Source: Candidatus Methanoperedens nitratireducens (GTDB lineage Archaea; Halobacteriota; Methanosarcinia; Methanosarcinales; Methanoperedenaceae). From it: a stretch of 57,093 bases of DNA. Under the pieces are notes generated by a model. That model had not been told where the DNA came from, ran no database searches, and was given only the letters and a program-made list of their open reading frames with translations. The stretch spans positions 1-57,093 of the forward strand of contig DYGR01000017.1 of the NCBI GenBank assembly GCA_020724545.1, written 5' to 3'. Made by a program: the position numbers and the translations under genes. Positions 1-57,093 of the stretch are shown in pieces. Numbering within the stretch: the first letter of the stretch is position 1; the number at the start of each line of letters is the position of its first letter.

Positions 1-67
1 TGTTGCTATTATCAAAGAGTTTTGAGTTACCATTTAATTTGAAGTGGATACCAAACCATATCTGATA

Positions 68-247
68 TTAACCTGCCTGCACCAGCCCGAATCCATATAC
101 GCTATCCCTGCCAGCTTCTCCTAGATCAACCGCATTATAAGTCAAGGCATCACGGATTTCCTCTGGTGTCATGGATGAACTTTTACTCTTGATCAGCGCA
201 GCAACACCACTAACGAAAGGCGCAGCCATAGAGGTATCGCTTTTGTT
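68..247 (-). pseudogene. C-terminal fragment of a subtilisin-like serine protease
   Basis: Read on the minus strand, this stretch encodes about 60 residues containing SDTSMAAPFVSGVAALI, the region around the catalytic serine of S8 subtilases, followed by a helix and the usual closing YGFGLVQAG before a TAA stop. An in-frame stop at 248-250 cuts it off upstream, so the Asp and His parts of the active site are missing. It is a dead 3' remnant. The next minus-strand gene upstream is also a damaged secreted protein, so an exported-protein locus may have decayed here. Identification of the motif is secure; the original length is unknown. Confidence 0.7.
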
Positions 248-384
248 TTAGACTTTTAAGCTATCTTATCAAGTTTGCTTCAGGCTTATTTATTTGAAAT
301 ATGTTCCAATGCAACTGTAATTCTATAACAACTTAAAAGAACAACATCTATACTTGCTGCTAGGATGAAAGCATAATTGAAAAT

Positions 385-492
385 TTACTTTTTACCTTTT
401 CTTATCAACTTGTAGAGTACATATAAAATGATACTTAATATTATTAATTCTATAATAATTAAAAATACCTCTTGAGTACCTATTATAATCAT
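385..492 (-). CDS. small single-pass membrane protein (35 aa)
   Basis: An ATG at 492 follows an AGAGGT ribosome site about eight bases upstream. It opens a 35-residue frame beginning MIIIGTQEVF, continuing as one hydrophobic helix (residues 9-28) and ending in a basic tail KLIRKGKK. The short glycine-glutamate start followed by a membrane helix recalls TatA-type N-termini, but there is no amphipathic helix after it, so a Tat role is not claimed. The basic tail predicts a cytoplasmic C-terminus. The flanks (249-384 and 493-545) are AT-rich and hold nothing else I can identify. The coding call rests on the ribosome site and composition. Confidence 0.45.
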   Translation of the reverse strand: MIIIGTQEVFLIIIELIILSIILYVLYKLIRKGKK

Positions 493-545
493 ATTTTATA
501 CCTCTTATTCTGATTTTAAAAAAATAGAAAGGTATCCATATATAG

Positions 546-1342
546 TTATTGGTAGGATACCTTGGCATATTGCCAGTGCACTTGTGGTGTTCCACCAATT
601 GCGTCAAACCCGAAGTCGGCTAGATTGAATCCTCCATTAGAACTTGTTTTGGTATGTACCTGCAATTGAAGGGCATAATATGAACCAGACGTAAGGTACA
701 CTGAAACACCACTATTTGCATTATATGGTCCACCTGTGCCATCTGTTTTCAATCCGGTCAGGCTAACCACGTCGTTCTGTGTAGTTACTGTTTGCCATCC
801 AGACCCGGGTGTATATTTATATAGAACGAAATCTATACTTTGATCATCTGGCCATGCCGATCCGCCAGTCCAGTCAAAGTAAACGTTCACTATTGCGTTC
901 CCTGTTTCCGGGGCATAGAAGTACCTGTAGAAGTACCCGTCAGCATAATAGGAACCAAGAATCTCAGACCTGGCTGCAATTCTTGCATACTGATCCGAAA
1001 GATATGCATCTGCCCTATTATATCCTATACCCCAGCCACCCTTTGAAGTACCTATTGAATCAACACCAGAGTAGTTGTATGATGCACCCAGAATGCTTAC
1101 TGATCCAGAATCAGGCGCATTTTTTTCTTTTGTAGGAATTCCTGAGTTATTTCACCACTCTTGACTTTTTCTTGGATTTCCTTTATCTCCTTTACAGCCG
1201 CATCTAATTGCTGAGCGTATTGCTTTTCATCAACTTTTTTATCTAAATTCGTTTGCTGGGCACCAATTGCTGGAATAAACGCTACTGCAACCAGCAGCAT
1301 TGCCACAAGCATCGCGCCTAATTGTATTCCTTTATTTCTCAA
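546..1342 (-). pseudogene. secreted beta-rich protein, split by a frameshift in a run of A residues
   Basis: The gene starts at TTG 1342, nine bases after a strong AAAGGAGG ribosome site, and encodes a signal peptide ([20 protein letters not shown]) and a charged propeptide-like helix. At the seven-base homopolymer 1120-1126 the frame ends prematurely. The neighbouring frame continues without a break as [19 protein letters not shown] and onward to a TAA at 546, covering the 114-residue C-terminal part. Joined, the product would be about 265 residues: signal peptide, short coiled segment, then a Gly/Ser/Tyr-rich beta domain of a surface or secreted protein. I do not recognise the family. The slip may be a sequencing error, phase variation or real decay. 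Confidence 0.6.
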
Positions 1343-1437
1343 ATTTTTTCCTCCTTTAGTACTTTAGGCTTTATAACGCAGTGGTTCTCTGCGTTTTTCC
1401 CCATCACTGTTACAAGCCACTCTTATGTATGAGACCA

Positions 1438-1451
1438 AAGTATATATAAGT
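1438..1451 (-). promoter_or_regulatory. probable TATA box for the frameshifted secreted protein
   Basis: On the minus strand the sequence reads CTTATATATACTTTGG, a good archaeal TATA element. It lies about 95-110 bases before the TTG start, implying a leader of roughly 70 bases. No other element in 1343-1568 stands out. Confidence 0.4.
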
Positions 1452-1568
1452 AATTTTGTATAATATTATACCAATCCTATAACATTAGTTGAATCGTATA
1501 ATCTTATATGACTTTACTAATATTAGAGAACACATAAATATTTACGACTGAGAGACTATGCAACCTAT

Positions 1569-1823
1569 TTACCAGGCAGGAACAGTGCGATTCAAATGTT
1601 TAAAAGTGCAAATAGTACCTGGATTCATCACAGCTTCTTTTACATAGGGATAATTTTCTAATTCAAGCAAGCTGATCTCTACATATTTTTCAGGTGTTTC
1701 GGGAATTTTTTCAGCATGAACATACATCCCAGCTCCTGGTGAGTAAATCATTAAAAAGAAAATTAAACTTAGTGCCACGACCAACAACGAAATTATAGCT
1801 AAAACTTTCGTTTTCGTCTCCAT
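1569..1823 (-). CDS. hypothetical membrane-anchored protein (84 aa)
   Basis: The 84-residue product has one N-terminal membrane helix (about residues 7-27, rich in Leu, Ile and Val) and a short outer domain with no cysteines except one near the end. I do not recognise it. It overlaps the 3' end of the preceding membrane-protein gene by 25 bases and is the last of a four-gene minus-strand run padR - exchanger - membrane protein - this gene. Co-translation and a shared membrane role are therefore likely, but the function is unknown. Confidence 0.55.
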   Translation of the reverse strand: METKTKVLAIISLLVVALSLIFFLMIYSPGAGMYVHAEKIPETPEKYVEISLLELENYPYVKEAVMNPGTICTFKHLNRTVPAW

Positions 1824-2203
1824 TTCCTCTCCACAACCAGCTTTTCTCTTATTTTTTCAGGAAGATGCGAACTGAGAAGCCCACACAGTATTACTATGCT
1901 CAAGAGGGGTACTTCATATCTCATCAACGCACCAGCAACTGCAAGCAGCGCAACTTTGACTATAGTTAATACTCCCTCGGTTACAAGAAGCCATACAAAC
2001 CCATCCTTATAGAGTTCGCGAACAACCAGAAGCACACCAGAAAACACTGCAATCACAGGAAATGTAGCAGATGCTTCTACACCTATAACTGCTCCACCAT
2101 ACCATACGCTGAAACCGATAAAGTGGAAAAGCAGTAAAGCAATCTTGATTGGCTGGTCAAAAGGTATTATCCTTTTCCCTTTTATCGATCTCACTTCAGT
2201 CAT
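1799..2203 (-). CDS. hypothetical four-helix integral membrane protein (134 aa)
   Basis: The product is almost wholly hydrophobic, with about four predicted membrane helices, and ends in a very basic tail (EKLVVERKWRRKRKF) expected to face the cytoplasm. The start at 2203 is preceded by AGGAGGTTAAGG, a strong ribosome site. It lies 12 bases after the cation-exchanger gene and overlaps the next small gene, so it is in the padR operon. No family is recognised. It could be an accessory subunit of the exchanger, which is inference from position only. Confidence 0.6.
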   Translation of the reverse strand: MTEVRSIKGKRIIPFDQPIKIALLLFHFIGFSVWYGGAVIGVEASATFPVIAVFSGVLLVVRELYKDGFVWLLVTEGVLTIVKVALLAVAGALMRYEVPLLSIVILCGLLSSHLPEKIREKLVVERKWRRKRKF

Positions 2204-2215
2204 TTCCTTAACCTC

Positions 2216-3163
2216 CTATCTAATATAACCTCCAATAACGAAAATCAAGTATAGGACGACTAAAACTCCACCTGCCCAGCGTGGTATATTCCGGGTCATC
2301 ATAAAGAGCGAGACCACAATAACCGTACCGAAGGTCACAGGAAGATAGAACCCCAGGACTTCAGAATCAACCGCAATGGGATTTACAAGAGCTATAATCC
2401 CTGCATTAAACAGGAAAAAAGCAAGGATGGAACCAGCCACATTCCCAAAGCTGATCTCAGGTCTTCCTTTCTGCGCTGCTGGAAGTTCTCTTGCAAGCTC
2501 CTCGATGCTCACCAGGAACGCAAGTATGGTCATCCCAAAAACCGTATCAGATAATCCAAGGCTTGCAATGATAGTTTCAGAACCAGTAACCAGCATTTCG
2601 CTTCCAATGATGATAGCGGCAAGCGACAGGAGAAGAAGCCCAGAGGATCTCCATTTACTTAATTTTTCAGCTTCTTCCAGAGTTTCGGCAACTTCTCCTG
2701 TTGGTTTGATGTCAAAACCTCTTTTACTTAACCGCAGAAGATAGACAATGGATAGAACAAAACCAAGGAGCAAAACGGCACCATCCGTTCTCGAAAGCTG
2801 GCCATCAAAGCTCAATATCCAGAAGATAAGTACTGCCAGAATGGGCACGACAAGAATCTGCTTCGGGACGTGCTCAAACCGCATAGGAGCAATCATTGCC
2901 GTTATCCCAAAGGCAAGGGCGATAGCGACCATAGTAGCTCCTATGATGGAACCCAGAGCAATTCCTGCCACTCCCTCAAAAGAGCCTGCAGCCCCAACAG
3001 CAAGATTTTCCGGGTCGAAACCGATAAAGATAACACTGATGAGGAAGGTGGAAATACCAAAGCCTATGGATGCTCCAACAGCTCCCTTGACAAGTTTCTC
3101 AGCGAAGTAGATGACCAATCCGAGTCCGACTACAAATAGCACTATAGAAACAATTATGTTCAT
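2216..3163 (-). CDS. CaCA-superfamily cation/proton or cation/sodium exchanger
   Basis: The 315-residue, roughly ten-helix protein has two related halves typical of the CaCA (calcium/cation antiporter) superfamily. The alpha repeats are visible near residues 45-80 (FIGFDPENLAVG followed by IALGSIIGATM) and 213-250 (FLVSIEELARELP followed by SFGNVAGSILAFFLFNAG). Canonical members have GTSxPE in the first repeat and a similar TSxPE in the second. Here the Ser/Thr positions are changed but the acidic residues (DPEN, EEL) remain, so ion choice may differ. A charged loop around residues 145-170 separates the halves. AAAAGGAGG precedes the start. It sits just downstream of padR, which probably controls it. 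Confidence 0.75.
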   Translation of the reverse strand: MNIIVSIVLFVVGLGLVIYFAEKLVKGAVGASIGFGISTFLISVIFIGFDPENLAVGAAGSFEGVAGIALGSIIGATMVAIALAFGITAMIAPMRFEHVPKQILVVPILAVLIFWILSFDGQLSRTDGAVLLLGFVLSIVYLLRLSKRGFDIKPTGEVAETLEEAEKLSKWRSSGLLLLSLAAIIIGSEMLVTGSETIIASLGLSDTVFGMTILAFLVSIEELARELPAAQKGRPEISFGNVAGSILAFFLFNAGIIALVNPIAVDSEVLGFYLPVTFGTVIVVSLFMMTRNIPRWAGGVLVVLYLIFVIGGYIR

Positions 3164-3182
3164 TTTTAATAACCTCCTTTTA

Positions 3183-3482
3183 TCACTCCAGAACCTCCTC
3201 TACAAGCTCTCTAATTTTTATTTTTGATTTTTCCAGAATCTCTAACCCTTCTGGCGTGATAGAATAATATTTTCTTACTTTTCCATTTACGGTTTCCCTC
3301 CTGCTTTTCAGGCAGCTTTGCTTTTCCAACAGGTGAAGAGTAGGATACAGAGTACCCGGACTCAGGGAATAGCCATGCCTTCTTAACTCATCTAAAATCT
3401 CTACTCCATAAATCTCTTCTTTGCTGGCATGATAGAGTATGTGAACTTTTATAAATCCAAGGAAAAAATCTTTGTCTATCAT
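3183..3482 (-). CDS. PadR-family transcriptional regulator
   Basis: The 99-residue protein is a PadR winged helix: YGVEILDELRRHGYSLSPG (recognition helix region, residues 24-43), TLYPTLHLLEKQ, then the wing GKVRKYYSITPEG and a short dimerisation helix. PadR regulators usually repress a neighbouring transporter gene and respond to a small ligand. Here the gene is first in a run with a cation exchanger and two membrane proteins, 19 bases apart, which suggests autoregulation of the whole operon. A 12-base perfect palindrome lies 11 bases upstream of the ATG at 3482 and is a good operator candidate. Confidence 0.88.
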   Translation of the reverse strand: MIDKDFFLGFIKVHILYHASKEEIYGVEILDELRRHGYSLSPGTLYPTLHLLEKQSCLKSRRETVNGKVRKYYSITPEGLEILEKSKIKIRELVEEVLE

Positions 3483-3485
3483 AAT

Positions 3486-3511
3486 ATCAAACTTCGATAT
3501 CGAAATATGAT
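3486..3511. promoter_or_regulatory. palindromic operator candidate upstream of padR
   Basis: TTCGATATCGAA (3493-3504) is a perfect 12-base palindrome flanked by a further imperfect match (ATCAAAC / ATATGAT), giving about 26 bases of dyad symmetry. It sits between a minus-strand AT-rich TATA-like stretch and the padR start codon, where a bound PadR dimer would block transcription of padR and the exchanger genes. Binding is inferred, not shown. Confidence 0.6.
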
Positions 3512-3577
3512 AACAATAAATTTAAGGTTTTCGGTTGAAATGAACCCATCCAATAATTAGACGGGATATTTTTATGA

Positions 3578-3648
3578 AGCCACAGAGAATGCAGAGAGGA
3601 CACAGAATAAAAACCATAACTCTGTGTCCTCTGTGAACTCTGTGGTTT
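3578..3648. repeat. intergenic inverted repeat, CACAGAG/GGACACAGA type
   Basis: The left arm has GCCACAGAGAATGCAGAG and GGACACAGA; the right arm is the near-perfect reverse complement (TCTGTGTCCTCTGTG, then CTCTGTGGT), with about ten bases between. The unit fills most of the gap between padR and the ABC transporter genes and could fold into a long hairpin. It belongs to one of four word families of intergenic palindromes in this window (others at 5935, 17154 and 30351). Confidence 0.7.
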
Positions 3649-3778
3649 ATATACCATTATCAGATGATACAGAAGACTATTTATCTAAGATTTCAGGCAA
3701 AATACTATATTCAAGATAATATGTAATTTTAAAAGTTGGAATCATTGGATAGTTTCCTTCAGGTCGTATCTGTAAGCA

Positions 3779-4963
3779 TTAGCCCTCATGCAGATATTTC
3801 ACCACCTCTTTGATAGCTGGTTTTTTCCCGTACATCAAAAGGCTCGCCCTGAATATCCTGACAGACAACTCTATTATAATAAGAATTGAAGCCATCAATA
3901 CCAGAGTGCTGATCATAACCTCATAGAACTGCACCTGTGCCAGGGATAGCCGCATTACCATTGTAATTGGAGAGGTCAGTGGAAAGAAACTGAGTGCTTT
4001 TGCGAGAACTGCATTGGGATTTGTGATAATGAATTGAGAGATCATTAATGGTATAGCACCTGTTATCGAAAATATGCCTGCTATCTGCTGTCCTTCTCTT
4101 GAAGTCGTTGCAACTGCCCCGATGCCTGCCATTATGCTTGCAAAGACAAGGTAACCCAGTATAAAATAGCCGATAGCAAACATCAACAGCGGGATAGAGA
4201 TATTTATCCTGCCAAGCAGGAATGCAAGAGACAGCGGATTTGAGGACAGCAGCACCATCCCTGTTATAAACCATATAAGTATCTGGGTCAGGCCGACTGC
4301 TCCAAGTCCAAATATCTTACCTACGAGCAGCTCCCGATATGAGATCGATGACAGCAGGATCTCCATAACCCTGTTCTCTTTCTCTTCTACAACGCCCTGC
4401 AGGAGAAAATTCGATGAGGAGAAGATGGAGAGCATGAAAAAAACTGCGAATGCTATAGAGATCAAGAATGCAGATAACCCTGCATCAGTGCTCTCTCCCT
4501 TATCATTGAGCGTGAAATATTCGCTGTTAATCGGATTCTTTGCCCTTTCCACTATATCTTTTGTCTCAGTTTTAAGCAGATTATCCAGCAGGAAGCCTTT
4601 TATCTGACTCTCAACTGCCGTCGATCCCAGTAATCCCTTTTTTGCCGAAAAGATATCAATCTTCCCGGTCGCGGTGTAATCCGGGGGTATGACAAAGAAG
4701 TGGGTAATCCTGCCGTCCAGCAGGTCTTTTTTTGCAAGTCCTTCATCCGCGTATTTAATGAAATTCACAGGATCAAATAGATCTGTTCTATCCACATAGC
4801 CTATCATGTATTCTTCGGGGCCTGCGCTGCTGCCCGCTAAAAGCACTGGCAGTCCCATGATCGCCAGAATAAATAACGGCAGTCCAAAGGTTACAAAGAG
4901 AAATTCTTTCCTGCGTATATTGTATGCGTATTCATGTTTTGCTATTGTGATCCACTTTATCAT
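3779..4963 (-). CDS. ABC-2 type transporter permease (NatB-like)
   Basis: The 394-residue protein has one N-terminal membrane helix (about 24-44), a large extracytoplasmic domain of about 130 residues, then five to six helices in the C-terminal half, the layout of the NatB/ABC-2 permease family. It contains the typical VVEEKENRVMEILLSS segment that precedes the core helices and contacts the ATPase. Its start overlaps the end of the upstream ATPase gene by 32 bases, so the two are translated together. In related systems the pair exports sodium, drugs or other substrates; the cargo cannot be read here. Secreted and membrane proteins are encoded upstream on the same strand. Confidence 0.85.
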   Translation of the reverse strand: MIKWITIAKHEYAYNIRRKEFLFVTFGLPLFILAIMGLPVLLAGSSAGPEEYMIGYVDRTDLFDPVNFIKYADEGLAKKDLLDGRITHFFVIPPDYTATGKIDIFSAKKGLLGSTAVESQIKGFLLDNLLKTETKDIVERAKNPINSEYFTLNDKGESTDAGLSAFLISIAFAVFFMLSIFSSSNFLLQGVVEEKENRVMEILLSSISYRELLVGKIFGLGAVGLTQILIWFITGMVLLSSNPLSLAFLLGRINISIPLLMFAIGYFILGYLVFASIMAGIGAVATTSREGQQIAGIFSITGAIPLMISQFIITNPNAVLAKALSFFPLTSPITMVMRLSLAQVQFYEVMISTLVLMASILIIIELSVRIFRASLLMYGKKPAIKEVVKYLHEG

Positions 4964-5843
4964 GTTCCACCACCTCTATGAATATCTCATTCAGGGAAGG
5001 CGCAGAAAGCTCGAATCTGCTTACCCTCACCTCGTTCACTATGGTCTTTAACACATCCTGGGTATCTGCGCCTGTGTCAAGAACCAATTCTGCATACTTG
5101 CCTGAGTGATTGATTTTTCTTATACCTTTTATGTTCTTGAGCTCCCCCTCGAACTCGAGGAAAATGGTGTTTTTCCCGTACCTGGATTTTATCTCTCCAA
5201 CACTGCCGTATAAGACCCCGCTTCCCCTGTTTATCATGAATATCCTGTTGCACATTCGCTCAACCTGGTCCATCATATGCGTGCTGATCAGTATGGTTTT
5301 TCCCTCTCTGCCAAGTTCAAGTATCAGGTCTTTTACAAGCTTCATGTTCAAAGGGTCAAGGCCTGAGAAAGGCTCATCAAGGATTATGAGTTCAGGGTTG
5401 TGGCCTATCGCTGCAATGAGCTGGATTTTCTGCTGCATGCCCTTGCTAAGCTCAGATATCCTCTTATCCTTATGCGAGAGCATATCCATCTTCTCAAGAA
5501 GTTCAAGTGTTCTCTCTCTGCTCTCCCTGTTCTGTCTGTTCTTCAATGCGCCAAGATACATGAGAGTATCCATAACTGTCAGCTTTCGATACAGCCCTCT
5601 CTCCTCAGGAAGATAGCCTATCCTGTCCTTTATTCCCTCAGGTGAGCCATCCAGTATTCTGATACTGCCTGAATCAGGTCTTATTATATCAAGTAGCATG
5701 CGTATTATGCTGGTTTTCCCTGCTCCATTCGGTCCTATCAGGCCGAACACCTCGCCCGGTGCAATATCAAAAGATATGTCCTTAACTACAGATTGCCCGT
5801 TAAATGATTTTGATATATGTGAGATCTCAACCGCCATCTTCAA
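4932..5843 (-). CDS. ABC transporter ATP-binding protein (NatA-like)
   Basis: The 303-residue ATPase carries Walker A GPNGAGKT (37-44), the YLPEERGLY segment in the Q-loop region (about 77-86), signature LSKGMQQ (about 131), Walker B LIILDEPFSGLDP (about 152-164) and H-loop STHMMD. About 80 residues follow that match the DUF4162-type tail often found on NatA-class ATPases. It powers the overlapping ABC-2 permease. ATG at 5843 and a second ATG two codons later are both possible. An inverted repeat lies between it and the upstream secreted-protein gene, so it may have its own promoter. Confidence 0.9.
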   Translation of the reverse strand: MKMAVEISHISKSFNGQSVVKDISFDIAPGEVFGLIGPNGAGKTSIIRMLLDIIRPDSGSIRILDGSPEGIKDRIGYLPEERGLYRKLTVMDTLMYLGALKNRQNRESRERTLELLEKMDMLSHKDKRISELSKGMQQKIQLIAAIGHNPELIILDEPFSGLDPLNMKLVKDLILELGREGKTILISTHMMDQVERMCNRIFMINRGSGVLYGSVGEIKSRYGKNTIFLEFEGELKNIKGIRKINHSGKYAELVLDTGADTQDVLKTIVNEVRVSRFELSAPSLNEIFIEVVEHDKVDHNSKT

Positions 5844-5934
5844 TCCTCCCGTCTAATCAGGGATCGGTACACCTATTAATATTCTAAACCATTTAATGAT
5901 TCCCTCTCCAAAAATTATAAACATAAATTTTATT

Positions 5935-6001
5935 AACCGCCGATGAACGCAAATAAATGCAGATAACCTGCATCTGCGTTCATCCGCGTTTATCTGCGGT
6001 T
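5935..6001. repeat. intergenic inverted repeat, ACCGC...GATGAACGC...GCAGAT type
   Basis: The left arm AACCGCCGATGAACGC...GCAGAT pairs with the right arm ATCTGCGTTCATCCGCG...GCGGTT across a seven-base loop with few mismatches. The unit occupies the gap between the ABC ATPase gene and the upstream hypothetical gene, ending in a run of T. It may act as a bidirectional terminator or be a dispersed repeat; the sequence alone cannot decide. Confidence 0.7.
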
Positions 6002-6036
6002 TTTTATTTACTGTTATTTAAGCACTTAACTATAGC

Positions 6037-6612
6037 TCAATTTACGCTCTCTTTCCAGATGTCCACTACTTTTCTCTCATCTGGATCGATCAATGCAGAA
6101 GTCCCTCTCCATGTAACGCTCAACAGCATTTTTGGCGCATAGAATTTCTCAGATGTCCCGGGCAGGATGCGTCTTACAGTCGGAGCACCAGCGTTTGCAA
6201 CTGAAGCTGTTACCTCCTGGTTTCCGAGCGCAATGCCGATTGCCTCGTTCCTGTACACTGGTGGTACTGCCTCAAGGAGATAGCCTGTCAGCAGCAGTTT
6301 TTTCTCATCATACACAAAATCGTAGATATCAGGGCTATCCGAGTCTTTTGCACGGGCTATTACCCTCAGGCGCATACCTTCTTTCTCTCTTTTTGCGCTT
6401 ATATTTACCATCTCATATTCTGTTCTATAAGGGGTTATCTCCGCCCACAGCAGTTCCTCTATCTTTGCGGCATCATCCGGCTTATCCGACCACTCTACCT
6501 GGTGCACCCATGAAGGCTTTACATCAGGCTGCCCCTGGTTTAAGCTGAGCCCGATACTGAGGGTTAATATCAGAACAATAAATCCGGTTACGAATTTTAT
6601 CTTTGTATCCAT
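6037..6612 (-). CDS. hypothetical secreted or membrane-anchored protein (191 aa)
   Basis: The product starts with a membrane helix or signal peptide (residues 6-24) and continues as a soluble domain of about 165 residues with no cysteine and many charged residues. No family is recognised. It follows a 420-residue secreted protein gene on the same strand after a T-rich gap, and a TATA-like TTTTATAAAA lies 19-28 bases before its ATG, so a nearly leaderless transcript of its own is likely. The position next to an ABC-2 exporter hints at a shared cell-envelope role, which is only an inference. Confidence 0.6.
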   Translation of the reverse strand: MDTKIKFVTGFIVLILTLSIGLSLNQGQPDVKPSWVHQVEWSDKPDDAAKIEELLWAEITPYRTEYEMVNISAKREKEGMRLRVIARAKDSDSPDIYDFVYDEKKLLLTGYLLEAVPPVYRNEAIGIALGNQEVTASVANAGAPTVRRILPGTSEKFYAPKMLLSVTWRGTSALIDPDERKVVDIWKESVN

Positions 6613-6627
6613 GATCCAGCGACCTTT

Positions 6628-6662
6628 ATCTTTTATAAAAAATAAAAAAATAAAAAAAGAAG
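6628..6662 (-). promoter_or_regulatory. T-rich terminator/TATA region between two secreted-protein genes
   Basis: After the stop of the upstream gene the minus strand reads a long run of T interrupted by single A residues, as at archaeal oligo-T terminators. It then has TTTTATAAAA at 6631-6640, a fitting TATA box for the gene starting at 6612. One AT-rich stretch may both end one transcript and start the next. Confidence 0.4.
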
Positions 6663-6664
6663 GA

Positions 6665-7927
6665 TCACCCTCCTATCGTTATAGTGTACTCAAACCGGTC
6701 CGTGTTCCTGGGCAGCACTTTCAGTTTCCATTCACCTGCAGGAATATCAGCAGAGTATGTCTCTATATACTGTGTTCCCATCTCCTGGTATATACCCGTG
6801 CTCTCAATTTCCCATGGAGGAATCTCACTCCCCATGCTCACGCTGCCTTTTATCACGGTCTTTACGACTTTTAGCTCGGCTTTACCATCCACGCCCTCAA
6901 GTGAGGTTTCAAAAGATGGTTCTTTTGCGGTCTTTGTCCCCTGACCCCATGGGTACATCCCGAAGAAGCTGGAGCTGATCTCTATAGTTGTGGGTGCAGC
7001 TTCTTTCAGGCTGAAGCTCTTGACAAAAGGATCGATAGGCTGCTTCCATATATTGAAGTTAAGATTCACCCTTCCTTCCCATTCTCTTACGGAGGGATCA
7101 TCTATGCCAAGGTCTATCCAGCCGTTATAATATCCCTTTGCGTCTGAAGGTACTTTGACATGGACTTTCACAACCTCTGTAGCGCCAGCAGGAACGCTCT
7201 GGGGCGCGGTTATTGTTATTGCATCGTCTGTGAGAGCTGAGGTCATTTGACCAAATGGACCATAATACCTCATGCTATCATCACTGCTCATCTTCGGACT
7301 TATGCCTATCGCCCTGTCACCTGTGTTCTTGAGTCTTATCTCGTAATCGTATTCCTTCCCGGCCTCAAGCTGGTCGCTTATATAAGACGGCATTATCTGG
7401 ATTTTAGGTGGAGTCCAGACATCGATCGAAAGGCTGAAGGAATGGACATAACTGGGAAATGGCTGCGGATATGGCACAGGTATTACCTCATCTGTAAAAG
7501 CGATCTGGGCGCTGTAGTATCCTATGGATGCATCCTTCGGGATCGATGCTTTTACTGTGAACTTCTGGCTGCCTTCCGCCCCTATATCAGTGCTGTTTGG
7601 CGTTACTGTTATCCACTCTTTCTCGATCATATACTCGCCATAAGGCGGTATAGTGACATCGGGTTTAACACTGACCGTTTTTTTCTCCCTGTTCCTGATG
7701 GTGATCGTCATTTCCTTGCTTTCCCCCGGCTGCAGCCTGAAATTTCCGTAGCGGGGTGAGATCTCAAGCTTTGTGAAATTGCCTGCCTGCATATCTGCGG
7801 GCACATCAGGGGCGCTGATCATCTTCTCTGGCGCTTCTATAACCTGGCCTGATGTGCTGCTTACCCCTGCGAAGACAAACATGCCCAGGACGATTATTGC
7901 AGTTATGATACCTGCATATTTATTCAT
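6665..7927 (-). CDS. secreted protein with tandem immunoglobulin-like (NEW3/CARDB-type) beta domains
   Basis: The 420-residue product has a signal peptide or anchor (residues 5-27, GIITAIIVLGMFVFAGVSS) and then repeated beta-sandwich modules. Residues about 52-150 and 180-275 both show the GE-x-n-hxhxhxNxG/NRE pattern of archaeal DUF11, CARDB or NEW3-like domains (LQPGESKEMTITIRNREKK; GKEYDYEIRLKNTGDRAIG). A C-terminal domain ends in FEYTITIGG. Such proteins are usually exposed on the cell surface. There is no PGF-CTERM sorting tail. The start has GGGAGG eight bases upstream and a TATA box further up. The exact family is uncertain. Confidence 0.65.
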   Translation of the reverse strand: MNKYAGIITAIIVLGMFVFAGVSSTSGQVIEAPEKMISAPDVPADMQAGNFTKLEISPRYGNFRLQPGESKEMTITIRNREKKTVSVKPDVTIPPYGEYMIEKEWITVTPNSTDIGAEGSQKFTVKASIPKDASIGYYSAQIAFTDEVIPVPYPQPFPSYVHSFSLSIDVWTPPKIQIMPSYISDQLEAGKEYDYEIRLKNTGDRAIGISPKMSSDDSMRYYGPFGQMTSALTDDAITITAPQSVPAGATEVVKVHVKVPSDAKGYYNGWIDLGIDDPSVREWEGRVNLNFNIWKQPIDPFVKSFSLKEAAPTTIEISSSFFGMYPWGQGTKTAKEPSFETSLEGVDGKAELKVVKTVIKGSVSMGSEIPPWEIESTGIYQEMGTQYIETYSADIPAGEWKLKVLPRNTDRFEYTITIGG

Positions 7928-7985
7928 AATTTACCTCCCAATTCTCTTTTCCGTCAAGATCGTCTATTGGATAGACTAATCTTAA

Positions 7986-8000
7986 GCTATAAATATACGG
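7986..8000 (-). promoter_or_regulatory. probable TATA box for the 420-aa secreted protein gene
   Basis: The minus strand reads CCGTATATTTATAGC, a strong archaeal TATA element 60-75 bases before the ATG at 7927, leaving a leader of about 40 bases that ends in a GGGAGG ribosome site. Confidence 0.5.
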
Positions 8001-8100
8001 TGTTGATACTTAAATTTTTTGGAAATACGTCTCTGCACACTATTATTAAAAGCTAAAAATTTGTAAAGTTGTTTACCTTGCACTAATGAAGGTACAACTC

Positions 8101-8595
8101 CTAAAGCAAAATTTTCTTAATATACCGCTCATACACCGCTGCATCCACGGTCTTACCGGCCCAGAACTTCAGGATCTCACCCCTGTCTATCACGGCTGTC
8201 AGAGGCAGTTTCTTTTCTTTTGATTCTTCATGGAAGATTATATGATAAAGCGCCCCTCCATCTGGCCTGTCCTCTGTGACCTCAAGAATCTCAATCCTGT
8301 CCCCGTATCTTTCATGGATCAGGTCGATGTTGGGCTGGTTCCCTTCACAGAGCCTGCACCTATCTTCCCGCATCCTGTCGCGCCTTATATTTAGAAGTAC
8401 CGGCCCGGTGGATCCATTTATCCTGTCAGCAAGCTGCTGGACTGGCTGGTACTTATCATCAACGTATTGCTCTATAAAATCTTTATATTCGGTCATTGCC
8501 TCCTCGGCAGTGAGTGAGTTCTTCTCTGCCAGAGCTGTGATCACCCTTTGCCTGAAGGTTTCTTTATGGTTGGATATAAGTGCGTCGAGGTTCAT
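8101..8595 (-). CDS. thioredoxin-fold protein with CxxC motif
   Basis: The 164-residue protein has a charged helical N-terminal part (1-62) and then a thioredoxin-like core: beta strand GPVLLNIRR, a CRLC motif (about residues 80-83) at the start of the first long helix, strands around DRIEILEVTE and YHIIFHE, the cis-Pro segment KKLPLTAVID and a closing helix. Such proteins carry out disulfide exchange or reduction; with no signal peptide it would act in the cytoplasm. It is transcribed away from the TauE-type permease gene. A specific partner cannot be named. Confidence 0.6.
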   Translation of the reverse strand: MNLDALISNHKETFRQRVITALAEKNSLTAEEAMTEYKDFIEQYVDDKYQPVQQLADRINGSTGPVLLNIRRDRMREDRCRLCEGNQPNIDLIHERYGDRIEILEVTEDRPDGGALYHIIFHEESKEKKLPLTAVIDRGEILKFWAGKTVDAAVYERYIKKILL

Positions 8596-8660
8596 GTTGG
8601 TTCAGCGAGTATTTTTTAATCCATAGTATCATTAACCTTGCTGTATATATATGATGGATC

Positions 8661-9413
8661 ATGGATTTATTTTTGATTATATTCATCACATTTTTTATTG
8701 CAATCATTTTCTCATCACTCGGGCTTGGAGGGGCTATTTTCTATACCCCGTTTTTTCTCTGGCTTGGCCTTCCCATATTTACTGCTATCCCGATTGCGCT
8801 TATGTTGAACGCGATTACAGCAGCCTCGGCTTCAATCACTTATCTAAAACATCAACTGGTAGAGACAGGGATTGCTGTTTTGATCATCCCGGCTTCCATC
8901 ATGGGTGCACTTACAGGTTCGTATCTTGCCCCCCGTATTGATACTGAGATATTGATTATACTGATATCCGTAGTTCTTTTTCTGGCAAGTATAAGAATAA
9001 TCTTCTTTGATACTTTCATCATTGCTGCAGAGATAACAGAAAAGAGAAAAAAAGTGATCGGAGCAGGCGGCGGCTTTTTAATCGGCGTTACCTCATCGCT
9101 TGTGGGAATCGGGGGAGGCACTTTTATCGTGCCGCTTCTTCTGGTTCTCGGGTTTGAGACAAAAAGTGCAGTCGCAACCTCATCGTTCGTAGTTACATTC
9201 ATCTCCCTGTCCGGGTTTCTGGGGCACCTTGGTTTCGGGCAACAGCAGATGGATATAAGCCTGTTATTCTATGCAGGAATAGCAGCATCCATAGGCGCAC
9301 AGGCAGGCTCAAGGGTGGTATTCAAACGCGCATCCCCCAGGGCGATCAACAGGGTGTTCGCACTTATACTTCTGATCTTAGCAGGTAAGCTGTTGTATGA
9401 CTTGATATCTTGA
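8661..9413 (+). CDS. TauE/SafE-family (DUF81) membrane permease
   Basis: The 250-residue protein has about eight membrane helices with two related halves. Each carries the glycine-rich motif of the TauE/SafE family: SSLGLGGAIFYTPFFLWLG near residue 18 and SSLVGIGGGTFIVPLLLVLG near residue 145. Members export or import sulfite, sulfoacetate or other small anions. A TATA-like GTATATATATG (about 8641-8651) is very close to the start, so the true start may be at or slightly after 8661. The gene next door encodes a thioredoxin-like protein, which would suit sulfur-compound metabolism, but this link is inferred. Confidence 0.85.
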   Translation: MDLFLIIFITFFIAIIFSSLGLGGAIFYTPFFLWLGLPIFTAIPIALMLNAITAASASITYLKHQLVETGIAVLIIPASIMGALTGSYLAPRIDTEILIILISVVLFLASIRIIFFDTFIIAAEITEKRKKVIGAGGGFLIGVTSSLVGIGGGTFIVPLLLVLGFETKSAVATSSFVVTFISLSGFLGHLGFGQQQMDISLLFYAGIAASIGAQAGSRVVFKRASPRAINRVFALILLILAGKLLYDLIS

Positions 9414-9427
9414 TGCGATTTCTCATT

Positions 9428-10420
9428 TTATTCCAGCTTTTTCAGTTCCTTAAAATCTGTGATCGTAGAGATCGGATATGTATTTACTCGAATGCCCATC
9501 TCTTCGACTGCTGCCATGGCATTCACTCCAGCATACACAACTACACCGACCTTGCCAGTATCAACCGGTGCTTTGAGTACCGACATGCCGGGTTCTCCGA
9601 TCTGGGCTATACCGCCTACTCTTGCATCTATAATGGATTGCAGGATCTTCTCGGCCTCAGTGAGTGCTGATGCAGGGATCTCCCTGACATTTGCAAGAAG
9701 CTTGCCCGCTCCAGTATCCACAGCATCCATAACCCGTGTCATCTTCCTTGAAATAAAAACCCGCATGGGATCAATGGAAGTACCGCTATAAGCAATGATA
9801 TCCTCAAAACATAACGGTTTTCTGTCCTTTATCTCTAATATTCCGCCGTATTTAGTATTGACAGGAATCCCGCTTTTTAATAAGATCCCGTCGATCGTTA
9901 TACTGCACATTGTTGCTATGCCTATCTTGCCTGCCGGGATTTTAATATCTGAGGTGATAGTTCCCTCCTCTATTAGCTTTATATACGGACTGATGGGATA
10001 GCAGTTATACAGCACATGCCGCAGTATCTCTATTATTCTATCAAAATCATTCTTATCAATAATTGATGTATTGATAACTACATTGCCCTTCCCTGTTCCA
10101 GGATTAAAGGTCGTATCATAGATGAGCTTCTCTACTCTGGTGATAATCAAGCCAAGTCTGTCTCCTACCAGTGCATTATTAAGCTCGTTTGTTCCCCGCT
10201 CTGTGATAACCCTGCCGTCATACCCCTGGCGCTGGGTGAGACCCCTCTCATCCAGGATTCTCAGGTGATAACGCACACCTCTCTCTCCTATAGGGTATCC
10301 GCGTTCGTTCATTCTGTCTGCTATCAACCGTGCCCCTATGGGCTCATGGTTCTCATAGAGTATCCTCAGGATCTCTATGAGTTTTCTCTGTACCATTGAG
10401 TCGATCGTACTTGCTGGCAT
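9428..10420 (-). CDS. nrpR: NrpR-type transcriptional repressor of nitrogen assimilation
   Basis: The 330-residue protein has an N-terminal winged helix (about 10-75, VQRKLIEILRILYENHEPIG onward) followed by one DUF128 domain (about 85-328) with the family segments VGIATMCSITIDG-like and IAQIGEPGMSVLKAPVDTGKVG. NrpR represses glnA, nif and related genes in methanogens and releases DNA when 2-oxoglutarate is high. One HTH plus a single DUF128 is the NrpRI arrangement known in Methanosarcina. It lies 11 bases downstream of glnA on the same strand, so regulator and target are probably cotranscribed and self-controlled. Confidence 0.9.
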   Translation of the reverse strand: MPASTIDSMVQRKLIEILRILYENHEPIGARLIADRMNERGYPIGERGVRYHLRILDERGLTQRQGYDGRVITERGTNELNNALVGDRLGLIITRVEKLIYDTTFNPGTGKGNVVINTSIIDKNDFDRIIEILRHVLYNCYPISPYIKLIEEGTITSDIKIPAGKIGIATMCSITIDGILLKSGIPVNTKYGGILEIKDRKPLCFEDIIAYSGTSIDPMRVFISRKMTRVMDAVDTGAGKLLANVREIPASALTEAEKILQSIIDARVGGIAQIGEPGMSVLKAPVDTGKVGVVVYAGVNAMAAVEEMGIRVNTYPISTITDFKELKKLE

Positions 10421-10431
10421 CTCACCTCATA

Positions 10432-11766
10432 TCAGACAATATTCAGATAGCGGTCAAGTTCCCACTGGTGTACCCTTATTCTGTATGCATCCCATTCAGC
10501 CCTTCCAAGCCGCATGAAATCGCGAACCACATGTTCTCCAAGTGCATCCCGCACAACATTATCGTTCTCAAGATGATCCAGTGCATCCTTAAGATTGCCA
10601 GGAAGAGATTCGATCCCCATATCCCTGCGCTCTCCATCATTTAAATGGAACAGGTTATGTGTGGTGGGCTCGCTAGGATCGATCTGGTTCTCTATACCAT
10701 CAAGCCCTGCCATCAGTATGACCGCAAAGGCAAGATACGGGTTGCAGGACGGATCAGGGCTTCTAAGCTCAATACGGGTACTCAGCCCCCTTGCTGCGGG
10801 AATGCGTATTAATGATGAGCGATTGGCCCATGACCATGCAACATAAACCGGTGCCTCGTATCCAGGTACGATCCTCTTATAGCTGTTCACGATCGGATTT
10901 GTTACTGCTGTAAATGACTTGACATGTTTCTTCAATCCGCCTATGAAATACCGCAGCGTATCGCTCACCTCATGCTCCTTCATCTCATCATAGAAGGCAT
11001 TCCTCTCGCCCGAGAACAGGGAGATATTGGTATGCATACCAGAACCGTTTATACCGAAGACAGGTTTTGGCATAAAGGATGCATGAAGATCATTCATGCG
11101 AGCTATGGTCTTTGTGACAAACTTGAACGTTATCACATTATCCGCAGTGGTTAGCGCATCAGCGTACTTAAAATCGATCTCATGCTGTCCTGCCGATACC
11201 TCATGGTGTGATGCCTCTATGTTGAATCCCATGTTCTCAAGAGCAACAACAATGTTCTGTCGGATCTCTTCTGCACGGTCAATCGGTGGGAAATCAAAAT
11301 AGCCACCAAAATCATGAGGCTTGTTTGTGGCTTCGCCGTCCTTTCTCTCGAATAAAAAGAATTCGATCTCCGGGCCTGTATTCATCACAAGACCGCGTTT
11401 TTCAGCCTCTTTCATTGCTCTCTTTAGAACATAGCGCGGGTCGCCCTCGAACGGCTTGCCATTTGGCTTGTAAACATCGCATATAATCCTGGCGACTTTG
11501 CCGCCGCTCACGTCCCAGGGGAGAATCCTGTAGGTACTGATATCAGGTTTCAGCACCATATCAGATTCCTCTATCCTGACAAAGCCCTCTATTGAGGAGC
11601 CATCAAATGATATACCCGACTTTAATGCTTTTTCTGCCTGTGATACAGGGATGCCCACGTTCTTGATCATTCCCTGAATATCAACAAATTGTAATCGCAG
11701 GAATCGAACCTTATCTTCCTCGATTGAGTTGAGCACATCTTCGTTTGTTCTTATCATAGCTATCAC
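10432..11766 (-). CDS. glnA: glutamine synthetase, type I
   Basis: The 444-residue enzyme makes glutamine from glutamate, ammonia and ATP in the cytoplasm as a dodecamer. Visible family marks are FDGSSIEGF near residue 54, NTGPEIEFFLFE near 127, the ATP-binding KPVFGINGSGMHTNISLF near 235-252, and NRSSLIRIPAARG near 315. Length fits archaeal GSI-alpha. No clear adenylylation-site tyrosine block is obvious, as expected for this group. The next gene encodes NrpR, the expected repressor. A 36-codon ORF precedes it and may be on the same transcript. Confidence 0.97.
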   Translation of the reverse strand: MIAMIRTNEDVLNSIEEDKVRFLRLQFVDIQGMIKNVGIPVSQAEKALKSGISFDGSSIEGFVRIEESDMVLKPDISTYRILPWDVSGGKVARIICDVYKPNGKPFEGDPRYVLKRAMKEAEKRGLVMNTGPEIEFFLFERKDGEATNKPHDFGGYFDFPPIDRAEEIRQNIVVALENMGFNIEASHHEVSAGQHEIDFKYADALTTADNVITFKFVTKTIARMNDLHASFMPKPVFGINGSGMHTNISLFSGERNAFYDEMKEHEVSDTLRYFIGGLKKHVKSFTAVTNPIVNSYKRIVPGYEAPVYVAWSWANRSSLIRIPAARGLSTRIELRSPDPSCNPYLAFAVILMAGLDGIENQIDPSEPTTHNLFHLNDGERRDMGIESLPGNLKDALDHLENDNVVRDALGEHVVRDFMRLGRAEWDAYRIRVHQWELDRYLNIV

Positions 11767-11781
11767 TGATTCTAATGCACT

Positions 11782-11892
11782 CTAATTACAAGGCGTAGTT
11801 AATAAATCATTCGGGTTTATCGTCTTTTTCTTTATGTTCACATTCTTTTCTTTTATGAATTCCAGAAGCTTTTCCGGGGTTGGTGTTGCCAT
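11782..11892 (-). CDS. 36-residue small protein encoded directly upstream of glnA
   Basis: An ATG at 11892, preceded by AGGAGATAGG at good distance, opens a frame starting MATPTPEKLLEFIKEKN and running through a basic stretch to ...LLTTPCN and a TAG stop, 15 bases before the glnA start. It has no membrane helix; an amphipathic helix over residues 5-16 is likely. It may be a leader peptide or a small regulator. Small proteins that bind GlnA are known in Methanosarcina mazei, but I cannot show that this is a relative. The same stretch could instead be an untranslated leader. Confidence 0.5.
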   Translation of the reverse strand: MATPTPEKLLEFIKEKNVNIKKKTINPNDLLTTPCN

Positions 11893-12000
11893 AATCCTAT
11901 CTCCTATGAAGTCTAAGGCCTCAACAAACCCTTATTTGATTTCGCTGTAGATTCGCTAGCTTGTTCGTTAATTCAACTGTTTACAATGTATTTACCCAAC

Positions 12001-12016
12001 TTGAGAGACGACTCAA
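12001..12016. promoter_or_regulatory. candidate NrpR operator, TTGAG-N6-CTCAA
   Basis: A perfect inverted repeat with five-base arms and a six-base spacer lies just downstream (minus-strand sense) of a TATA-like CAATATATCC (about 12021-12030), where a repressor would cover the start of a glnA transcript. NrpR operators described in methanogens also have short arms separated by six bases, although with different arm sequences. A second TATA-like stretch is at 12056-12068. The link to NrpR is inferred from geometry and position. Confidence 0.35.
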
Positions 12017-12157
12017 ATGAAGGATATATTGAGACCGACTATAGGCTACCGCTTGTATACTTAAATAGTTTTCTATCATACCAACCAGCAGTTTATTCAG
12101 TACGTTTGGACAAATTCTTTATATTGCTGTACCAATTTGCTATCGGAGATTGAACTC

Positions 12158-13108
12158 TTGCTGGATAAGAAAGCTAAAGTTTTGGTCCTGATGATGCTGG
12201 TTCTGGCTACTGTCCTTGGTCTTGTGCTTCCACGGGATACAGAAGAGGCGCTACAGGAAAAACCTGAAACCGAGCCATCTGTTTCTATAGGATGCGATCG
12301 CGTGCTCTGGAAGGATACAGAAATTGAGCTTTCAGCCTCAACCCGAAATATCGATAAGCCGTTATTTGAATGGAATATTGATGGTGAAATTGCTGGAAGT
12401 AGCCGGAAACTCCGTAAAAAATTCGATATGGGAGAGCATCAGGTAGCATTGAACGTGAATTTTGATAATGGGACACTCACTGCAGAGCAATCAATACTTG
12501 TAGTAGATTCTGCTGATGGTGTATCCCTGCGCGATTCTGCAGTATCAAAGAACCAGTGGGGATTCCAGACCCTCTACAGAGGCAAAAATAAAGGCGTGAA
12601 AGGAGTCCTGGTCTCCATAGATTCTTTACCTCTGGCTGAGGTAAACCCCTGCGGCTCACTTTCCACAAAAGCACTCTTTGCAGGAGAGCATACATGGCGG
12701 GCAGAGTATCGGGGGATTACCATAGCATCAGGTACTTTCAATATAAAGGAAGTAAGCGAGATAAAAATTACTAAGATCGATGTTGCACCGGGCTATACGG
12801 CAGGGGATACGGTTGACGGGAAGATAATCCTGAAAAACACAGGATCAACTATAGTTTCAGGGTTTGATACTAAAACACTGATAGTCAATAACAATTATGC
12901 ATGGATGGGAGATAAGGCAAAAAAAGAATTCTTCAGCCAGCATAATTCCGACATCAGACCAGGTGAGATATACGAGATTCCAATCAGGGTAACAATACCT
13001 GAGAAGATAAGTGGAGTAAAACCTTCAGGAAAGTATACAATCACTGCTGCCCTCATACTGAAAGGGCAGACAGTGGATACAAAGGTTGTAAACACAGTGG
13101 TCAAATAA
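12158..13108 (+). CDS. membrane-anchored protein with Ig-like/CARDB-type domains
   Basis: The frame opens at TTG 12137, but a GGAG site at 12145-12148 points to TTG 12158 as the start, giving 316 residues. The N-terminus is a membrane anchor (VLVLMMLVLATVLGLVL), followed by a PKD-like domain (SIGCDRVLWKDTEIELSAS onward) and a C-terminal CARDB-like domain with GDTVDGKIILKNTGS and PGEIYEIPIRVTIPE. It is probably an outward-facing envelope protein. A TATA-like TTTATATTGC lies 30-45 bases before the start. The family is not identified more closely; it is transcribed away from the glnA unit. Confidence 0.6.
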   Translation: MLDKKAKVLVLMMLVLATVLGLVLPRDTEEALQEKPETEPSVSIGCDRVLWKDTEIELSASTRNIDKPLFEWNIDGEIAGSSRKLRKKFDMGEHQVALNVNFDNGTLTAEQSILVVDSADGVSLRDSAVSKNQWGFQTLYRGKNKGVKGVLVSIDSLPLAEVNPCGSLSTKALFAGEHTWRAEYRGITIASGTFNIKEVSEIKITKIDVAPGYTAGDTVDGKIILKNTGSTIVSGFDTKTLIVNNNYAWMGDKAKKEFFSQHNSDIRPGEIYEIPIRVTIPEKISGVKPSGKYTITAALILKGQTVDTKVVNTVVK

Positions 13109-13377
13109 AGATATATCCAAAAACATTATTAATGCTGTACAAAAATGATATAGTAAGTTTTTTAACATAAGAATATTATTAACATAATTCTGGTTGAAAA
13201 AAGAAATGCACATTAAAACGAGAAATTTTATAATCAGGTGGTGGCGGAGTTATAAAAACTGAACACAAAGTTTTAACACTCTCAATCATTTTCGGGTTTT
13301 TTATCTGGATATTTGATACTGTCATAGATTACTTCTTTCTCTATCAAAAATCATTTTTAGAACTGTTTATTTTTGAT

Positions 13378-15453
13378 GTGCCTGGTTATGGGCTCTATAT
13401 ACGGTCGATCTGGATTGCATATTTCATTATATTTGGCGTATTAATATCAAGGGTATTAGCCAGGCACAGGCGAATTGAGGAGGCGCTTAAGCAATCTGAG
13501 GAAAGATACAGGGATTTATTCGAGAATGCAAATGATGCCATATGTATAATAGATTCTGATTTAAATTATAAAGATGTTAATAAAAAATTAGTTGAACTGC
13601 TTGGTTACTCCAGAGAAGAATTGTTAGGTATGAACATACTGGATGTTATTCCACCCGAGCAGATCCCCAGATCAAAAATTGAGTTTGATAAATTAAGAAA
13701 AAATGGATCTTATGAGAAATTCATCGGAAAGGTACGCACAAAGGATGGACGTATCATAGATGTTGAGATCAACTCATCTGCAATTATTGATGGTAATAAA
13801 ATCATAGGCTCAAGAGATATAATAAGGGACATCACAGAGCGAAAACAGGCAGAGGAGAAGCTACAGCAGGAGAGGGATAGGGCGCAAAAGTATCTTGATA
13901 TTGCAGGGGTTATGATCGTAGTTATAAATGCTGATCAAAAAGTTGTCTTAATAAATAAAAAAGGATGTGAGATTTTAGAATACGAAGAAAACGAAATTGT
14001 GGGCAGAAACTGGTTTGACTCCTTCCTTCCAGAAACAATAAGAGATGAAATAAAAGCGATGTGCAAAAGATCAGTGGCTGATGGAGCTGGACCTGCTGAA
14101 TATTTTGAGAATCCCGTTTTGACCAGGAGCGGTAAGGAGAGGATTATAGCCTGGCATAATACTGTATTGAGGGACGAGGAAGGAAGGATTATTGCAACAC
14201 TCAGCTCTGGAGAAGATATAACAGAGCGTAAGTATGCTGAGGAGGAGTTATTAAAATTTAAACTGGGAATTGAGCGATCGGATGAGGTTATCTTTATAAC
14301 AGATAAAGAGGGCTCGATAACGTATACTAATCCTGCCTTTGAGAGGATATACGGGTTCAGCAGGGATGAAGCACTGGGAAAAACACCCCGTATTCTGAAA
14401 TCAGGTGTTCTTCCTCAGGAGGTTTATAAACAGTTCTGGGATACGATCATTGCAAAGAAGGTTGTGAGCGGAGAAATAATCAATAAGACAAAGGATGGGC
14501 GGCTCTTAAATACCGAAAACACTGCTAATCCGATTTTGAATAGTGATGGGGACATCATCGGTTTCCTGGCGATCCAGCGTGATATCACTGAACACAAGCG
14601 ATCAGAGGACGAGCTTAAGATAAAGGCGCAGCTTCTGGATAAAGCGAATGACTCAATCTTTGTGCATGACCTGGATGGGAATTTCATATACCTGAATGAA
14701 ACGGCCTACAGGTCGCACGGATATAGTAGAGATGAGATGATGAACATGAATCTTTATAGTATTATTACTCCAGAATATTCCAGGCTTGCCAATCAGCGAA
14801 CGCTGGACCTGGTGGAAAAAGGTGAAGCTGTCTTTGAGTCTGCTCATTTAGATAAGAACAGATCAATAATACCTGTCGAAGTGCATGCCTGCATCATTGA
14901 ATCTGGCGGTAAAAAGCTGATCCTTTGTGTGGCGCGTGACATCACAGAGCGGAAGCAGGCAGAGAGGATGCTAAAAGAGAAGGCAAGGGCTGAACTGTAT
15001 GGTTTTATTGTAAGCGCACTGCCGGTCTTTGCATCCAATGTTCCATCCCAGGTCAGGAATACACTTATTATAAACTTTGCTGAACGGTTCGAGAAGAATG
15101 CCAGACCAGGGTTTGAAGAGGAAATGAAACGATTGGGTTATGATCAGAGGATCGGAGCAGAAAACACACAGGAGATCCTTGATGTTCTCATGCCCTGGCT
15201 CCTGGGGCTGTTCTCAAATTTTGGAATACAGACCAGAACGACATCTGAAGGAATAAAGAGGGACATTGAGTTCTTGAACTGCCCGTGGATAGATGAGGCA
15301 AGCGGTAATCCGATATTCTGCTTCATCTGTCGGGCGATGGTGATACGCAGCTTCACATGGACAGCACTAAAAGGAAGTGCTGATCAGAAAACCAGCATTG
15401 CGAATGGTTCACAGACCTGCAGGTTCGAAATACATGCCCGATCGATATTATAA
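13378..15453 (+). CDS. multi-PAS sensor protein with methanogen-type output domain
   Basis: From GTG 13378 the product is 691 residues: a membrane helix (about 9-25), four PAS/PAC modules (about 38-155, 165-290, 293-415, 420-545, each closing with an I-x-DITERK-like motif), and a C-terminal domain of about 145 residues with LLGLFSNFGIQT, CPWIDEASGNPIFCFIC and CRFEIHA. There is no histidine-kinase core. The C-terminus resembles the methanogen output domain (MetOD1) seen on archaeal sensors. The reading frame stays open and protein-like to about 13252 (TEHKVLTLSIIFGFFIWIF), adding another membrane helix, but no ATG, GTG or TTG starts it. It probably senses redox or small ligands; partners are unknown. 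Confidence 0.8.
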   Translation: MPGYGLYIRSIWIAYFIIFGVLISRVLARHRRIEEALKQSEERYRDLFENANDAICIIDSDLNYKDVNKKLVELLGYSREELLGMNILDVIPPEQIPRSKIEFDKLRKNGSYEKFIGKVRTKDGRIIDVEINSSAIIDGNKIIGSRDIIRDITERKQAEEKLQQERDRAQKYLDIAGVMIVVINADQKVVLINKKGCEILEYEENEIVGRNWFDSFLPETIRDEIKAMCKRSVADGAGPAEYFENPVLTRSGKERIIAWHNTVLRDEEGRIIATLSSGEDITERKYAEEELLKFKLGIERSDEVIFITDKEGSITYTNPAFERIYGFSRDEALGKTPRILKSGVLPQEVYKQFWDTIIAKKVVSGEIINKTKDGRLLNTENTANPILNSDGDIIGFLAIQRDITEHKRSEDELKIKAQLLDKANDSIFVHDLDGNFIYLNETAYRSHGYSRDEMMNMNLYSIITPEYSRLANQRTLDLVEKGEAVFESAHLDKNRSIIPVEVHACIIESGGKKLILCVARDITERKQAERMLKEKARAELYGFIVSALPVFASNVPSQVRNTLIINFAERFEKNARPGFEEEMKRLGYDQRIGAENTQEILDVLMPWLLGLFSNFGIQTRTTSEGIKRDIEFLNCPWIDEASGNPIFCFICRAMVIRSFTWTALKGSADQKTSIANGSQTCRFEIHARSIL

Positions 15454-15507
15454 TATGTAATTGATCTCTAGAATAAGCTCTAAATATACATTGGTGTAAT
15501 AGTAGGT

Positions 15508-16212
15508 ATGTCGATGGAGAGAATTAAAACTGGTATATCGGAACTGGACCTGATCCTCGGAGGCTTCCCGGCTGGTAAAACTATATTGATCACGGGCGAT
15601 CCAGGCACTGGCAAGACCATTTTCGGGCTCCAATTCACAAACGCCAGTTGTGCTCAAGGTCTGAGGACAGTATATATTTCCACAGAAGAGAACTTAAGCG
15701 ATCTCAGGCTCCAGGGTGAGTCCTTTGGCTGGAACCTTGAGGCGTTCGAGAAAAGAGGTACTCTAAGATTTATAGAGTTGATCAGCTATAGGGCCATGGA
15801 GATAGAAACCGCATTGAGTATAAGCCCGGATGCTATGAAAGGTAACTTCGTTGAGCTACTGGGGCATCTGCCTGAAGGCACCCAGGTACTCATCATAGAC
15901 AGCCTCGGTAGCCACACAGCCAACCTGACGATGCATGAGTTCAGGGACAGGTTCGATCTTCTTATATATAACCTGACCAACATGGGCATTACAGCTATGG
16001 TGATACTTGATGGCGTCACCTCAAGGTGGTTAAGTGATATAGCCCCCTTTTCTGCATATGGTGCTATACAGCTCCTGAGAAGAGAGAACCCTTACACAGG
16101 TAGAAGGGAGAGGGTGATGGATATCGTAAAGATGAGGAATACCAGGACACCCGTACAGCTCCTGGCATATGAGATAGATTCAAATGGGATAGTAATAACT
16201 TCTCAGATTTAA
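15508..16212 (+). CDS. KaiC/RAD55-like RecA-superfamily ATPase
   Basis: The 234-residue protein is a single KaiC-type domain: [20 protein letters not shown] at the N-terminus, Walker A GDPGTGKT (about 30-37), a Walker B-like VLIIDSLGS (about 128-136) and a C-terminal strand pair. Archaeal single-domain KaiC/GvpD-like ATPases act in signalling or regulation, often beside sensor proteins. It lies 54 bases downstream of the four-PAS sensor on the same strand, so the two may form a signalling pair. The start ATG follows GTAGGT, and a second ATG lies two codons in. Confidence 0.8.
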
Positions 16213-16225
16213 AAGCAAAGTGAGT

Positions 16226-16696
16226 TTAATGATTTGAATCAATCATCCGTAGAAATCCAAGTCCAAAGGATGGTTTGGGTCCGGCGCCTATAAGCAGCCC
16301 GATTCTGATTAAACGTATTGCATTCTCATCTATTTTCTCGATAGAGTATTCAGCAGTTCCTGTATATGTATGGAAGTCCCTTTTACCGGCTCGCAGCGAT
16401 CTGCTCTTAACGTTATGAAAATGGACATGTGAGGATTTTACGGCTGTGCTGCATCTCATCTCTTCCAGTTTAAACTTATTAACATCATACCTTCTCTCAG
16501 AACCGATCCCGCTCTGCCCGAGCATGCTCAGCCCAAGTGCCACATGGGGAAGGTAGCGGGTAAACCTGCCAAACAGAAGAATACCCACATCAAGGAAACC
16601 GTTCTCTTCAACGGTGAAACTTTTCCCGAAAAACGGGGGAATAAAAACAATAGGTTTGGGAGGGGCGCCGTAGCCCACCTTAGAGTTTTTTTTCAT
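16226..16696 (-). pseudogene. Cas6-like RAMP protein, probably lacking its N-terminal half
   Basis: The 156 residues match the C-terminal domain of Cas6 RAMP endoribonucleases. They begin with a proline-rich lead-in (APPKPIVFIPPFFGKSF), then FLDVGILLFGRFTRYLPHVALGLSMLGQ (shown in part; the conserved LFGR and YLP positions are clear), GIGSERRYDVNKFKLEEM, and the closing glycine-rich loop IGAGPKPSFGLGFLRM. Typical Cas6 proteins are 240-300 residues, so the N-terminal ferredoxin-like half is missing; a stop lies five codons before the ATG. Cas6 cuts pre-crRNA. The fragment is 4.7 kb from the Cmr operon on the other strand. It could still bind RNA, but decay is more likely. Confidence 0.6.
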
Positions 16697-16815
16697 ATGT
16701 GTATATCCTTAAAAGTCTTTGCATTGTGCCTGTAATATTCGCATTAAAGAGAGTTAGATTCATAAGCCATAACGATAATTTAAAGGTATAATAATGACAA
16801 AATCAAAGGGAGTAT

Positions 16816-17127
16816 ATGACAAAGAAAAAATTATGCCCGCTTTGTAACAGAAGATCGCCCAACAGAAGCTGTCCTGCCAGGGGCGATGAAATATGTGCCA
16901 GGTGCTGCGGGATGAGCAGAGCTTCACTGGAATGCGGGACGAGCTGCATCTATTATAAACCCGCAATAGCGGGAAAGGAAGTAAATGAAACGCTGCCAAT
17001 ATTTAAGGTGCTGAAATCAAAGACCGAGGGAATGATCAAAGAGGTTACCAGGCATGATACGGCGGCAGGTGTTTGTGGTACGCCGGATGAGACAATGATA
17101 TATTTTGTCTGCGATGAATGCAGATGA
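16816..17127 (+). CDS. small cysteine-rich zinc-binding protein
   Basis: The 103-residue protein opens with CPLCNRRSPNRSCPARGDEI then CARCCG and CGTSCIYYKP, giving at least eight cysteines in the first 45 residues, enough for two zinc knuckles. It closes with a VCDECR pair. The middle is charged and helical. This layout suggests a nucleic-acid or protein-binding zinc-ribbon protein; no enzyme motif is visible. It stands alone between the Cas6-like fragment (opposite strand) and an inverted repeat. Confidence 0.6.
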   Translation: MTKKKLCPLCNRRSPNRSCPARGDEICARCCGMSRASLECGTSCIYYKPAIAGKEVNETLPIFKVLKSKTEGMIKEVTRHDTAAGVCGTPDETMIYFVCDECR

Positions 17128-17153
17128 TTTCCGCATCGGGATGATAAAAATAG

Positions 17154-17212
17154 AAACGCACCGCAAAGAACGCAAAGGTCGCAAAGATTATTGTTGCTAT
17201 GCTTTGCGTTTA
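17154..17212. repeat. intergenic repeat with CGCAAAG words and a partial inverted arm
   Basis: Three short direct copies of CGCAAAG-like words (ACCGCAAAG, AACGCAAAGG, TCGCAAAG) are followed after about 15 bases by the inverted arm CTTTGCGTTT. It fills the gap before hicB and lies just upstream of its TATA-like CTTATAAGTATA (17228-17239). Confidence 0.6.
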
Positions 17213-17258
17213 TATGAATGGATTATCCTTATAAGTATACACGTCAAAGGTAAATACC

Positions 17259-17459
17259 ATGAAATTCAAAGTCATCATAAAACAAGGAGAGGACGGCTGG
17301 TATGTGGTCGAAGTCCCCTCGCTCCCGGGTTGCATATCTCAGGGAAAAACAATCGAAGAAGCCCTAGAGAATATCAAAGAAGCCATTGAATTATACCTGG
17401 AACCAGAGGACGATACGCTTTCTATAAGTACTGGACAGGTCGCAGAGGTTACAGTTTGA
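17259..17459 (+). CDS. hicB: HicB-family antitoxin (UPF0150)
   Basis: The 66-residue protein is the short partial-RNase-H-fold HicB type: GWYVVEVPSLPGCISQGKT (residues 12-30), EEALENIKEAIELYLE (33-48), without an added DNA-binding tail. HicB neutralises the HicA toxin. A TATA-like element at 17228-17239 and AAAGGTAA before the ATG give a good start. The next gene, hicA, overlaps by four bases (TTGA), so the pair is translated together, here in the less common order antitoxin first. Confidence 0.88.
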   Translation: MKFKVIIKQGEDGWYVVEVPSLPGCISQGKTIEEALENIKEAIELYLEPEDDTLSISTGQVAEVTV

Positions 17460-17683
17460 CCAAAGTGCCTGTAATTTCAGGAAAAGAAGCAGTTAAAGCA
17501 CTGGCACAGGCAGGGTTTACTATAGTCAGGCAGAGAGGAAGCCATATCAGGATGAAAAAAGTTACATCAGAAACAGAAATCAAAATAACCATACCTTTAC
17601 ACGAGACCCTTGATAGAGGAACACTCAAGAGCATAATCAGGAGTGCAGGACTAACTGTAGATGAGTTTGTCGGGCTGTTGTGA
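17456..17683 (+). CDS. hicA: HicA-family toxin (mRNA interferase)
   Basis: The 75-residue protein has the double-stranded-RNA-binding-like HicA fold: GKEAVKALAQAGFTIVRQRGSH (about 9-30) with the catalytic His in RGSHIRM, then a strand and TLKSIIRSAGLTVDEF near the C-terminus. Family members cut mRNA and are blocked by HicB. The start is TTG at 17456, inside the hicB stop. The gene appears intact, so this is probably a working toxin-antitoxin module in the CRISPR island. Confidence 0.88.
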   Translation: MTKVPVISGKEAVKALAQAGFTIVRQRGSHIRMKKVTSETEIKITIPLHETLDRGTLKSIIRSAGLTVDEFVGLL

Positions 17684-17818
17684 GTATAGCACAGTGAAAG
17701 ACAAAGGTTAGTGTAACACTACTTGGATTTGTGATAAGTTAAAACTTGTTGTTGCTGTGGAGCTGCGGGGTTGATGAGAGGCGGTTGATGGGGACGGTTT
17801 TTAAATAAATTAATGCGG

Positions 17819-17947
17819 TCAATCATTTGGTTCATTGTCTTGATTAAAGAACACTATTAATTTATCCGGGTGTCGTTCGATTTTAAAACCAAGCATTATT
17901 GCCATGTCACAAAAGGACTCAAAGACTGTTTGGGAGGGAGTTTTCAT
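17819..17947 (-). CDS. hypothetical small protein (42 aa)
   Basis: The ATG at 17947 overlaps the stop of the upstream 78-residue gene by four bases (ATGA), a strong sign of coupled translation. The product starts MKTPSQTVFESFCDMAIML, has an amphipathic helix and then a strand-like GFKIERHPDKLIVFFNQ and an acidic end. No family is recognised. The tight pair could be a small toxin-antitoxin or regulatory unit, but nothing else supports this. The stretch 17690-17818 holds nothing I can identify. Confidence 0.5.
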   Translation of the reverse strand: MKTPSQTVFESFCDMAIMLGFKIERHPDKLIVFFNQDNEPND

Positions 17948-18180
17948 TTCATCACCACTGCAATCTTATTGTCATATAATTTTATGATTTCATCCTGGTT
18001 AACAAGCACATGATCTCCGCCTTGAATGCTCATGGCTATGCCGAGATCCCAAGTCCTGACCTTGTATATTCTATCCTGTTCGGCACATAAGACTGGAAAA
18101 GGTCGGTGAGTCCTTTCCCCTCCTATCCTGATGACCCTCATCAGGCTACCGAAAGGTATTTGCTGGTTTAATCCATTCAT
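17944..18180 (-). CDS. hypothetical small beta-rich protein (78 aa)
   Basis: The ATG at 18180 follows AGGAGCG at good distance. The 78-residue product is mostly strands (LMRVIRIGGER, YKVRTWDLGIAMSIQGGDHV, KIAVVMK) with no membrane helix and one cysteine. I do not recognise it. It is followed by a 42-residue gene with an ATGA overlap, and is divergent from the Csa1/Cas4-like fragment, whose missing 5' part may have been displaced when this pair arrived. Possible roles include an antitoxin or anti-defence factor; there is no direct evidence. Confidence 0.5.
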   Translation of the reverse strand: MNGLNQQIPFGSLMRVIRIGGERTHRPFPVLCAEQDRIYKVRTWDLGIAMSIQGGDHVLVNQDEIIKLYDNKIAVVMK

Positions 18181-18230
18181 TATATTCGCTCCTGTATTGG
18201 GCAGGAAGCATGTGATTTCTTGCTGGAAAA

Positions 18231-18632
18231 TTGCTGCCTGTTCAATTACAGCACAAGATCAGCGGCGAACTCATAGGATGCAGTGGCATCCTGAGTATGG
18301 ACTGCTACGATTACCTGCACAATATCATATTCGATGTAAAAACAGGTATAAAAAAGGGAGAAATAAATTTCTACAGGCTCTATGCGACAGGCTATGCTCT
18401 TGTCTTTGAGAGCATATACGAGGCTCCTGTTGATATAGGATGCACCGTTTTTCTGAATTTCAAGGATAACCGCCTTCTCGTTGAGCGCGATCTGTTCCAC
18501 ATTAATGATGATCTTCGCAGCTGGTGGATTGAAGAGCGGGACAAAAAGGCTGAGATGGTCTATGAGGAGAAAGATCCAGGCATAGCAGAGTGTGAAAGGC
18601 GCTGCATGTATGAGGCTGTGTGCAGGGCATAG
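18231..18632 (+). pseudogene. Csa1/Cas4-like nuclease fragment (N-terminus missing)
   Basis: The 133 residues look like the C-terminal half of a type I-A Csa1/Cas4-family nuclease. They include LIGCSGILSMDCYDYLH, the active-site-like IIFDVKTG, GYALVFESIYEAPVDIGC, a charged RSWWIEERDKKAEM, and the closing cysteine cluster DPGIAECERRCMYEAVC typical of the iron-sulfur domain. The first cysteine and the N-terminal helical part of the family are absent, and an in-frame stop lies four codons before the TTG used here. In a working protein this domain trims new spacers for Cas1-Cas2. Together with the nearby Cas6-like fragment it suggests a dismantled CRISPR-Cas locus. Confidence 0.55.
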
Positions 18633-18750
18633 GACGATAAACATAAACGCAAATTTTTAATAGAATGTAGAAAATCAGATATGCAGTGATATTAATGGGG
18701 CGCAAGAAATATGTCGATAAAAAGCAGTCAGGTTAAATCTCGGATAAACT

Positions 18751-20679
18751 ATGACGGAACTGACAGAAGATGAAATAAGGGAAATATTCGGTGACAAAAC
18801 TTTTTTCAAGGGGCAGGACTACTATGATAGCGGTCATGTCCTAAGACCTGTAAAAGTGGAGAATACGCTTTACGCTCAGGTACTGGGAAGTGCCTCAATG
18901 CCATATGAAGTGAGGGCTTACATCGATGATAAAAATATGAGCACCGAGTGCTCCTGTCCTGTGGGGAATATGTGCAAGCACGGGGTTGCCCTTCTGCTGC
19001 AGTGGGTCAATGATACATCATCGTTCATTGATGCTGATAAATTCATTCAAACCCTTGAAAATATGAATAAAGATGAAGTTATTAATATTATAAAAAACAT
19101 TATTAAACAGAACCCATCTCTTGTCGCTGAATTTTTTATGGAGACTGGAGAAGAACCAGAGGTCAATATTAAGGCTGTATCAGATAAGATAAGCTGGATA
19201 GTGAGTGGGGAACTTGATTATGACCATATATGGGATACTGTCAAAAAACTTGAAGAGGTAAAAAGGTCAGCCGACAGGCTCATGGAAAAAGGGTCTTATA
19301 AAGGGGCGGCTGAAATTTATCTGGCACTGGTGAAAGGCGCATTGGAAGCATACAATAATTGTGTCGATGACTCTGACGGTGGCCTGGGCGACTTTGTATC
19401 AGAGTGTATTGATGATTTCAATGAATGTGTAAAAAATATAGCTGACACTTCTTTTAAGGATGAACTTCTGGAAAAAATAGTTGGCATTATTGATAATGAG
19501 GATTACGGCCTGGAAACGGAGAAAATGCTCGCAGGCGTCATATCTCTGGAAAATATAGCACGAATGGAAGGACATTTTCTTGAGACATTAATGAACATAA
19601 GAAAAACCAGCGCCGGCTTCAGTTATACATATAAAAAAGATAAGATAATAGGATTATTGATCGAGCTGTATGACCTGCTTGGAAAGCCCGATGAAAAGCT
19701 GCGTCTTGCTCAATATGAACTTGCTAACAGAGAGGATTATATCAGGCTGGCGGAGGTACTTGCCCAGGAAGAAAGGTTTGGGGAGGCGCTGGATGCAGTC
19801 AGAAAGGGTATGGAGCTGCCAGAAGAAAGAACAACACATTTAAGCGAACTATATTTTGATATTGCTAAGGTAATGGTGAAAGATAAACCAGGTCTCATAG
19901 ACTTCAAGACTTCTCTTGCTGCTGCGCTTGAGATGATGTCGCGTTACTTTGACGCAAAAAAATACGAAAAAGCAAAAGAAGTCTTCCACTTTACAGGCAT
20001 GCTTGATGAGTTCAGATCAGCGCTGCGCACCGGTCTTAAGAACAGGGACAACGCGGTCAGGGCCTTTGTGCATGACGGTGAATTGAATACTGCAATCGAA
20101 ATGATCCATGCAGAACCTGTGTCTTCAAGCGTTATTATTGAAGCATCCAGTGCTGCCGCAGATAAAGGGTTGAGGAACGAATCGGCTATGCTTACAAGAC
20201 TGGCGCTTGAGCGGGGACGGTTCGATGCGCGCCCGCCCATTGGGGCGCTTCTTGATCTGATGATGGATGTGTCCACTAAGGAGGAGCTTTGTGATCTTTC
20301 GGACCACATTTTAAAAATGGAAAGGGCAGAGACAGCTATCCTGCTTTTGCCGTATCTCATGAATAAAGAACCAGGACTTGCTGCCGCACTTACAAAAAAG
20401 TTCATAAATGACGTTCCAGTAGAACTTGTGGCACAGGTCGCAAGGGCGGCGCCAGATGATGGAACGGATCTTTGCAGGATGCGGATTAACGGGGATGTTC
20501 TCCGCTCCCATGTAAATTATGATAAAGCGGTCTTACTTCTTGCGGCTATAAGGGATATCAATGCAGCGAAAGGGAATGAAGCTAAGTGGGTTGAGTTCAT
20601 CAGGGGATTCGCTGCTGAGAATAAGGGCAAGAAGAAGCTGATGGAGAGGGTGAGAAAGGAATTCAGGGTGGCTTTATAG
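18751..20679 (+). CDS. SWIM zinc-finger protein with long helical repeat domain
   Basis: The 642-residue protein has an N-terminal SWIM domain: a short strand region, then CSCPVGNMCKHGVALLL (residues about 67-83) giving the CxC...CxH zinc site. The rest (about 90-640) is helical, with TPR-like units such as KSADRL/GSYKGAAEIYLALVKG and ERFGEALDAVRKGMELPEE. SWIM proteins often bind DNA or protein and sit beside SNF2 helicases in bacteria, but no helicase is adjacent here. It may be a scaffold or regulator in the defence island. The frame is intact and no promoter is obvious. Confidence 0.75.
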   Translation: MTELTEDEIREIFGDKTFFKGQDYYDSGHVLRPVKVENTLYAQVLGSASMPYEVRAYIDDKNMSTECSCPVGNMCKHGVALLLQWVNDTSSFIDADKFIQTLENMNKDEVINIIKNIIKQNPSLVAEFFMETGEEPEVNIKAVSDKISWIVSGELDYDHIWDTVKKLEEVKRSADRLMEKGSYKGAAEIYLALVKGALEAYNNCVDDSDGGLGDFVSECIDDFNECVKNIADTSFKDELLEKIVGIIDNEDYGLETEKMLAGVISLENIARMEGHFLETLMNIRKTSAGFSYTYKKDKIIGLLIELYDLLGKPDEKLRLAQYELANREDYIRLAEVLAQEERFGEALDAVRKGMELPEERTTHLSELYFDIAKVMVKDKPGLIDFKTSLAAALEMMSRYFDAKKYEKAKEVFHFTGMLDEFRSALRTGLKNRDNAVRAFVHDGELNTAIEMIHAEPVSSSVIIEASSAAADKGLRNESAMLTRLALERGRFDARPPIGALLDLMMDVSTKEELCDLSDHILKMERAETAILLLPYLMNKEPGLAAALTKKFINDVPVELVAQVARAAPDDGTDLCRMRINGDVLRSHVNYDKAVLLLAAIRDINAAKGNEAKWVEFIRGFAAENKGKKKLMERVRKEFRVAL

Positions 20680-20758
20680 TAGAGCTGGGGAGAATGACTT
20701 GAAATGAGCATCGGGTTTGATAAAATATATAGTACAACATAGTAAAACGGTGTAAAAC

Positions 20759-20986
20759 ATGGAAACATCAAGAATGAGTAAAAAAGGACAGATAGTCATA
20801 CCTGCAAGGCTCAGGAAAAAATACGGACTTAAGCAGGGTGAGAGAGTGGTTTTCATAGAGGAGGAGAAATATATCATTATTAAACCGAGAACAAAACTGG
20901 TAGATCTCTGCGGTTCAGTAGAGCCTGAGTTTACGATGGAAGAAGCGAGAAAGAAAATAAGAGAGATGCGAGAGAACTGGGAATAG
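20759..20986 (+). CDS. AbrB/SpoVT-type antitoxin
   Basis: The 75-residue protein starts with a swapped-hairpin AbrB domain (SRMSKKGQIVIPARLRKKYG, then QGERVVFIEEEKYIIIKP) and ends in a helical tail (EEARKKIREMRENWE) that normally wraps around a VapC-type toxin. A PIN-domain fragment begins two bases later, so this is the antitoxin half of a VapBC-like pair whose toxin has lost its first part. The antitoxin itself appears complete and could still bind its operator. Confidence 0.85.
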   Translation: METSRMSKKGQIVIPARLRKKYGLKQGERVVFIEEEKYIIIKPRTKLVDLCGSVEPEFTMEEARKKIREMRENWE

Positions 20987-20988
20987 AT

Positions 20989-21234
20989 TTGTTGAGCGAA
21001 CTGCTCTCTTCAAACCTGGTTTTTGTAGATATGGATAGAACTATAGCAATGCGCGCTGGAGAGCTGCGCATGGAATATGGTCTTCCAGCAGGCGATTCGA
21101 TTATTGCTGCAACAGGCATCGTTGAAAACATCAAGCATATTTTGACAGACGATGCAAATAACGCTCATTTTGATGCTGTCAAACATCTGATCAGATCAAT
21201 CAACCTGAAGACCGCTTTAAAAATTGCCAGGTGA
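20989..21234 (+). pseudogene. VapC-like PIN toxin, N-terminally truncated
   Basis: The 81 residues correspond to the second half of a PIN-domain ribonuclease: RAGELRMEYGLPAGDSIIAAT (third acidic cluster) and ILTDDANNAHFDAVKHL (fourth). The N-terminal strand with the first catalytic Asp, usually within the first ten residues of a ~130-residue VapC, is missing. The frame begins at TTG two bases after the AbrB-type antitoxin gene. A deletion that joined the antitoxin to the toxin's middle is the simplest reading. It should be inactive as a nuclease. Confidence 0.65.
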
Positions 21235-21315
21235 AACCGCAAAACTCAGGGCAGGATGAGCTCCTAATTATAATTATGCGAAAGATTTATACAGAATCAG
21301 CCCGTTAACAAAGGC

Positions 21316-21447
21316 ATGGTCGAAAGGAGGGATTATGAAGACCTGCTGCTTGCGGCGGTGGTGCATGATGTAGAGGTGAGACATTGCAGAGTTATTCTTA
21401 GAACTATATGGGGCAAAACATTGGAGGGAACACAACGAAGACAATAA
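21316..21447 (+). pseudogene. remnant resembling the start of a Csm1-type cas10 (HD region)
   Basis: An ATG at 21316 opens MVERRDYEDLLLAAVVHDV, which matches the way Csm1-type Cas10 proteins begin: a short charged lead, a helix LLLAAVVHD that carries the HD pair, and normally GK next. Here GK is replaced by unrelated sequence and the frame ends at 21447 inside cmr1 (which starts at 21408). About 20 residues of match is short, so this is tentative. If right, an older cas10 gene was cut and the cmr operon was joined to its stump. Confidence 0.4.
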
Positions 21448-22532
21448 CATTTAATTGTGAAACTGTTACACCAGTGTTTTTAGCTGGTGCAGATGGGCGC
21501 ACACCCGAATTGAGACCTCCTTCAATTAAAGGTATGATGCGTTTCTGGTGGAGAGCATTACATGGGCATATGACAATTGAAAATTTGAAGAAAGAAGAAG
21601 CGAAGATATTTGGGACAAGCGATGAGAAGATAGGGCGGTCGAAGTTTAGTATTCGTGTAAATAAGCAGTTGATTAATAACGATATTGTCAAGAGTCTCTG
21701 GGAGGAAATTCCTTTTGAGGAAAGAACTTCAAAAATAGGTAATAAATATAAAGTTCCAAAAAAATACGAAGGTATCTCTTATCTTCTTTACTCGATTTTT
21801 ATGGTTAATGAACGTCCCTATATCAAAAGTGGCACGTTATTTTCGATACAAGTCTCATTATATAATGATGAAATTCTACAAGAATTGATAAATTCTGTCT
21901 ATGTACTGGCTTTTTTTGGTGGTTTAGGATCAAGAAATAGACGTGGAGCTGGGTCTTTTCGATTACGACAGATAATTTCTGATAAAGATGAACATTACCA
22001 AAAAATGCTTGATACTAATAATATATTGTCAGTGAAAGACTTAGAAAAATATATTAAATCTAACATCAACCCAATGATCAATAGTTGCTTTTGTTCAAGT
22101 TATTCAGTCCTAAAGAATAGTAAAATATATATTCTTGATCCAAAAAATAATTGGAAAGATGCATTGGAAATCATAGGTGAACCTTTTCTTAGTTTTCGGA
22201 AAACAAATAAAGCGAGAGTATCAGACACTCCCAATTTTGGCTTTCCTGTTGTCCATAAAAATTACCCTAAAATTACAATGGGCGCTGGACATACAAATGA
22301 TAAAGGTAATGTGGTTGATTTTATTGAACGAAGAGCTTCGCCCTTGATTTTCAAGGTAATAAAAACAAATGATATGACGTATTTCCCTGTCATTATCTGG
22401 TTAAATAGTGAACTTGCGCCGTCTAATTATAATATAATGAGTAAATATGGACATAATGTAAAGAGACCCAATGAAAAGATAATTACTGAATTCTTAACCA
22501 CAATACCTAAAAAACTGGAGGTTATCTTGTGA
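21408..22532 (+). CDS. cmr1: type III-B CRISPR RAMP protein Cmr1
   Basis: The 374-residue protein begins with the Cmr1 signature: ITFNCETVTPVFLAGADG (strand and first loop) and ELRPPSIKGMMRFWWRALHG, then ...IFGTSDEKIGRSKFSIRV. A later GGLGSRNRRGAGSFRL glycine-rich loop is the RAMP motif. Cmr1 binds the 3' part of the crRNA-target duplex in the Cmr effector. It is the first gene of the operon; its GTGA overlap with cas10 and the GGAGG upstream of that start show coupling. The ATG at 21408 has only a weak ribosome site. Confidence 0.93.
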   Translation: MGQNIGGNTTKTITFNCETVTPVFLAGADGRTPELRPPSIKGMMRFWWRALHGHMTIENLKKEEAKIFGTSDEKIGRSKFSIRVNKQLINNDIVKSLWEEIPFEERTSKIGNKYKVPKKYEGISYLLYSIFMVNERPYIKSGTLFSIQVSLYNDEILQELINSVYVLAFFGGLGSRNRRGAGSFRLRQIISDKDEHYQKMLDTNNILSVKDLEKYIKSNINPMINSCFCSSYSVLKNSKIYILDPKNNWKDALEIIGEPFLSFRKTNKARVSDTPNFGFPVVHKNYPKITMGAGHTNDKGNVVDFIERRASPLIFKVIKTNDMTYFPVIIWLNSELAPSNYNIMSKYGHNVKRPNEKIITEFLTTIPKKLEVIL

Positions 22533-24247
22533 CCCAGTATCTCTTCCTCTTCACAATCGGACCCGTCCAGTCTTTTATCGAGCAAGCGCGCAAAACACAT
22601 GACCTTAAAGCAGGGAGCGACCTGTTATCGCATTTAATTGATTCCACGATGAAACAGCTTGATAGCCAGTGCAGTATTGAGTTTATTTTTCCGAATGAGA
22701 GTATCTCTTCTAAACCCAATCGATTTTTCGCAAAGGTAGAATCAGACAATATACAGAAAATTGGTGAGTATGCAAAGTCCTCCGTAATAAACGAATTTGA
22801 AACTATTGCATGCAAGCTATTATCAGAATTAAAATTACCTGAACCTGGAGACTTCAAATCACAGATAAACGACCTTCTATATGCGAATTGGGCTGCATTG
22901 CCTCTTGAGAAGGACAATTATGCGGAGAGATATGCAGAAATTGAAAAATATCTTGGCGCTATTAAAAACGTGCGCCAGTTCCATAAAATGGAAGAAGAAG
23001 GAAGGAAATGTTCACTATGCGGCGAGAGGAACGTACTGTTCTATCGTGGGAAAAAGAGACGTTATGTCCCGAATGATGCCGTTTCTTTGAATGAATTGTC
23101 ACCAAAGTATGTGATGGATGGAGAAGGACTTTGTGCTGTATGTTTTACAAAGCGATCTTTCAGTATTAAAAATTCTTATCCCTCGGTTGCTGAAATTTCG
23201 TTGATGGATACACTCGATAAACTGGACAGCACTTTAAAGAATGAATATAAGGGACTATTTGGTACTCATTTTGATGAAGAACTCTATTTTGAAAGCAATC
23301 TTACAGAAGAATATTTTAAAAAATATTGCTATCCAGATGAGAAACTTGAATCTGCAAAAGATCACCTTAAAAAAATCAAGAATGATGCAAAAAATAAGAA
23401 CATTGGATTTCCCACATACTACGCAGTAATAATGTTTGACGGTGACAGCATGGGAAAATGGCTTTCTGGAGAATATCTGAAAGAAAAATCACAATTGATG
23501 GAGTTTCATAAAAAGCTAACAAAAAAATTAGGCAATTTTTCAAAAAAAGTGGAAGAAATCACACAAAAACCAAAAGGTAAACTGGTATATGCAGGTGGTG
23601 ATGACGCTTTGGCTTTTATAAATTTGAATCATTTACTGCCTGTCATTAAAGAGGTAAGAGGAAACTTCCCGAAGTTTGAAGAGATTGACCAAGTTTCTGA
23701 TAAAAAAACATCCTCAGTATCCTGTGGAATATGTATTTCTCATTATAAAACACAGCTCTCTGAAACTTTAAGATGGGCGCGAAAAATGGAAAAAGAAGCC
23801 AAAAAGATTGATAGAAAAAATGCCTTTGCTATCGCTGTGCTCAAGCGTTCTGGTGAAACAAGGGAAACAGTTTATAAATGGGAGTATAATAGTAAATCAA
23901 CTGTCCAGATAATGGAAGAACTTATCCACGCCTTAAAGAATGATTTCTCTGACACATTTATTAAAAATCTCAGTATGGAATTTGGATGGCTCAAAACAGA
24001 AAGCATGAAACCTGATTTTGAACCTCTTATCAAAACCGAGATGAAGCGATTAATCAGGCGCTCATGCATGATGAGGAAAAAAGAAAATGAAAGTAAAGAA
24101 GAATTTGAGGACAGAAAAAAGGATGCAGTCGATAAGCTATATGAGTATTTAGAAAGTATCTATTCTGAAAGCAAATCCTTTGAAAATTTCATATCTTTTC
24201 TGGATATAGCGGTCTTTATTAAGAGGGAGATAAATAAATGCAAATAA
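22529..24247 (+). CDS. cmr2: Cas10/Cmr2, type III-B large subunit without HD domain
   Basis: The 572-residue subunit starts LFLFTIGPVQSFIEQARKT, typical of Cmr2. A zinc finger is at about residues 160-163 and 202-205 (CSLCGERN, CAVC). The two palm motifs are intact: FDGDSMGKW (about 303-311) and GGDDALAF (about 355), the latter being the GGDD cyclase site that makes cyclic oligoadenylate. There is no N-terminal HD nuclease domain, and the length is well short of the ~870 residues of HD-bearing Cmr2. It should signal but not cut DNA. The start is GTG overlapping the cmr1 stop. Confidence 0.93.
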   Translation: MTQYLFLFTIGPVQSFIEQARKTHDLKAGSDLLSHLIDSTMKQLDSQCSIEFIFPNESISSKPNRFFAKVESDNIQKIGEYAKSSVINEFETIACKLLSELKLPEPGDFKSQINDLLYANWAALPLEKDNYAERYAEIEKYLGAIKNVRQFHKMEEEGRKCSLCGERNVLFYRGKKRRYVPNDAVSLNELSPKYVMDGEGLCAVCFTKRSFSIKNSYPSVAEISLMDTLDKLDSTLKNEYKGLFGTHFDEELYFESNLTEEYFKKYCYPDEKLESAKDHLKKIKNDAKNKNIGFPTYYAVIMFDGDSMGKWLSGEYLKEKSQLMEFHKKLTKKLGNFSKKVEEITQKPKGKLVYAGGDDALAFINLNHLLPVIKEVRGNFPKFEEIDQVSDKKTSSVSCGICISHYKTQLSETLRWARKMEKEAKKIDRKNAFAIAVLKRSGETRETVYKWEYNSKSTVQIMEELIHALKNDFSDTFIKNLSMEFGWLKTESMKPDFEPLIKTEMKRLIRRSCMMRKKENESKEEFEDRKKDAVDKLYEYLESIYSESKSFENFISFLDIAVFIKREINKCK

Positions 24248-25293
24248 AGATAGAGCCTCTGGATACTCTCTTTTTTAGGGATGGAAAACCATTTATGATG
24301 GGTGATGATAGCTGGGCGAATGGTGTCTTTCCGCCGTATCCTTCGGTGATATATGGAGCTTTGAGGAGTGCTTATTTTTCAGAGCATATAACAGAACTTA
24401 AAAATGCTTGTACTGCAAATGACCCAACCAGGAATTTGAAGATAAAGGGAATCTATCTACTTGATCTTGAAGCAAATAAAGTCTATCTGCCTTTACCTAA
24501 CGATTGTGTCCAAAGAAAAAACGCTAAAGAATCAACTCATTTACTTTCATTGAATAAAATCAACATAAATAGCTCATGTACTGCACAGTATGTCCTGATA
24601 AGTGATAAAGAAGTCGAAAGTGTAAGTGATGGCTTGATAAGTCTTGATTCATTTAAAACTTACTTGCAGTGCGAGAGTAAAACATTTGATTTTATCAGAA
24701 TTGGCGATAAAATGAAGCTTGAACCAAAGGTAGGCATCGGCATTAACAGATTAACAGGCACGGCTGATGAAAGTAAGCTTTACACCGTTTCAATGAGGCG
24801 GATGGAAGACCTCGCCTTGCTTATCGATTTTGAAGGCATTGATATTCCTCAGAGTGGACTCATGAAGCTTGGCGGTGAGGGTAAAGCAGCATCTTATCAG
24901 GTAGATGATGCAAATATCGATGTCCTCCCCTACAATTTCAAATATAACAAAACTATTTTTAAGTTGAATCTATCCACACCTGCAATACTCAAAAAAGGCT
25001 GGCTCCCTGCATGGATAGATGAAAAGAACCTGACTGGTGAATATAATGGACTAAAAGTTAAATTACAGACGGCATCCATTGGAAAACCGCTCTACATTGG
25101 TGGATTCGATATGAAAGCAGGAAAGCCAAAACCCATGCGTAAGGCGGTTCCATCTGGAAGTATCTATTATTTTGAAATACTCAATGGCGATATTGAGATG
25201 GCTATTGAATATTTCCATCAGAAGGCAGTTTCAGATTTTTATCCTGAGCAGGGCTTTGGCATAGCGTATGTTGGTGGCGTTGATAATGCATAG
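24238..25293 (+). CDS. cmr3: type III-B CRISPR protein Cmr3
   Basis: The 351-residue protein opens with IEPLDTLFFRDGKPFMMGDD and FPPYPSVIYGALRSAYF, the Cmr3 N-terminal motif, and ends with the RAMP glycine loop EQGFGIAYVGG. Cmr3 caps the 5' handle end of crRNA next to Cas10. It overlaps cas10 by ten bases and the downstream csx20 gene by eight bases. Nothing looks damaged. Confidence 0.92.
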   Translation: MQIKIEPLDTLFFRDGKPFMMGDDSWANGVFPPYPSVIYGALRSAYFSEHITELKNACTANDPTRNLKIKGIYLLDLEANKVYLPLPNDCVQRKNAKESTHLLSLNKININSSCTAQYVLISDKEVESVSDGLISLDSFKTYLQCESKTFDFIRIGDKMKLEPKVGIGINRLTGTADESKLYTVSMRRMEDLALLIDFEGIDIPQSGLMKLGGEGKAASYQVDDANIDVLPYNFKYNKTIFKLNLSTPAILKKGWLPAWIDEKNLTGEYNGLKVKLQTASIGKPLYIGGFDMKAGKPKPMRKAVPSGSIYYFEILNGDIEMAIEYFHQKAVSDFYPEQGFGIAYVGGVDNA

Positions 25294-25687
25294 GATACTA
25301 CTTATTTTTTCTCATGAATTGACTCCTGAACAGATAGAGGATGCGAGGACTACTTTTAACATCAATGAATTTGTTCCTCTGCCTTCAGATTTACAAAAAT
25401 TATGGCAGAATATCCCGCCAAGTGAGCCATCAATAACAAGTTATATGGAACATTTTCGCAGATTTGTTAAGGATAATGCTGACAAAGGGGATTATGCACT
25501 TATCCAGGGTGATTTCGGCGCGGTCTATCTGATGGTGAATTTTGCATTTTCATTAGGTTTGATTCCTGTCTATGCCACAACTGAGCGGGAAATTGTAGAG
25601 AAGCGCATGTCTGATAATACAGTGAGGTCTGAGCGGGTTTTCAAGCACAGAATTTTTAGAAGATATGAAAAGGAGGAGATGGGATGA
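25286..25687 (+). CDS. csx20: CRISPR-associated protein Csx20
   Basis: Taking ATG 25286 (GGTGG ten bases upstream; an earlier ATG at 25268 lies inside cmr3), the product is 133 residues. It matches the Csx20 family: LLIFSHELTPEQIEDAR at the start, FVPLPSDLQKLWQNIPP, GDYALIQGDFGAVYLMVNFAF near residue 75, and a C-terminal VFKHRIFRRYE. Csx20 is found with type III systems and CARF effectors, and its precise role here is unsettled. It lies between cmr3 and csx1, with an ATGA overlap to csx1, so it probably belongs to the signalling arm. Confidence 0.82.
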   Translation: MHRILLIFSHELTPEQIEDARTTFNINEFVPLPSDLQKLWQNIPPSEPSITSYMEHFRRFVKDNADKGDYALIQGDFGAVYLMVNFAFSLGLIPVYATTEREIVEKRMSDNTVRSERVFKHRIFRRYEKEEMG

Positions 25688-26958
25688 GTAAGGTATTAAT
25701 GGCGTTTTTGGGGACAAATAATTATCTGCCCTGTAACTATTATATAAATAGTGAAAAGGTTAGTAATGTGAGATTTATTCAGGAAGCAATAGCCTCTTTA
25801 TTCTGTAAGGATTGGACTGAGAATGATAGAATTGTTATTTTCCTAACTGAAGAGGCTAAAAATACAAATTGGGTTAATAATGGTCATAAAGATGGAAAAC
25901 CATTTCAGATAGAAGGACTTGAACAGAGATTAAAATCTTTAGGATTAAAAACTAAAATTATTCATGAAGATATTTCCAGCGGACAAAATGAAGAAGAAAT
26001 ATGGGAGGTTTTTGAGAAAGTTTATGAACAGATAAATGAAAAAGATAAAGTTATATTTGATATTACTCATGCTTTACGTTCTCAACCTGTACTTGCCATA
26101 ATCATATTGAACTATGCAGAGGTATTAAAGAATATCGAGATCAAAGGATTATATTATGGCGCTTTTGAGGTATTAGGTACAATTCGTGAAGTAGAAAAAA
26201 TGAATATCAAAGATCGCAATGTGCCAATCTTTAATTTAACTTCTTTTGTTAGCCTTTTTAATTGGACTAATGCTATAAACAACTTTCTTACTTATGGGGA
26301 TGCTGAAGATATAAGAAGGATTAACCAAGATAAAAAAGAAATAAAAAATGTAAATGATTTAACTATACAGTTAGAAAAATTCACAAAGTCCATTCGGACA
26401 TGTCGTGGGATATCTATGAAAGATTTTGATTTTAAGAAATTGAATGAGTTGATACAAACAAACAAAAATGGTCCAATAAAGCCCCTAAATCCACTGTTAG
26501 ATAAAATATCTAATAAATTTGAAGGTTTTAATAATAATGATATTAAAAATGGTTATGTTGCTGTTGAATGGTGTATTGAACACAATTTAATACAGCAGGG
26601 TTATACTCTGCTTCAAGAGACCATGAAAAGTGAAATTGTCGCTGAATGTTTTGGAAATACAGAAATAACAAATAAAGATAATAGAGAGCTTGTAACAAAC
26701 TCTGTTACAATAATAAGTAGAAAGATTCCTGAAAGCGAGTGGAATGAACTTGCTAAAAGAAATAAAGATCAGGTCAAGAAAATAATAAATTATTTGAATA
26801 TGACAAATGAAGATTTTGTTAAGATATATGACTCTATTACACAATTTAGAAATGATTTAAATCATGGGGGTTTTGTTCAGCCTACTCCTCCAGACACTCT
26901 TAAAAAAAATCTTAAAAAATATTATGAAATGTTAAAAAGAGGTGCTAAAGATGTATAA
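25684..26958 (+). CDS. csx1: Csx1-type CARF-HEPN ribonuclease (TM1812-like)
   Basis: The 424-residue protein has an N-terminal CARF-type Rossmann domain with VLMAFLGTNNYL and the ligand-loop segment IFDITHALRSQPVLAIII (about 120-137). A helical middle follows, then a C-terminal HEPN domain with RNDLNH (R389-x4-H394), the active-site pattern of Csx1/Csm6 ribonucleases. It would bind cyclic oligoadenylate made by Cas10 and cut RNA without sequence specificity. Overlaps with csx20 (ATGA) and cmr4 (8 bases) place it inside the effector operon, so it is made in step with the complex. Confidence 0.87.
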   Translation: MSKVLMAFLGTNNYLPCNYYINSEKVSNVRFIQEAIASLFCKDWTENDRIVIFLTEEAKNTNWVNNGHKDGKPFQIEGLEQRLKSLGLKTKIIHEDISSGQNEEEIWEVFEKVYEQINEKDKVIFDITHALRSQPVLAIIILNYAEVLKNIEIKGLYYGAFEVLGTIREVEKMNIKDRNVPIFNLTSFVSLFNWTNAINNFLTYGDAEDIRRINQDKKEIKNVNDLTIQLEKFTKSIRTCRGISMKDFDFKKLNELIQTNKNGPIKPLNPLLDKISNKFEGFNNNDIKNGYVAVEWCIEHNLIQQGYTLLQETMKSEIVAECFGNTEITNKDNRELVTNSVTIISRKIPESEWNELAKRNKDQVKKIINYLNMTNEDFVKIYDSITQFRNDLNHGGFVQPTPPDTLKKNLKKYYEMLKRGAKDV

Positions 26959-27898
26959 AAAAATCAAACCATTCTTCATGATTGTGGAAACTCCACTTCA
27001 CGCTGGAAGTGGGACAGATTTAGGCACAATTGATATGCCTATTCAAAGGGAGCGACACACTGGATTTCCAAAAATCGAGTCATCGGGATTGAAGGGATGT
27101 ATCAGACAGGCTTTTGAGGGAAAGGGCGAAATTATGGTTAATAATAAAAAAGCAGATGCCCAAGCAGTATCTCTCGCTTTCGGTCCTGAAAATGGCGATG
27201 AACATGCTGGTGCGCTTGGGTTTACAGATGCTCGTTTGCTGTTATTCCCTGTTAAGTCCATGAAAGGCGTGTTTGCTTGGATTACCTGTCCAAAAGCATT
27301 GGAGCGGTTCAGTAAAGACCTCAAACTTGCTGAAATAAGCGGGATTCCTGAAATGCCAAAAACCAACACAGCTCCGAATGGCTGCCAGCTATTTGTCGGA
27401 GATAAAATAGTGCTTGAAGAATATACATTTACGATAACTAAGGATAGTAATAATGAAGAGACATGCACAAAATTTGCTGCTTGGCTATCAACCAATGTTA
27501 TACCTTCTGGAAATGAATATAATTACTGGCGAGACAAAATCAAAAAAGATATTGTAATATTATCAGATGATGATTTCAGGGATTTTGTCAATCTTTCCAC
27601 TGAAGTAACAACGCGCATAAAAATTGACAACAAAACAGGCACAGTTGAACGCGGAGCTTTATTTACAGAAGAATACCTGCCATCTGAGACAATTCTGTAT
27701 TCACTGGCGCTGACAACCCCAGTCTTCAAAGAAAATGGAATGAAGGGAGTGTTCACAAAAATAAACAGCAAAAATGAAGAAGAGCTTGTGATGGACTACT
27801 TTACCAATGGAATGCCTGAGATAATCCAGATTGGCGGCAATGCCACTATCGGAAAAGGTCTGGCTAGAATTAAGGTCTGGGGGGAAATAAATGACTGA
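26951..27898 (+). CDS. cmr4: type III-B CRISPR backbone protein Cmr4 (Cas7 family)
   Basis: ATG 26951 is chosen because AGAGGTG lies seven bases upstream; a GTG nine bases earlier is also open. The 315-residue product has the Cmr4 start (FFMIVETPLHAGSGTDLG, MPIQRERHTGFPKIESSGLKG) and closes with the RAMP loop QIGGNATIGKGLARIKVWG. Cmr4 copies form the filament on crRNA and cut target RNA every six bases with a conserved Asp in the N-terminal loop; an acidic residue is present in the DLGTID stretch. It overlaps csx1 and cmr5. Confidence 0.93.
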   Translation: MYKKIKPFFMIVETPLHAGSGTDLGTIDMPIQRERHTGFPKIESSGLKGCIRQAFEGKGEIMVNNKKADAQAVSLAFGPENGDEHAGALGFTDARLLLFPVKSMKGVFAWITCPKALERFSKDLKLAEISGIPEMPKTNTAPNGCQLFVGDKIVLEEYTFTITKDSNNEETCTKFAAWLSTNVIPSGNEYNYWRDKIKKDIVILSDDDFRDFVNLSTEVTTRIKIDNKTGTVERGALFTEEYLPSETILYSLALTTPVFKENGMKGVFTKINSKNEEELVMDYFTNGMPEIIQIGGNATIGKGLARIKVWGEIND

Positions 27899-28319
27899 TG
27901 ATACAGGCAAAATAAAAGGACTGGAGCAGGGGCGCGCCAAGTTTGCTTATGATTGCGCCATAGCGGGCAGTAATATCGAGAAGAAAAAAGAATATAAATC
28001 TTATGTTAAAAAAATTCCAATGCTTATTAAGACAAATGGACTTGGAGCAACATTTGCATTCATCAAATCAAAAAGCAAAGCAGATACTGGTAAAGCAGGT
28101 TATGCATACAAGTTAATCTACGACCACACCGCACAGTGGCTTCGAGAAGATAAGAAAAATCTGCTGGGCTTAAAACAAAATGATGATCTCGTAGAGAAGA
28201 TAATTTCGCTTAATTCACCTGAATATCGTACTGTGACCAACGAGGTGCTGGCATTCTTTAAATGGCTTAGCCGATTCGCAGATGGAATGATCGAAGGAGA
28301 CGCTGAGAATGAAGAGTAA
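27891..28319 (+). CDS. cmr5: type III-B CRISPR small subunit Cmr5
   Basis: The 142-residue all-helical protein shows the Cmr5 pattern: LEQGRAKFAYDCA near the start, YKSYVKKIPMLIKTNGLGATFAF (residues about 37-60, given in part), AYKLIYDHTAQWL, and EVLAFFKWLSRFADGMIEG at the end. Cmr5 lines the belly of the Cmr complex. It overlaps cmr4 by eight bases and cmr6 by eleven bases. It appears complete. Confidence 0.92.
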   Translation: MTDDTGKIKGLEQGRAKFAYDCAIAGSNIEKKKEYKSYVKKIPMLIKTNGLGATFAFIKSKSKADTGKAGYAYKLIYDHTAQWLREDKKNLLGLKQNDDLVEKIISLNSPEYRTVTNEVLAFFKWLSRFADGMIEGDAENEE

Positions 28320-29286
28320 GGATGTACATTACACTGGACGTAGACGAATAAGACAGACTGATGATAATAGATATGCAGCTTCAAGAGTATATACAGAATC
28401 TATAAACATCCAGTATAAACTTCCAAAAGACACAGCAGGCATCATAAAAAAACCCGAAGATATTGATAATTTTGCACTGCGGTTAAACAAGCCCGCAGTT
28501 TTTATTCCAGGCGATGAAAAATTTGAATTTTTTAAAACGATTAAAAACAAAGTCATATTGAATATTAAACCTGATTTCTCAAAATTAGACATCAAAGCTA
28601 TTGCAGAAAGACATAAAATCAGTATCACTAAGCAAAATTTAGAAACAGACTCCGCAAGATTCAGACCTGTATGGCGCATGATTATTGGGCTTGGGAATGA
28701 ATCTATCTATGAAACCTCAATGACGCTACATCATGTCTATGGAATCCCGTATATTCCAGGAAGCGCAGTTAAAGGAGTTGTCCGTAGTTACATTATAACA
28801 GAATTATTTGGGAAAAACGATAAAGGGGAGATGGATTTAGAAAAAGCGGAAATAAGAGCTTTGAAAACTAAATGGTTTTGTGACATATTTGGTTGTCCTG
28901 AAGATAGCTTCTATAAAAAAAGCATGAAGGGAAAAATTATTTTCTTTGATTCGCTTCCTTCATCTCAACCAAAAATAAAGATCGATGTTATGAATCCACA
29001 TTATGCGCCATATTATTCAGACTCTTCAGGGAATACTCCGCCAGCAGATTATCATAATCCAAACCCAATTCCTTTCCTAACCGTTGAGGATACTGAATTT
29101 GAATTTATCATTGGTGTGAAAGAAATTGACAATATACCTATTCAGGAAGGGAAATTTCTGGGCAAAACCCTATTGTCAGTCGTATTTGAATGGATGGGAA
29201 AAGCTCTGAGTGAGCACGGCATCGGCGCAAAGACAGCAGTTGGATACGGCTATTTAACGAGGAAACAAGGGTTGGAGTTAAGTTAA
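28309..29286 (+). CDS. cmr6: type III-B CRISPR RAMP protein Cmr6
   Basis: The 325-residue RAMP has the Cmr6 core: MIIGLGNESIYETSMTLHH, YGIPYIPGSAVKGVVRSYI (about 145-163), DIFGCPEDSF, IIFFDSLP, DVMNPHYAPYY, and the closing glycine loop GIGAKTAVGYGYL. It sits at the 3' end of the crRNA with Cmr1. It overlaps cmr5 and ends the operon; an unrelated MNT gene follows 41 bases later. No cas6, cas1 or cas2 is attached to the operon. Confidence 0.93.
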   Translation: MKSKDVHYTGRRRIRQTDDNRYAASRVYTESINIQYKLPKDTAGIIKKPEDIDNFALRLNKPAVFIPGDEKFEFFKTIKNKVILNIKPDFSKLDIKAIAERHKISITKQNLETDSARFRPVWRMIIGLGNESIYETSMTLHHVYGIPYIPGSAVKGVVRSYIITELFGKNDKGEMDLEKAEIRALKTKWFCDIFGCPEDSFYKKSMKGKIIFFDSLPSSQPKIKIDVMNPHYAPYYSDSSGNTPPADYHNPNPIPFLTVEDTEFEFIIGVKEIDNIPIQEGKFLGKTLLSVVFEWMGKALSEHGIGAKTAVGYGYLTRKQGLELS

Positions 29287-29327
29287 ATGATTATAACTCA
29301 AAAAACTAAGCTTGCCATATTTAAGTA

Positions 29328-29639
29328 ATGAAAATGCAGAAAGCCCTACAAGAATTCCTAAAAATAGCCAAACAAAAGCACGGCGCTAAAATAGATCAAA
29401 TCATCCTCTTCGGCTCCTACGCAAGGGGAGAAGCCACAGAAGAAAGCGACATAGATGTACTTATCGTAGGCGATGTAACCCTTGACGAGCTTATCGACAT
29501 TTCATTCCCCCTGCTCCTGAAATACGGCGTCTATATTTCTCCGCATGTGATTACAGCCAGGCACCTCAGCTTTCTTGAGAAAGAGGGCTATGGATTCATT
29601 AAGAACGTAAAGAAGGAGGGCAAAGTCATCTATGCCTGA
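29328..29639 (+). CDS. MNT-type minimal nucleotidyltransferase (first copy)
   Basis: The 103-residue protein has the nucleotidyltransferase motif ILFGSYARGEATEESDIDVLIV (GS then DxD, residues about 25-45), and a C-terminal half for partner or nucleotide binding. In MNT-HEPN toxin-antitoxin pairs the MNT protein silences the HEPN RNase by adding AMP units to it. The following HEPN gene overlaps by eight bases. A second MNT follows the HEPN gene, nearly identical over the first 45 residues but different afterwards. Confidence 0.85.
   Translation: MKMQKALQEFLKIAKQKHGAKIDQIILFGSYARGEATEESDIDVLIVGDVTLDELIDISFPLLLKYGVYISPHVITARHLSFLEKEGYGFIKNVKKEGKVIYA
29341..29456 (+). repeat. direct repeat shared by the two MNT genes (other copy 30037-30152)
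   Basis: About 115 bases encoding the N-terminal third of the two flanking MNT proteins are close to 90% identical (offset 696 bases, a multiple of three), whereas the rest of the two genes is unrelated at this level. The sharp boundary suggests duplication plus gene conversion, or a swap of the C-terminal half. Confidence 0.75.
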
Positions 29640-30024
29640 ATACGAGGATTATCTTGTGCGCTCTGAGGAAGCCCTCGCATCAGCGCAGATTCTGCTTGAG
29701 AACGAAAAGTTCAACAGCGCTATAAGTGAGGCATACTACAGCATGTACTACTCTGCCAGGGCTCTATTAAGCTTCAAAGACTTTCATCCCAAAAAGCACA
29801 AAGGCGTGCTGGCGCTTTTAGGACTTGAGTTTGTAAACAAAGGCTACATTGAAGAAATATACGGCAAGATGTTCGCAAAGGACATGCAGATGAGAGAGAA
29901 AGCGGATTATGACGTCTCTTATAGAGCTTCTGAAGAAGAGGCAGAAAGCGTAATAGATGACGCTGATGGATTTCTTAAGAGGATTAAGAAAATAATTGAA
30001 GATTTCAAGGCTGGACTTATATGA
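29632..30024 (+). CDS. HEPN-domain protein (HepT-like toxin candidate)
   Basis: The 130-residue helical protein fits the HEPN family paired with MNT: YLVRSEEALASAQILLENE, then AISEAYYSMYYSARALLSF (residues about 32-50) and a late REKADYDVSYRASEEEAE segment, where the usual RX4-6H site is altered (DYD in place of a clear RxxxxH). HEPN partners are RNases or RNA-binding proteins blocked by their MNT enzyme. It is bracketed by two MNT genes with 8- and 4-base overlaps, so all three are coupled. Confidence 0.82.
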   Translation: MPEYEDYLVRSEEALASAQILLENEKFNSAISEAYYSMYYSARALLSFKDFHPKKHKGVLALLGLEFVNKGYIEEIYGKMFAKDMQMREKADYDVSYRASEEEAESVIDDADGFLKRIKKIIEDFKAGLI

Positions 30025-30344
30025 ACAAAAAACAAAAAGCCCTCCAAGAATTCCTAAAAACAGCCAAACAAAAGCACGGCGCTAAAATAGACCAGATCAT
30101 CCTCTTCGGCTCCTATGCCAGAGGAGAAGCCACAGAAGAAAGTGATATCGACATTCTTGTTATCACCAGCGGGAATAGATTTGAAATGCAGAAAAACCTT
30201 TCCGGGATAGCTGTTGATATATTGCTCAAGACAGGAGAATACATCTCGGCAAAGGCAGTATCAACCAGAGAATACGCTTTCATGGAAAAAATAAAAACAG
30301 GATTTTACCAGAACATAGCTAAAGAGGGTGTAGTAGTTGGATGA
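30021..30344 (+). CDS. MNT-type minimal nucleotidyltransferase (second copy)
   Basis: The 107-residue protein repeats the GSYARGEATEESDIDILVI catalytic stretch of the first copy but has a different C-terminal half (SGNRFEMQKNLSGIAVDILLK onward). The ATG overlaps the HEPN stop (ATGA). Two MNT enzymes around one HEPN protein is an unusual set: one may modify the HEPN protein while the other serves another target, or one may be a replacement antitoxin. The frame is intact. Confidence 0.83.
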   Translation: MNKKQKALQEFLKTAKQKHGAKIDQIILFGSYARGEATEESDIDILVITSGNRFEMQKNLSGIAVDILLKTGEYISAKAVSTREYAFMEKIKTGFYQNIAKEGVVVG

Positions 30345-30350
30345 AGCTGA

Positions 30351-30416
30351 GACGGATGTACACGGACAAATTCAATCTGTGCCAATCCGTGTCATCCGTG
30401 CAATCCGTGTTCCGCT
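30351..30416. repeat. intergenic inverted repeat, ATCCGTGTCATCCGTG type
   Basis: A left arm GACGGATGTACACGGA pairs with TCCGTGTCATCCGT (30386-30399), followed by a further CAATCCGTGTTCCG. It lies between the second MNT gene and a convergent small gene, where a bidirectional terminator would fit. Confidence 0.65.
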
Positions 30417-30422
30417 CCATTC

Positions 30423-30611
30423 TCAGATTTCGTATGCCAGTATTATTTTGTTTTCTAAAAACGTGAAATGTAACGCCTTACCTCCCTGCTTTTCCTTCTG
30501 AACGAAATGGGGTGTACCGTATCGGGCTACCAGTGCCTCCAATACCTTCCTCTCAACTATGATTGCATCTTTTTCTATGTTCGGGGCGTTGATTACTAGG
30601 TATGCTGGCAT
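30423..30611 (-). CDS. hypothetical small protein (62 aa)
   Basis: The 62-residue product starts MPAYLVINAPNIEKDAII, contains a helix VERKVLEALVARYG and strands LHFTFLENKIILAYEI. No membrane helix or cysteine is present and no family is recognised. Its ATG at 30611 is preceded by AAAGGAAGGTGAAAAC, a strong ribosome site. It is divergent from a short ribbon-helix-helix-like gene, and the 100-base gap between them holds a repeated operator-like word, so the two may share control. Confidence 0.55.
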   Translation of the reverse strand: MPAYLVINAPNIEKDAIIVERKVLEALVARYGTPHFVQKEKQGGKALHFTFLENKIILAYEI

Positions 30612-30649
30612 GTTTTCACCTTCCTTTTGTTATTGTAGTATTTGTAATC

Positions 30650-30710
30650 ATTGTAACCGTTATAACGCAATCGTATTTATGGGTTACTTCTCATTATTGT
30701 AACTGTTGTA
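30650..30710. promoter_or_regulatory. paired direct repeats ATTGTAACYGTTRTA in a divergent promoter
   Basis: ATTGTAACCGTTATA (30650-30664) and ATTGTAACTGTTGTA (30696-30710) are 15-base direct repeats with two differences, 46 bases apart, in the short gap between two divergent small genes. A less similar TTATTGTAGTATT lies at about 30629-30642. One of the neighbours looks like a ribbon-helix-helix protein that could bind them. Function is inferred. Confidence 0.5.
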
Positions 30711-30712
30711 TT

Positions 30713-30862
30713 ATGGGCGTTATTTCCACAACGATTAGAGATATAGATGAAGACCTTTACCGCAAATTTAGAAGTGTATGTGTCGAAAAGAACATTAAAA
30801 CCGGAGAAGGTCTTAACGAAGCGATAAAATGCTGGCTGGAGAAACAGGGAAGGTTAAAATAA
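30713..30862 (+). CDS. small ribbon-helix-helix-like (VapB-type) protein (49 aa)
   Basis: ATG 30713 is preferred over the long upstream extension, which would translate promoter sequence. The 49 residues have a strand-helix-helix look: MGVISTTIRDIDEDLYRKFR, then VCVEKNIKTGEGLNEAIKCW. This is the size of short archaeal VapB-like antitoxins or regulators. No toxin gene follows directly; the next gene, 100 bases on, is a PIN protein with its own proposed antitoxin. It may act on the direct repeats just upstream. Confidence 0.6.
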   Translation: MGVISTTIRDIDEDLYRKFRSVCVEKNIKTGEGLNEAIKCWLEKQGRLK

Positions 30863-30962
30863 ATCCGTTTGTGAATTTTCAAATAGCACTGTTCCAACTT
30901 ATTATATTTTTGCTTCAATATCAGATAAGCATTTATATACCTTTGTATAAGATTGTATAACG

Positions 30963-31463
30963 ATGAATAAGCTTGTATTTGATTCAGATGGCATAATCAA
31001 ATTAACTAAAGCTGGTTCTCTTGGAAAAATCGTTGAGAATTTTGAATGTTTTATAACTTATGAGGTTTATGAAGAGACCATCATCAAAGGAAAAGAAGGT
31101 CTTTATGATGATGCTTTTCTTCTCGACAAATTTGTAAATAAGGGTAAATTAAAAATAAAGGGAACTGAAGCCAGCGATTCAGCACAATCTATTTTATCAA
31201 ACAGTAGCGTTGGTCAGGGTGAAAGTTCGACCCTATATTTGTTTTTTAATATCAACGCAAAAGCAATAATCAGCGATGACAGAGTTTTTCTAAATTTATT
31301 GCAGAGAAACAATGTACGATTCATTATTCCGGCTGATTTGATAGTCCGCTTATATGAGTTAAAAATTCTCACAAAAAGGGAATCAATTGAGGCTTTAACG
31401 AAGATCAAATCGTTGACTAATAAAAATAATTACGATAAAGCGATAAAAACACTGGAGGATTGA
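30963..31463 (+). CDS. PIN-domain toxin, DUF3368 family
   Basis: The 166-residue protein is a PIN-domain RNase-like toxin: LVFDSDGIIKLTKAG at the start with the first catalytic Asp, GQGESSTLYLF mid-protein (acidic), and AIISDDRVFLNLLQ with the third Asp pair. This matches DUF3368 proteins, which pair with UPF0175 antitoxins, as here, where the antitoxin gene starts two bases after the stop. It probably cuts RNA when free. A TATA-like TTATATACC lies upstream. It appears intact. Confidence 0.82.
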   Translation: MNKLVFDSDGIIKLTKAGSLGKIVENFECFITYEVYEETIIKGKEGLYDDAFLLDKFVNKGKLKIKGTEASDSAQSILSNSSVGQGESSTLYLFFNINAKAIISDDRVFLNLLQRNNVRFIIPADLIVRLYELKILTKRESIEALTKIKSLTNKNNYDKAIKTLED

Positions 31464-31464
31464 T

Positions 31465-31767
31465 ATGGAAACGACATCTTATCCCCTTCGCATACCCAGG
31501 AATATTATGGAACTGACTCTTCTCAGAGCAAGGGAAGAACACATAGACAGATCAACAGCTCTTCGGCAGCTTCTATACATGGGAGCTCAGGATTACGTTC
31601 TCGACCTGTATAAAAAGGGCAGGATTTCCCTGAGCAGAGCTGCAGAATTGCTTGATGTTGGAACATTTGATATCCTCAGGCTTGCTCAGGAGAAAGGGAT
31701 TCAAGTGGGTGCTACAGATGAGCAGCAGGAAAAGAGCAGAGATACAGCAGCAGAACTTATACTATAA
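31465..31767 (+). CDS. UPF0175-family antitoxin
   Basis: The 100-residue protein has an N-terminal ribbon-helix-helix (YPLRIPRNIMELTLLRAREE, then DRSTALRQLLYMGAQDYVL) followed by the UPF0175 helix-turn-helix KKGRISLSRAAELLDVG. A flexible acidic tail would bind the PIN toxin. The gene follows the DUF3368 PIN gene immediately, in the usual order for this pair, and lies just before the cas1 fragment. Confidence 0.85.
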   Translation: METTSYPLRIPRNIMELTLLRAREEHIDRSTALRQLLYMGAQDYVLDLYKKGRISLSRAAELLDVGTFDILRLAQEKGIQVGATDEQQEKSRDTAAELIL

Positions 31768-31796
31768 TGCCGGACCTTTTAAACCGCGTACACACT

Positions 31797-31810
31797 TCTA
31801 ATATATATAC
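31797..31810 (+). promoter_or_regulatory. TATA box upstream of cas1
   Basis: TCTAATATATATAC is a strong TATA element about 60 bases before the cas1 ATG at 31871. It suggests that the truncated cas1, and any small RNA from the repeats fused to it, may still be transcribed. Confidence 0.45.
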
Positions 31811-31870
31811 TACTACATATCTTACAGCACTTAAAGCAGCGCATGTTTTGCTTATGCGCATGAGGAATCT

Positions 31871-32506
31871 ATGGACCGACTTGTGATCGACGGCTGGGGA
31901 AAATACATCGGAACAGATCATGAGCAGATCGTTGTAAAGGAGCGAAAGGACGGCACGAACACGGTTGTCCACCGCTGCATCCCCCAGGACCTGCGCCAGG
32001 TGGTGATCTCAGGCAGGGGCAGCATAAGCACAGATGCCATCGAGCTTCTGGCCGAGCACGGCGTGGATGTGGTGCTGGTAGACTGGCGCGGTCAGGTCAC
32101 AGCCTATATTTCTCCGCCCCAGATGAGTACTGTTAATACAAGGAGGGAGCAGTACCGAGCTTTTGATACTCCTGCCGGTGCTGTGCTTGCAAAGGAGTTC
32201 ATCAATGCAAAGCTGCATAACATGTCCGCTGCCCTGGGAACCCTTGCCAAATCCAGAAAGGATACCTTCCCGGAATCCGCAGAGCCCCTGAAAAATGCAA
32301 GATATGCTGTTAATACCTGGATAGAGAGACTCCAGGGACTGGATATCAGGAGCAAGACATGCAGCGACATAAGAGAGACTGTCATGGGATTTGAGGGCAG
32401 CGCCTCGGCCTCATACTGGCGGTCGATTTTAGGGATAATCCCTGCTGAGTTCGAGTTCAAGGAACGCAGCGGGAGATATGTTTCAGAGCAAATCCTTATA
32501 AAATGA
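31871..32506 (+). pseudogene. cas1: Cas1 integrase, truncated at a CRISPR repeat
   Basis: Residues 1-85 form the Cas1 beta domain (LVIDGWGKYIG, DLRQVVISGRGSIS, AIELLAEHGVDVVLVDW, ISPPQMSTVNTRREQY). The helical domain follows (AKEFINAKLHNMSAALG) up to GFEGSASASYWRSILG, which holds the first catalytic Glu (E175). Family members then run on past RYATDPVNA-like sequence with the catalytic His and Asp. Here SGRY is followed directly by a CRISPR repeat, which supplies the last codons and the TGA stop. The protein is 211 residues instead of about 320 and lacks two of three metal ligands. No cas2 is present. Confidence 0.9.
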
Positions 32507-32591
32507 GGATTGAAAGGCGCCTCTGCTTTCAGCGTGTTGATTGTCTCTTCTGATGTTTCAGAGCAAGTCCTTATAAAATGAGGATTGAAAG
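32480..32591 (+). CRISPR. two-repeat CRISPR remnant fused to cas1
   Basis: Two 37-base repeats (32480-32516 and 32555-32591) differ by one base (GCAAATCC against GCAAGTCC). They start GTTTCAGAGCAA, have a central TCCTTATAAAATGAGGA with partial dyad symmetry, and end ATTGAAAG, the usual 3' end of archaeal type I/III repeats. One 38-base spacer lies between them. No third repeat follows at the expected distance. The first repeat is also the 3' end of the cut cas1. The leader is missing. Confidence 0.87.
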
Positions 32592-32642
32592 CTGTGAGAG
32601 CTGCAGTCCGGTTCTTGTTGCGCATCCTGGCAAGTCTCTGAG

Positions 32643-33017
32643 TCAGGCGATTATATCTTGATTCAACTGCTGTGATCTGGGCCTTAGTGTCAAGCGCACT
32701 TGAGCTGTGCAAAACTTGAGCACAATAGTGCTTTTGCCGTGCAGAATATCTGATGGGATTTCGATATGGATTCTGTTCTTGTGAAAATGCCGTCCGGTCT
32801 GTTTAAAATCCAGCTTGAGCAGTAAAGGAACCAGAACTGACCTGTCGGCTACAAGGTCAAGATCAATACTTTTCGCCATTCCTCTTGTGTATAGTTCGAC
32901 TGCTGACAGAACGTCGGGATCAAGGGGTGAGCGCAAGCTCCCGATTTTAATCGTGGAGTAAGCGAACCCCCTGGAAGAGCAGCTATAGAAAGCATAACAA
33001 GAATGGCGGCTGAACAA
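32643..33017 (-). CDS. hypothetical ORF, possible gene remnant (up to 124 aa)
   Basis: A frame opens at TTG 33017 and encodes protein-like segments such as SPLDPDVLSAVELYTRGMAK and RIHIEIPSDILHGKSTIVLKF, but the first 20 residues are rich in Cys and Phe and look random, and no ribosome site is visible. It may be a remnant of a gene cut when the CRISPR array was deleted. No family is recognised. The stretch 32592-32642 holds a possible last spacer and nothing else I can name. Confidence 0.3.
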   Translation of the reverse strand: MFSRHSCYAFYSCSSRGFAYSTIKIGSLRSPLDPDVLSAVELYTRGMAKSIDLDLVADRSVLVPLLLKLDFKQTGRHFHKNRIHIEIPSDILHGKSTIVLKFCTAQVRLTLRPRSQQLNQDIIA

Positions 33018-33092
33018 AAAAGCTACAATTAGCTATATCTTTACAAGGAACGTAAAGTATTTATTATATCCACTAATAGAGGATGAAAATCA

Positions 33093-33881
33093 ATGATCAC
33101 AGTACTCTGGATCGCCCTTGGACTTCTGGTTATAGCATCTGTACGCTCAACACCCTACAGGTTCGTACTTGCAGGTCTTGGCTGGCTCTTCCTGTCAATC
33201 CACTGGTTCTTGAAACCTCTGGATTATATCGGGATCCAGGATTATTTTAATACCTTTTTAGTTATTGTAGCTGCAGCAGTATGCCTTTTTATTGCATATA
33301 TTGCATTTCAGGCAAAAGATGATAATAAAGATATCATTATCCCGCTATCCAGGGCAGCTTCTGTTGGAGGTTTGATCTATTTCCTGTTCGCAGAGGTGGA
33401 TTTCTTAAATACAGGGATAATATCCGTGGTTACAGACCAGACGATCTGGGTTATTGAGAGATTTGGGTTTCCTGTCGATAAGGTAGCATGGAACCAGCTT
33501 GCAGTTAATGGTCTTGCAGTTGAGATAATCCTTGCATGTACTGCTATTGAGAGCATAGCCTTATTCACAGGCGTAATCTCAGCCGCAGAAGCGCCAGCGG
33601 TGCGAAAGTTCAAGGCGTTCATGATCTCAGTGCCGGTTATTTATATACTCAATCTTCAGAGGTTGCTTTTCACTGCCTCAGCCTACGGGTTTGCATGGTT
33701 CGGAACTGCTGAGGAGAGTTTCCATATCTCAGAACATATCATCACTAAAATCGGCTCGGTGCTGGCATTGATACTGGTCTCCTATATGGTTCTTAGAACC
33801 CTGCCTGAGATCTCGGATATGATCGATGATACCTGGAAGATCATGAAGGTAAAATTTAACAGGCTGGTGGGATCCAATTGA
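33093..33881 (+). CDS. artA: archaeosortase A-like membrane transpeptidase
   Basis: The 262-residue protein has about seven membrane helices and the exosortase/archaeosortase triad: Cys149 in LACTAIES, Arg190 in YILNLQRLL, and His211/His215 in FHISEHI. ArtA cleaves C-terminal PGF-CTERM sorting signals of surface proteins and links them to a lipid. A TATA-like TATTTATTATATCC lies 25-40 bases before the ATG. A DUF63 membrane-protein gene follows. No PGF-CTERM protein is encoded in this window, so its substrates are elsewhere. Confidence 0.88.
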   Translation: MITVLWIALGLLVIASVRSTPYRFVLAGLGWLFLSIHWFLKPLDYIGIQDYFNTFLVIVAAAVCLFIAYIAFQAKDDNKDIIIPLSRAASVGGLIYFLFAEVDFLNTGIISVVTDQTIWVIERFGFPVDKVAWNQLAVNGLAVEIILACTAIESIALFTGVISAAEAPAVRKFKAFMISVPVIYILNLQRLLFTASAYGFAWFGTAEESFHISEHIITKIGSVLALILVSYMVLRTLPEISDMIDDTWKIMKVKFNRLVGSN

Positions 33882-33962
33882 GAATAACAGTACACTATGA
33901 TTTTACCCAGCAAGACAAGATTGAGTTTGTTTACGGGTTCTGCGGAGGATGAGCAGTTCAGG

Positions 33963-34802
33963 ATGATCCAGGGTCTAATTGATTTCATAAACAGGAATTA
34001 TATTGAAGGTATCATCAATGATACGAGTTACAACCACTTTGACATGCTGACGTATGTCATTATTTTATTTGCAGGGGTCTATGCTGTTTTAAAATTATTA
34101 AATAAATTGAAGATAGAGGTCAATGAAAAATTTGTCATTGCCACGATTCCTTATATCCTCATGGGATCGGTGTTCAGGGTAATAGAGGATGCTGATATCC
34201 TGAATCCTCCTGTTAAATATTTTTTTATCACACCACTTATTTATTTCGTAATATTTGCAATATGCTTTAGCATCCTTCTTTTAATGCTGTATCTTGAGAG
34301 AACAGGAAGGATAAAAAGTTACATTAACATGTACGCAGGCGCAGGAATAATATTATCTGTTGCAGGTATTATTATCCTTATCTATAATTCAAATATCGGA
34401 TTTCCAGTACCCGATATTCTAGTATATATCTTACTGCCAGCGCTTGCATTGACAGAGCTTATTAAAAGAATATCCCCGGCTATTGGTATGTTCTATCTGC
34501 GCAGCAGGGTGTATTCATTTGTGATTTTTTCATTCTTACTTGATTCATTAACAACATATATCGGTATGGGGCAGGGCTACACTAACAAGCATCCTTTCAG
34601 TTCCTTCCTGGCATCCATCTTCGGAACAGGGATTATATTGATTCCTCTATCCTTAATCCTCGTTGTATTGATTATTATGATGCTTGAGAGAGAGTCCAGG
34701 GGGGATAAGACAATGGATGAGAAGTATATGCTGATACTGACATTGATTGTTCTTGGTCTCTCCATGGGGGCAAGAAATCTACTTGTCATAGTATTTTTAT
34801 AA
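33963..34802 (+). CDS. DUF63-family integral membrane protein
   Basis: From ATG 33963 the protein is 279 residues with about eight membrane helices. It starts like DUF63 members (MIQGLIDFINRNYIEGII, then a YN/aspartate turn) and has the family segments YILMGSVFRVIEDADIL and ITPLIYFVIFAI. The frame is open back to ATG 33897, but the extra 22 residues are not typical of the family. GGAGG lies about 14 bases before 33963, longer than usual, so the start is uncertain. DUF63 proteins are archaeal and of unknown function. It is in line with artA, 80 bases apart, and may be cotranscribed. Confidence 0.75.
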   Translation: MIQGLIDFINRNYIEGIINDTSYNHFDMLTYVIILFAGVYAVLKLLNKLKIEVNEKFVIATIPYILMGSVFRVIEDADILNPPVKYFFITPLIYFVIFAICFSILLLMLYLERTGRIKSYINMYAGAGIILSVAGIIILIYNSNIGFPVPDILVYILLPALALTELIKRISPAIGMFYLRSRVYSFVIFSFLLDSLTTYIGMGQGYTNKHPFSSFLASIFGTGIILIPLSLILVVLIIMMLERESRGDKTMDEKYMLILTLIVLGLSMGARNLLVIVFL

Positions 34803-35225
34803 CGAAAGCTACTTATCTCACTAATCTCTGTCAAATGTTGCTGACAAACAGAAAGAAAAAGATAGCCATGCTGCTATCGTGCCTGGCTTATGATGGTTGT
34901 GGGATGGTGGAAAAAACGGCCAGGTTGCACGACAGTATGGTTATGGTCATAGTTATGATATGTTATCCCGTGCTCTTAAAGGTTTTAGCCTGCTCTCGCA
35001 CATCACAGCATGCAGTTCGCTCAAGCACATAGTTCACGATCTTAAAAACCTCATAAAATTCCTGCACCCACATATTTGAAATTTAGTACTTTTCATCTGC
35101 CCGCCCTTGCTCTATCTTCTCACATTTCCGCCTTAGCCCGATCTCGCAGGCCTCCTCATAAGTGGTATCTTCTTATCGAAGAATTAAAATAATAATAACA
35201 ATTCATAAGATATGTGGAAATCAAC
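34803..35225. other. intergenic stretch with a short minus-strand coding remnant
   Basis: No intact gene is visible. On the minus strand about 35084-35163 reads YEEACEIGLRRKCEKIEQG and a stop, protein-like but broken upstream by a stop codon; it looks like the tail of a lost gene. A plus-strand frame at 34835-35032 has poor composition and is probably chance. Confidence 0.35.
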
Positions 35226-35297
35226 ATGAGAACTTTTTATGTGAAATAACTCGATAAAAATGAAGAAGAAATCGCAGATATTCTTATTTCCCTGGGA

Positions 35298-35600
35298 ATG
35301 AGCAGACCTGTTGCTGTGGCGTTAAGCTATCTTCAAGGTGTGAATGAGGCTACATCAGCAGACCTGGTGAGAGAAACTAGATTAAGTCAGCCTGTAGTCA
35401 GCTATGCTATGAAGGAATTAAGGAAACTTGACCTGTTGGATGAACGAGAAGAGAAAAATTCTGGTAAAGGAAGACCTACTAAAGTGTATTCTCTCAAAAT
35501 CGACTTTGATAAGGTAATCGCTCATATTGAGAGACAGCGGAAAGAAGCGGTGGATGATATGCAGGCGAAGATTGATCGATTGAAGGAATTGAATGTGTAG
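35298..35600 (+). CDS. winged-helix transcriptional regulator (TrmB/MarR-like)
   Basis: The 100-residue product is a wHTH: SRPVAVALSYLQGVNEATSA, recognition helix RLSQPVVSYAMKELRKL, wing GKGRPTKVYSL and a coiled C-terminal helix. The frame before ATG 35298 also looks like protein back to ATG 35226 (LDKNEEEIADILISLG, as in longer archaeal relatives), but codon 8 there is TAA (35247-35249). Either translation begins at 35298 or a longer gene has been cut by the stop. It could regulate neighbours now lost. Confidence 0.65.
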   Translation: MSRPVAVALSYLQGVNEATSADLVRETRLSQPVVSYAMKELRKLDLLDEREEKNSGKGRPTKVYSLKIDFDKVIAHIERQRKEAVDDMQAKIDRLKELNV

Positions 35601-35708
35601 TCCCATAATTCTTTCGCATTGGACTGTTTTTAATATTTTCATTCATATCCCAGGGATGGCTTCACAGGCAATTTTCTCAAGAAAAGCTTGTTCTGTAGTA
35701 TTGATTGA

Positions 35709-35975
35709 ATGGATAAGTATATATCCTGTCAGATGAAAGAACAATTAAAGACCCGGCGGAATTATTCATCATTCAATAACCATGTGAAATTAAAGCCCCT
35801 TCGATTAACTGTCTGGTCTCATTATGAAGTTAGAGAGCGTGAATCTTTGGATACTGAAAACGATTCCAGATGCAGAGAATGCCTGTGGTTTGATCCTGCT
35901 TATGATAGGTGCCGTTTCTACGGAGCGGCAAGGGCAGACGATATGGCATGTGAGAATTTTCAACCAGCTGAATAA
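35709..35975 (+). CDS. hypothetical small protein with a C-terminal cysteine motif
   Basis: The end of the product, CRECLWFDPAYDRCRFYG followed by CENFQPAE, has four cysteines placed like a small zinc or iron-sulfur site. The upstream part is basic and of ordinary composition. The ATG at 35709 lies before a TATA-like AAGTATATAT (35715-35724), so the true start is probably downstream, for example GTG 35784 or TTG 35847. No family is identified. Confidence 0.45.
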   Translation: MDKYISCQMKEQLKTRRNYSSFNNHVKLKPLRLTVWSHYEVRERESLDTENDSRCRECLWFDPAYDRCRFYGAARADDMACENFQPAE

Positions 35976-36006
35976 AGCACGATTAGAGAATAAATAGAAC
36001 TTACTC

Positions 36007-36248
36007 ATGCCCATCTTCGACATAACAGAAAAGCGCCCCCGCATCAACATATTCAAACTCGGCGGTGTCTATTATTTCAAGTACTTCTTCTATGACCCCG
36101 AGCTGTTCAGGGAGCTGGCAGAGGATATCTGCTGCTTGGCAGCCTTGCAGGCGTGCTAGTATTCATCGAAGTGATAATTCTTGCTGTGCTTTTTATTGTC
36201 GGCACTTTTATAGGGGATTGGCTGGAAGAGAAAAGTAAAGGAGCATAA
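36007..36248 (+). pseudogene. broken small membrane protein gene
   Basis: ATG 36007 opens MPIFDITEKRPRINIFKLGG and continues to ...DPELFRELAEDI before a stop. The next frame then takes up a membrane helix LVFIEVIILAVLFIVGTFIG and a charged tail WLEEKSKGA up to TAA at 36248. The two parts look like the ends of one gene joined by an internal deletion with a frame change. The family is not named. Confidence 0.5.
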
Positions 36249-36271
36249 GAACAAAGTGAAAAGGAGATGGT

Positions 36272-36485
36272 TCAAGAAGCAAGGTTAAGTACCTGGGAGG
36301 GATCGATGTTTTCCTTTTCAACCATGTAAGTGATCTTTGCAGTTATGGTAGTAGTCTTGCCAGTTCCTGCGCCCGCGAGGATCAGTTGGGGGGGCTTGGG
36401 TGTGTTTGATGGATTCAAGCTGGCGGGTTTTAGGGATAGGAGGCAATTTTACATCTGTATCTTCGGTGAATATGGCTACTTTCAT
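36272..36485 (-). pseudogene. N-terminal fragment of a UvrD/Rep-type helicase
   Basis: From ATG 36485 the minus strand reads a lead peptide and LESIKHTQAPP, then, after a one-base shift in a run of G/C, LILAGAGTGKTTTITAKITYMV and DPSQVL. This is the Q motif and Walker A region of superfamily 1 helicases (QLEAIKH...AGAGTGKT). It ends at a stop after about 70 codons. It is a dead fragment between the broken membrane gene and the defence island. Confidence 0.7.
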
Positions 36486-36512
36486 CGCATACTCCGATTT
36501 CGTATAGATGTT

Positions 36513-39500
36513 TTATTCCTGCTCAAATCCCTGACTTGTAAATTTCAGTGTTTTACCGTTCTCCATAACAATCCTTACCACTTGATCAGGAACACCAGAT
36601 GGAATATTGGCATCTATTTCCAGTGTCACTGTCACAGTTGAGCCTACAAATCCTGAAAGATGTGAAATTACCTCTTCAGCAATTTGACTTGCGTCACGAC
36701 CTACACGTGTTGGATCCAGGTTAACACTACCATAGTATCGCTTTGGTGGTTGCTTAGGTGGCGACACGGTTTTTGTTTCATCAACCTTAACCCTGTTAGT
36801 CCCTTCAATTGTTTCAGGTGGAATGGTAGTTTCTGTTCCATTTTTAGATTCAGGCATAGTTTCTGGTTTAGGCTGAACTTCTTCCTGCCTTTGGTTGGCA
36901 GCGATATCAGGTTTGACCAGTAAGCCCGGAAGAGTATCTTCTGAAAGTTTAACCGGTTGACCACAATGGAGTCCCCTATATCGACTTTTAACTTCATCAA
37001 AACTGTCGGCATAAGCGAACGATTCTTGTTCCCATGTAAGTATTCTGAGTCCGGAATTGATTGAATCTGTCAACACAGCCGGGCCAGTTAACCTATAAAG
37101 ATATGGATAACTTGCAAAATCCTCAGCAAGCTGTTTGATCTGAACATGGTTTCCTCTCCAGAGAGGGATTTTATCGAGTTCCATGCGTAGACCTGTACCT
37201 GAAAGAGCTGGTACGAGCATTTGATCATTCTTTAGTTTCTTGCTGGCTCTTGCAGCAAGTGAATCTTGACCAGATAGTCTGATTGCTTGAATTTCTACAT
37301 GCGATTTTGGATCCTTCTGAACAGGAACCAACAGCCATTGATAGGTTTCAGGAACGCGTGCATTGACAGTACTGTTAGCAGAATCTCTTTGAGCCGCTGC
37401 CTGCTTAACCTGATGTGGGGAAAGATCAAGTGTGTCTTTTTCTGCAAGTATCGATTCCCACGCAAGATATTTGCGTATGGCCTCATCCAGATCCTGAAAA
37501 CGTGTCTTGTCTGGAGCAAGGAATACCAGGGTATTTCGGTAGAGTCGTGGGCTATTTCCACGGGTTTCAAGTATCATTTTTGCCGCTTTCTCAGCAGCAT
37601 TCCCTTCTTCTTTGCTGTATGTTTGTTCTATACCCAGAACCACAAGTCTGGCATTCAGATCTTCGGGAACGTCTCCACTTGAAGTTGGCAAAATGTGCAC
37701 ACCTTTGAAATCACCCATTCGGCGCAGATCAGCTCGCAGGAGTCTATCCAGTTCATGTGCTACTTTATCAGGGTCACGCTTTAATTGTTCAGCACGATCA
37801 TCAGCAAGTTTGGTGACAGTGGGCTGGGTGGAATACCAGTAACGCGGCCCATCCTGATAGAGATAGGTAGCCGCCCCTGTCAGCCTCCTCAATGCGTCAC
37901 CAAATACAGCCGGGGATTCGCCTGGCTGTACGCATCCCAATTTCACTTGCCGATCTTCAATACCACGATTTGCCGTAGCAGTAGTAGGTGCAGAACCAAG
38001 ATAGATGGTACGTGCCACACGCCTGCATGCTGCAAATTTTCCCAGATTTGGCACATCAGAATCAATGCGTAGAGGTAGTGAATTAGGCCCATCTACGTCT
38101 TTTTCTATAATGGGAACCCAGTTATCAGAAAGATAACGCGTCAGTTCAAACTGCACACGCCGATCTTCGATAGGAATGTTGGCTGGAAGGATCAGGGGGT
38201 TCTTATCTCCCTTTTCCCAGAGGCTGTATATGACAGCAGCCATGAGGCGCAGTACGCCACGTGTGCGCTGAAACTTTACAAGCGTAGACCAGTCAGTGTA
38301 AAGACGGTCAAATATCTCTGGGTGGATCGGATATGCTGCTTTGATGCGATTTTCATATTCTGCATCACGACATTCAGGCGGAAATTCCTGCTGTTGAGCT
38401 CTATAGAGATCAACAAAAGCTCGTGCAATCACATCACGATCCTTGAACTGAGCCGGATCAGTCATGGGCTCGAATAGCCTTCGGCGTACAATCTCAAAAC
38501 CTTCCTCTGCAGTTGCAGGTCTCCAGACCGCTTCCACACGGCCTATTACATTACGAAGTCTGTCGAGTGCTTCACGTCCACGTTGACCGCCAACCTCCAG
38601 ATCGTCAGCACGGGCATGGGGTGAAGTGGCAGTGTCAGAGGCAGGTAAACTGATAACAAGCAGGCAATTGCTGGCAAGTTTGGCAGATTCTGTGAGTACC
38701 TGGGCAAAGGAGAACTGTGTTTCAAAACTGCCTCCTGGCAAATCACTCTGGTCGTGCAGCTGGCGGGCATAGGCTACCCATTCATCAATAAGTATGATAC
38801 AAGGTCCGTAATCATTGAAGAGTGCTCGTAATGCATCACCCGGACTGGTCGCTCTTTCGTCATCATTACGTACACGTTCATAAGCAACTTTTCCCCCAAG
38901 TTGCCAGGCAAGTTCGCCCCACAGGGTATTAACAACTGTTCCATCTGGTTTTGTAACTGGATTACCGGGAGATATCTTGTTTCCAACAAGCACAACTGTC
39001 TTTGCTTTTGGAAGTTTGGGGACCTGTGCTTCTATGAGCACATTTTCAATACCTACAAGTTTATTGGCATCAAATTTTCCTGAGAAAAGATGATAAAGCG
39101 CCAGCATGGAATGTGTCTTTCCACCTCCAAAGTTTGTCTGGAGCTGTACTACTGGATCACCACCAACACCCGCTATTCGCTGTATTGAACTTACCAAAAG
39201 GTGTTTCAGGCTTTCTGTGAGATATGTACGGCGGAAGAATTCAGCAGGGTTGCGATATTCATCAGATCCCTCTCCAAGATGCACCTGCCAGAGGTCAGCC
39301 GCAAATTCTGCCTGCTGGTAACGACCGCTTGCCACGTCTCTATGCGGAGTTATTATCTCTCTCCATGGCTTGAGGTTGGAGGCACTTTCAATGACAGTAC
39401 TTGAACTCTTGCGGCGTTCGTGTCTTGACTGTTCATCAAAGACCAGGTGTCTAAGTTCCATTTTCATCTTGCGGACTTCTTCTGCTTGAGGAGCAGATAC

Positions 39501-39863
39501 TGCCGTCAGCATTCTCTCGGTTGTGTCCAGTGCACGGTCGGTATCATCGCTGGAGAAGGTTTCCTGATGAGCCCATTTATTACGCACATCTCTAAGTTCA
39601 CTAACCAGAGTACGTTCAGCAAATCCAAAGGTTTTTCGGAACACCTCATTCCATGCATCCCACATGAGCTTGAGCAATGCGGCTGCATCTAATTGTTGAA
39701 TTGACCTGTCAGCAAGCAGCCAATCTTCACCAAGTATTTGAGCTGCCTGATCTAGTGCCTGATCCTGATATGTATTCTCTATCTCTCGCTGCACAAAAGG
39801 TCCAAGACCTTCTTTTAGCAATTCCAGTGCTTTTGCAACCCGCTCGTAGTTGGTCATTCCCAT
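36513..39863 (-). CDS. DUF499 ATPase with N-terminal Swt1-type HEPN domain
   Basis: The 1116-residue protein starts with a HEPN-like domain of the Swt1 kind (NYERVAKALELLKEGLGPFV; RNKWAH at 94-99 gives R-x4-H). The DUF499 P-loop ATPase core follows, with Walker A NFGGGKTH (about 244-251) and a Walker B-like CIILIDEWVAYAR. A proline- and threonine-rich linker near 960-1020 leads to a small C-terminal domain. DUF499 (COG1483) proteins pair with DUF1156 methylases in predicted phage-defence modules. The gene lies two bases after the methylase stop and is the last gene of the leftward operon. The HEPN site could give it RNase activity. Confidence 0.85.
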   Translation of the reverse strand: MGMTNYERVAKALELLKEGLGPFVQREIENTYQDQALDQAAQILGEDWLLADRSIQQLDAAALLKLMWDAWNEVFRKTFGFAERTLVSELRDVRNKWAHQETFSSDDTDRALDTTERMLTAVSAPQAEEVRKMKMELRHLVFDEQSRHERRKSSSTVIESASNLKPWREIITPHRDVASGRYQQAEFAADLWQVHLGEGSDEYRNPAEFFRRTYLTESLKHLLVSSIQRIAGVGGDPVVQLQTNFGGGKTHSMLALYHLFSGKFDANKLVGIENVLIEAQVPKLPKAKTVVLVGNKISPGNPVTKPDGTVVNTLWGELAWQLGGKVAYERVRNDDERATSPGDALRALFNDYGPCIILIDEWVAYARQLHDQSDLPGGSFETQFSFAQVLTESAKLASNCLLVISLPASDTATSPHARADDLEVGGQRGREALDRLRNVIGRVEAVWRPATAEEGFEIVRRRLFEPMTDPAQFKDRDVIARAFVDLYRAQQQEFPPECRDAEYENRIKAAYPIHPEIFDRLYTDWSTLVKFQRTRGVLRLMAAVIYSLWEKGDKNPLILPANIPIEDRRVQFELTRYLSDNWVPIIEKDVDGPNSLPLRIDSDVPNLGKFAACRRVARTIYLGSAPTTATANRGIEDRQVKLGCVQPGESPAVFGDALRRLTGAATYLYQDGPRYWYSTQPTVTKLADDRAEQLKRDPDKVAHELDRLLRADLRRMGDFKGVHILPTSSGDVPEDLNARLVVLGIEQTYSKEEGNAAEKAAKMILETRGNSPRLYRNTLVFLAPDKTRFQDLDEAIRKYLAWESILAEKDTLDLSPHQVKQAAAQRDSANSTVNARVPETYQWLLVPVQKDPKSHVEIQAIRLSGQDSLAARASKKLKNDQMLVPALSGTGLRMELDKIPLWRGNHVQIKQLAEDFASYPYLYRLTGPAVLTDSINSGLRILTWEQESFAYADSFDEVKSRYRGLHCGQPVKLSEDTLPGLLVKPDIAANQRQEEVQPKPETMPESKNGTETTIPPETIEGTNRVKVDETKTVSPPKQPPKRYYGSVNLDPTRVGRDASQIAEEVISHLSGFVGSTVTVTLEIDANIPSGVPDQVVRIVMENGKTLKFTSQGFEQE

Positions 39864-39865
39864 TG

Positions 39866-42769
39866 TTATCTCTCCTCAGAAAGTTGTGTTTGCCCTTTTG
39901 GCAGTTTTGCTTCCCATTTTGAAAGCCGCATCAGTTCAGGCCAGCTCTGTACCAGTGAATTATAAGCCAGCGCTTCACTGGCGCGTTTCTTTCGTTCACA
40001 TAGAGTATAAAGACGATAAGCAAGTTCCCTGGCTACATCAGCTTTACTTCCGAGTTTAGCTACCAGTTCAGCTGCAGCTATTTCACCGCCTGTTTCCAAC
40101 ACACGGATAAGATGATGAACCGTTTCCCAAACAGTCAATCTTGTATCTGTAGCAGGATCCCAATTTGCAGGAAGTTCTTTGGGTTTGAGCAATCTAACCT
40201 TTCCTGCTTTCGAGGCGAGAATTCCAGCCTCGACCATACCTGAAACGCTGGTGTTCTTGGCTTTGGAAAGTGTTTCTGCCACCCCATATTCGCCTGCATC
40301 GAATCCATATTGATCGAACCATGCCAGCGCCCATCGGCTATCTGCATCAAAGTCCCCTTCCTGTTCTGCCAATACTTCGTCAAGGGTCTGGTTGATGAGT
40401 GAAAGTGCTTCATGGACGGTCATAATTTTGCCTTCTGCATCAAGTACTTTTGAATAACGAGTAAAAACAGCCATTCCTGGACCAATTGCGGCTTGAGCAA
40501 GATCGACTGGAGCGATGTTCCCATGCTGGAGGTGTTTGAGTGCTTCAGGCAACTCCGTTTTAAGCTGGTTGAGGAACTCTCGCCGGGTGGTAAAGGGTGT
40601 GCTGGGTGGGCGAGGGCGGCAGACGAGAACAATACTGGATGCGAGGGCGTTGGTTCCTTGACCAACCATACGACTGTTATTTTCTGTTCTAATTGGCCAA
40701 GTGCCAACAAGTGCCAGATTTGCTTTAACCACAGCATCAAGGAATGATTCCCATCCCGTGGAAGATGTACCTTCTTTTTCAGTTTCAGATTGTTTAAAAG
40801 CGTAATAAATCGTTACAGGGAAACTAATGTGTGCTTGCTCAGCCAATCGATGCATTGCATGCGTCATACCATCCACGAAAAAAAATTCAGCAGCCTCTTT
40901 TCCACCATGGCGATGGGGTGTAGCTATAAGTTCTTCAGATTTAGGCACTGCTAACGTCCCAAAAAGTTCAGAGAAAACAGGCCGTAGCGACCGCCGCAGC
41001 CATATGTAGAAGAAATCAGACAGATCAGCATATCCAATATTATCATAATATGGTGGGTCTGTGGAAACTATCTTTGAAAACGACACATTTTGAGTACTTG
41101 CATCGGCCTGCAACGCTGTACCAGTGAAAGAAGATTGGACAGTTTCAAATGATTTCAGAATTGACTTGTAAATACCCTCAATGAATACCATCCATGCTCC
41201 AGAACTACTCCCCATTGGGTTGCCTTCAGCAAAATCCCATACCATTGGAATAGCTTGACGACCAAAAAGCTGTCTTGGACATTGAGCTATCGGTTCCCAA
41301 CGGCACAGACTATTTCCAAGGTCAGATTGCTTGTCGAGTGCAAACGCCAAATAAACTCCAACGGAATCCGCATACGCCTGTGTTCCCATTCCGCCAGCAG
41401 ATAGGTTTTTGCCATCATCACACATCCCGGTAGCGATTGCATCATGCTTTACTCGATCATGTGCTTCCAGCACTAAGTCTGATAAGGTGGTTAATGCCAC
41501 AAGCTGCCGTGGAGTGAAAAGCTGTCTCCATTTTATCATGCCATATTCTTGAATTCTAAATCCAAGTGCTTTTTGTGGTAAATTGGTGTCTGGAACATCT
41601 TTAGGTTCAGCTTGAAATGCTATGGCTTCTTGTTCATGTGAAGATGAAAGATAAACACGATTTTTGGCTCCATCTAATACAATTGCCATTAGTCGTTTTC
41701 CCATGCATCCTTTTTTTGCTTCAGTACGTAGATAAGGGAAGTCTATTGGCGTTTCAGAAAATAAACATTTGAATGCTTTTCCTTTGCCAAACTTTGTACC
41801 GTTATTTGCTGCTTCTGAATCCTTAGGTTTTCCCACTTTCACTATGAAACGATAATTATCACCTTCAATAACAGGTATCACATAAGCTTCCTTTCCTTTT
41901 ATGGTAGATAACATGTATGTGGTGGCAAGCGGCACATCAACGTGGTTATAAGCCGGATTCGGACTCTTCACTGTACGTGCCCAGAGCCAGGCAATGACAG
42001 TGAGCTTCTTGCCAACATATTGTTCGAGGTCTGTTCTTTCTTTTGCCATCTCTTCAGTAATTTCAATTTTTGGATAAAGATGTCCTATGCGTTTTTCAGC
42101 TTCATCACGCATCCATTTGCCGTAGTAACGCACATCCTCAGCCATCCCTTCTGCGCCCTTCCACTTTCTTGAATCTATGCCTTTCTGAATCCTTGATTCC
42201 GGGTTCACAGGCGGTTGACCTGCAAACTTGGGTGGAATCTCGATCATAGCCTTGTTGATGAGCACAGCCACAGGATTCAGGTCTGAAGCATAAGCTTCAA
42301 GACCAAGACGCTGGGCTTCCAGAGGCAGGGAACCGCCGCCGGCAAAGGGATCATGGAATGCAGGCAGTTTATTTGGGTTGAACAATTCATTTGCCTTTGG
42401 ATGATTCTTATTTTCTTCGCAGGTATAGCGCCAGCTCTTCCTTATTTCTTCGCGCGCCTGATCCAATACCTTCTCGTTCGTGGTGTTCTCCCACTTTACC
42501 AGTTCTTCTATCAGCCTGAACAGGCGCTGGCGTTCATTCTCCTGGGCTTCTTCTGTCGGGAAAAGTTCAGGGTGCCCTGATGGATCATCTACCATCTGAG
42601 CAAATATAACAGCCCGCGCAGCCGCTAAAGGGCGCCTTGCCCACCATAAGTGCAGCGTACTTGGATGTCCGTGGCGGATTGACTTCTCTCTTACTGAAGC
42701 CTTATTGATCGCATCCAGAGGGAGGGCGACTTCGATCAGTTTCTTTTTGTAAGTTTTAGTAGTTGTCAT
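39866..42769 (-). CDS. DUF1156-family adenine-specific DNA methyltransferase
   Basis: Starting at ATG 42769 (relatives begin here: [18 protein letters not shown]), the protein is 967 residues. The DUF1156 N-terminus includes [20 protein letters not shown], the SAM-binding motif DPFAGGG is at about 140-146, and the catalytic [19 protein letters not shown] is near 570. DPPY marks N6-adenine (or N4-cytosine) methylation. Its start overlaps the upstream sacsin-like gene by 14 bases and DUF499 follows at once. It probably marks host DNA for the island. A shrunken copy of its N-terminus lies at 48816-49097. Confidence 0.9.
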
Positions 42770-45700
42770 TTTTATAAACAATCCTGTATGTTGCTGGATA
42801 AAGAACAATCTTTCCCTCTTCACGCATGGATCGAAGATGCTTACCCGATAGTTCAATAGGTTTATCCTCTATATCAGAGAGTATAAATGCACAAGTATCA
42901 GGGGATTTATCGATCATACCCCATACATCAGCTTCAATCTTAAGAGGCTCACGCTGTAAGCAATGGTCTTTTGGCAAGTAGTAGCAAATCACTTCGCCTG
43001 CTGATGAAAGTTTCTCCCAGGGAAATATATTCTCTTTATCAGACTTGCGAATCCTGTTACCATTAGAATGGAAAAAATTATTTTCATCCTCCATATGATA
43101 ACCTTGACTCAATGCAAAACGTTCCATAATGCTTGGTTTTGTCGGTTTGGGTGGAGAAGGCTTTTTGATTATTTCAACCTCTTTTTCTTGAGCTTCATCC
43201 GGCTCGTCGCCAGTTGTCTTAGTTTCATCCACATGGCCCTCTTCCTTTTCAGGCAGTGTCACCTGAGTGTCACTGCCCTCGTCGAGTACTGCTGGCAAGA
43301 TTACATTATCTTCTGTTACATCATCACCAATATCTTGTGGCTTAACTTCTTCTGGCGATTGAAGAGTAAAGTTTTCTTCAAGGTACTCAGTCACATCCTG
43401 GGGGGTGCGTCCAAAACAATAATTCAAAGCAGCAGTAATATCTGGCTGATTGAACATTTTGCCAAGATTATCAGGCACCATACGGGCGAGTTTTGCATTA
43501 GGAATATCATTAAAATACAGGATTCTGTCTAACCATATAACATCAACATTTGTGGGCGTCCCCGCTGGAATTCCATCAATGTATGGAATTGTTTCAAGAC
43601 CAGGAGTTTTCTGCCATAATGTTTCTGCTAGATCTGCCGCTAATGACCTGATTCTTAAAGTATTGTCCTCATCAGGAAGTACAATACGGCAAATATCTTC
43701 ACCAAAGCGATTGAGCCACATTCGTTTTTCAGGATGGCCTATAAATGATGGATCTTGGTGAAAACGGTTTTCTATTTTGTTTGCAAGAACAGAGAAATCA
43801 GAAAATGGTAATTCTTGTGTTAACTCTCCCGTAAGATGACGAAAATCGGCAGTCTTCTGCTTAACCCCTTCATGCAAGTGACTCCACGGTATCAGTGACT
43901 GCATTGTAATGCTATATTCAATATTCTCAACTGGTATCCATTCACCAACAAGATTTAACCAGTGGCCACATTCCTTCCATATTCTTACTGGATGGCGTGG
44001 AAGAATGCTACGAACTCTGCGTAAATCATCCTGTGACAACATTTGTCTTGTAGGAAGCTCTTTCAACCACTGGATTACAAGGTCTGCTGTAGGTCGTTCA
44101 TTTACTCCAAGCTTTCCCCAAATAGTAAGATGCTTTACCGAAGACCGTATAATTTCTGCCCTAGGAACATCTTCTTCATCTGCAGATAAAAATACCTCAG
44201 ATAATCTTCTCCAATTACCACTTTCTGTCAGGATCATCTTCTCATCGTTAAAAACCTGTTTGATTTTTACAAAATCATCGGTTGAGCAACTATATAGCAT
44301 TTGGTCGAGCCGCTGATACCATTTATCAACCTCATGCAGGGGTGGATTATCCGCTTTAGAAAGTGCACGAAGGCGATCAAGCAGTCGATCAGGTCCGGTA
44401 GGGGTATCACATACTCCAAGTAGGAAAAGAAGATCACGAGTTGATTCATTATCATATCGAAAATCTATGAAGGGTTCTACATCCATAAGTGATTCAGTTT
44501 CTGGTGTACGTCTGAATATTTCTCTTGGTTTCCGATAGGATCCACGAGTATCCGGAAGGCATGGTAGCTCGCGTAATTTCAATATCCATGCTGGTAATAG
44601 TGGATTGTAAGTAATTCCTCTTCTATTACCAGTAGTAGCGATTTGCATAGCTCTTGCACCTTTAGCTTTCGACCAAAATGATGCCGATTGGATCAATATA
44701 TGCTCAACTAAATGTCCCCAGAAGTTATCGTCGTTTTTAGCTAATGATTGCCAGTGCTTCCACAGAGTGTCTTCGAAATCCCAGTCTTCAATTATAAAAG
44801 AATTTGTCACATAGGGGAATGAAAGTTCTCCATCAAACCCATGAACCTTGACTTCATGTTGAATTCGTTGACGCCCCCAGATATGAACCTCTTTTTGCAC
44901 CAAAGGTACAAACGTATTGATACCAGCACGTCCAGAATTTATCCATTCAATCCAATCATCCCGGGTGCAAGACTTAAAATCGTTTAAATAATCAGAGTGC
45001 AATAAATGATTACAAGACCAATCATTGGGTAATATTTGCTCTAAAGTGCCATCATCATCAAATAGAATAATGTCTGCAACGGAACGAAGGTATGTATCTT
45101 TGGTTACATACTTGAAAGAAGCACTAATTGTAGACCCAAGTTTAGCAACTATCTGTGTTAGTTGAACACAATCAGATATATCCACATTATCTTGTCCAAA
45201 AAATTTATCAGCCACTTGTTCTATTACTCTGTTGGTTCCACTTGGACTATCAAGACCGATTGCTTTTAATACGTCATCAACAGACTCTAATTTCTTCTTG
45301 ACCAATTTATCATCGCGTTTTTCAGCGTTTTGCTTTAGATCTGACGTGAAAGTAAACCATTCTTGGTTTGAAACAAGAAGGTATTTTAAGAGAAAATCCC
45401 AATCATCGTCTGATTGAAGTATTTTCTTTTCTCCAAGTCTAACAACTTCTTTTGCAGCATATAATACATTCTTCCCTTGGACAGGAATAATGTGTATATC
45501 ATCGTGTTTGAGATGTCTGTGACCTGTGACTTCTGATTCAATGTATATCCATAAATTTAGTAATTGATCCCATTTTTCAGGTTTTGGCATATGCTTGTTT
45601 CTTAGAGTGTTCAATAATTGTGTTTTTGTAATCTCTTCGACTACTTTGCGTTTAAGAAGCTTACTTTTATTAATCTCTGATATGTGATGAGATAAGGCAG

Positions 45701-46934
45701 GTCTGTTCAAGTCATCCAGCAATGCAGCAGCCTGTTTAGCAGGCCAAACTTCACTAATCTCATCAGGAATGATTATGCACTTGGCTGGCTTAAGGTCTCC
45801 TTCATCAGTCAATAAATAATTTTGATTTTCAATTATGGAATTAAAATTTTCTGCAACAATAGCGGTGCAGATCCCTTCTAAAGAATGATCATAAGATTTT
45901 ACTTCCGGAAGCATACCATATGCTATAGAGCGATTAACTAATCCAATGGTATCTTTTTTTAGCCATTGTAGAAAAACTAAAGCAGCAAGCCTACCGATTC
46001 TTCCTAATAACCAGCGATTTGTTGGTGATGCCCCTGGATCTTTTATTTTCAAGCGTGCTGGATCTTGAATAAATGGTGCGTTGCATGCAAAAGGAAGAGA
46101 TGTTTTAACACCGGTTGGAAGTACAACAAAAAGACGTCCGTTTGCACCTACAACAATCTCAACCTGGCATGGAGGATATTCAGCATCGTCATCCGAAGGG
46201 AGCATGCGTTCTTCTCTTATTTCCGCCAGAGCATCAATAGGAAATTCTTCGAATTGGGACTTTACAATCAAATATGATTTTTCGTTTTTGTTGACAAGTC
46301 CTACCAATTCAGTATCTTCGACAGGACCATGTCCAATAATACACCATTTGACCTCTTCATCCTGAATATTTATATGACGAATGTTTTTGAAAAAAAGAAG
46401 AGATACGGGGCTTTCAAGCCATTCCTGAAGATTCTTTTCAACATCAACCTGCCGATGTTCATCCTTAATTTTAACTCGTACTTCAGTAAGATTATCTTTT
46501 CTAAGAGGAACATCACACCATATTGGCTCTGTAAATCTATGTTTATCAAATGCAACAGAAAGAGAAGGTGTATAAAGCTCTACCAGATCTCCAAGACTAA
46601 ATGTGCTCTTAAATCCGATTCCACGAAAGCCAATCGTATGCAGAGCACGTTTGTTCGAATATCCGAACCTGCAAAGTGATGCAAAATGTTCCTCAGTAAA
46701 GTCCTCTCCATTGTGTCTGAAAATAAAAACACCATTTTCTATTTGAACGGATGCGAAATCAGCCCCCGCATCGTCGGCATTCTGAAGCAACTCTGATAAT
46801 ACATGTCGGGGGCTCTGAACCTGTTTGAAAAGCTGATGCCATGGCCCTGCAAGATCAGGATCATGTTCAAGCTGATCCCATCGTTTTGAAGCACCCTCTC
46901 TAATTCGTTCAAAGTATTCGGGAGGGATGCTCAT
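42756..46934 (-). CDS. sacsin-like protein with HSP90-type ATPase domain
   Basis: ATG 46934 is chosen because it overlaps the preceding stop as ATGA. The product is 1392 residues with an N-terminal GHKL ATPase: [19 protein letters not shown] (N-box, about 45-63) and [15 protein letters not shown] (G-box). A very long middle follows that I cannot assign, then an acidic linker around 1240-1310 and a C-terminal domain of about 80 residues. Similar giant ATPases occur in bacterial and archaeal defence islands. It lies between the helicase-tail copy and the methylase and is in their operon. Its role in the system is unknown. Confidence 0.8.
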
Positions 46935-47206
46935 CTTGGAACCGCCGCACATGCCAGAAACTCAGAATAAATATAATTCACACTTGTAACGCAAAAGTCA
47001 GTTTCACGCTGGAAAGGTTGACACCGATAGTGAACACGATGAGTATCAATGCAATCCCTTGTACGTTCCAAAACAGCACCAGGTAACATATCCAATACTC
47101 TCGCAGCGTTTTTTTCTGCTTCTCGCATGCCATCGGAGGGATACTTTCCTTCTGGGTCAATATGCATGCGTCCTTCATTCATGCTGTATTCTCTTTTCAT
47201 ATACAC
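46931..47206 (-). pseudogene. second copy of the helicase C-terminal tail, fused to unrelated sequence
   Basis: The last 35 residues (HRVHYRCQPFQRETDFCVTSVNY and on to AAVPR) match the end of the large helicase (HRVHYLRQPFQREPDFGVTS...AQVPR), and the DNA is similar over about 110 bases (46931-47042 against 50838-50948). The preceding 55 residues (MNEGRMHIDPEGKYPSDGMR onward) are not helicase-like. The stop overlaps the sacsin-like start as ATGA. It is a rearrangement scar that may still serve to couple translation. Confidence 0.7.
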
Positions 47207-47236
47207 AACCTGAGACCATACGCTTTATTATATTTT

Positions 47237-47297
47237 CCTTTAACTTTACGATTAGTGGGTTTTACTTAACGATTACTTAACGATTAGACCTGCACTT
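47237..47297. repeat. 61-base repeat at the 3' end of the DUF4062 gene (other copy 50766-50826)
   Basis: The stretch with CCTTTAACTTTACGATT and two ACGATTACTT(A/G)ACGATT words occurs at 47237-47297 and 50766-50826 with about six differences. In the first it is the end and 3' flank of the complete DUF4062 gene. In the second it follows the helicase and marks where another copy of that gene used to end. Confidence 0.8.
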
Positions 47298-48819
47298 TAA
47301 GGCGGTAACGGGTGGAACGGCCAGCTCCCAACTTTTCCGCCAGTCCCATTTCGATCAGTTTTCTAAAGTCACTAGCTATAACAGGACCGGTGACATCAAA
47401 TTCCTCTTCGCATTGCCGGGTGGTAAGTTCCTTGCCTTCGACCAGCCATTGCATCATCTTCCGCTGCCTTTCGTTCAATTGAGATTCCACTGCCGGAGTT
47501 ACCCGCACCAACTGCTCTGGAACACGAAGGCGCTCGATGTTATCACCTGGTCCCAGGAAAGTTACCTGGAAATATCCTGTATCAGTACCGATAAGAGGCA
47601 CATCCAGTCCATGGTTGAGCATCTGTTCGCGCATACGCCGAAAGCCGCTGCCACGCTCCTCTATGCGGTGGAAATAAGAGAGACACTGAGCCAGTACCGG
47701 ATTACGTGAACATGGCCTGTATGTTCCCTTGCGCAGGTTGACAAGTGTAATAGGTGTAGGTGGAAGACCGGGGCTTGAGATTATTACCTTGTTAGAGAAG
47801 ACTTCAAGCATGATCTTTCGCCCGGCGTCTTCGTATTGCCGGTGGGCCACAGCATTGACAAGAGCTTCCCTCATAGCCTCAACAGGATATTCATCAAGAC
47901 GCACACGGTTAAGTCCCACAACTTTCATGGGATGCCTGGTATTCCGATCTATAAAAGCAATGGCACGCTCAATAACCACAGGCATAGGTCCACGAATATC
48001 CTCATGATCCTGTGGTTCCCCGTCAGGCTCAGAGCTGCGATAAGCATCCGCAAGTACACGACACTGAGGGAACACTGCAGAAGGGTCTTTAGCCAGCAAC
48101 ACCACGCCAGCCGCTGTTGCGTAGTATTCCCTCGATTCCGATTCACACCAAACAAGGCCACGCAACATAACGCCAGTCAATACATCTTCAGAAGACAAAT
48201 CATCGATATTCCTGCCTTCGGCTGCACCCACAAGCCTGCGAGCCATGTCATGGTTCAGGTCATCCCAGCGGATTCGCATCAAAGGTTGAGATTCAAACTT
48301 AGAAGTAGCCTCGATGGTCTGATCTGCTATCAGGTTCTCATCACTTGTAGGAACAATGCCGAACTTTTCCTGAAGTAGCTTTACTAATGCTGCTCTTACT
48401 TCTTTCTGAAGTTCTATGATATTGCCAAAACGTTTATACTTAAAATCATCAGCTTCCAATTCCTTAAGCAAAACATCTGTACCGCTCTCCCTTTTTACAT
48501 TACGTTCACCCTTTATAAAAGCCAGAATAGGCAATCCGCATTGCTTTGCATGCCTGTATTCAGTGTGAGTTATCGATAGTTCACCCGCAGGAGTCCCATA
48601 CTGCACGCCCACGATTAATAGATACACCTGGCAATTGTCAAGTGACCTCAAACAGCCCTCTAAAACCTTATCAGCAGATGCTGGTTCATATTCATAAAGT
48701 ATGGGCGTGCAATGTGCCGAAAGGAACGGATCGGTATTAATCAGATTTTGAATGATGAGTCGCTCATCTTCAAGTTCCTTCTGAACTGAACTAACAAATA
48801 CTTTGAAAAATGAGGTCAC
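47284..48819 (-). CDS. DUF4062 / GHKL-ATPase / winged-helix protein
   Basis: The 511-residue protein has an N-terminal DUF4062 domain (FKVFVSSVQKELEDERLII, YLLIVGVQYGTP) of a TIR-like fold. A central part with EALVNAVAHRQYED (about 318-331) and RIEERGSGFRRMREQM follows, as in AlbA/AAA_4-linked ATP-binding proteins, and then a C-terminal winged helix (TTRQCEEEFDVTGPVIASDF). DUF4062 proteins are frequent in defence islands as sensors or effectors. The start is GTG, overlapping the stop of the shrunken methylase frame (GTGA). A leftover of a second copy is just downstream of the helicase. Confidence 0.78.
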   Translation of the reverse strand: MTSFFKVFVSSVQKELEDERLIIQNLINTDPFLSAHCTPILYEYEPASADKVLEGCLRSLDNCQVYLLIVGVQYGTPAGELSITHTEYRHAKQCGLPILAFIKGERNVKRESGTDVLLKELEADDFKYKRFGNIIELQKEVRAALVKLLQEKFGIVPTSDENLIADQTIEATSKFESQPLMRIRWDDLNHDMARRLVGAAEGRNIDDLSSEDVLTGVMLRGLVWCESESREYYATAAGVVLLAKDPSAVFPQCRVLADAYRSSEPDGEPQDHEDIRGPMPVVIERAIAFIDRNTRHPMKVVGLNRVRLDEYPVEAMREALVNAVAHRQYEDAGRKIMLEVFSNKVIISSPGLPPTPITLVNLRKGTYRPCSRNPVLAQCLSYFHRIEERGSGFRRMREQMLNHGLDVPLIGTDTGYFQVTFLGPGDNIERLRVPEQLVRVTPAVESQLNERQRKMMQWLVEGKELTTRQCEEEFDVTGPVIASDFRKLIEMGLAEKLGAGRSTRYRLKVQV

Positions 48820-49097
48820 TGAGGCACTTCCGCAGGATTCATGTCTGAAGCATAGTTGAATAACTCACTTGCCTGTAGATGGTTCTTATTTTCTTCGCAC
48901 ATCTGAGAAAGAATCACGGCGCAGGCAGCCGCTAATCGACGATTTGCCCGCCATAAGTACAGCGTAATTAGACTGTGGAGAATTGACTTCTCAATTGTTG
49001 AAATCTCATTTATTGCATCCAGAGGGAGGGCGACTTCGATAAGTTTCTTTTTCATCAATAAACTACTCCGTAAGACCTCATAGTCTTCCTCTTTCAC
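48816..49097 (-). pseudogene. shrunken DUF1156 methylase N-terminus, still in frame (93 aa)
   Basis: The frame contains [39 protein letters not shown]...ASELFN and YASDMNPAEV, each matching the full DUF1156 methylase in order but with two large in-frame gaps (about 60 and 40 residues missing) and many changes. The SAM motif and DPPY are gone, so it cannot methylate. It ends in a GTGA overlap with the DUF4062 gene. It is a decayed copy that has kept an open frame, perhaps because it couples translation. Its upstream part (49040-49097) has no match. Confidence 0.75.
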
Positions 49098-49252
49098 TTT
49101 ACCATTTAACGGTATTTATATTATTCCGTTTGATGAGACCGTTTCAATAAGCTATAAATTATGAAAAGTTTATAATCATTATAAACAATATATACATTGT
49201 TTCACAATCATAATATTATATCTTCAGCGTATGAATCAGGACAAAACAATAT

Positions 49253-49825
49253 ATGACAACCGTTGCTATTCCCGCCTGGAACGTTATGGGGCTACTGCCG
49301 CCCATTGATTCCAATATACCCACAAGCCCGGATCGCTCTCCGTATCGTGTGTCACTCAAGGATATCGTGATGCGCTTTGCCACCACACCGGAGCGCCGTT
49401 CTGTGCTGACTGGTTTTCTGAAATATCGGCAAGCTTTACATCAGTCAGGTTTTACCTCTGGATTTCAGTGGTTGAATGGCAGTTTTGCTGAAGATGTCGA
49501 AATGATCGAAAAACGCCCCCCGCAAGATATGGATGTGGTGACATTTCTGCACACACCCGAACATTTTATATTATCAGACGTGAACATCGGGATTTTTAAA
49601 AATGATTATGCAAAATCCAGCTTTTGTGTCGATGCGTATATTGTTGAACTGGATGAACTATCAAGCGATCAAATAGTAATCCATTCAGCGTACTGGTACA
49701 GCATGTGGTCTCATCGACGCAATCAGGCGTGGAAAGGATTTCTGCAAATTGAGCTTGATCCTGCCGAAGATACAGAAGCAATAGCCTGGCTTGCACAATC
49801 TGAAACCACAGGAGCTAAATTATGA
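49253..49825 (+). CDS. DUF6932-like nucleotidyltransferase
   Basis: The 190-residue protein has a nucleotidyltransferase-type motif WLNGSFAEDVE (residues about 74-84) then PPQDMDVVTF (about 90-99), giving GS...DxD as in the DUF6932/AbiEii-like groups, with a helical lead-in and a C-terminal helix. It is followed by a partner gene with an ATGA overlap. The pair points against the flanking defence operon and separates helicase from DUF4062. It is likely a toxin-antitoxin or abortive-infection module inserted here. Confidence 0.65.
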   Translation: MTTVAIPAWNVMGLLPPIDSNIPTSPDRSPYRVSLKDIVMRFATTPERRSVLTGFLKYRQALHQSGFTSGFQWLNGSFAEDVEMIEKRPPQDMDVVTFLHTPEHFILSDVNIGIFKNDYAKSSFCVDAYIVELDELSSDQIVIHSAYWYSMWSHRRNQAWKGFLQIELDPAEDTEAIAWLAQSETTGAKL

Positions 49826-50745
49826 ACCAGCAAGATCGACTGCATCTGCTGGCAGAACAGAAGTTTTTGCGGGGACAATTGGAAACATTACCCAGATCTG
49901 CGAAATTGACCCGAATGAGCGTCGAGTCACGCATGCAAACTGTTGATGAGCAATTAAAACGGGTTCCACCTGACGAACAAGCACCTGCTCGAGTTCAACT
50001 CACATTCAATGGTCGTCCGGTAATTGGTAGTCACGGTATTTTTGCTGACTTTGGTATGAAGGCAGTAAACAGTTTTGTCGAAGCAGTTTCTGCGATGGCA
50101 GCCTCAATACAGGCTCCACTTGCATCAACTGGACCTATTCCTAATCGTGAGCAACATCAGCTTTTAATAACCAATACGGCATTAGGTTCATTTGGTTTCG
50201 AGCTGGAAGAATATCTAACTCAAAAATTAATATCAGAAGAATATAGTTCTGTTGCTCAGGCATTGTCAAAAACTCGGGATTTGTTACAAGGAATACTCGG
50301 AGGCACAGATGAGGAGTTTGCAGACTTTGTATCCGAAACTGATCTAAGAGCCCTTGAAAAAATAAGGGGATTTCTGCAAATATTAGCGGACAATGAAGCA
50401 GTTTGCACACTTCAATATCGGGAACGCAGCGTAAGATTTACCGATGTTGGGCAGATCAGAAAAAGTCTTGAACGTTTGAGTCAGGATAATCTAAGCGAAA
50501 GTGAAGAGATTTTGGACGGTGAATTTCATGGGCTGCTACCCAAAAGCCGAACATTCGAATTCGGTCTGGCAGAAAACGATGGCAAGATCATTACAGGTAA
50601 AGTAGGCATAAATATCAGGGATGCCGAATCACTGAATCAACATTTATACGAACCTGTGAAAGCTAAAATGATGGTGACTCGTATAGGTGGCATCAGGCCG
50701 CGCTATGTGTTGTTAGAATTGCCGCAATGGGAAGACACAAAATAG
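49822..50745 (+). CDS. hypothetical partner protein of the DUF6932-like gene (307 aa)
   Basis: The 307-residue protein has a coiled-coil start (DRLHLLAEQKFLRGQLETLP, residues 5-24), a central helical part (QLLITNTALGSFGFELEE) and a C-terminal beta-rich end (TGKVGINIRDAE, PRYVLLELPQW). No catalytic motif or membrane helix is seen and I do not recognise the family. Coupled translation with the nucleotidyltransferase (ATGA) suggests it is its target or antitoxin. The gene ends 21 bases before the copied 3' flank of the lost DUF4062 gene. Confidence 0.6.
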   Translation: MNQQDRLHLLAEQKFLRGQLETLPRSAKLTRMSVESRMQTVDEQLKRVPPDEQAPARVQLTFNGRPVIGSHGIFADFGMKAVNSFVEAVSAMAASIQAPLASTGPIPNREQHQLLITNTALGSFGFELEEYLTQKLISEEYSSVAQALSKTRDLLQGILGGTDEEFADFVSETDLRALEKIRGFLQILADNEAVCTLQYRERSVRFTDVGQIRKSLERLSQDNLSESEEILDGEFHGLLPKSRTFEFGLAENDGKIITGKVGINIRDAESLNQHLYEPVKAKMMVTRIGGIRPRYVLLELPQWEDTK

Positions 50746-50804
50746 ACCGGGAAAAGTTCCGAGTTCCTTTAACTTTACGATTTGTGGGTTTTCCTTGACG
50801 ATTA

Positions 50805-50840
50805 CTTGACGATTTGACCATACTTTGAACAGTGAGGTCA
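50805..50840 (-). pseudogene. leftover of a deleted second DUF4062 gene
   Basis: Right after the helicase, read on the minus strand, ATGACCTCACTGTTCAAAGT overlaps the helicase stop (ATGA) and matches the first codons of the DUF4062 gene (GTGACCTCATTTTTCAAAGT). The next bases instead match that gene's last codons and 3' flank. The join falls at AAAGT, present at both ends, so about 1.5 kb was lost between five-base repeats. Confidence 0.75.
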
Positions 50841-53800
50841 TCGTGGCACCTGCGCTCTTGCCAATAATTCTGCGAAATTGTAATTCACACTTGTAACGCC
50901 AAAATCAGGTTCACGCTGGAAAGGTTGACGCAGATAGTGAACGCGATGATTATCATCGGGCATGAATTCCACAATTGCGAGGATGAAATCCTCTGGCTTG
51001 TTGAGGGAATAGAGTATCTCATTCTTTGTAACGGTGAGAATTAATGCCCCCGAAATGCGCCCTTTTACTTCAATAAAACGCAATTTTCCTGTACCGGGAA
51101 CACGACTTTCAATATCATAACCCACCTTTTCCATTTCACGGTCAATAGGCTCAAAACCAAGGTTACGTTCGATATCCATTATAATTTCACGAGCACGTGC
51201 AGCGGATGCCTGAGTATCTACGGGCTGTGAAGGTTCTGGCAGGTCCTTACCTGTCATTCTGGAAATCATGCCCATTGGCACAACAAGCAGACCCCCCATT
51301 ATCACGGGTGGCAGAGCTGATATCTGCCCTTCCAATTTCAGTTCCTCCATACGCTTCTGAAGACGCCTTTGTAGCTCATCAGCTTTATTTCTAGCTCCAC
51401 CAGAATTCTGCTTGGCATTAACCTTGCCTGCCTGTTCCTGGAGTTTCAATTCTTCAGCACGATGGTCCCAATAGTTGATCTCTTTGGTCAGTCGTTCTTT
51501 CACAGCTGCTTCAGTCTTCTTGATAAGTTCCATTTTACGTGTACGGACCTCTGATAAATGTTCAGGTACAACATTGGAAATGGCATATTCCTGTACCCTT
51601 TGTTCCATTTCACGGTTAATCCATGCAAATTCGGGTCTTCCAAATAGTTCTTCCGCACCTGGCTCATCATCCTTGAGAGGTCTGTAGTCTAGATAAGGCG
51701 CATAATGTATATGGCGGGTGTTGCCAGCGGAATCCAGTTCAACATATAGCATACGTTTGGAAATTACACGACGTTCACCTGTGCGTGTACGGCTGGCATC
51801 CTGAATAGCGTGTTCCAGATAAAATAACACGCGCGGTTCAATACCATGATCACTTTCGTCCACCAGCACAGTTCCACGACGGAGTATATCCCTATTTTTT
51901 TCAAGAATAAGGTCAATGGTTGCTGAAAGTAACGGGTGTCCCGGACAAACGAAAGCAGCAAGTGGCTGTCCCTGAGGAGCTATCAAAGGTTTCTCGAAGG
52001 CAATGCGTTCATATCTTTGAAGTACAGGTTCGCCAAGACCAATTAAACGATCACGATTGCGAATTTGTGCAGGTACGTTCTTGATTTCATAACGCCGTGG
52101 TTCGCGTTGTTTTAGTGAACCACCAAGATGATTGAAGGCTTCCTGGAAAAAAGACTCTATATAATGTGGCTGTAGCCTTCTTGCTTCCGCCCTTTCCATA
52201 TCTTCACGGATACGATATACACGGCTTACATCCATTGAATCATGAGCTAAAGCATGTTCTTCCAGTAAGTCTTGAAGTTTCTTACGGTCAAATGCATTTG
52301 CTACTACCTGTGTAAGCCTTGCACGGACCTCCGGCTGTTCTGCATAACGGATTGCTTCTATCAAGAGTTGCTTTAGTGGTTTACCATCAAACTGCAGTTT
52401 ACCAAGTACATCAAACACCTGACCGCCAAGTGCTTCACGTGCCTGTTCAAGTTTATCAAGCAGAGTGCGATATACGTCACCTTCTCTTGTTTCTTCAGCA
52501 ACAAGATTCCAGAGATAACAGATTTCAGTTTGGCCTATACGGTGAATACGTCCAAAACGCTGCTCGATCCGGTTTGGATTCCAAGGTAGATCATAATTTA
52601 CCATTAGATGAGCACGTTGCAAATTAATACCTTCACCCGCAGCATCAGTGGCAACTAAGACTTTTACTTTAGGATCATGTTTGAATGACTCCTGAATTTT
52701 AAGTCTTTCCTCACGCCCTTTACTACCGTGAATACTGACAACGTATTCCTGATTGCCCAGAAGTGTACTTATACGATTTTCAAGATAAGCCAACGTAGAG
52801 CGGTGTTCTGTAAAAATAACGAGTTTCTCATTTGGGGAGGACGCAGGTTTTTGAATATCACGTGCACCATAAGATGAACGTTCTTCTGCTATTCGGTCAG
52901 CGATCACAGCCGGTGAAAATATTTCCTCAAGTAAACTTGCAAGTCCACGCCATTTTGTATCTTCACCGCTAAGACGAACGGATTCTGCAAGTGCTCCAAG
53001 ACGTTTTAAAGTTTCTATTTCTGCTTTTAACTCATCAATTGTACGTGCTGCGGTGGCTTGATCAAGAATTTCTTCCTCGGCTTCTGCAACTTCATTTTCA
53101 GGTGCATCCTCCAGATCATCAATATCATCGTCATCCAGTATTCCAATGGTAGGTATCTGCTCAACCTGACCTCCACGTTGAAGGAGTTTTAGTTCATTCA
53201 ATCGACTCTCCAAACGTTTTCTGCGGTTTATCAGTGATTGTGATATTGCTTCGGGTGATGAAGCAAGGCGACGTTGCAGAATAGTAAGTGCAAAACCAAC
53301 CGTTCCTGTTCTTTTTCCATTCTGAAGTGCTTCTGCCCGGTTAAATTCTTCACGTACATAATCAGTAACTTCTTTGTACAGTTGTGCTTCAGCGTTTGAA
53401 AGTTTATATGGAACTGTATAGGCGATACGTTCAGGGAAAAGAGGAGTAGCATCAAATTTGAACAAATTCTCCTTGACCATCCGACGCATCAGGTCAGATA
53501 CATCTGCAGTATGCGCACCATCACGAAAACGACCTTCAAAACGGTCACCATCCAGCAAAGCCATGAAAAGCTGAAAATCTTCTTCTTTTCCATTATGTGG
53601 CGTTGCTGTCATCAACAGGAAATTGCGAGTCAGGGTAGAGAGAAGTTGACCGAGTTTATAACGTTTTGTATATTTGATTTCTCCTCCAAAAAAAGTAGCG
53701 GACATCTTGTGGGCTTCATCACATACAATGAGATCCCACCCACATTCCTGTGCTTTGAGCTTTTCCTGTACATTTTCATTACGCGAGAGTTTATCCAGCC

Positions 53801-54419
53801 TAGCTATGGCAAGATCAGTTTCTGAAAACCAGTTTCCTGTGCGTGCTGCCTCCAGTTTATCATTAGTAAGTATTTCAAAAGGCAATTGAAAACGCCTATA
53901 AAGTTCATCTTGCCATTGTTCAGCCAAACTACCGGGACAAACTACAAGACAACGTTGCAGATCACCGCGTGCAATTAACTCCTTCATCAGTAACCCTGCC
54001 ATAATTGTCTTACCAGCTCCTGGATCATCCGCCAGCAAAAATCGAAGGGGTTGGCGTGGCAACATTGTATCATAGACAGCCGTTATTTGGTGGGGGAGCG
54101 GATCGACTAAAGATGTATGCACAGCAAGAACAGGGTCAAATAAATGAGCCAGACGAATTCTGTGAGCCTCTGAAACTAATCGGAATAGAGCGCCATCTCC
54201 ATCAAAACTCCATGGTCTACCTTGTTCCACAACTTTAATTCGTGATTCATCGTCACGGTAAAGGAGTTCTCTGCCAGGACGGCCGTCATGAGTATTGTAA
54301 GTGAGCTCAAGAGCATCTGATCCAAACCATTTAACATTTAAAACAGTTACAAGACTATCGGAAATGATACCGCTTACCGATGCATTAGGTTTAAGATCCT
54401 CAAGCTTACTCATGATCAT
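50838..54419 (-). CDS. SNF2-type helicase with C-terminal DUF3883
   Basis: The 1193-residue protein has the SF2/SNF2 motifs: I DDPGAGKT (131-138), II VCDEAHK (about 231), III MTATPHNG, and V-VI ATDAAGEGINLQRAHLMVNY and RIEQRFGRIHRIGQ. A long coiled middle follows, then DUF3883 near 1080-1150 with KVGYDIESRVPG and RFIEVKGR, a D...ExK layout like PD-(D/E)XK nucleases. It is the first gene of the leftward island and probably remodels or translocates on DNA, with DUF3883 as a possible cutter. Its stop overlaps the remnant DUF4062 start. Confidence 0.88.
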   Translation of the reverse strand: MIMSKLEDLKPNASVSGIISDSLVTVLNVKWFGSDALELTYNTHDGRPGRELLYRDDESRIKVVEQGRPWSFDGDGALFRLVSEAHRIRLAHLFDPVLAVHTSLVDPLPHQITAVYDTMLPRQPLRFLLADDPGAGKTIMAGLLMKELIARGDLQRCLVVCPGSLAEQWQDELYRRFQLPFEILTNDKLEAARTGNWFSETDLAIARLDKLSRNENVQEKLKAQECGWDLIVCDEAHKMSATFFGGEIKYTKRYKLGQLLSTLTRNFLLMTATPHNGKEEDFQLFMALLDGDRFEGRFRDGAHTADVSDLMRRMVKENLFKFDATPLFPERIAYTVPYKLSNAEAQLYKEVTDYVREEFNRAEALQNGKRTGTVGFALTILQRRLASSPEAISQSLINRRKRLESRLNELKLLQRGGQVEQIPTIGILDDDDIDDLEDAPENEVAEAEEEILDQATAARTIDELKAEIETLKRLGALAESVRLSGEDTKWRGLASLLEEIFSPAVIADRIAEERSSYGARDIQKPASSPNEKLVIFTEHRSTLAYLENRISTLLGNQEYVVSIHGSKGREERLKIQESFKHDPKVKVLVATDAAGEGINLQRAHLMVNYDLPWNPNRIEQRFGRIHRIGQTEICYLWNLVAEETREGDVYRTLLDKLEQAREALGGQVFDVLGKLQFDGKPLKQLLIEAIRYAEQPEVRARLTQVVANAFDRKKLQDLLEEHALAHDSMDVSRVYRIREDMERAEARRLQPHYIESFFQEAFNHLGGSLKQREPRRYEIKNVPAQIRNRDRLIGLGEPVLQRYERIAFEKPLIAPQGQPLAAFVCPGHPLLSATIDLILEKNRDILRRGTVLVDESDHGIEPRVLFYLEHAIQDASRTRTGERRVISKRMLYVELDSAGNTRHIHYAPYLDYRPLKDDEPGAEELFGRPEFAWINREMEQRVQEYAISNVVPEHLSEVRTRKMELIKKTEAAVKERLTKEINYWDHRAEELKLQEQAGKVNAKQNSGGARNKADELQRRLQKRMEELKLEGQISALPPVIMGGLLVVPMGMISRMTGKDLPEPSQPVDTQASAARAREIIMDIERNLGFEPIDREMEKVGYDIESRVPGTGKLRFIEVKGRISGALILTVTKNEILYSLNKPEDFILAIVEFMPDDNHRVHYLRQPFQREPDFGVTSVNYNFAELLARAQVPR

Positions 54420-54519
54420 GCACTTCTATTTTAATTTTTCTAAGTTTTTAAAGTGACACTTATTACACCAATATATGTACACGGATCAACCTAATTGCTT
54501 TTTAGTTAAATATAGTTAT

Positions 54520-54915
54520 TCAAAATGTTATACCAGGCTCAAGTTTTGCGATTATCTCTTTCTGTTTTTCATGCGATGCCATGGAGATTGTCTGGATGTC
54601 TTTTTTTGTGGCTTTTATGTTTCCAGACAGAAGGTGCTGTGAGGCAATACCAGTGTTCTCAGCAATTATATCCACGGCCTTTGCGAACTTTTCAGCACGT
54701 TTAACAGTTGCTGTACCGACTTTAGCTTGTTCGGCTATTTTCTCTGCTGTCGTAAGTTTTGGAAATGGATCAAAATGATCCTCTTCCACTTTTTTAGTGT
54801 GTTGATTTCCTGTATGTTCTCCTATCGTCTTCTTTTCCTTTCCATACCGCTTCCCCAGCAAATAGTCTCGCTGCTCGTTTGTGATGTTCCTGCGCTTTGT
54901 GCAGCGTAGGATTTC
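54520..54915 (-). pseudogene. ParB-N/phage-type HTH protein fragment
   Basis: The open frame from 54915 reads RRNITNEQRDYLLGKRYGKE, then a linker, KLTTAEKIAEQAKVGTATVK (helix-turn-helix) and LLSGNIKATKKDIQTIS. This matches the middle of ParB-like or plasmid/phage DNA-binding proteins (RRN-EQR-YLLGKRY). The ParB nuclease-like N-terminus is missing and no ATG opens the long form; TTG 54861 gives a 113-residue product. It is likely a remnant of a mobile element next to the island. Confidence 0.6.
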
Positions 54916-55400
54916 CTATGAAAATCATTTTTTTCATCATTCCGTGCCTGTGCCAAAATGTGGCTCATTGACGTTTTCTATAAAAATCAGGATTCTTGCA
55001 TATCTTCGAGGGGGTTGTAAGCTAGCTAACTCGATTTTTAAGGTTTCCAGAAAATTGTATTTTTTGGAGATTTTATCTCAATTTATCCAAAAAGGACATA
55101 GCCCGCGTTGGAATTGAACTGGCAAGCACGCACACACATCGCTGTTTTTGTCTTTGTTGCCAGCCTGTCCTTTGTGGTGCTGCGGTGCCCATAGGTATAG
55201 CATCCGCGCCCTTTTACTTCATGAAAGGCAGACACTCATCCATAATCCCCTGGATAAGAATGGCTGTAGAGCAGGTAAGAAAAGCAGGGAGGAATATCTG
55301 TTCAGCGAGCTTTTGAAACTTGAAGAATATTGCTGGTAGATATTTATGTTTTACATAAGTTATTTTATCCCCTAAAGCGTAATTCATCAATTGTATAAAA
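54916..55400. other. intergenic stretch without a recognisable gene
   Basis: Nothing convincing is seen on either strand. A short run near 55095-55130 looks slightly like a tRNA T-arm but does not fold as one. The last 80 bases are AT-rich and contain the promoter of the following gene, with ATTTATGTTTTACATAAG (about 55338-55356). Confidence 0.4.
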
Positions 55401-57093
55401 ATGTCTGACATCGAAATAAAACGCGGTTATGAAGTCCTGCCCGATAACAACGTCAGGTTCGGGATAAGGGTGATCAATAATAGCGACTTTGTTATTTCTG
55501 ATGTCGAGGTAATACTGGATTACAGTGAGTCTCTTTTTGAGCTTAAAGGCAACAAGATACAGAGACTTGGTGCAATTCCACCCAGCGTACCAAGAACAGC
55601 AAAGTTCATTCTCAAACCACTCGGCTGCATCCATAAAGAGGAACTAAACGCGCTCATCACGTACAAAGACCACCAGTGGAAGAAGCATGTTAAAGAGATG
55701 CGCCCCAAGGAAGTGCACTGCGTCTGTCCTTTTCTGAAAGAGAAATCAATCACGAGGGCTGAGTTCCTCAGGCTTTCGAACTCAGGGTATCTGGAAGAGC
55801 GCGGGGTTAATTTTGAAGGGATAAATGTCGATAAGCTTGTGGATTTTCTCACACATACCTGTAAAACCAGGCTTTATAAAGTGGATGAATTCCCTATTGA
55901 GGGTGGGAAAATACTCTATCTTGCAGGTGATGCGCTGGGAGAAAAGGCATATTATCTTTTAACTGCTGTTATCAAGGAATACGAGGGCATGGCGCAGGTC
56001 CTGCTGCGCGCGAGCTCGGATAAAAGCTACGGCCTGAACGGCTTTTTGAATGAGATTCTGGATAACCTGCGCCACTTTGTGCAGAGTGTAATGTCAGCAA
56101 GGGAGATCGGGATAATCAAAAAGGAGCAGGTAATTAATATTATTGATTCTGTGGTACAGAGGACGACTTTTGGAACGGAGGGTGCGGCATCGGTTAACAT
56201 AAGGGATAGCGTGGTACAGCGCGCTGAGATAAAAGGGGATGAGGCGAAAGAGAGAGCACGGAGGGAGAGAGAAGAACAGGAAAGGCTGCGCAGGGAAGAG
56301 GCGGAACGAAAGGAAAGAGAGCGTCAGAGAGCAAGGCAGGAAGAAGAGCGCCTGAGAAGACAGGAACAGGAACGCAAAGCGAGAGAAGAAATGGCGCGGA
56401 AAGAGGAAGAGGCGAAGGCAGCCTCGCGGAGCAGATTCTTTGGCGTGGCACTGGTGCTGGCTATGCTGGTGCTCGGATATTTTGTGCTTGCGCCGGGTGC
56501 GAGTGATGCACCTGAAAGCTCAAAAACACCGATACCTGCACAAGCCGCAGACCAGAAGACCTTCACAAACTCCATCGGCATGGAATTCGTGCTTATACCT
56601 GCGGGTGAGTTTGACATGGGCTCGCCATCCACTGAAGAAGGCAGGTATGGCGATGAAGGTCCAGTCCATCGCGTAAAGCTCGCAAATACTTTCTACATGG
56701 GCAGATATGAGGTCACACAGAAGCAGTGGCGTGAGGTCATGGGAAATAATCCATCTTCTTTCAAAGGCGACAACCTGCCTGTTGAGGAGGTATCATGGAA
56801 CGATGTTCAGCAATTCATCAAAAAGCTCAATGAAAAGGAAGGCACGAACAAATACCGCCTTCCTTCAGAGGCAGAATGGGAATACGCTGCGCGCGCTGGC
56901 ACAACAACAAGATATTCCTTCGGCGATGATGAATCAAAGCTCGGCGATTACGCCTGGTACAGGGCTAACTCAGGCAGCAAAACTCATGAAGTCGGTCAGA
57001 AAAAGCCCAATCCGTGGGGACTATATGACATGCACGGCAATGTCTGGGAATGGGTACAGGATAAATGGCATAGTAACTATAACGGCGCGCCCA
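55401..57093 (+). CDS. formylglycine-generating-enzyme-like protein with coiled coil (partial)
   Basis: The frame from ATG 55401 runs 564 codons to the window edge without a stop. Residues 1-120 are an Ig-like beta domain (YEVLPDNNVRFGIRVINNSD, RPKEVHCVCPF). Residues 120-265 are mixed, 275-350 are a highly charged Glu/Arg coiled coil, and about 352-372 form one membrane helix (FFGVALVLAMLVLGYFVL). Then the FGE/sulfatase-modifying domain begins: SIGMEFVLIPAGEFDMGSP, YEVTQKQWREVMGNNPSSF, YRLPSEAEWEYAARAGT, NPWGLYDMHGNVWEW. In FGE enzymes a Cys pair near the C-terminus is catalytic; that part is outside the window, so activity cannot be judged. Confidence 0.85.
   Translation, partial: MSDIEIKRGYEVLPDNNVRFGIRVINNSDFVISDVEVILDYSESLFELKGNKIQRLGAIPPSVPRTAKFILKPLGCIHKEELNALITYKDHQWKKHVKEMRPKEVHCVCPFLKEKSITRAEFLRLSNSGYLEERGVNFEGINVDKLVDFLTHTCKTRLYKVDEFPIEGGKILYLAGDALGEKAYYLLTAVIKEYEGMAQVLLRASSDKSYGLNGFLNEILDNLRHFVQSVMSAREIGIIKKEQVINIIDSVVQRTTFGTEGAASVNIRDSVVQRAEIKGDEAKERARREREEQERLRREEAERKERERQRARQEEERLRRQEQERKAREEMARKEEEAKAASRSRFFGVALVLAMLVLGYFVLAPGASDAPESSKTPIPAQAADQKTFTNSIGMEFVLIPAGEFDMGSPSTEEGRYGDEGPVHRVKLANTFYMGRYEVTQKQWREVMGNNPSSFKGDNLPVEEVSWNDVQQFIKKLNEKEGTNKYRLPSEAEWEYAARAGTTTRYSFGDDESKLGDYAWYRANSGSKTHEVGQKKPNPWGLYDMHGNVWEWVQDKWHSNYNGAP

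Follow-up and report, generated by a model that had tools for sequence, protein, structure and literature searches.

A candidate effector slot at the hmaA/hmaB junction of an archaeal Hma locus, with junction scars and phased repeat arrays at DUF4062-HATPase-winged-helix genes

The window, by which we mean the whole analysed stretch of 57,093 nucleotides, carries five large defence genes that are all present where the original prediction placed them and with the domains it gave (Table 1). They do not form the single leftward run that had been described, which is broken by two plus-strand genes standing between hmaA and the rest, one for a DUF6932 protein and the other for a 307-aa protein with zero Pfam family at E <= 0.01. 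From the DUF4062 gene through hmaC the genes lie on a common strand, with starts and stops overlapping or close. The first reading also omitted two small leftward ORFs and two 43-bp phased arrays, listed in Table 1 as scar ORFs and R arrays. The TmtA match of the giant GHKL-ATPase gene is partial: its best model aligns in two stretches, of which residues 46-415 are the strongest, and a second model spans residues 53-926.

Table 1. Features of the Hma locus in the window (positions of the whole stretch).
Feature	Position	Strand	Evidence and remarks
hmaC, HEPN (Swt1-like) + DUF499 AAA+ ATPase fusion	36513..39863	-	PADLOC HmaC 1172.5 bits; HEPN_Swt1 9.7e-37; DUF499 1.8e-30
hmaB, DUF1156 adenine-methylase	ORF 39866-42856, likely ATG 42769	-	PADLOC HmaB 1541.2 bits
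TmtA/sacsin-like GHKL-ATPase giant protein, SACS/HATPase	ORF 42756-46952, probable ATG 46934	-	PADLOC TmtA 175.8 bits; P_loop_sacsin (NCBIfam) 73.1 bits vs 50-bit cut-off
hmaA-3' scar ORF, 91 aa	46931..47206	-	46931-47048 resembles 50838-50955 (81% DNA, 71% aa)
R2 array, 43 bp	47243..47285	-	AATCGTTAAGT-AATCGTTAAGT-10 bp-AATCGTAAAGT; first bases shared with DUF4062 stop codon
DUF4062 (TIR-like)-HATPase_c_4-winged-helix protein	47284..48819	-	DUF4062 1.6e-19; HATPase_c_4 1.3e-21
hmaB-5' scar ORF, 93 aa, in-frame fusion to hmaA-like last codons	48816..49097	-	PADLOC HmaB 9e-17; 48900-49052 resembles 42593-42748 (79%), 48855-48899 resembles 42377-42421 (87%), 48824-48854 resembles 42262-42292 (87%)
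DUF6932 protein, opposed to operon; defence-candidate family PDC-M63A	49253..49825	+	Pfam 4.3e-30; PADLOC 4.1e-11
307-aa protein	49822..50745	+	4-bp overlap with DUF6932 gene
Putative deletion scar: end of hmaA, then ~22 bp from the start of a DUF4062 gene, the closing bases of that gene + R array	50764..50855	-	50820-50855 resembles 48798-48833 (81%); 50764-50819 resembles 47235-47290 (91%)
R1 array, 43 bp	50772..50814	-	R2 geometry, just past hmaA
hmaA, SNF2-family helicase + C-terminal NOV_C/DUF3883 (PD-(D/E)XK-type)	50838..54419	-	PADLOC HmaA 1662.8 bits, residues 3-1192; Pfam SNF2, Helicase_C, NOV_C (7e-18)

Judged by its profile matches, the core trio is the already known Hma system (Payne 2021), alias Type-1 BREX-Related (Rakesh & Krishnan 2026), with the HEPN-DUF499 fusion and helicase nuclease included, and the proposal of an undescribed five-component system is withdrawn in its favour. 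The restriction-like character of the trio was correctly anticipated by the original prediction, and so was its separation from DISARM, the best DrmD model scoring 390 bits against 1663 for HmaA. HmaA shows only helicase similarity to DrmD/DrmA models (25 of the 59 matches listed), and among the matches listed the other eight ORFs have none to a DISARM model, be it DrmA (DUF1998), DrmB or the drm methylase. The hmaB product shares 69-74% identity with four same-order proteins. By direct reading of the translations the motifs are intact, namely GYDI...FIEVKG in HmaA and DPPYYDN in HmaB, both of which we take to be meaningful motifs of those proteins, and RNKWAH (Rx4H) in the HEPN domain of HmaC. 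Rx4-6H was given as the HEPN motif in a 2013 paper. The claim that no dedicated nuclease is present stands for stand-alone genes and falls for the helicase with its C-terminal DUF3883/NOV_C domain, which was named an REase in a 2013 paper and is, according to PMC12839542 (2026), the primary effector of the Type-1 BREX-Related system. The core proteins belong to established families. HmaB would methylate self DNA; HmaC would scan and assemble, holding its HEPN RNase as a last resort; and HmaA would unwind and then cut unmodified DNA through its DUF3883 domain.

For comparison we used 80 loci, the best of 496 confirmed relatives, so that close relatives are over-represented in the counts, and gaps were counted where both ends were found by rule (60 loci for A-B and 71 for B-C). 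Two loci, L106 and L119, have hmaA after hmaC, two others, L087 and L108, have an upstream hmaA match whose end does not pass this rule, and a single genome is represented twice, as L047 and L048. Within this set from the best 80 of 496, 48 of 60 loci have an A-B gap of 500 bp or more and the remaining 12 a shorter one, and the B-C gap attains this length in 29 of 71. In the window itself hmaA and hmaB stand 8.07 kb apart, with further genes and the scars between them; because an A-B gap of this kind is common, we do not treat contiguity of the three genes as defining Hma. TmtA/sacsin-like relatives occupy the same slot in seven of the 60 loci and full-length DUF4062-HATPase-wHTH genes in four, none having both; the window slot holds the two together. 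Effector genes in the slot mostly run in the hmaA/hmaB direction, and a possible 4-bp overlap (NTGA) joins the hmaA stop to the next ORF of at least 100 aa in 15 of 49 cases. Across 20 cargo representatives scanned, A-B gaps yielded Schlafen-HATPase, AAA_21 with RloB, GmrSD and YhcG nuclease genes, and SIR2 and kinase-FHA cargo came from B-C gaps. As had been expected of a genuine association, DUF4062-HATPase and sacsin-like genes accompany the trio in other loci too, whose titles name several phyla. The non-trio genes look like interchangeable slot residents.

The slot of the window also contains pieces of its own flanking genes. The hmaB-5' scar ORF is missing two internal stretches of hmaB, 57 and 28 codons long and each lost in frame, and its stop overlaps the GTG start of the DUF4062 gene (GTGA). 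The hmaA-3' scar ORF has hmaA-like codons for its last 38 and a stretch of 53 without explanation before them, and its stop overlaps the ATG of the TmtA-like gene (ATGA). We searched 120-aa segments of each locus's own genes against that locus's own gaps where these measured 500 bp or more (29 B-C gaps, 48 A-B gaps and the A-B gap of the window), as well as against 10 upstream regions, and found junction scars in five of the 80 relatives (best 80 of 496). The hmaB N-end matched in 3/49 A-B gaps and the hmaA C-end in 2/49, window included; elsewhere the hmaC N-end matched in 1/29 B-C gaps and the hmaB N-end in 1/10 upstream regions. In L057 and L099 the hmaA-3' piece directly follows the hmaB-5' piece, and in L130 the stop of an hmaB-5' ORF overlaps the DUF4062 ATG. 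In plasmids, the hmaB N-end was seen in 64 records, at 67 places in all.

The scars are copies of the hmaB 5' and hmaA 3' ends, and we infer that they record effector stacking. Recombination between the two ends, hmaB 5' to hmaA 3', would add each new effector and leave a short scar ORF behind, and the window would have held at least two DUF4062 copies, one of them deleted down to its ends and repeat array, and one TmtA; R1 is read accordingly as the remnant of the deleted earlier copy. It is possible, though we lean against it, that tandem duplication and deletion left the scars as neutral debris, in a slot without mechanism or selection, since they are infrequent and their decay looks neutral in the window (79% DNA vs 63% amino acid identity), L093 and L057#1. 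Amino acid identity is well below DNA identity in these three of the five scars, and for this reason we do not take scar peptides as functional. Against neutral debris stands the origin of the pieces: own-gene matches come mainly from junction-proximal ends, all on the plus strand, whereas six internal or far-end hmaA/hmaB segments gave 0 of 46-49 in A-B gaps and internal control segments only two matches, both weak (L108 and L111). It is also opposed by open hybrid ORFs whose stop overlaps the start of the next effector (the window, L057#2 and L130), with a possible further one in L082, 24 nt ahead of the conserved DUF4062 start, and by a slot filled in most loci.

The DUF4062 domain of the window effector matches the solved KpSwz TIR/DUF4062 chain (1.8e-5), the phmmer match being limited to residues 5-105 and the remainder consisting of HATPase_c_4 and wHTH. 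The KpSwz Glu which, from inferred numbering, we take to be the published catalytic residue aligns to His85 of the window protein, invariant Glu87 lying two residues further, and NADase activity of this protein is therefore uncertain. DUF4062 proteins are NADases protecting E. coli from phage, as stated in PMC13174449. Our array survey covered 16 distinct full-length DUF4062-HATPase-wHTH genes in the loci analysed, to which the many weaker matches contributed 30. A set of three direct repeats (offsets 0, 11 and 32 bp) lies at the 3' end of 12 of the 16, the closest among them, and is absent at the four more distant, L131 (41% identity) and L230, L232 and L233 (30-32%). A thirteenth array-bearing gene, L178, is aligned only from residue 81. 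The geometry was first noticed in the same loci where it was later counted, and there, across 161 loci, (11,32) triple repeats gave 13 matches, while 125 other offset pairs averaged 0.15 and none exceeded 4. When the surroundings of the stop codon were scanned in 33 further HATPase-type genes, one had an (11,32) array. Among these 33, L090 and L234 have (11,22) arrays at the 3' end, and L045 has one 150 nt downstream. We set aside other phased geometries, (12,36) among them, their matches lying away from the genes.

The repeat unit differs from gene to gene (AATCGTTAAGT in the window, AATCATCCGAT in L096, AATCTATCACC in L082), with unit identity of 0.93 within arrays vs 0.41 between arrays. 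In Mantel tests on 12 genes, omitting L131 (array absent), L178 (N-terminus unaligned), L230, L232 and L233, unit sequence covaried with the wHTH (rho 0.49; two runs gave p 0.0015 and 0.0010) and not with the HATPase or DUF4062 regions (rho 0.01 each). The 10-bp spacer likewise correlates with the wHTH (rho 0.34, p 0.011), and the 30 bp beyond the array do not (rho 0.12, p 0.17); linkage alone could couple wHTH and array, because the two adjoin. From these patterns we read the array as a candidate cognate operator or tether of the DUF4062-HATPase-wHTH protein. That the arrays instead form the operator of Hma itself, at the hmaB promoter, seems improbable. Such a role would suit L049 and L082, where hmaB is preceded at 40-90 bp by an array; the two arrays of L049 occur without any DUF4062 gene. 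Arrays not following a DUF4062 gene occur besides in L057 (two, ahead of the gene) and L120 (two, behind a Schlafen-type gene) and as second arrays in L130 and L226. An Hma operator is nevertheless at odds with L227-L229, where the array sits at the DUF4062 3' end and an hmaB match is absent from the contig, with four same-order hma relatives without DUF4062 (G171, G080, G140 and G151; 19-20 kb each) that contain no exact array match, and with units that track the wHTH of the DUF4062 protein. The repeat pattern also occurs exactly in 11 stretches of viral contigs, which contain no hma or cargo relative at 1e-5 save one Schlafen-type match (L215, 21.9% identity).

Taken together, we think it fairly probable that the window holds an Hma system whose hmaA/hmaB junction is a slot for interchangeable accessory effectors, with the DUF4062 wHTH acting on its own array. 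The earlier view of one integrated five- to seven-protein system, with TmtA and DUF4062-HATPase as obligate subunits, is very improbable: the common strand and the tight or overlapping gene boundaries from DUF4062 through hmaC agree with it, yet no locus of the 60 has both genes, 12 have an A-B distance below 500 bp, and in L227-L229 the contig has DUF4062-HATPase but no hmaB match. That the stacks are built by a site-specific recombinase or transposon which targets hmaB codons ~33-60 is hardly credible, for although many hmaB-5' fragments terminate within these codons (in a sampling that favoured short ORFs), their end points vary by tens of bases, which is why we do not adopt site-specific integration there, and the 20 scanned cargo representatives contain no recombinase family.

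For the slot effector with its own array, the winged helix would bind the three phased repeats following its gene, which would make the protein an autoregulator or a DNA-tethered guard. Phage activity would release or activate it, its TIR-like domain would deplete NAD+, and infection would be aborted where Hma restriction fails. We tentatively extend this, as an idea rather unlikely to hold in full, to DUF4062-GHKL-wHTH proteins as immune guards, each tethered to its own helically phased address of three sites (0/11/32 bp) at the end of its gene, with the hmaA/hmaB junction as their cassette slot, in which loss of the tether, through host DNA breakdown, promoter take-over or DNA mimics, would free the NADase. 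If each recognition helix coevolves with its address, several such modules could be stacked in one defence operon without cross-talk.

The locus suggests where and how a widespread restriction-like system gains backup effectors, the sequence of events being preserved in physical scars. A protein-DNA code open to direct testing is offered as well, in which a winged helix covaries with a short phased array in 12 genes that range from the window to loci titled Actinomycetota, Bacteroidetes and Acidobacteriota. Were the array to tether or control the effector, it would become easier to understand how stacked defence operons keep toxic NAD-depleting proteins silent, and a gene apparently travelling with its matching DNA landing site gives a hint of the way in which antiviral weapons are exchanged and regulated among microbes.

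Like other Hma/Type-1 BREX-Related loci, the window has all three core proteins in the order A-B-C, with the HEPN-DUF499 fusion and the helicase-REase, and it differs by its stacked slot genes and scars. PMC12839542 reports embedded nuclease effectors in such loci, and sacsin, DUF4062, HATPase, HSP90 and GHKL are absent from its main text by term search. The Schlafen-minimal histidine kinase-wHTH effectors of BREX/BR loci (PMC12839542) share the HATPase_c_4 tail region and the same slot (L045, L065 and L090), whereas their head is AlbA_2 and that of the window effector DUF4062. Tiamat (TmtA) likewise has an N-terminal sacsin/GHKL ATPase region, matched partially along the protein (176 bits); the PADLOC model match of the window copy is partial, and that copy sits inside an Hma operon. 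Swarozyc (KpSwz; PMC13174449) has the DUF4062 domain in common, and KpSwz has an HTH/winged auxiliary domain, which binds the phage portal; the window protein differs by its intervening GHKL ATPase and 3' repeat array. In the RptR-RM-DarTG2 island (PMC12255303) a second defence system is likewise nested in an RM operon and the regulator binds three direct repeats; RptR is a small separate promoter repressor, whereas the repeats of the window follow a wHTH-bearing effector gene, whose product is predicted to bind them.

The three outer genes of the island, whose nine ORFs were scanned against Pfam, PADLOC and NCBIfam, encode the Hma trio: the helicase-nuclease HmaA, the DUF1156 methylase HmaB and the HEPN-DUF499 ATPase HmaC. 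The original prediction of an undescribed five-gene system is not supported, and the core of the finding is already known, since the trio is modelled in PADLOC and described as Hma, with 1,638 instances across 26 phyla (Payne et al., 2021; PMC8565338), and as “Type-1 BREX-Related”, with a HEPN-DUF499 fusion, a nuclease at the helicase end and nuclease effectors lying within the loci (Rakesh & Krishnan, 2026; PMC12839542). The operon was already noted in the 2013 HEPN paper, where DUF3883 is a REase (PMC3710099), and accessory effectors within BREX-type loci are a known idea. Our explanation as a whole, an Hma system with an effector slot between hmaA and hmaB, stacked effectors and a winged helix (wHTH) paired with a repeat array, seems to us fairly probable, at a confidence slightly lowered by arrays lacking a DUF4062 gene and by distant genes lacking an array.

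The window is contig 45 of an 88-contig, 2.92 Mb genome with 5.44% contamination. A MetOD1 methanogen output domain and the titles of close HmaB relatives, Euryarchaeota and Methanococcoides (among the best 80 of 496), suggest a methanogenic archaeon as the probable host. The HmaB model matched at E <= 0.001 in 38 of 185 genomes of the order, and scored above 1,500 bits in only five of them (the window's own, G171, G080, G140 and G151).

Features of the Hma island and neighbouring genes in the window
Feature	Position	Strand	Remarks
Type III-B CRISPR effector cluster (Cmr1, Cas10b, Cmr3, Csx20, Csx1, Cmr4, Cmr6)	21408-29286	+	beside Hma island
HmaC	36513-39863	-	outer gene; PADLOC model matches from residue 163 on, past HEPN domain
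HmaB	39866-42769	-	outer gene; PADLOC model match nearly end to end
TmtA/sacsin-like gene	42756-46934	-	
hmaA 3' end copy	46931-47048		81% DNA identity; self-comparison
Copy of stretch behind hmaA	47235-47290		91% DNA identity; self-comparison
Array R2	47243-47285		behind DUF4062 gene
DUF4062-HATPase-wHTH gene	47284-48819	-	
hmaA stop region copy	48798-48833		81% DNA identity; self-comparison
hmaB 5' copy	48824-49052		79-87% DNA identity; without two in-frame stretches; self-comparison
DUF6932/307-aa pair	49253-50745	+	
Array R1	50772-50814		behind hmaA
HmaA	50838-54419	-	outer gene; PADLOC model match nearly end to end
FGE-sulfatase-type protein	55401-57092	+	at least 564 aa; runs off contig

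Among the best 80 of 496 relatives in species genomes, the ends of both hmaA and hmaB were located in 60 loci; they lie at least 500 bp apart in 48 (median of all 60, 1,792 bp), and the hmaB-hmaC distance is at least 500 bp in 29 of 71 (median 193 bp). Cargo of the hmaA/hmaB slot in 20 scanned representatives included Schlafen-HATPase, AAA_21 with RloB, GmrSD, YhcG-type nuclease and DUF4143-AAA; SIR2 and kinase-FHA representatives came from hmaB-hmaC gaps. The sacsin-like and DUF4062 genes, predicted to form one system with the trio, do recur in these 60 slots: TmtA/sacsin-like genes in seven of the related loci, or L-numbers (L047, L048, L073, L083, L094, L105 and L115, the first two being one genome counted as two loci), and full-length DUF4062-HATPase in four (L082, L093, L096 and L103). 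They do so as alternatives, for none of the 60 holds both. In 15 of 49 slots the hmaA stop codon can hold the start of the next ORF of at least 100 aa (NTGA). The window is counted among the 49 but lacks this overlap because of the inverted gene pair there; the same overlap is found in four of 12 loci with a gap below 500 bp. The inverted DUF6932 gene and its 307-aa partner overlap by 4 bp and are inserted against the operon, and an imperfect inverted repeat (49171-49215) lies in the divergent gap between this pair and the hmaB 5' copy.

Self-comparison of the window DNA revealed short copies of hma gene ends, termed scars, between the effector genes. In window order, hmaA would formerly have been adjoined by a DUF4062 gene, left over as its first ~22 bases, last bases and repeat array (50764-50855). 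It is followed by the gene pair inserted on the opposite strand. Beyond that pair, an hmaB 5' end is joined in frame with hmaA-like last codons, and its stop overlaps the GTG start of today's DUF4062 gene; further on, the stop of an hmaA 3' end overlaps the tmtA ATG. When each locus was queried with its own gene segments over gaps no shorter than 500 bp and over 10 upstream regions, junction-proximal scars were found in five of 80 loci besides the window (two each in L057 and L082; L070, L093 and L099; best 80 of 496), together with a weak extra match in L074 (hmaB N-end, 8e-5); control segments matched weakly too, in L108 (C_mid) and L111 (A_mid2). Four more loci, L125, L126, L130 and L175, came from genome searches; in these, a full hmaB or hmaB-like gene lies downstream. 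A bare cassette at L135:4196-6766 consists of an hmaA 3' end, a Schlafen/HATPase-like gene, a ParA-like gene and an hmaB 5' end, and a genome search gave no second hmaB N-end match. At L139:3003-3380 the first ~48 hmaB codons are joined in frame to the hmaC C-terminus, and the L057 join, between AAARA and KAPQ, falls in a stretch common to hmaA and hmaB. From these junctions we infer that effectors may have been stacked through recombination of hmaB 5' with hmaA 3' ends.

A copy of the hmaC 5' end (90% DNA identity) lies within the hmaB-hmaC gap at L070:18677-18832, so stacking scars occur at the second junction too. A large number of isolated fragments from the 5' end of DUF1156 genes break off at codons ~33-62, close to a 14-letter protein motif (L125-L139, L170-L177, a sampling that favoured short ORFs; longer fragments exist too). 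They also occur in divergent families of DUF1156 and where no full hmaB is nearby.

AATCGT boxes set at fixed distances came to light on reading the scars, and form an array of three direct repeats at offsets 0/11/32 bp. The exact pattern AATCGT-N5-AATCGT-N15-AATCGT occurs at eight sites in seven of 11 genomes searched (reversed control, 0), all on contigs with hmaB or an hmaB fragment; the seven were picked for a known site, and the search shows only that they hold no further one. The pattern was absent from four hma-bearing relatives, which hold no DUF4062 in the 19-20 kb analysed. For three like 10-mers of any sequence on the + strand, offsets 11/32 gave 13 matches in 161 loci, including those where the geometry was discovered; 125 other offset pairs averaged 0.15 matches, and none exceeded 4. 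Unit identity at positions 5-10 is 0.93 within an array versus 0.41 between arrays.

A DUF4062-HATPase-wHTH profile found six full-length homologs of at least 489 bits in 385 genomes, all six with an array at the gene's 3' end; L227, L228 and L229 are on contigs without an hmaB match. Over the loci compared, 12 of 16 distinct full-length genes have an array (window, L057, L082, L093=L225, L096, L103, L130=L224, L139, L226, L227, L228 and L229), and it is missing in four more distant ones, L131 (41% identity) and L230, L232 and L233 (30-32%). Outside the 16, the L178 gene, aligned only from residue 81 on, has an array too. The array starts -8 to +22 nt from the stop codon in 10 of 12 genes, and the reading frame extends into it in L227 (start -58) and L130 (about -67). 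Arrays also sit away from a DUF4062 gene: L057 has two ahead of its own, L130 and L226 each have a second array, L120 has two behind a gene of Schlafen type, and two of different unit sequence precede hmaB at L049:5964-6094, where the slot holds DUF4143-AAA and no DUF4062 gene. Such arrays could be remnants comparable to R1 in the window, or could serve as operators for other proteins. Schlafen/HATPase-type genes in L090 and L234 have four direct repeats of 11-bp period across the stop codon, resembling a relative of the DUF4062 array.

Across the 12 array-bearing genes, the more similar two wHTH domains are, the more similar their units tend to be at positions 5-10 (Spearman 0.49; Mantel p 0.0015, second run 0.0010); neither the HATPase (0.01) nor the DUF4062 domain (0.01) shows such a correlation. 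The partial correlation given HATPase is 0.53 (p 0.0015), and 0.47 is retained in 62 pairs less than 80% identical over residues 1-425. The 10-bp spacer correlates with the wHTH as well (0.34, p 0.011), so some linkage is present; the 30 bp beyond the array do not (0.12, p 0.17), and the fixed spacing of like units goes beyond what linkage explains. By eye, helix segment DTAxRDL pairs with CCGA (L057, L096, L103, L226, L228), (Q/L)TVYRDL with ATCAC (L082, L139) and P-x-x-A-x-DF with (T/A)AAG (window, L130, L227); L093 and L229 fall outside all three groups.

The covariation is consistent with the wHTH binding the array, where repeats spaced roughly one and two helical turns apart would place three protomers on a single DNA face. 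The DUF4062-HATPase-wHTH protein might be silenced or regulated at the array, and phage might free it. According to PMC13174449, DUF4062 proteins can act as TIR-like NADases in phage defence, and the winged auxiliary domain of KpSwz, the DUF4062 protein of Swarozyc, binds phage portal protein. NADase activity of the window protein is uncertain because the KpSwz Glu taken for catalytic aligns to His85, with an invariant Glu87 nearby. Searches of the open PMC literature, at the level of listings and abstract openings, turned up no account of scars at the hmaA/hmaB junction or of a 0/11/32 array following DUF4062-HATPase genes. A precedent for the proposed arrangement is RptR, a regulator that acts on three direct repeats and belongs to an RM island in which a second system is nested (PMC12255303).
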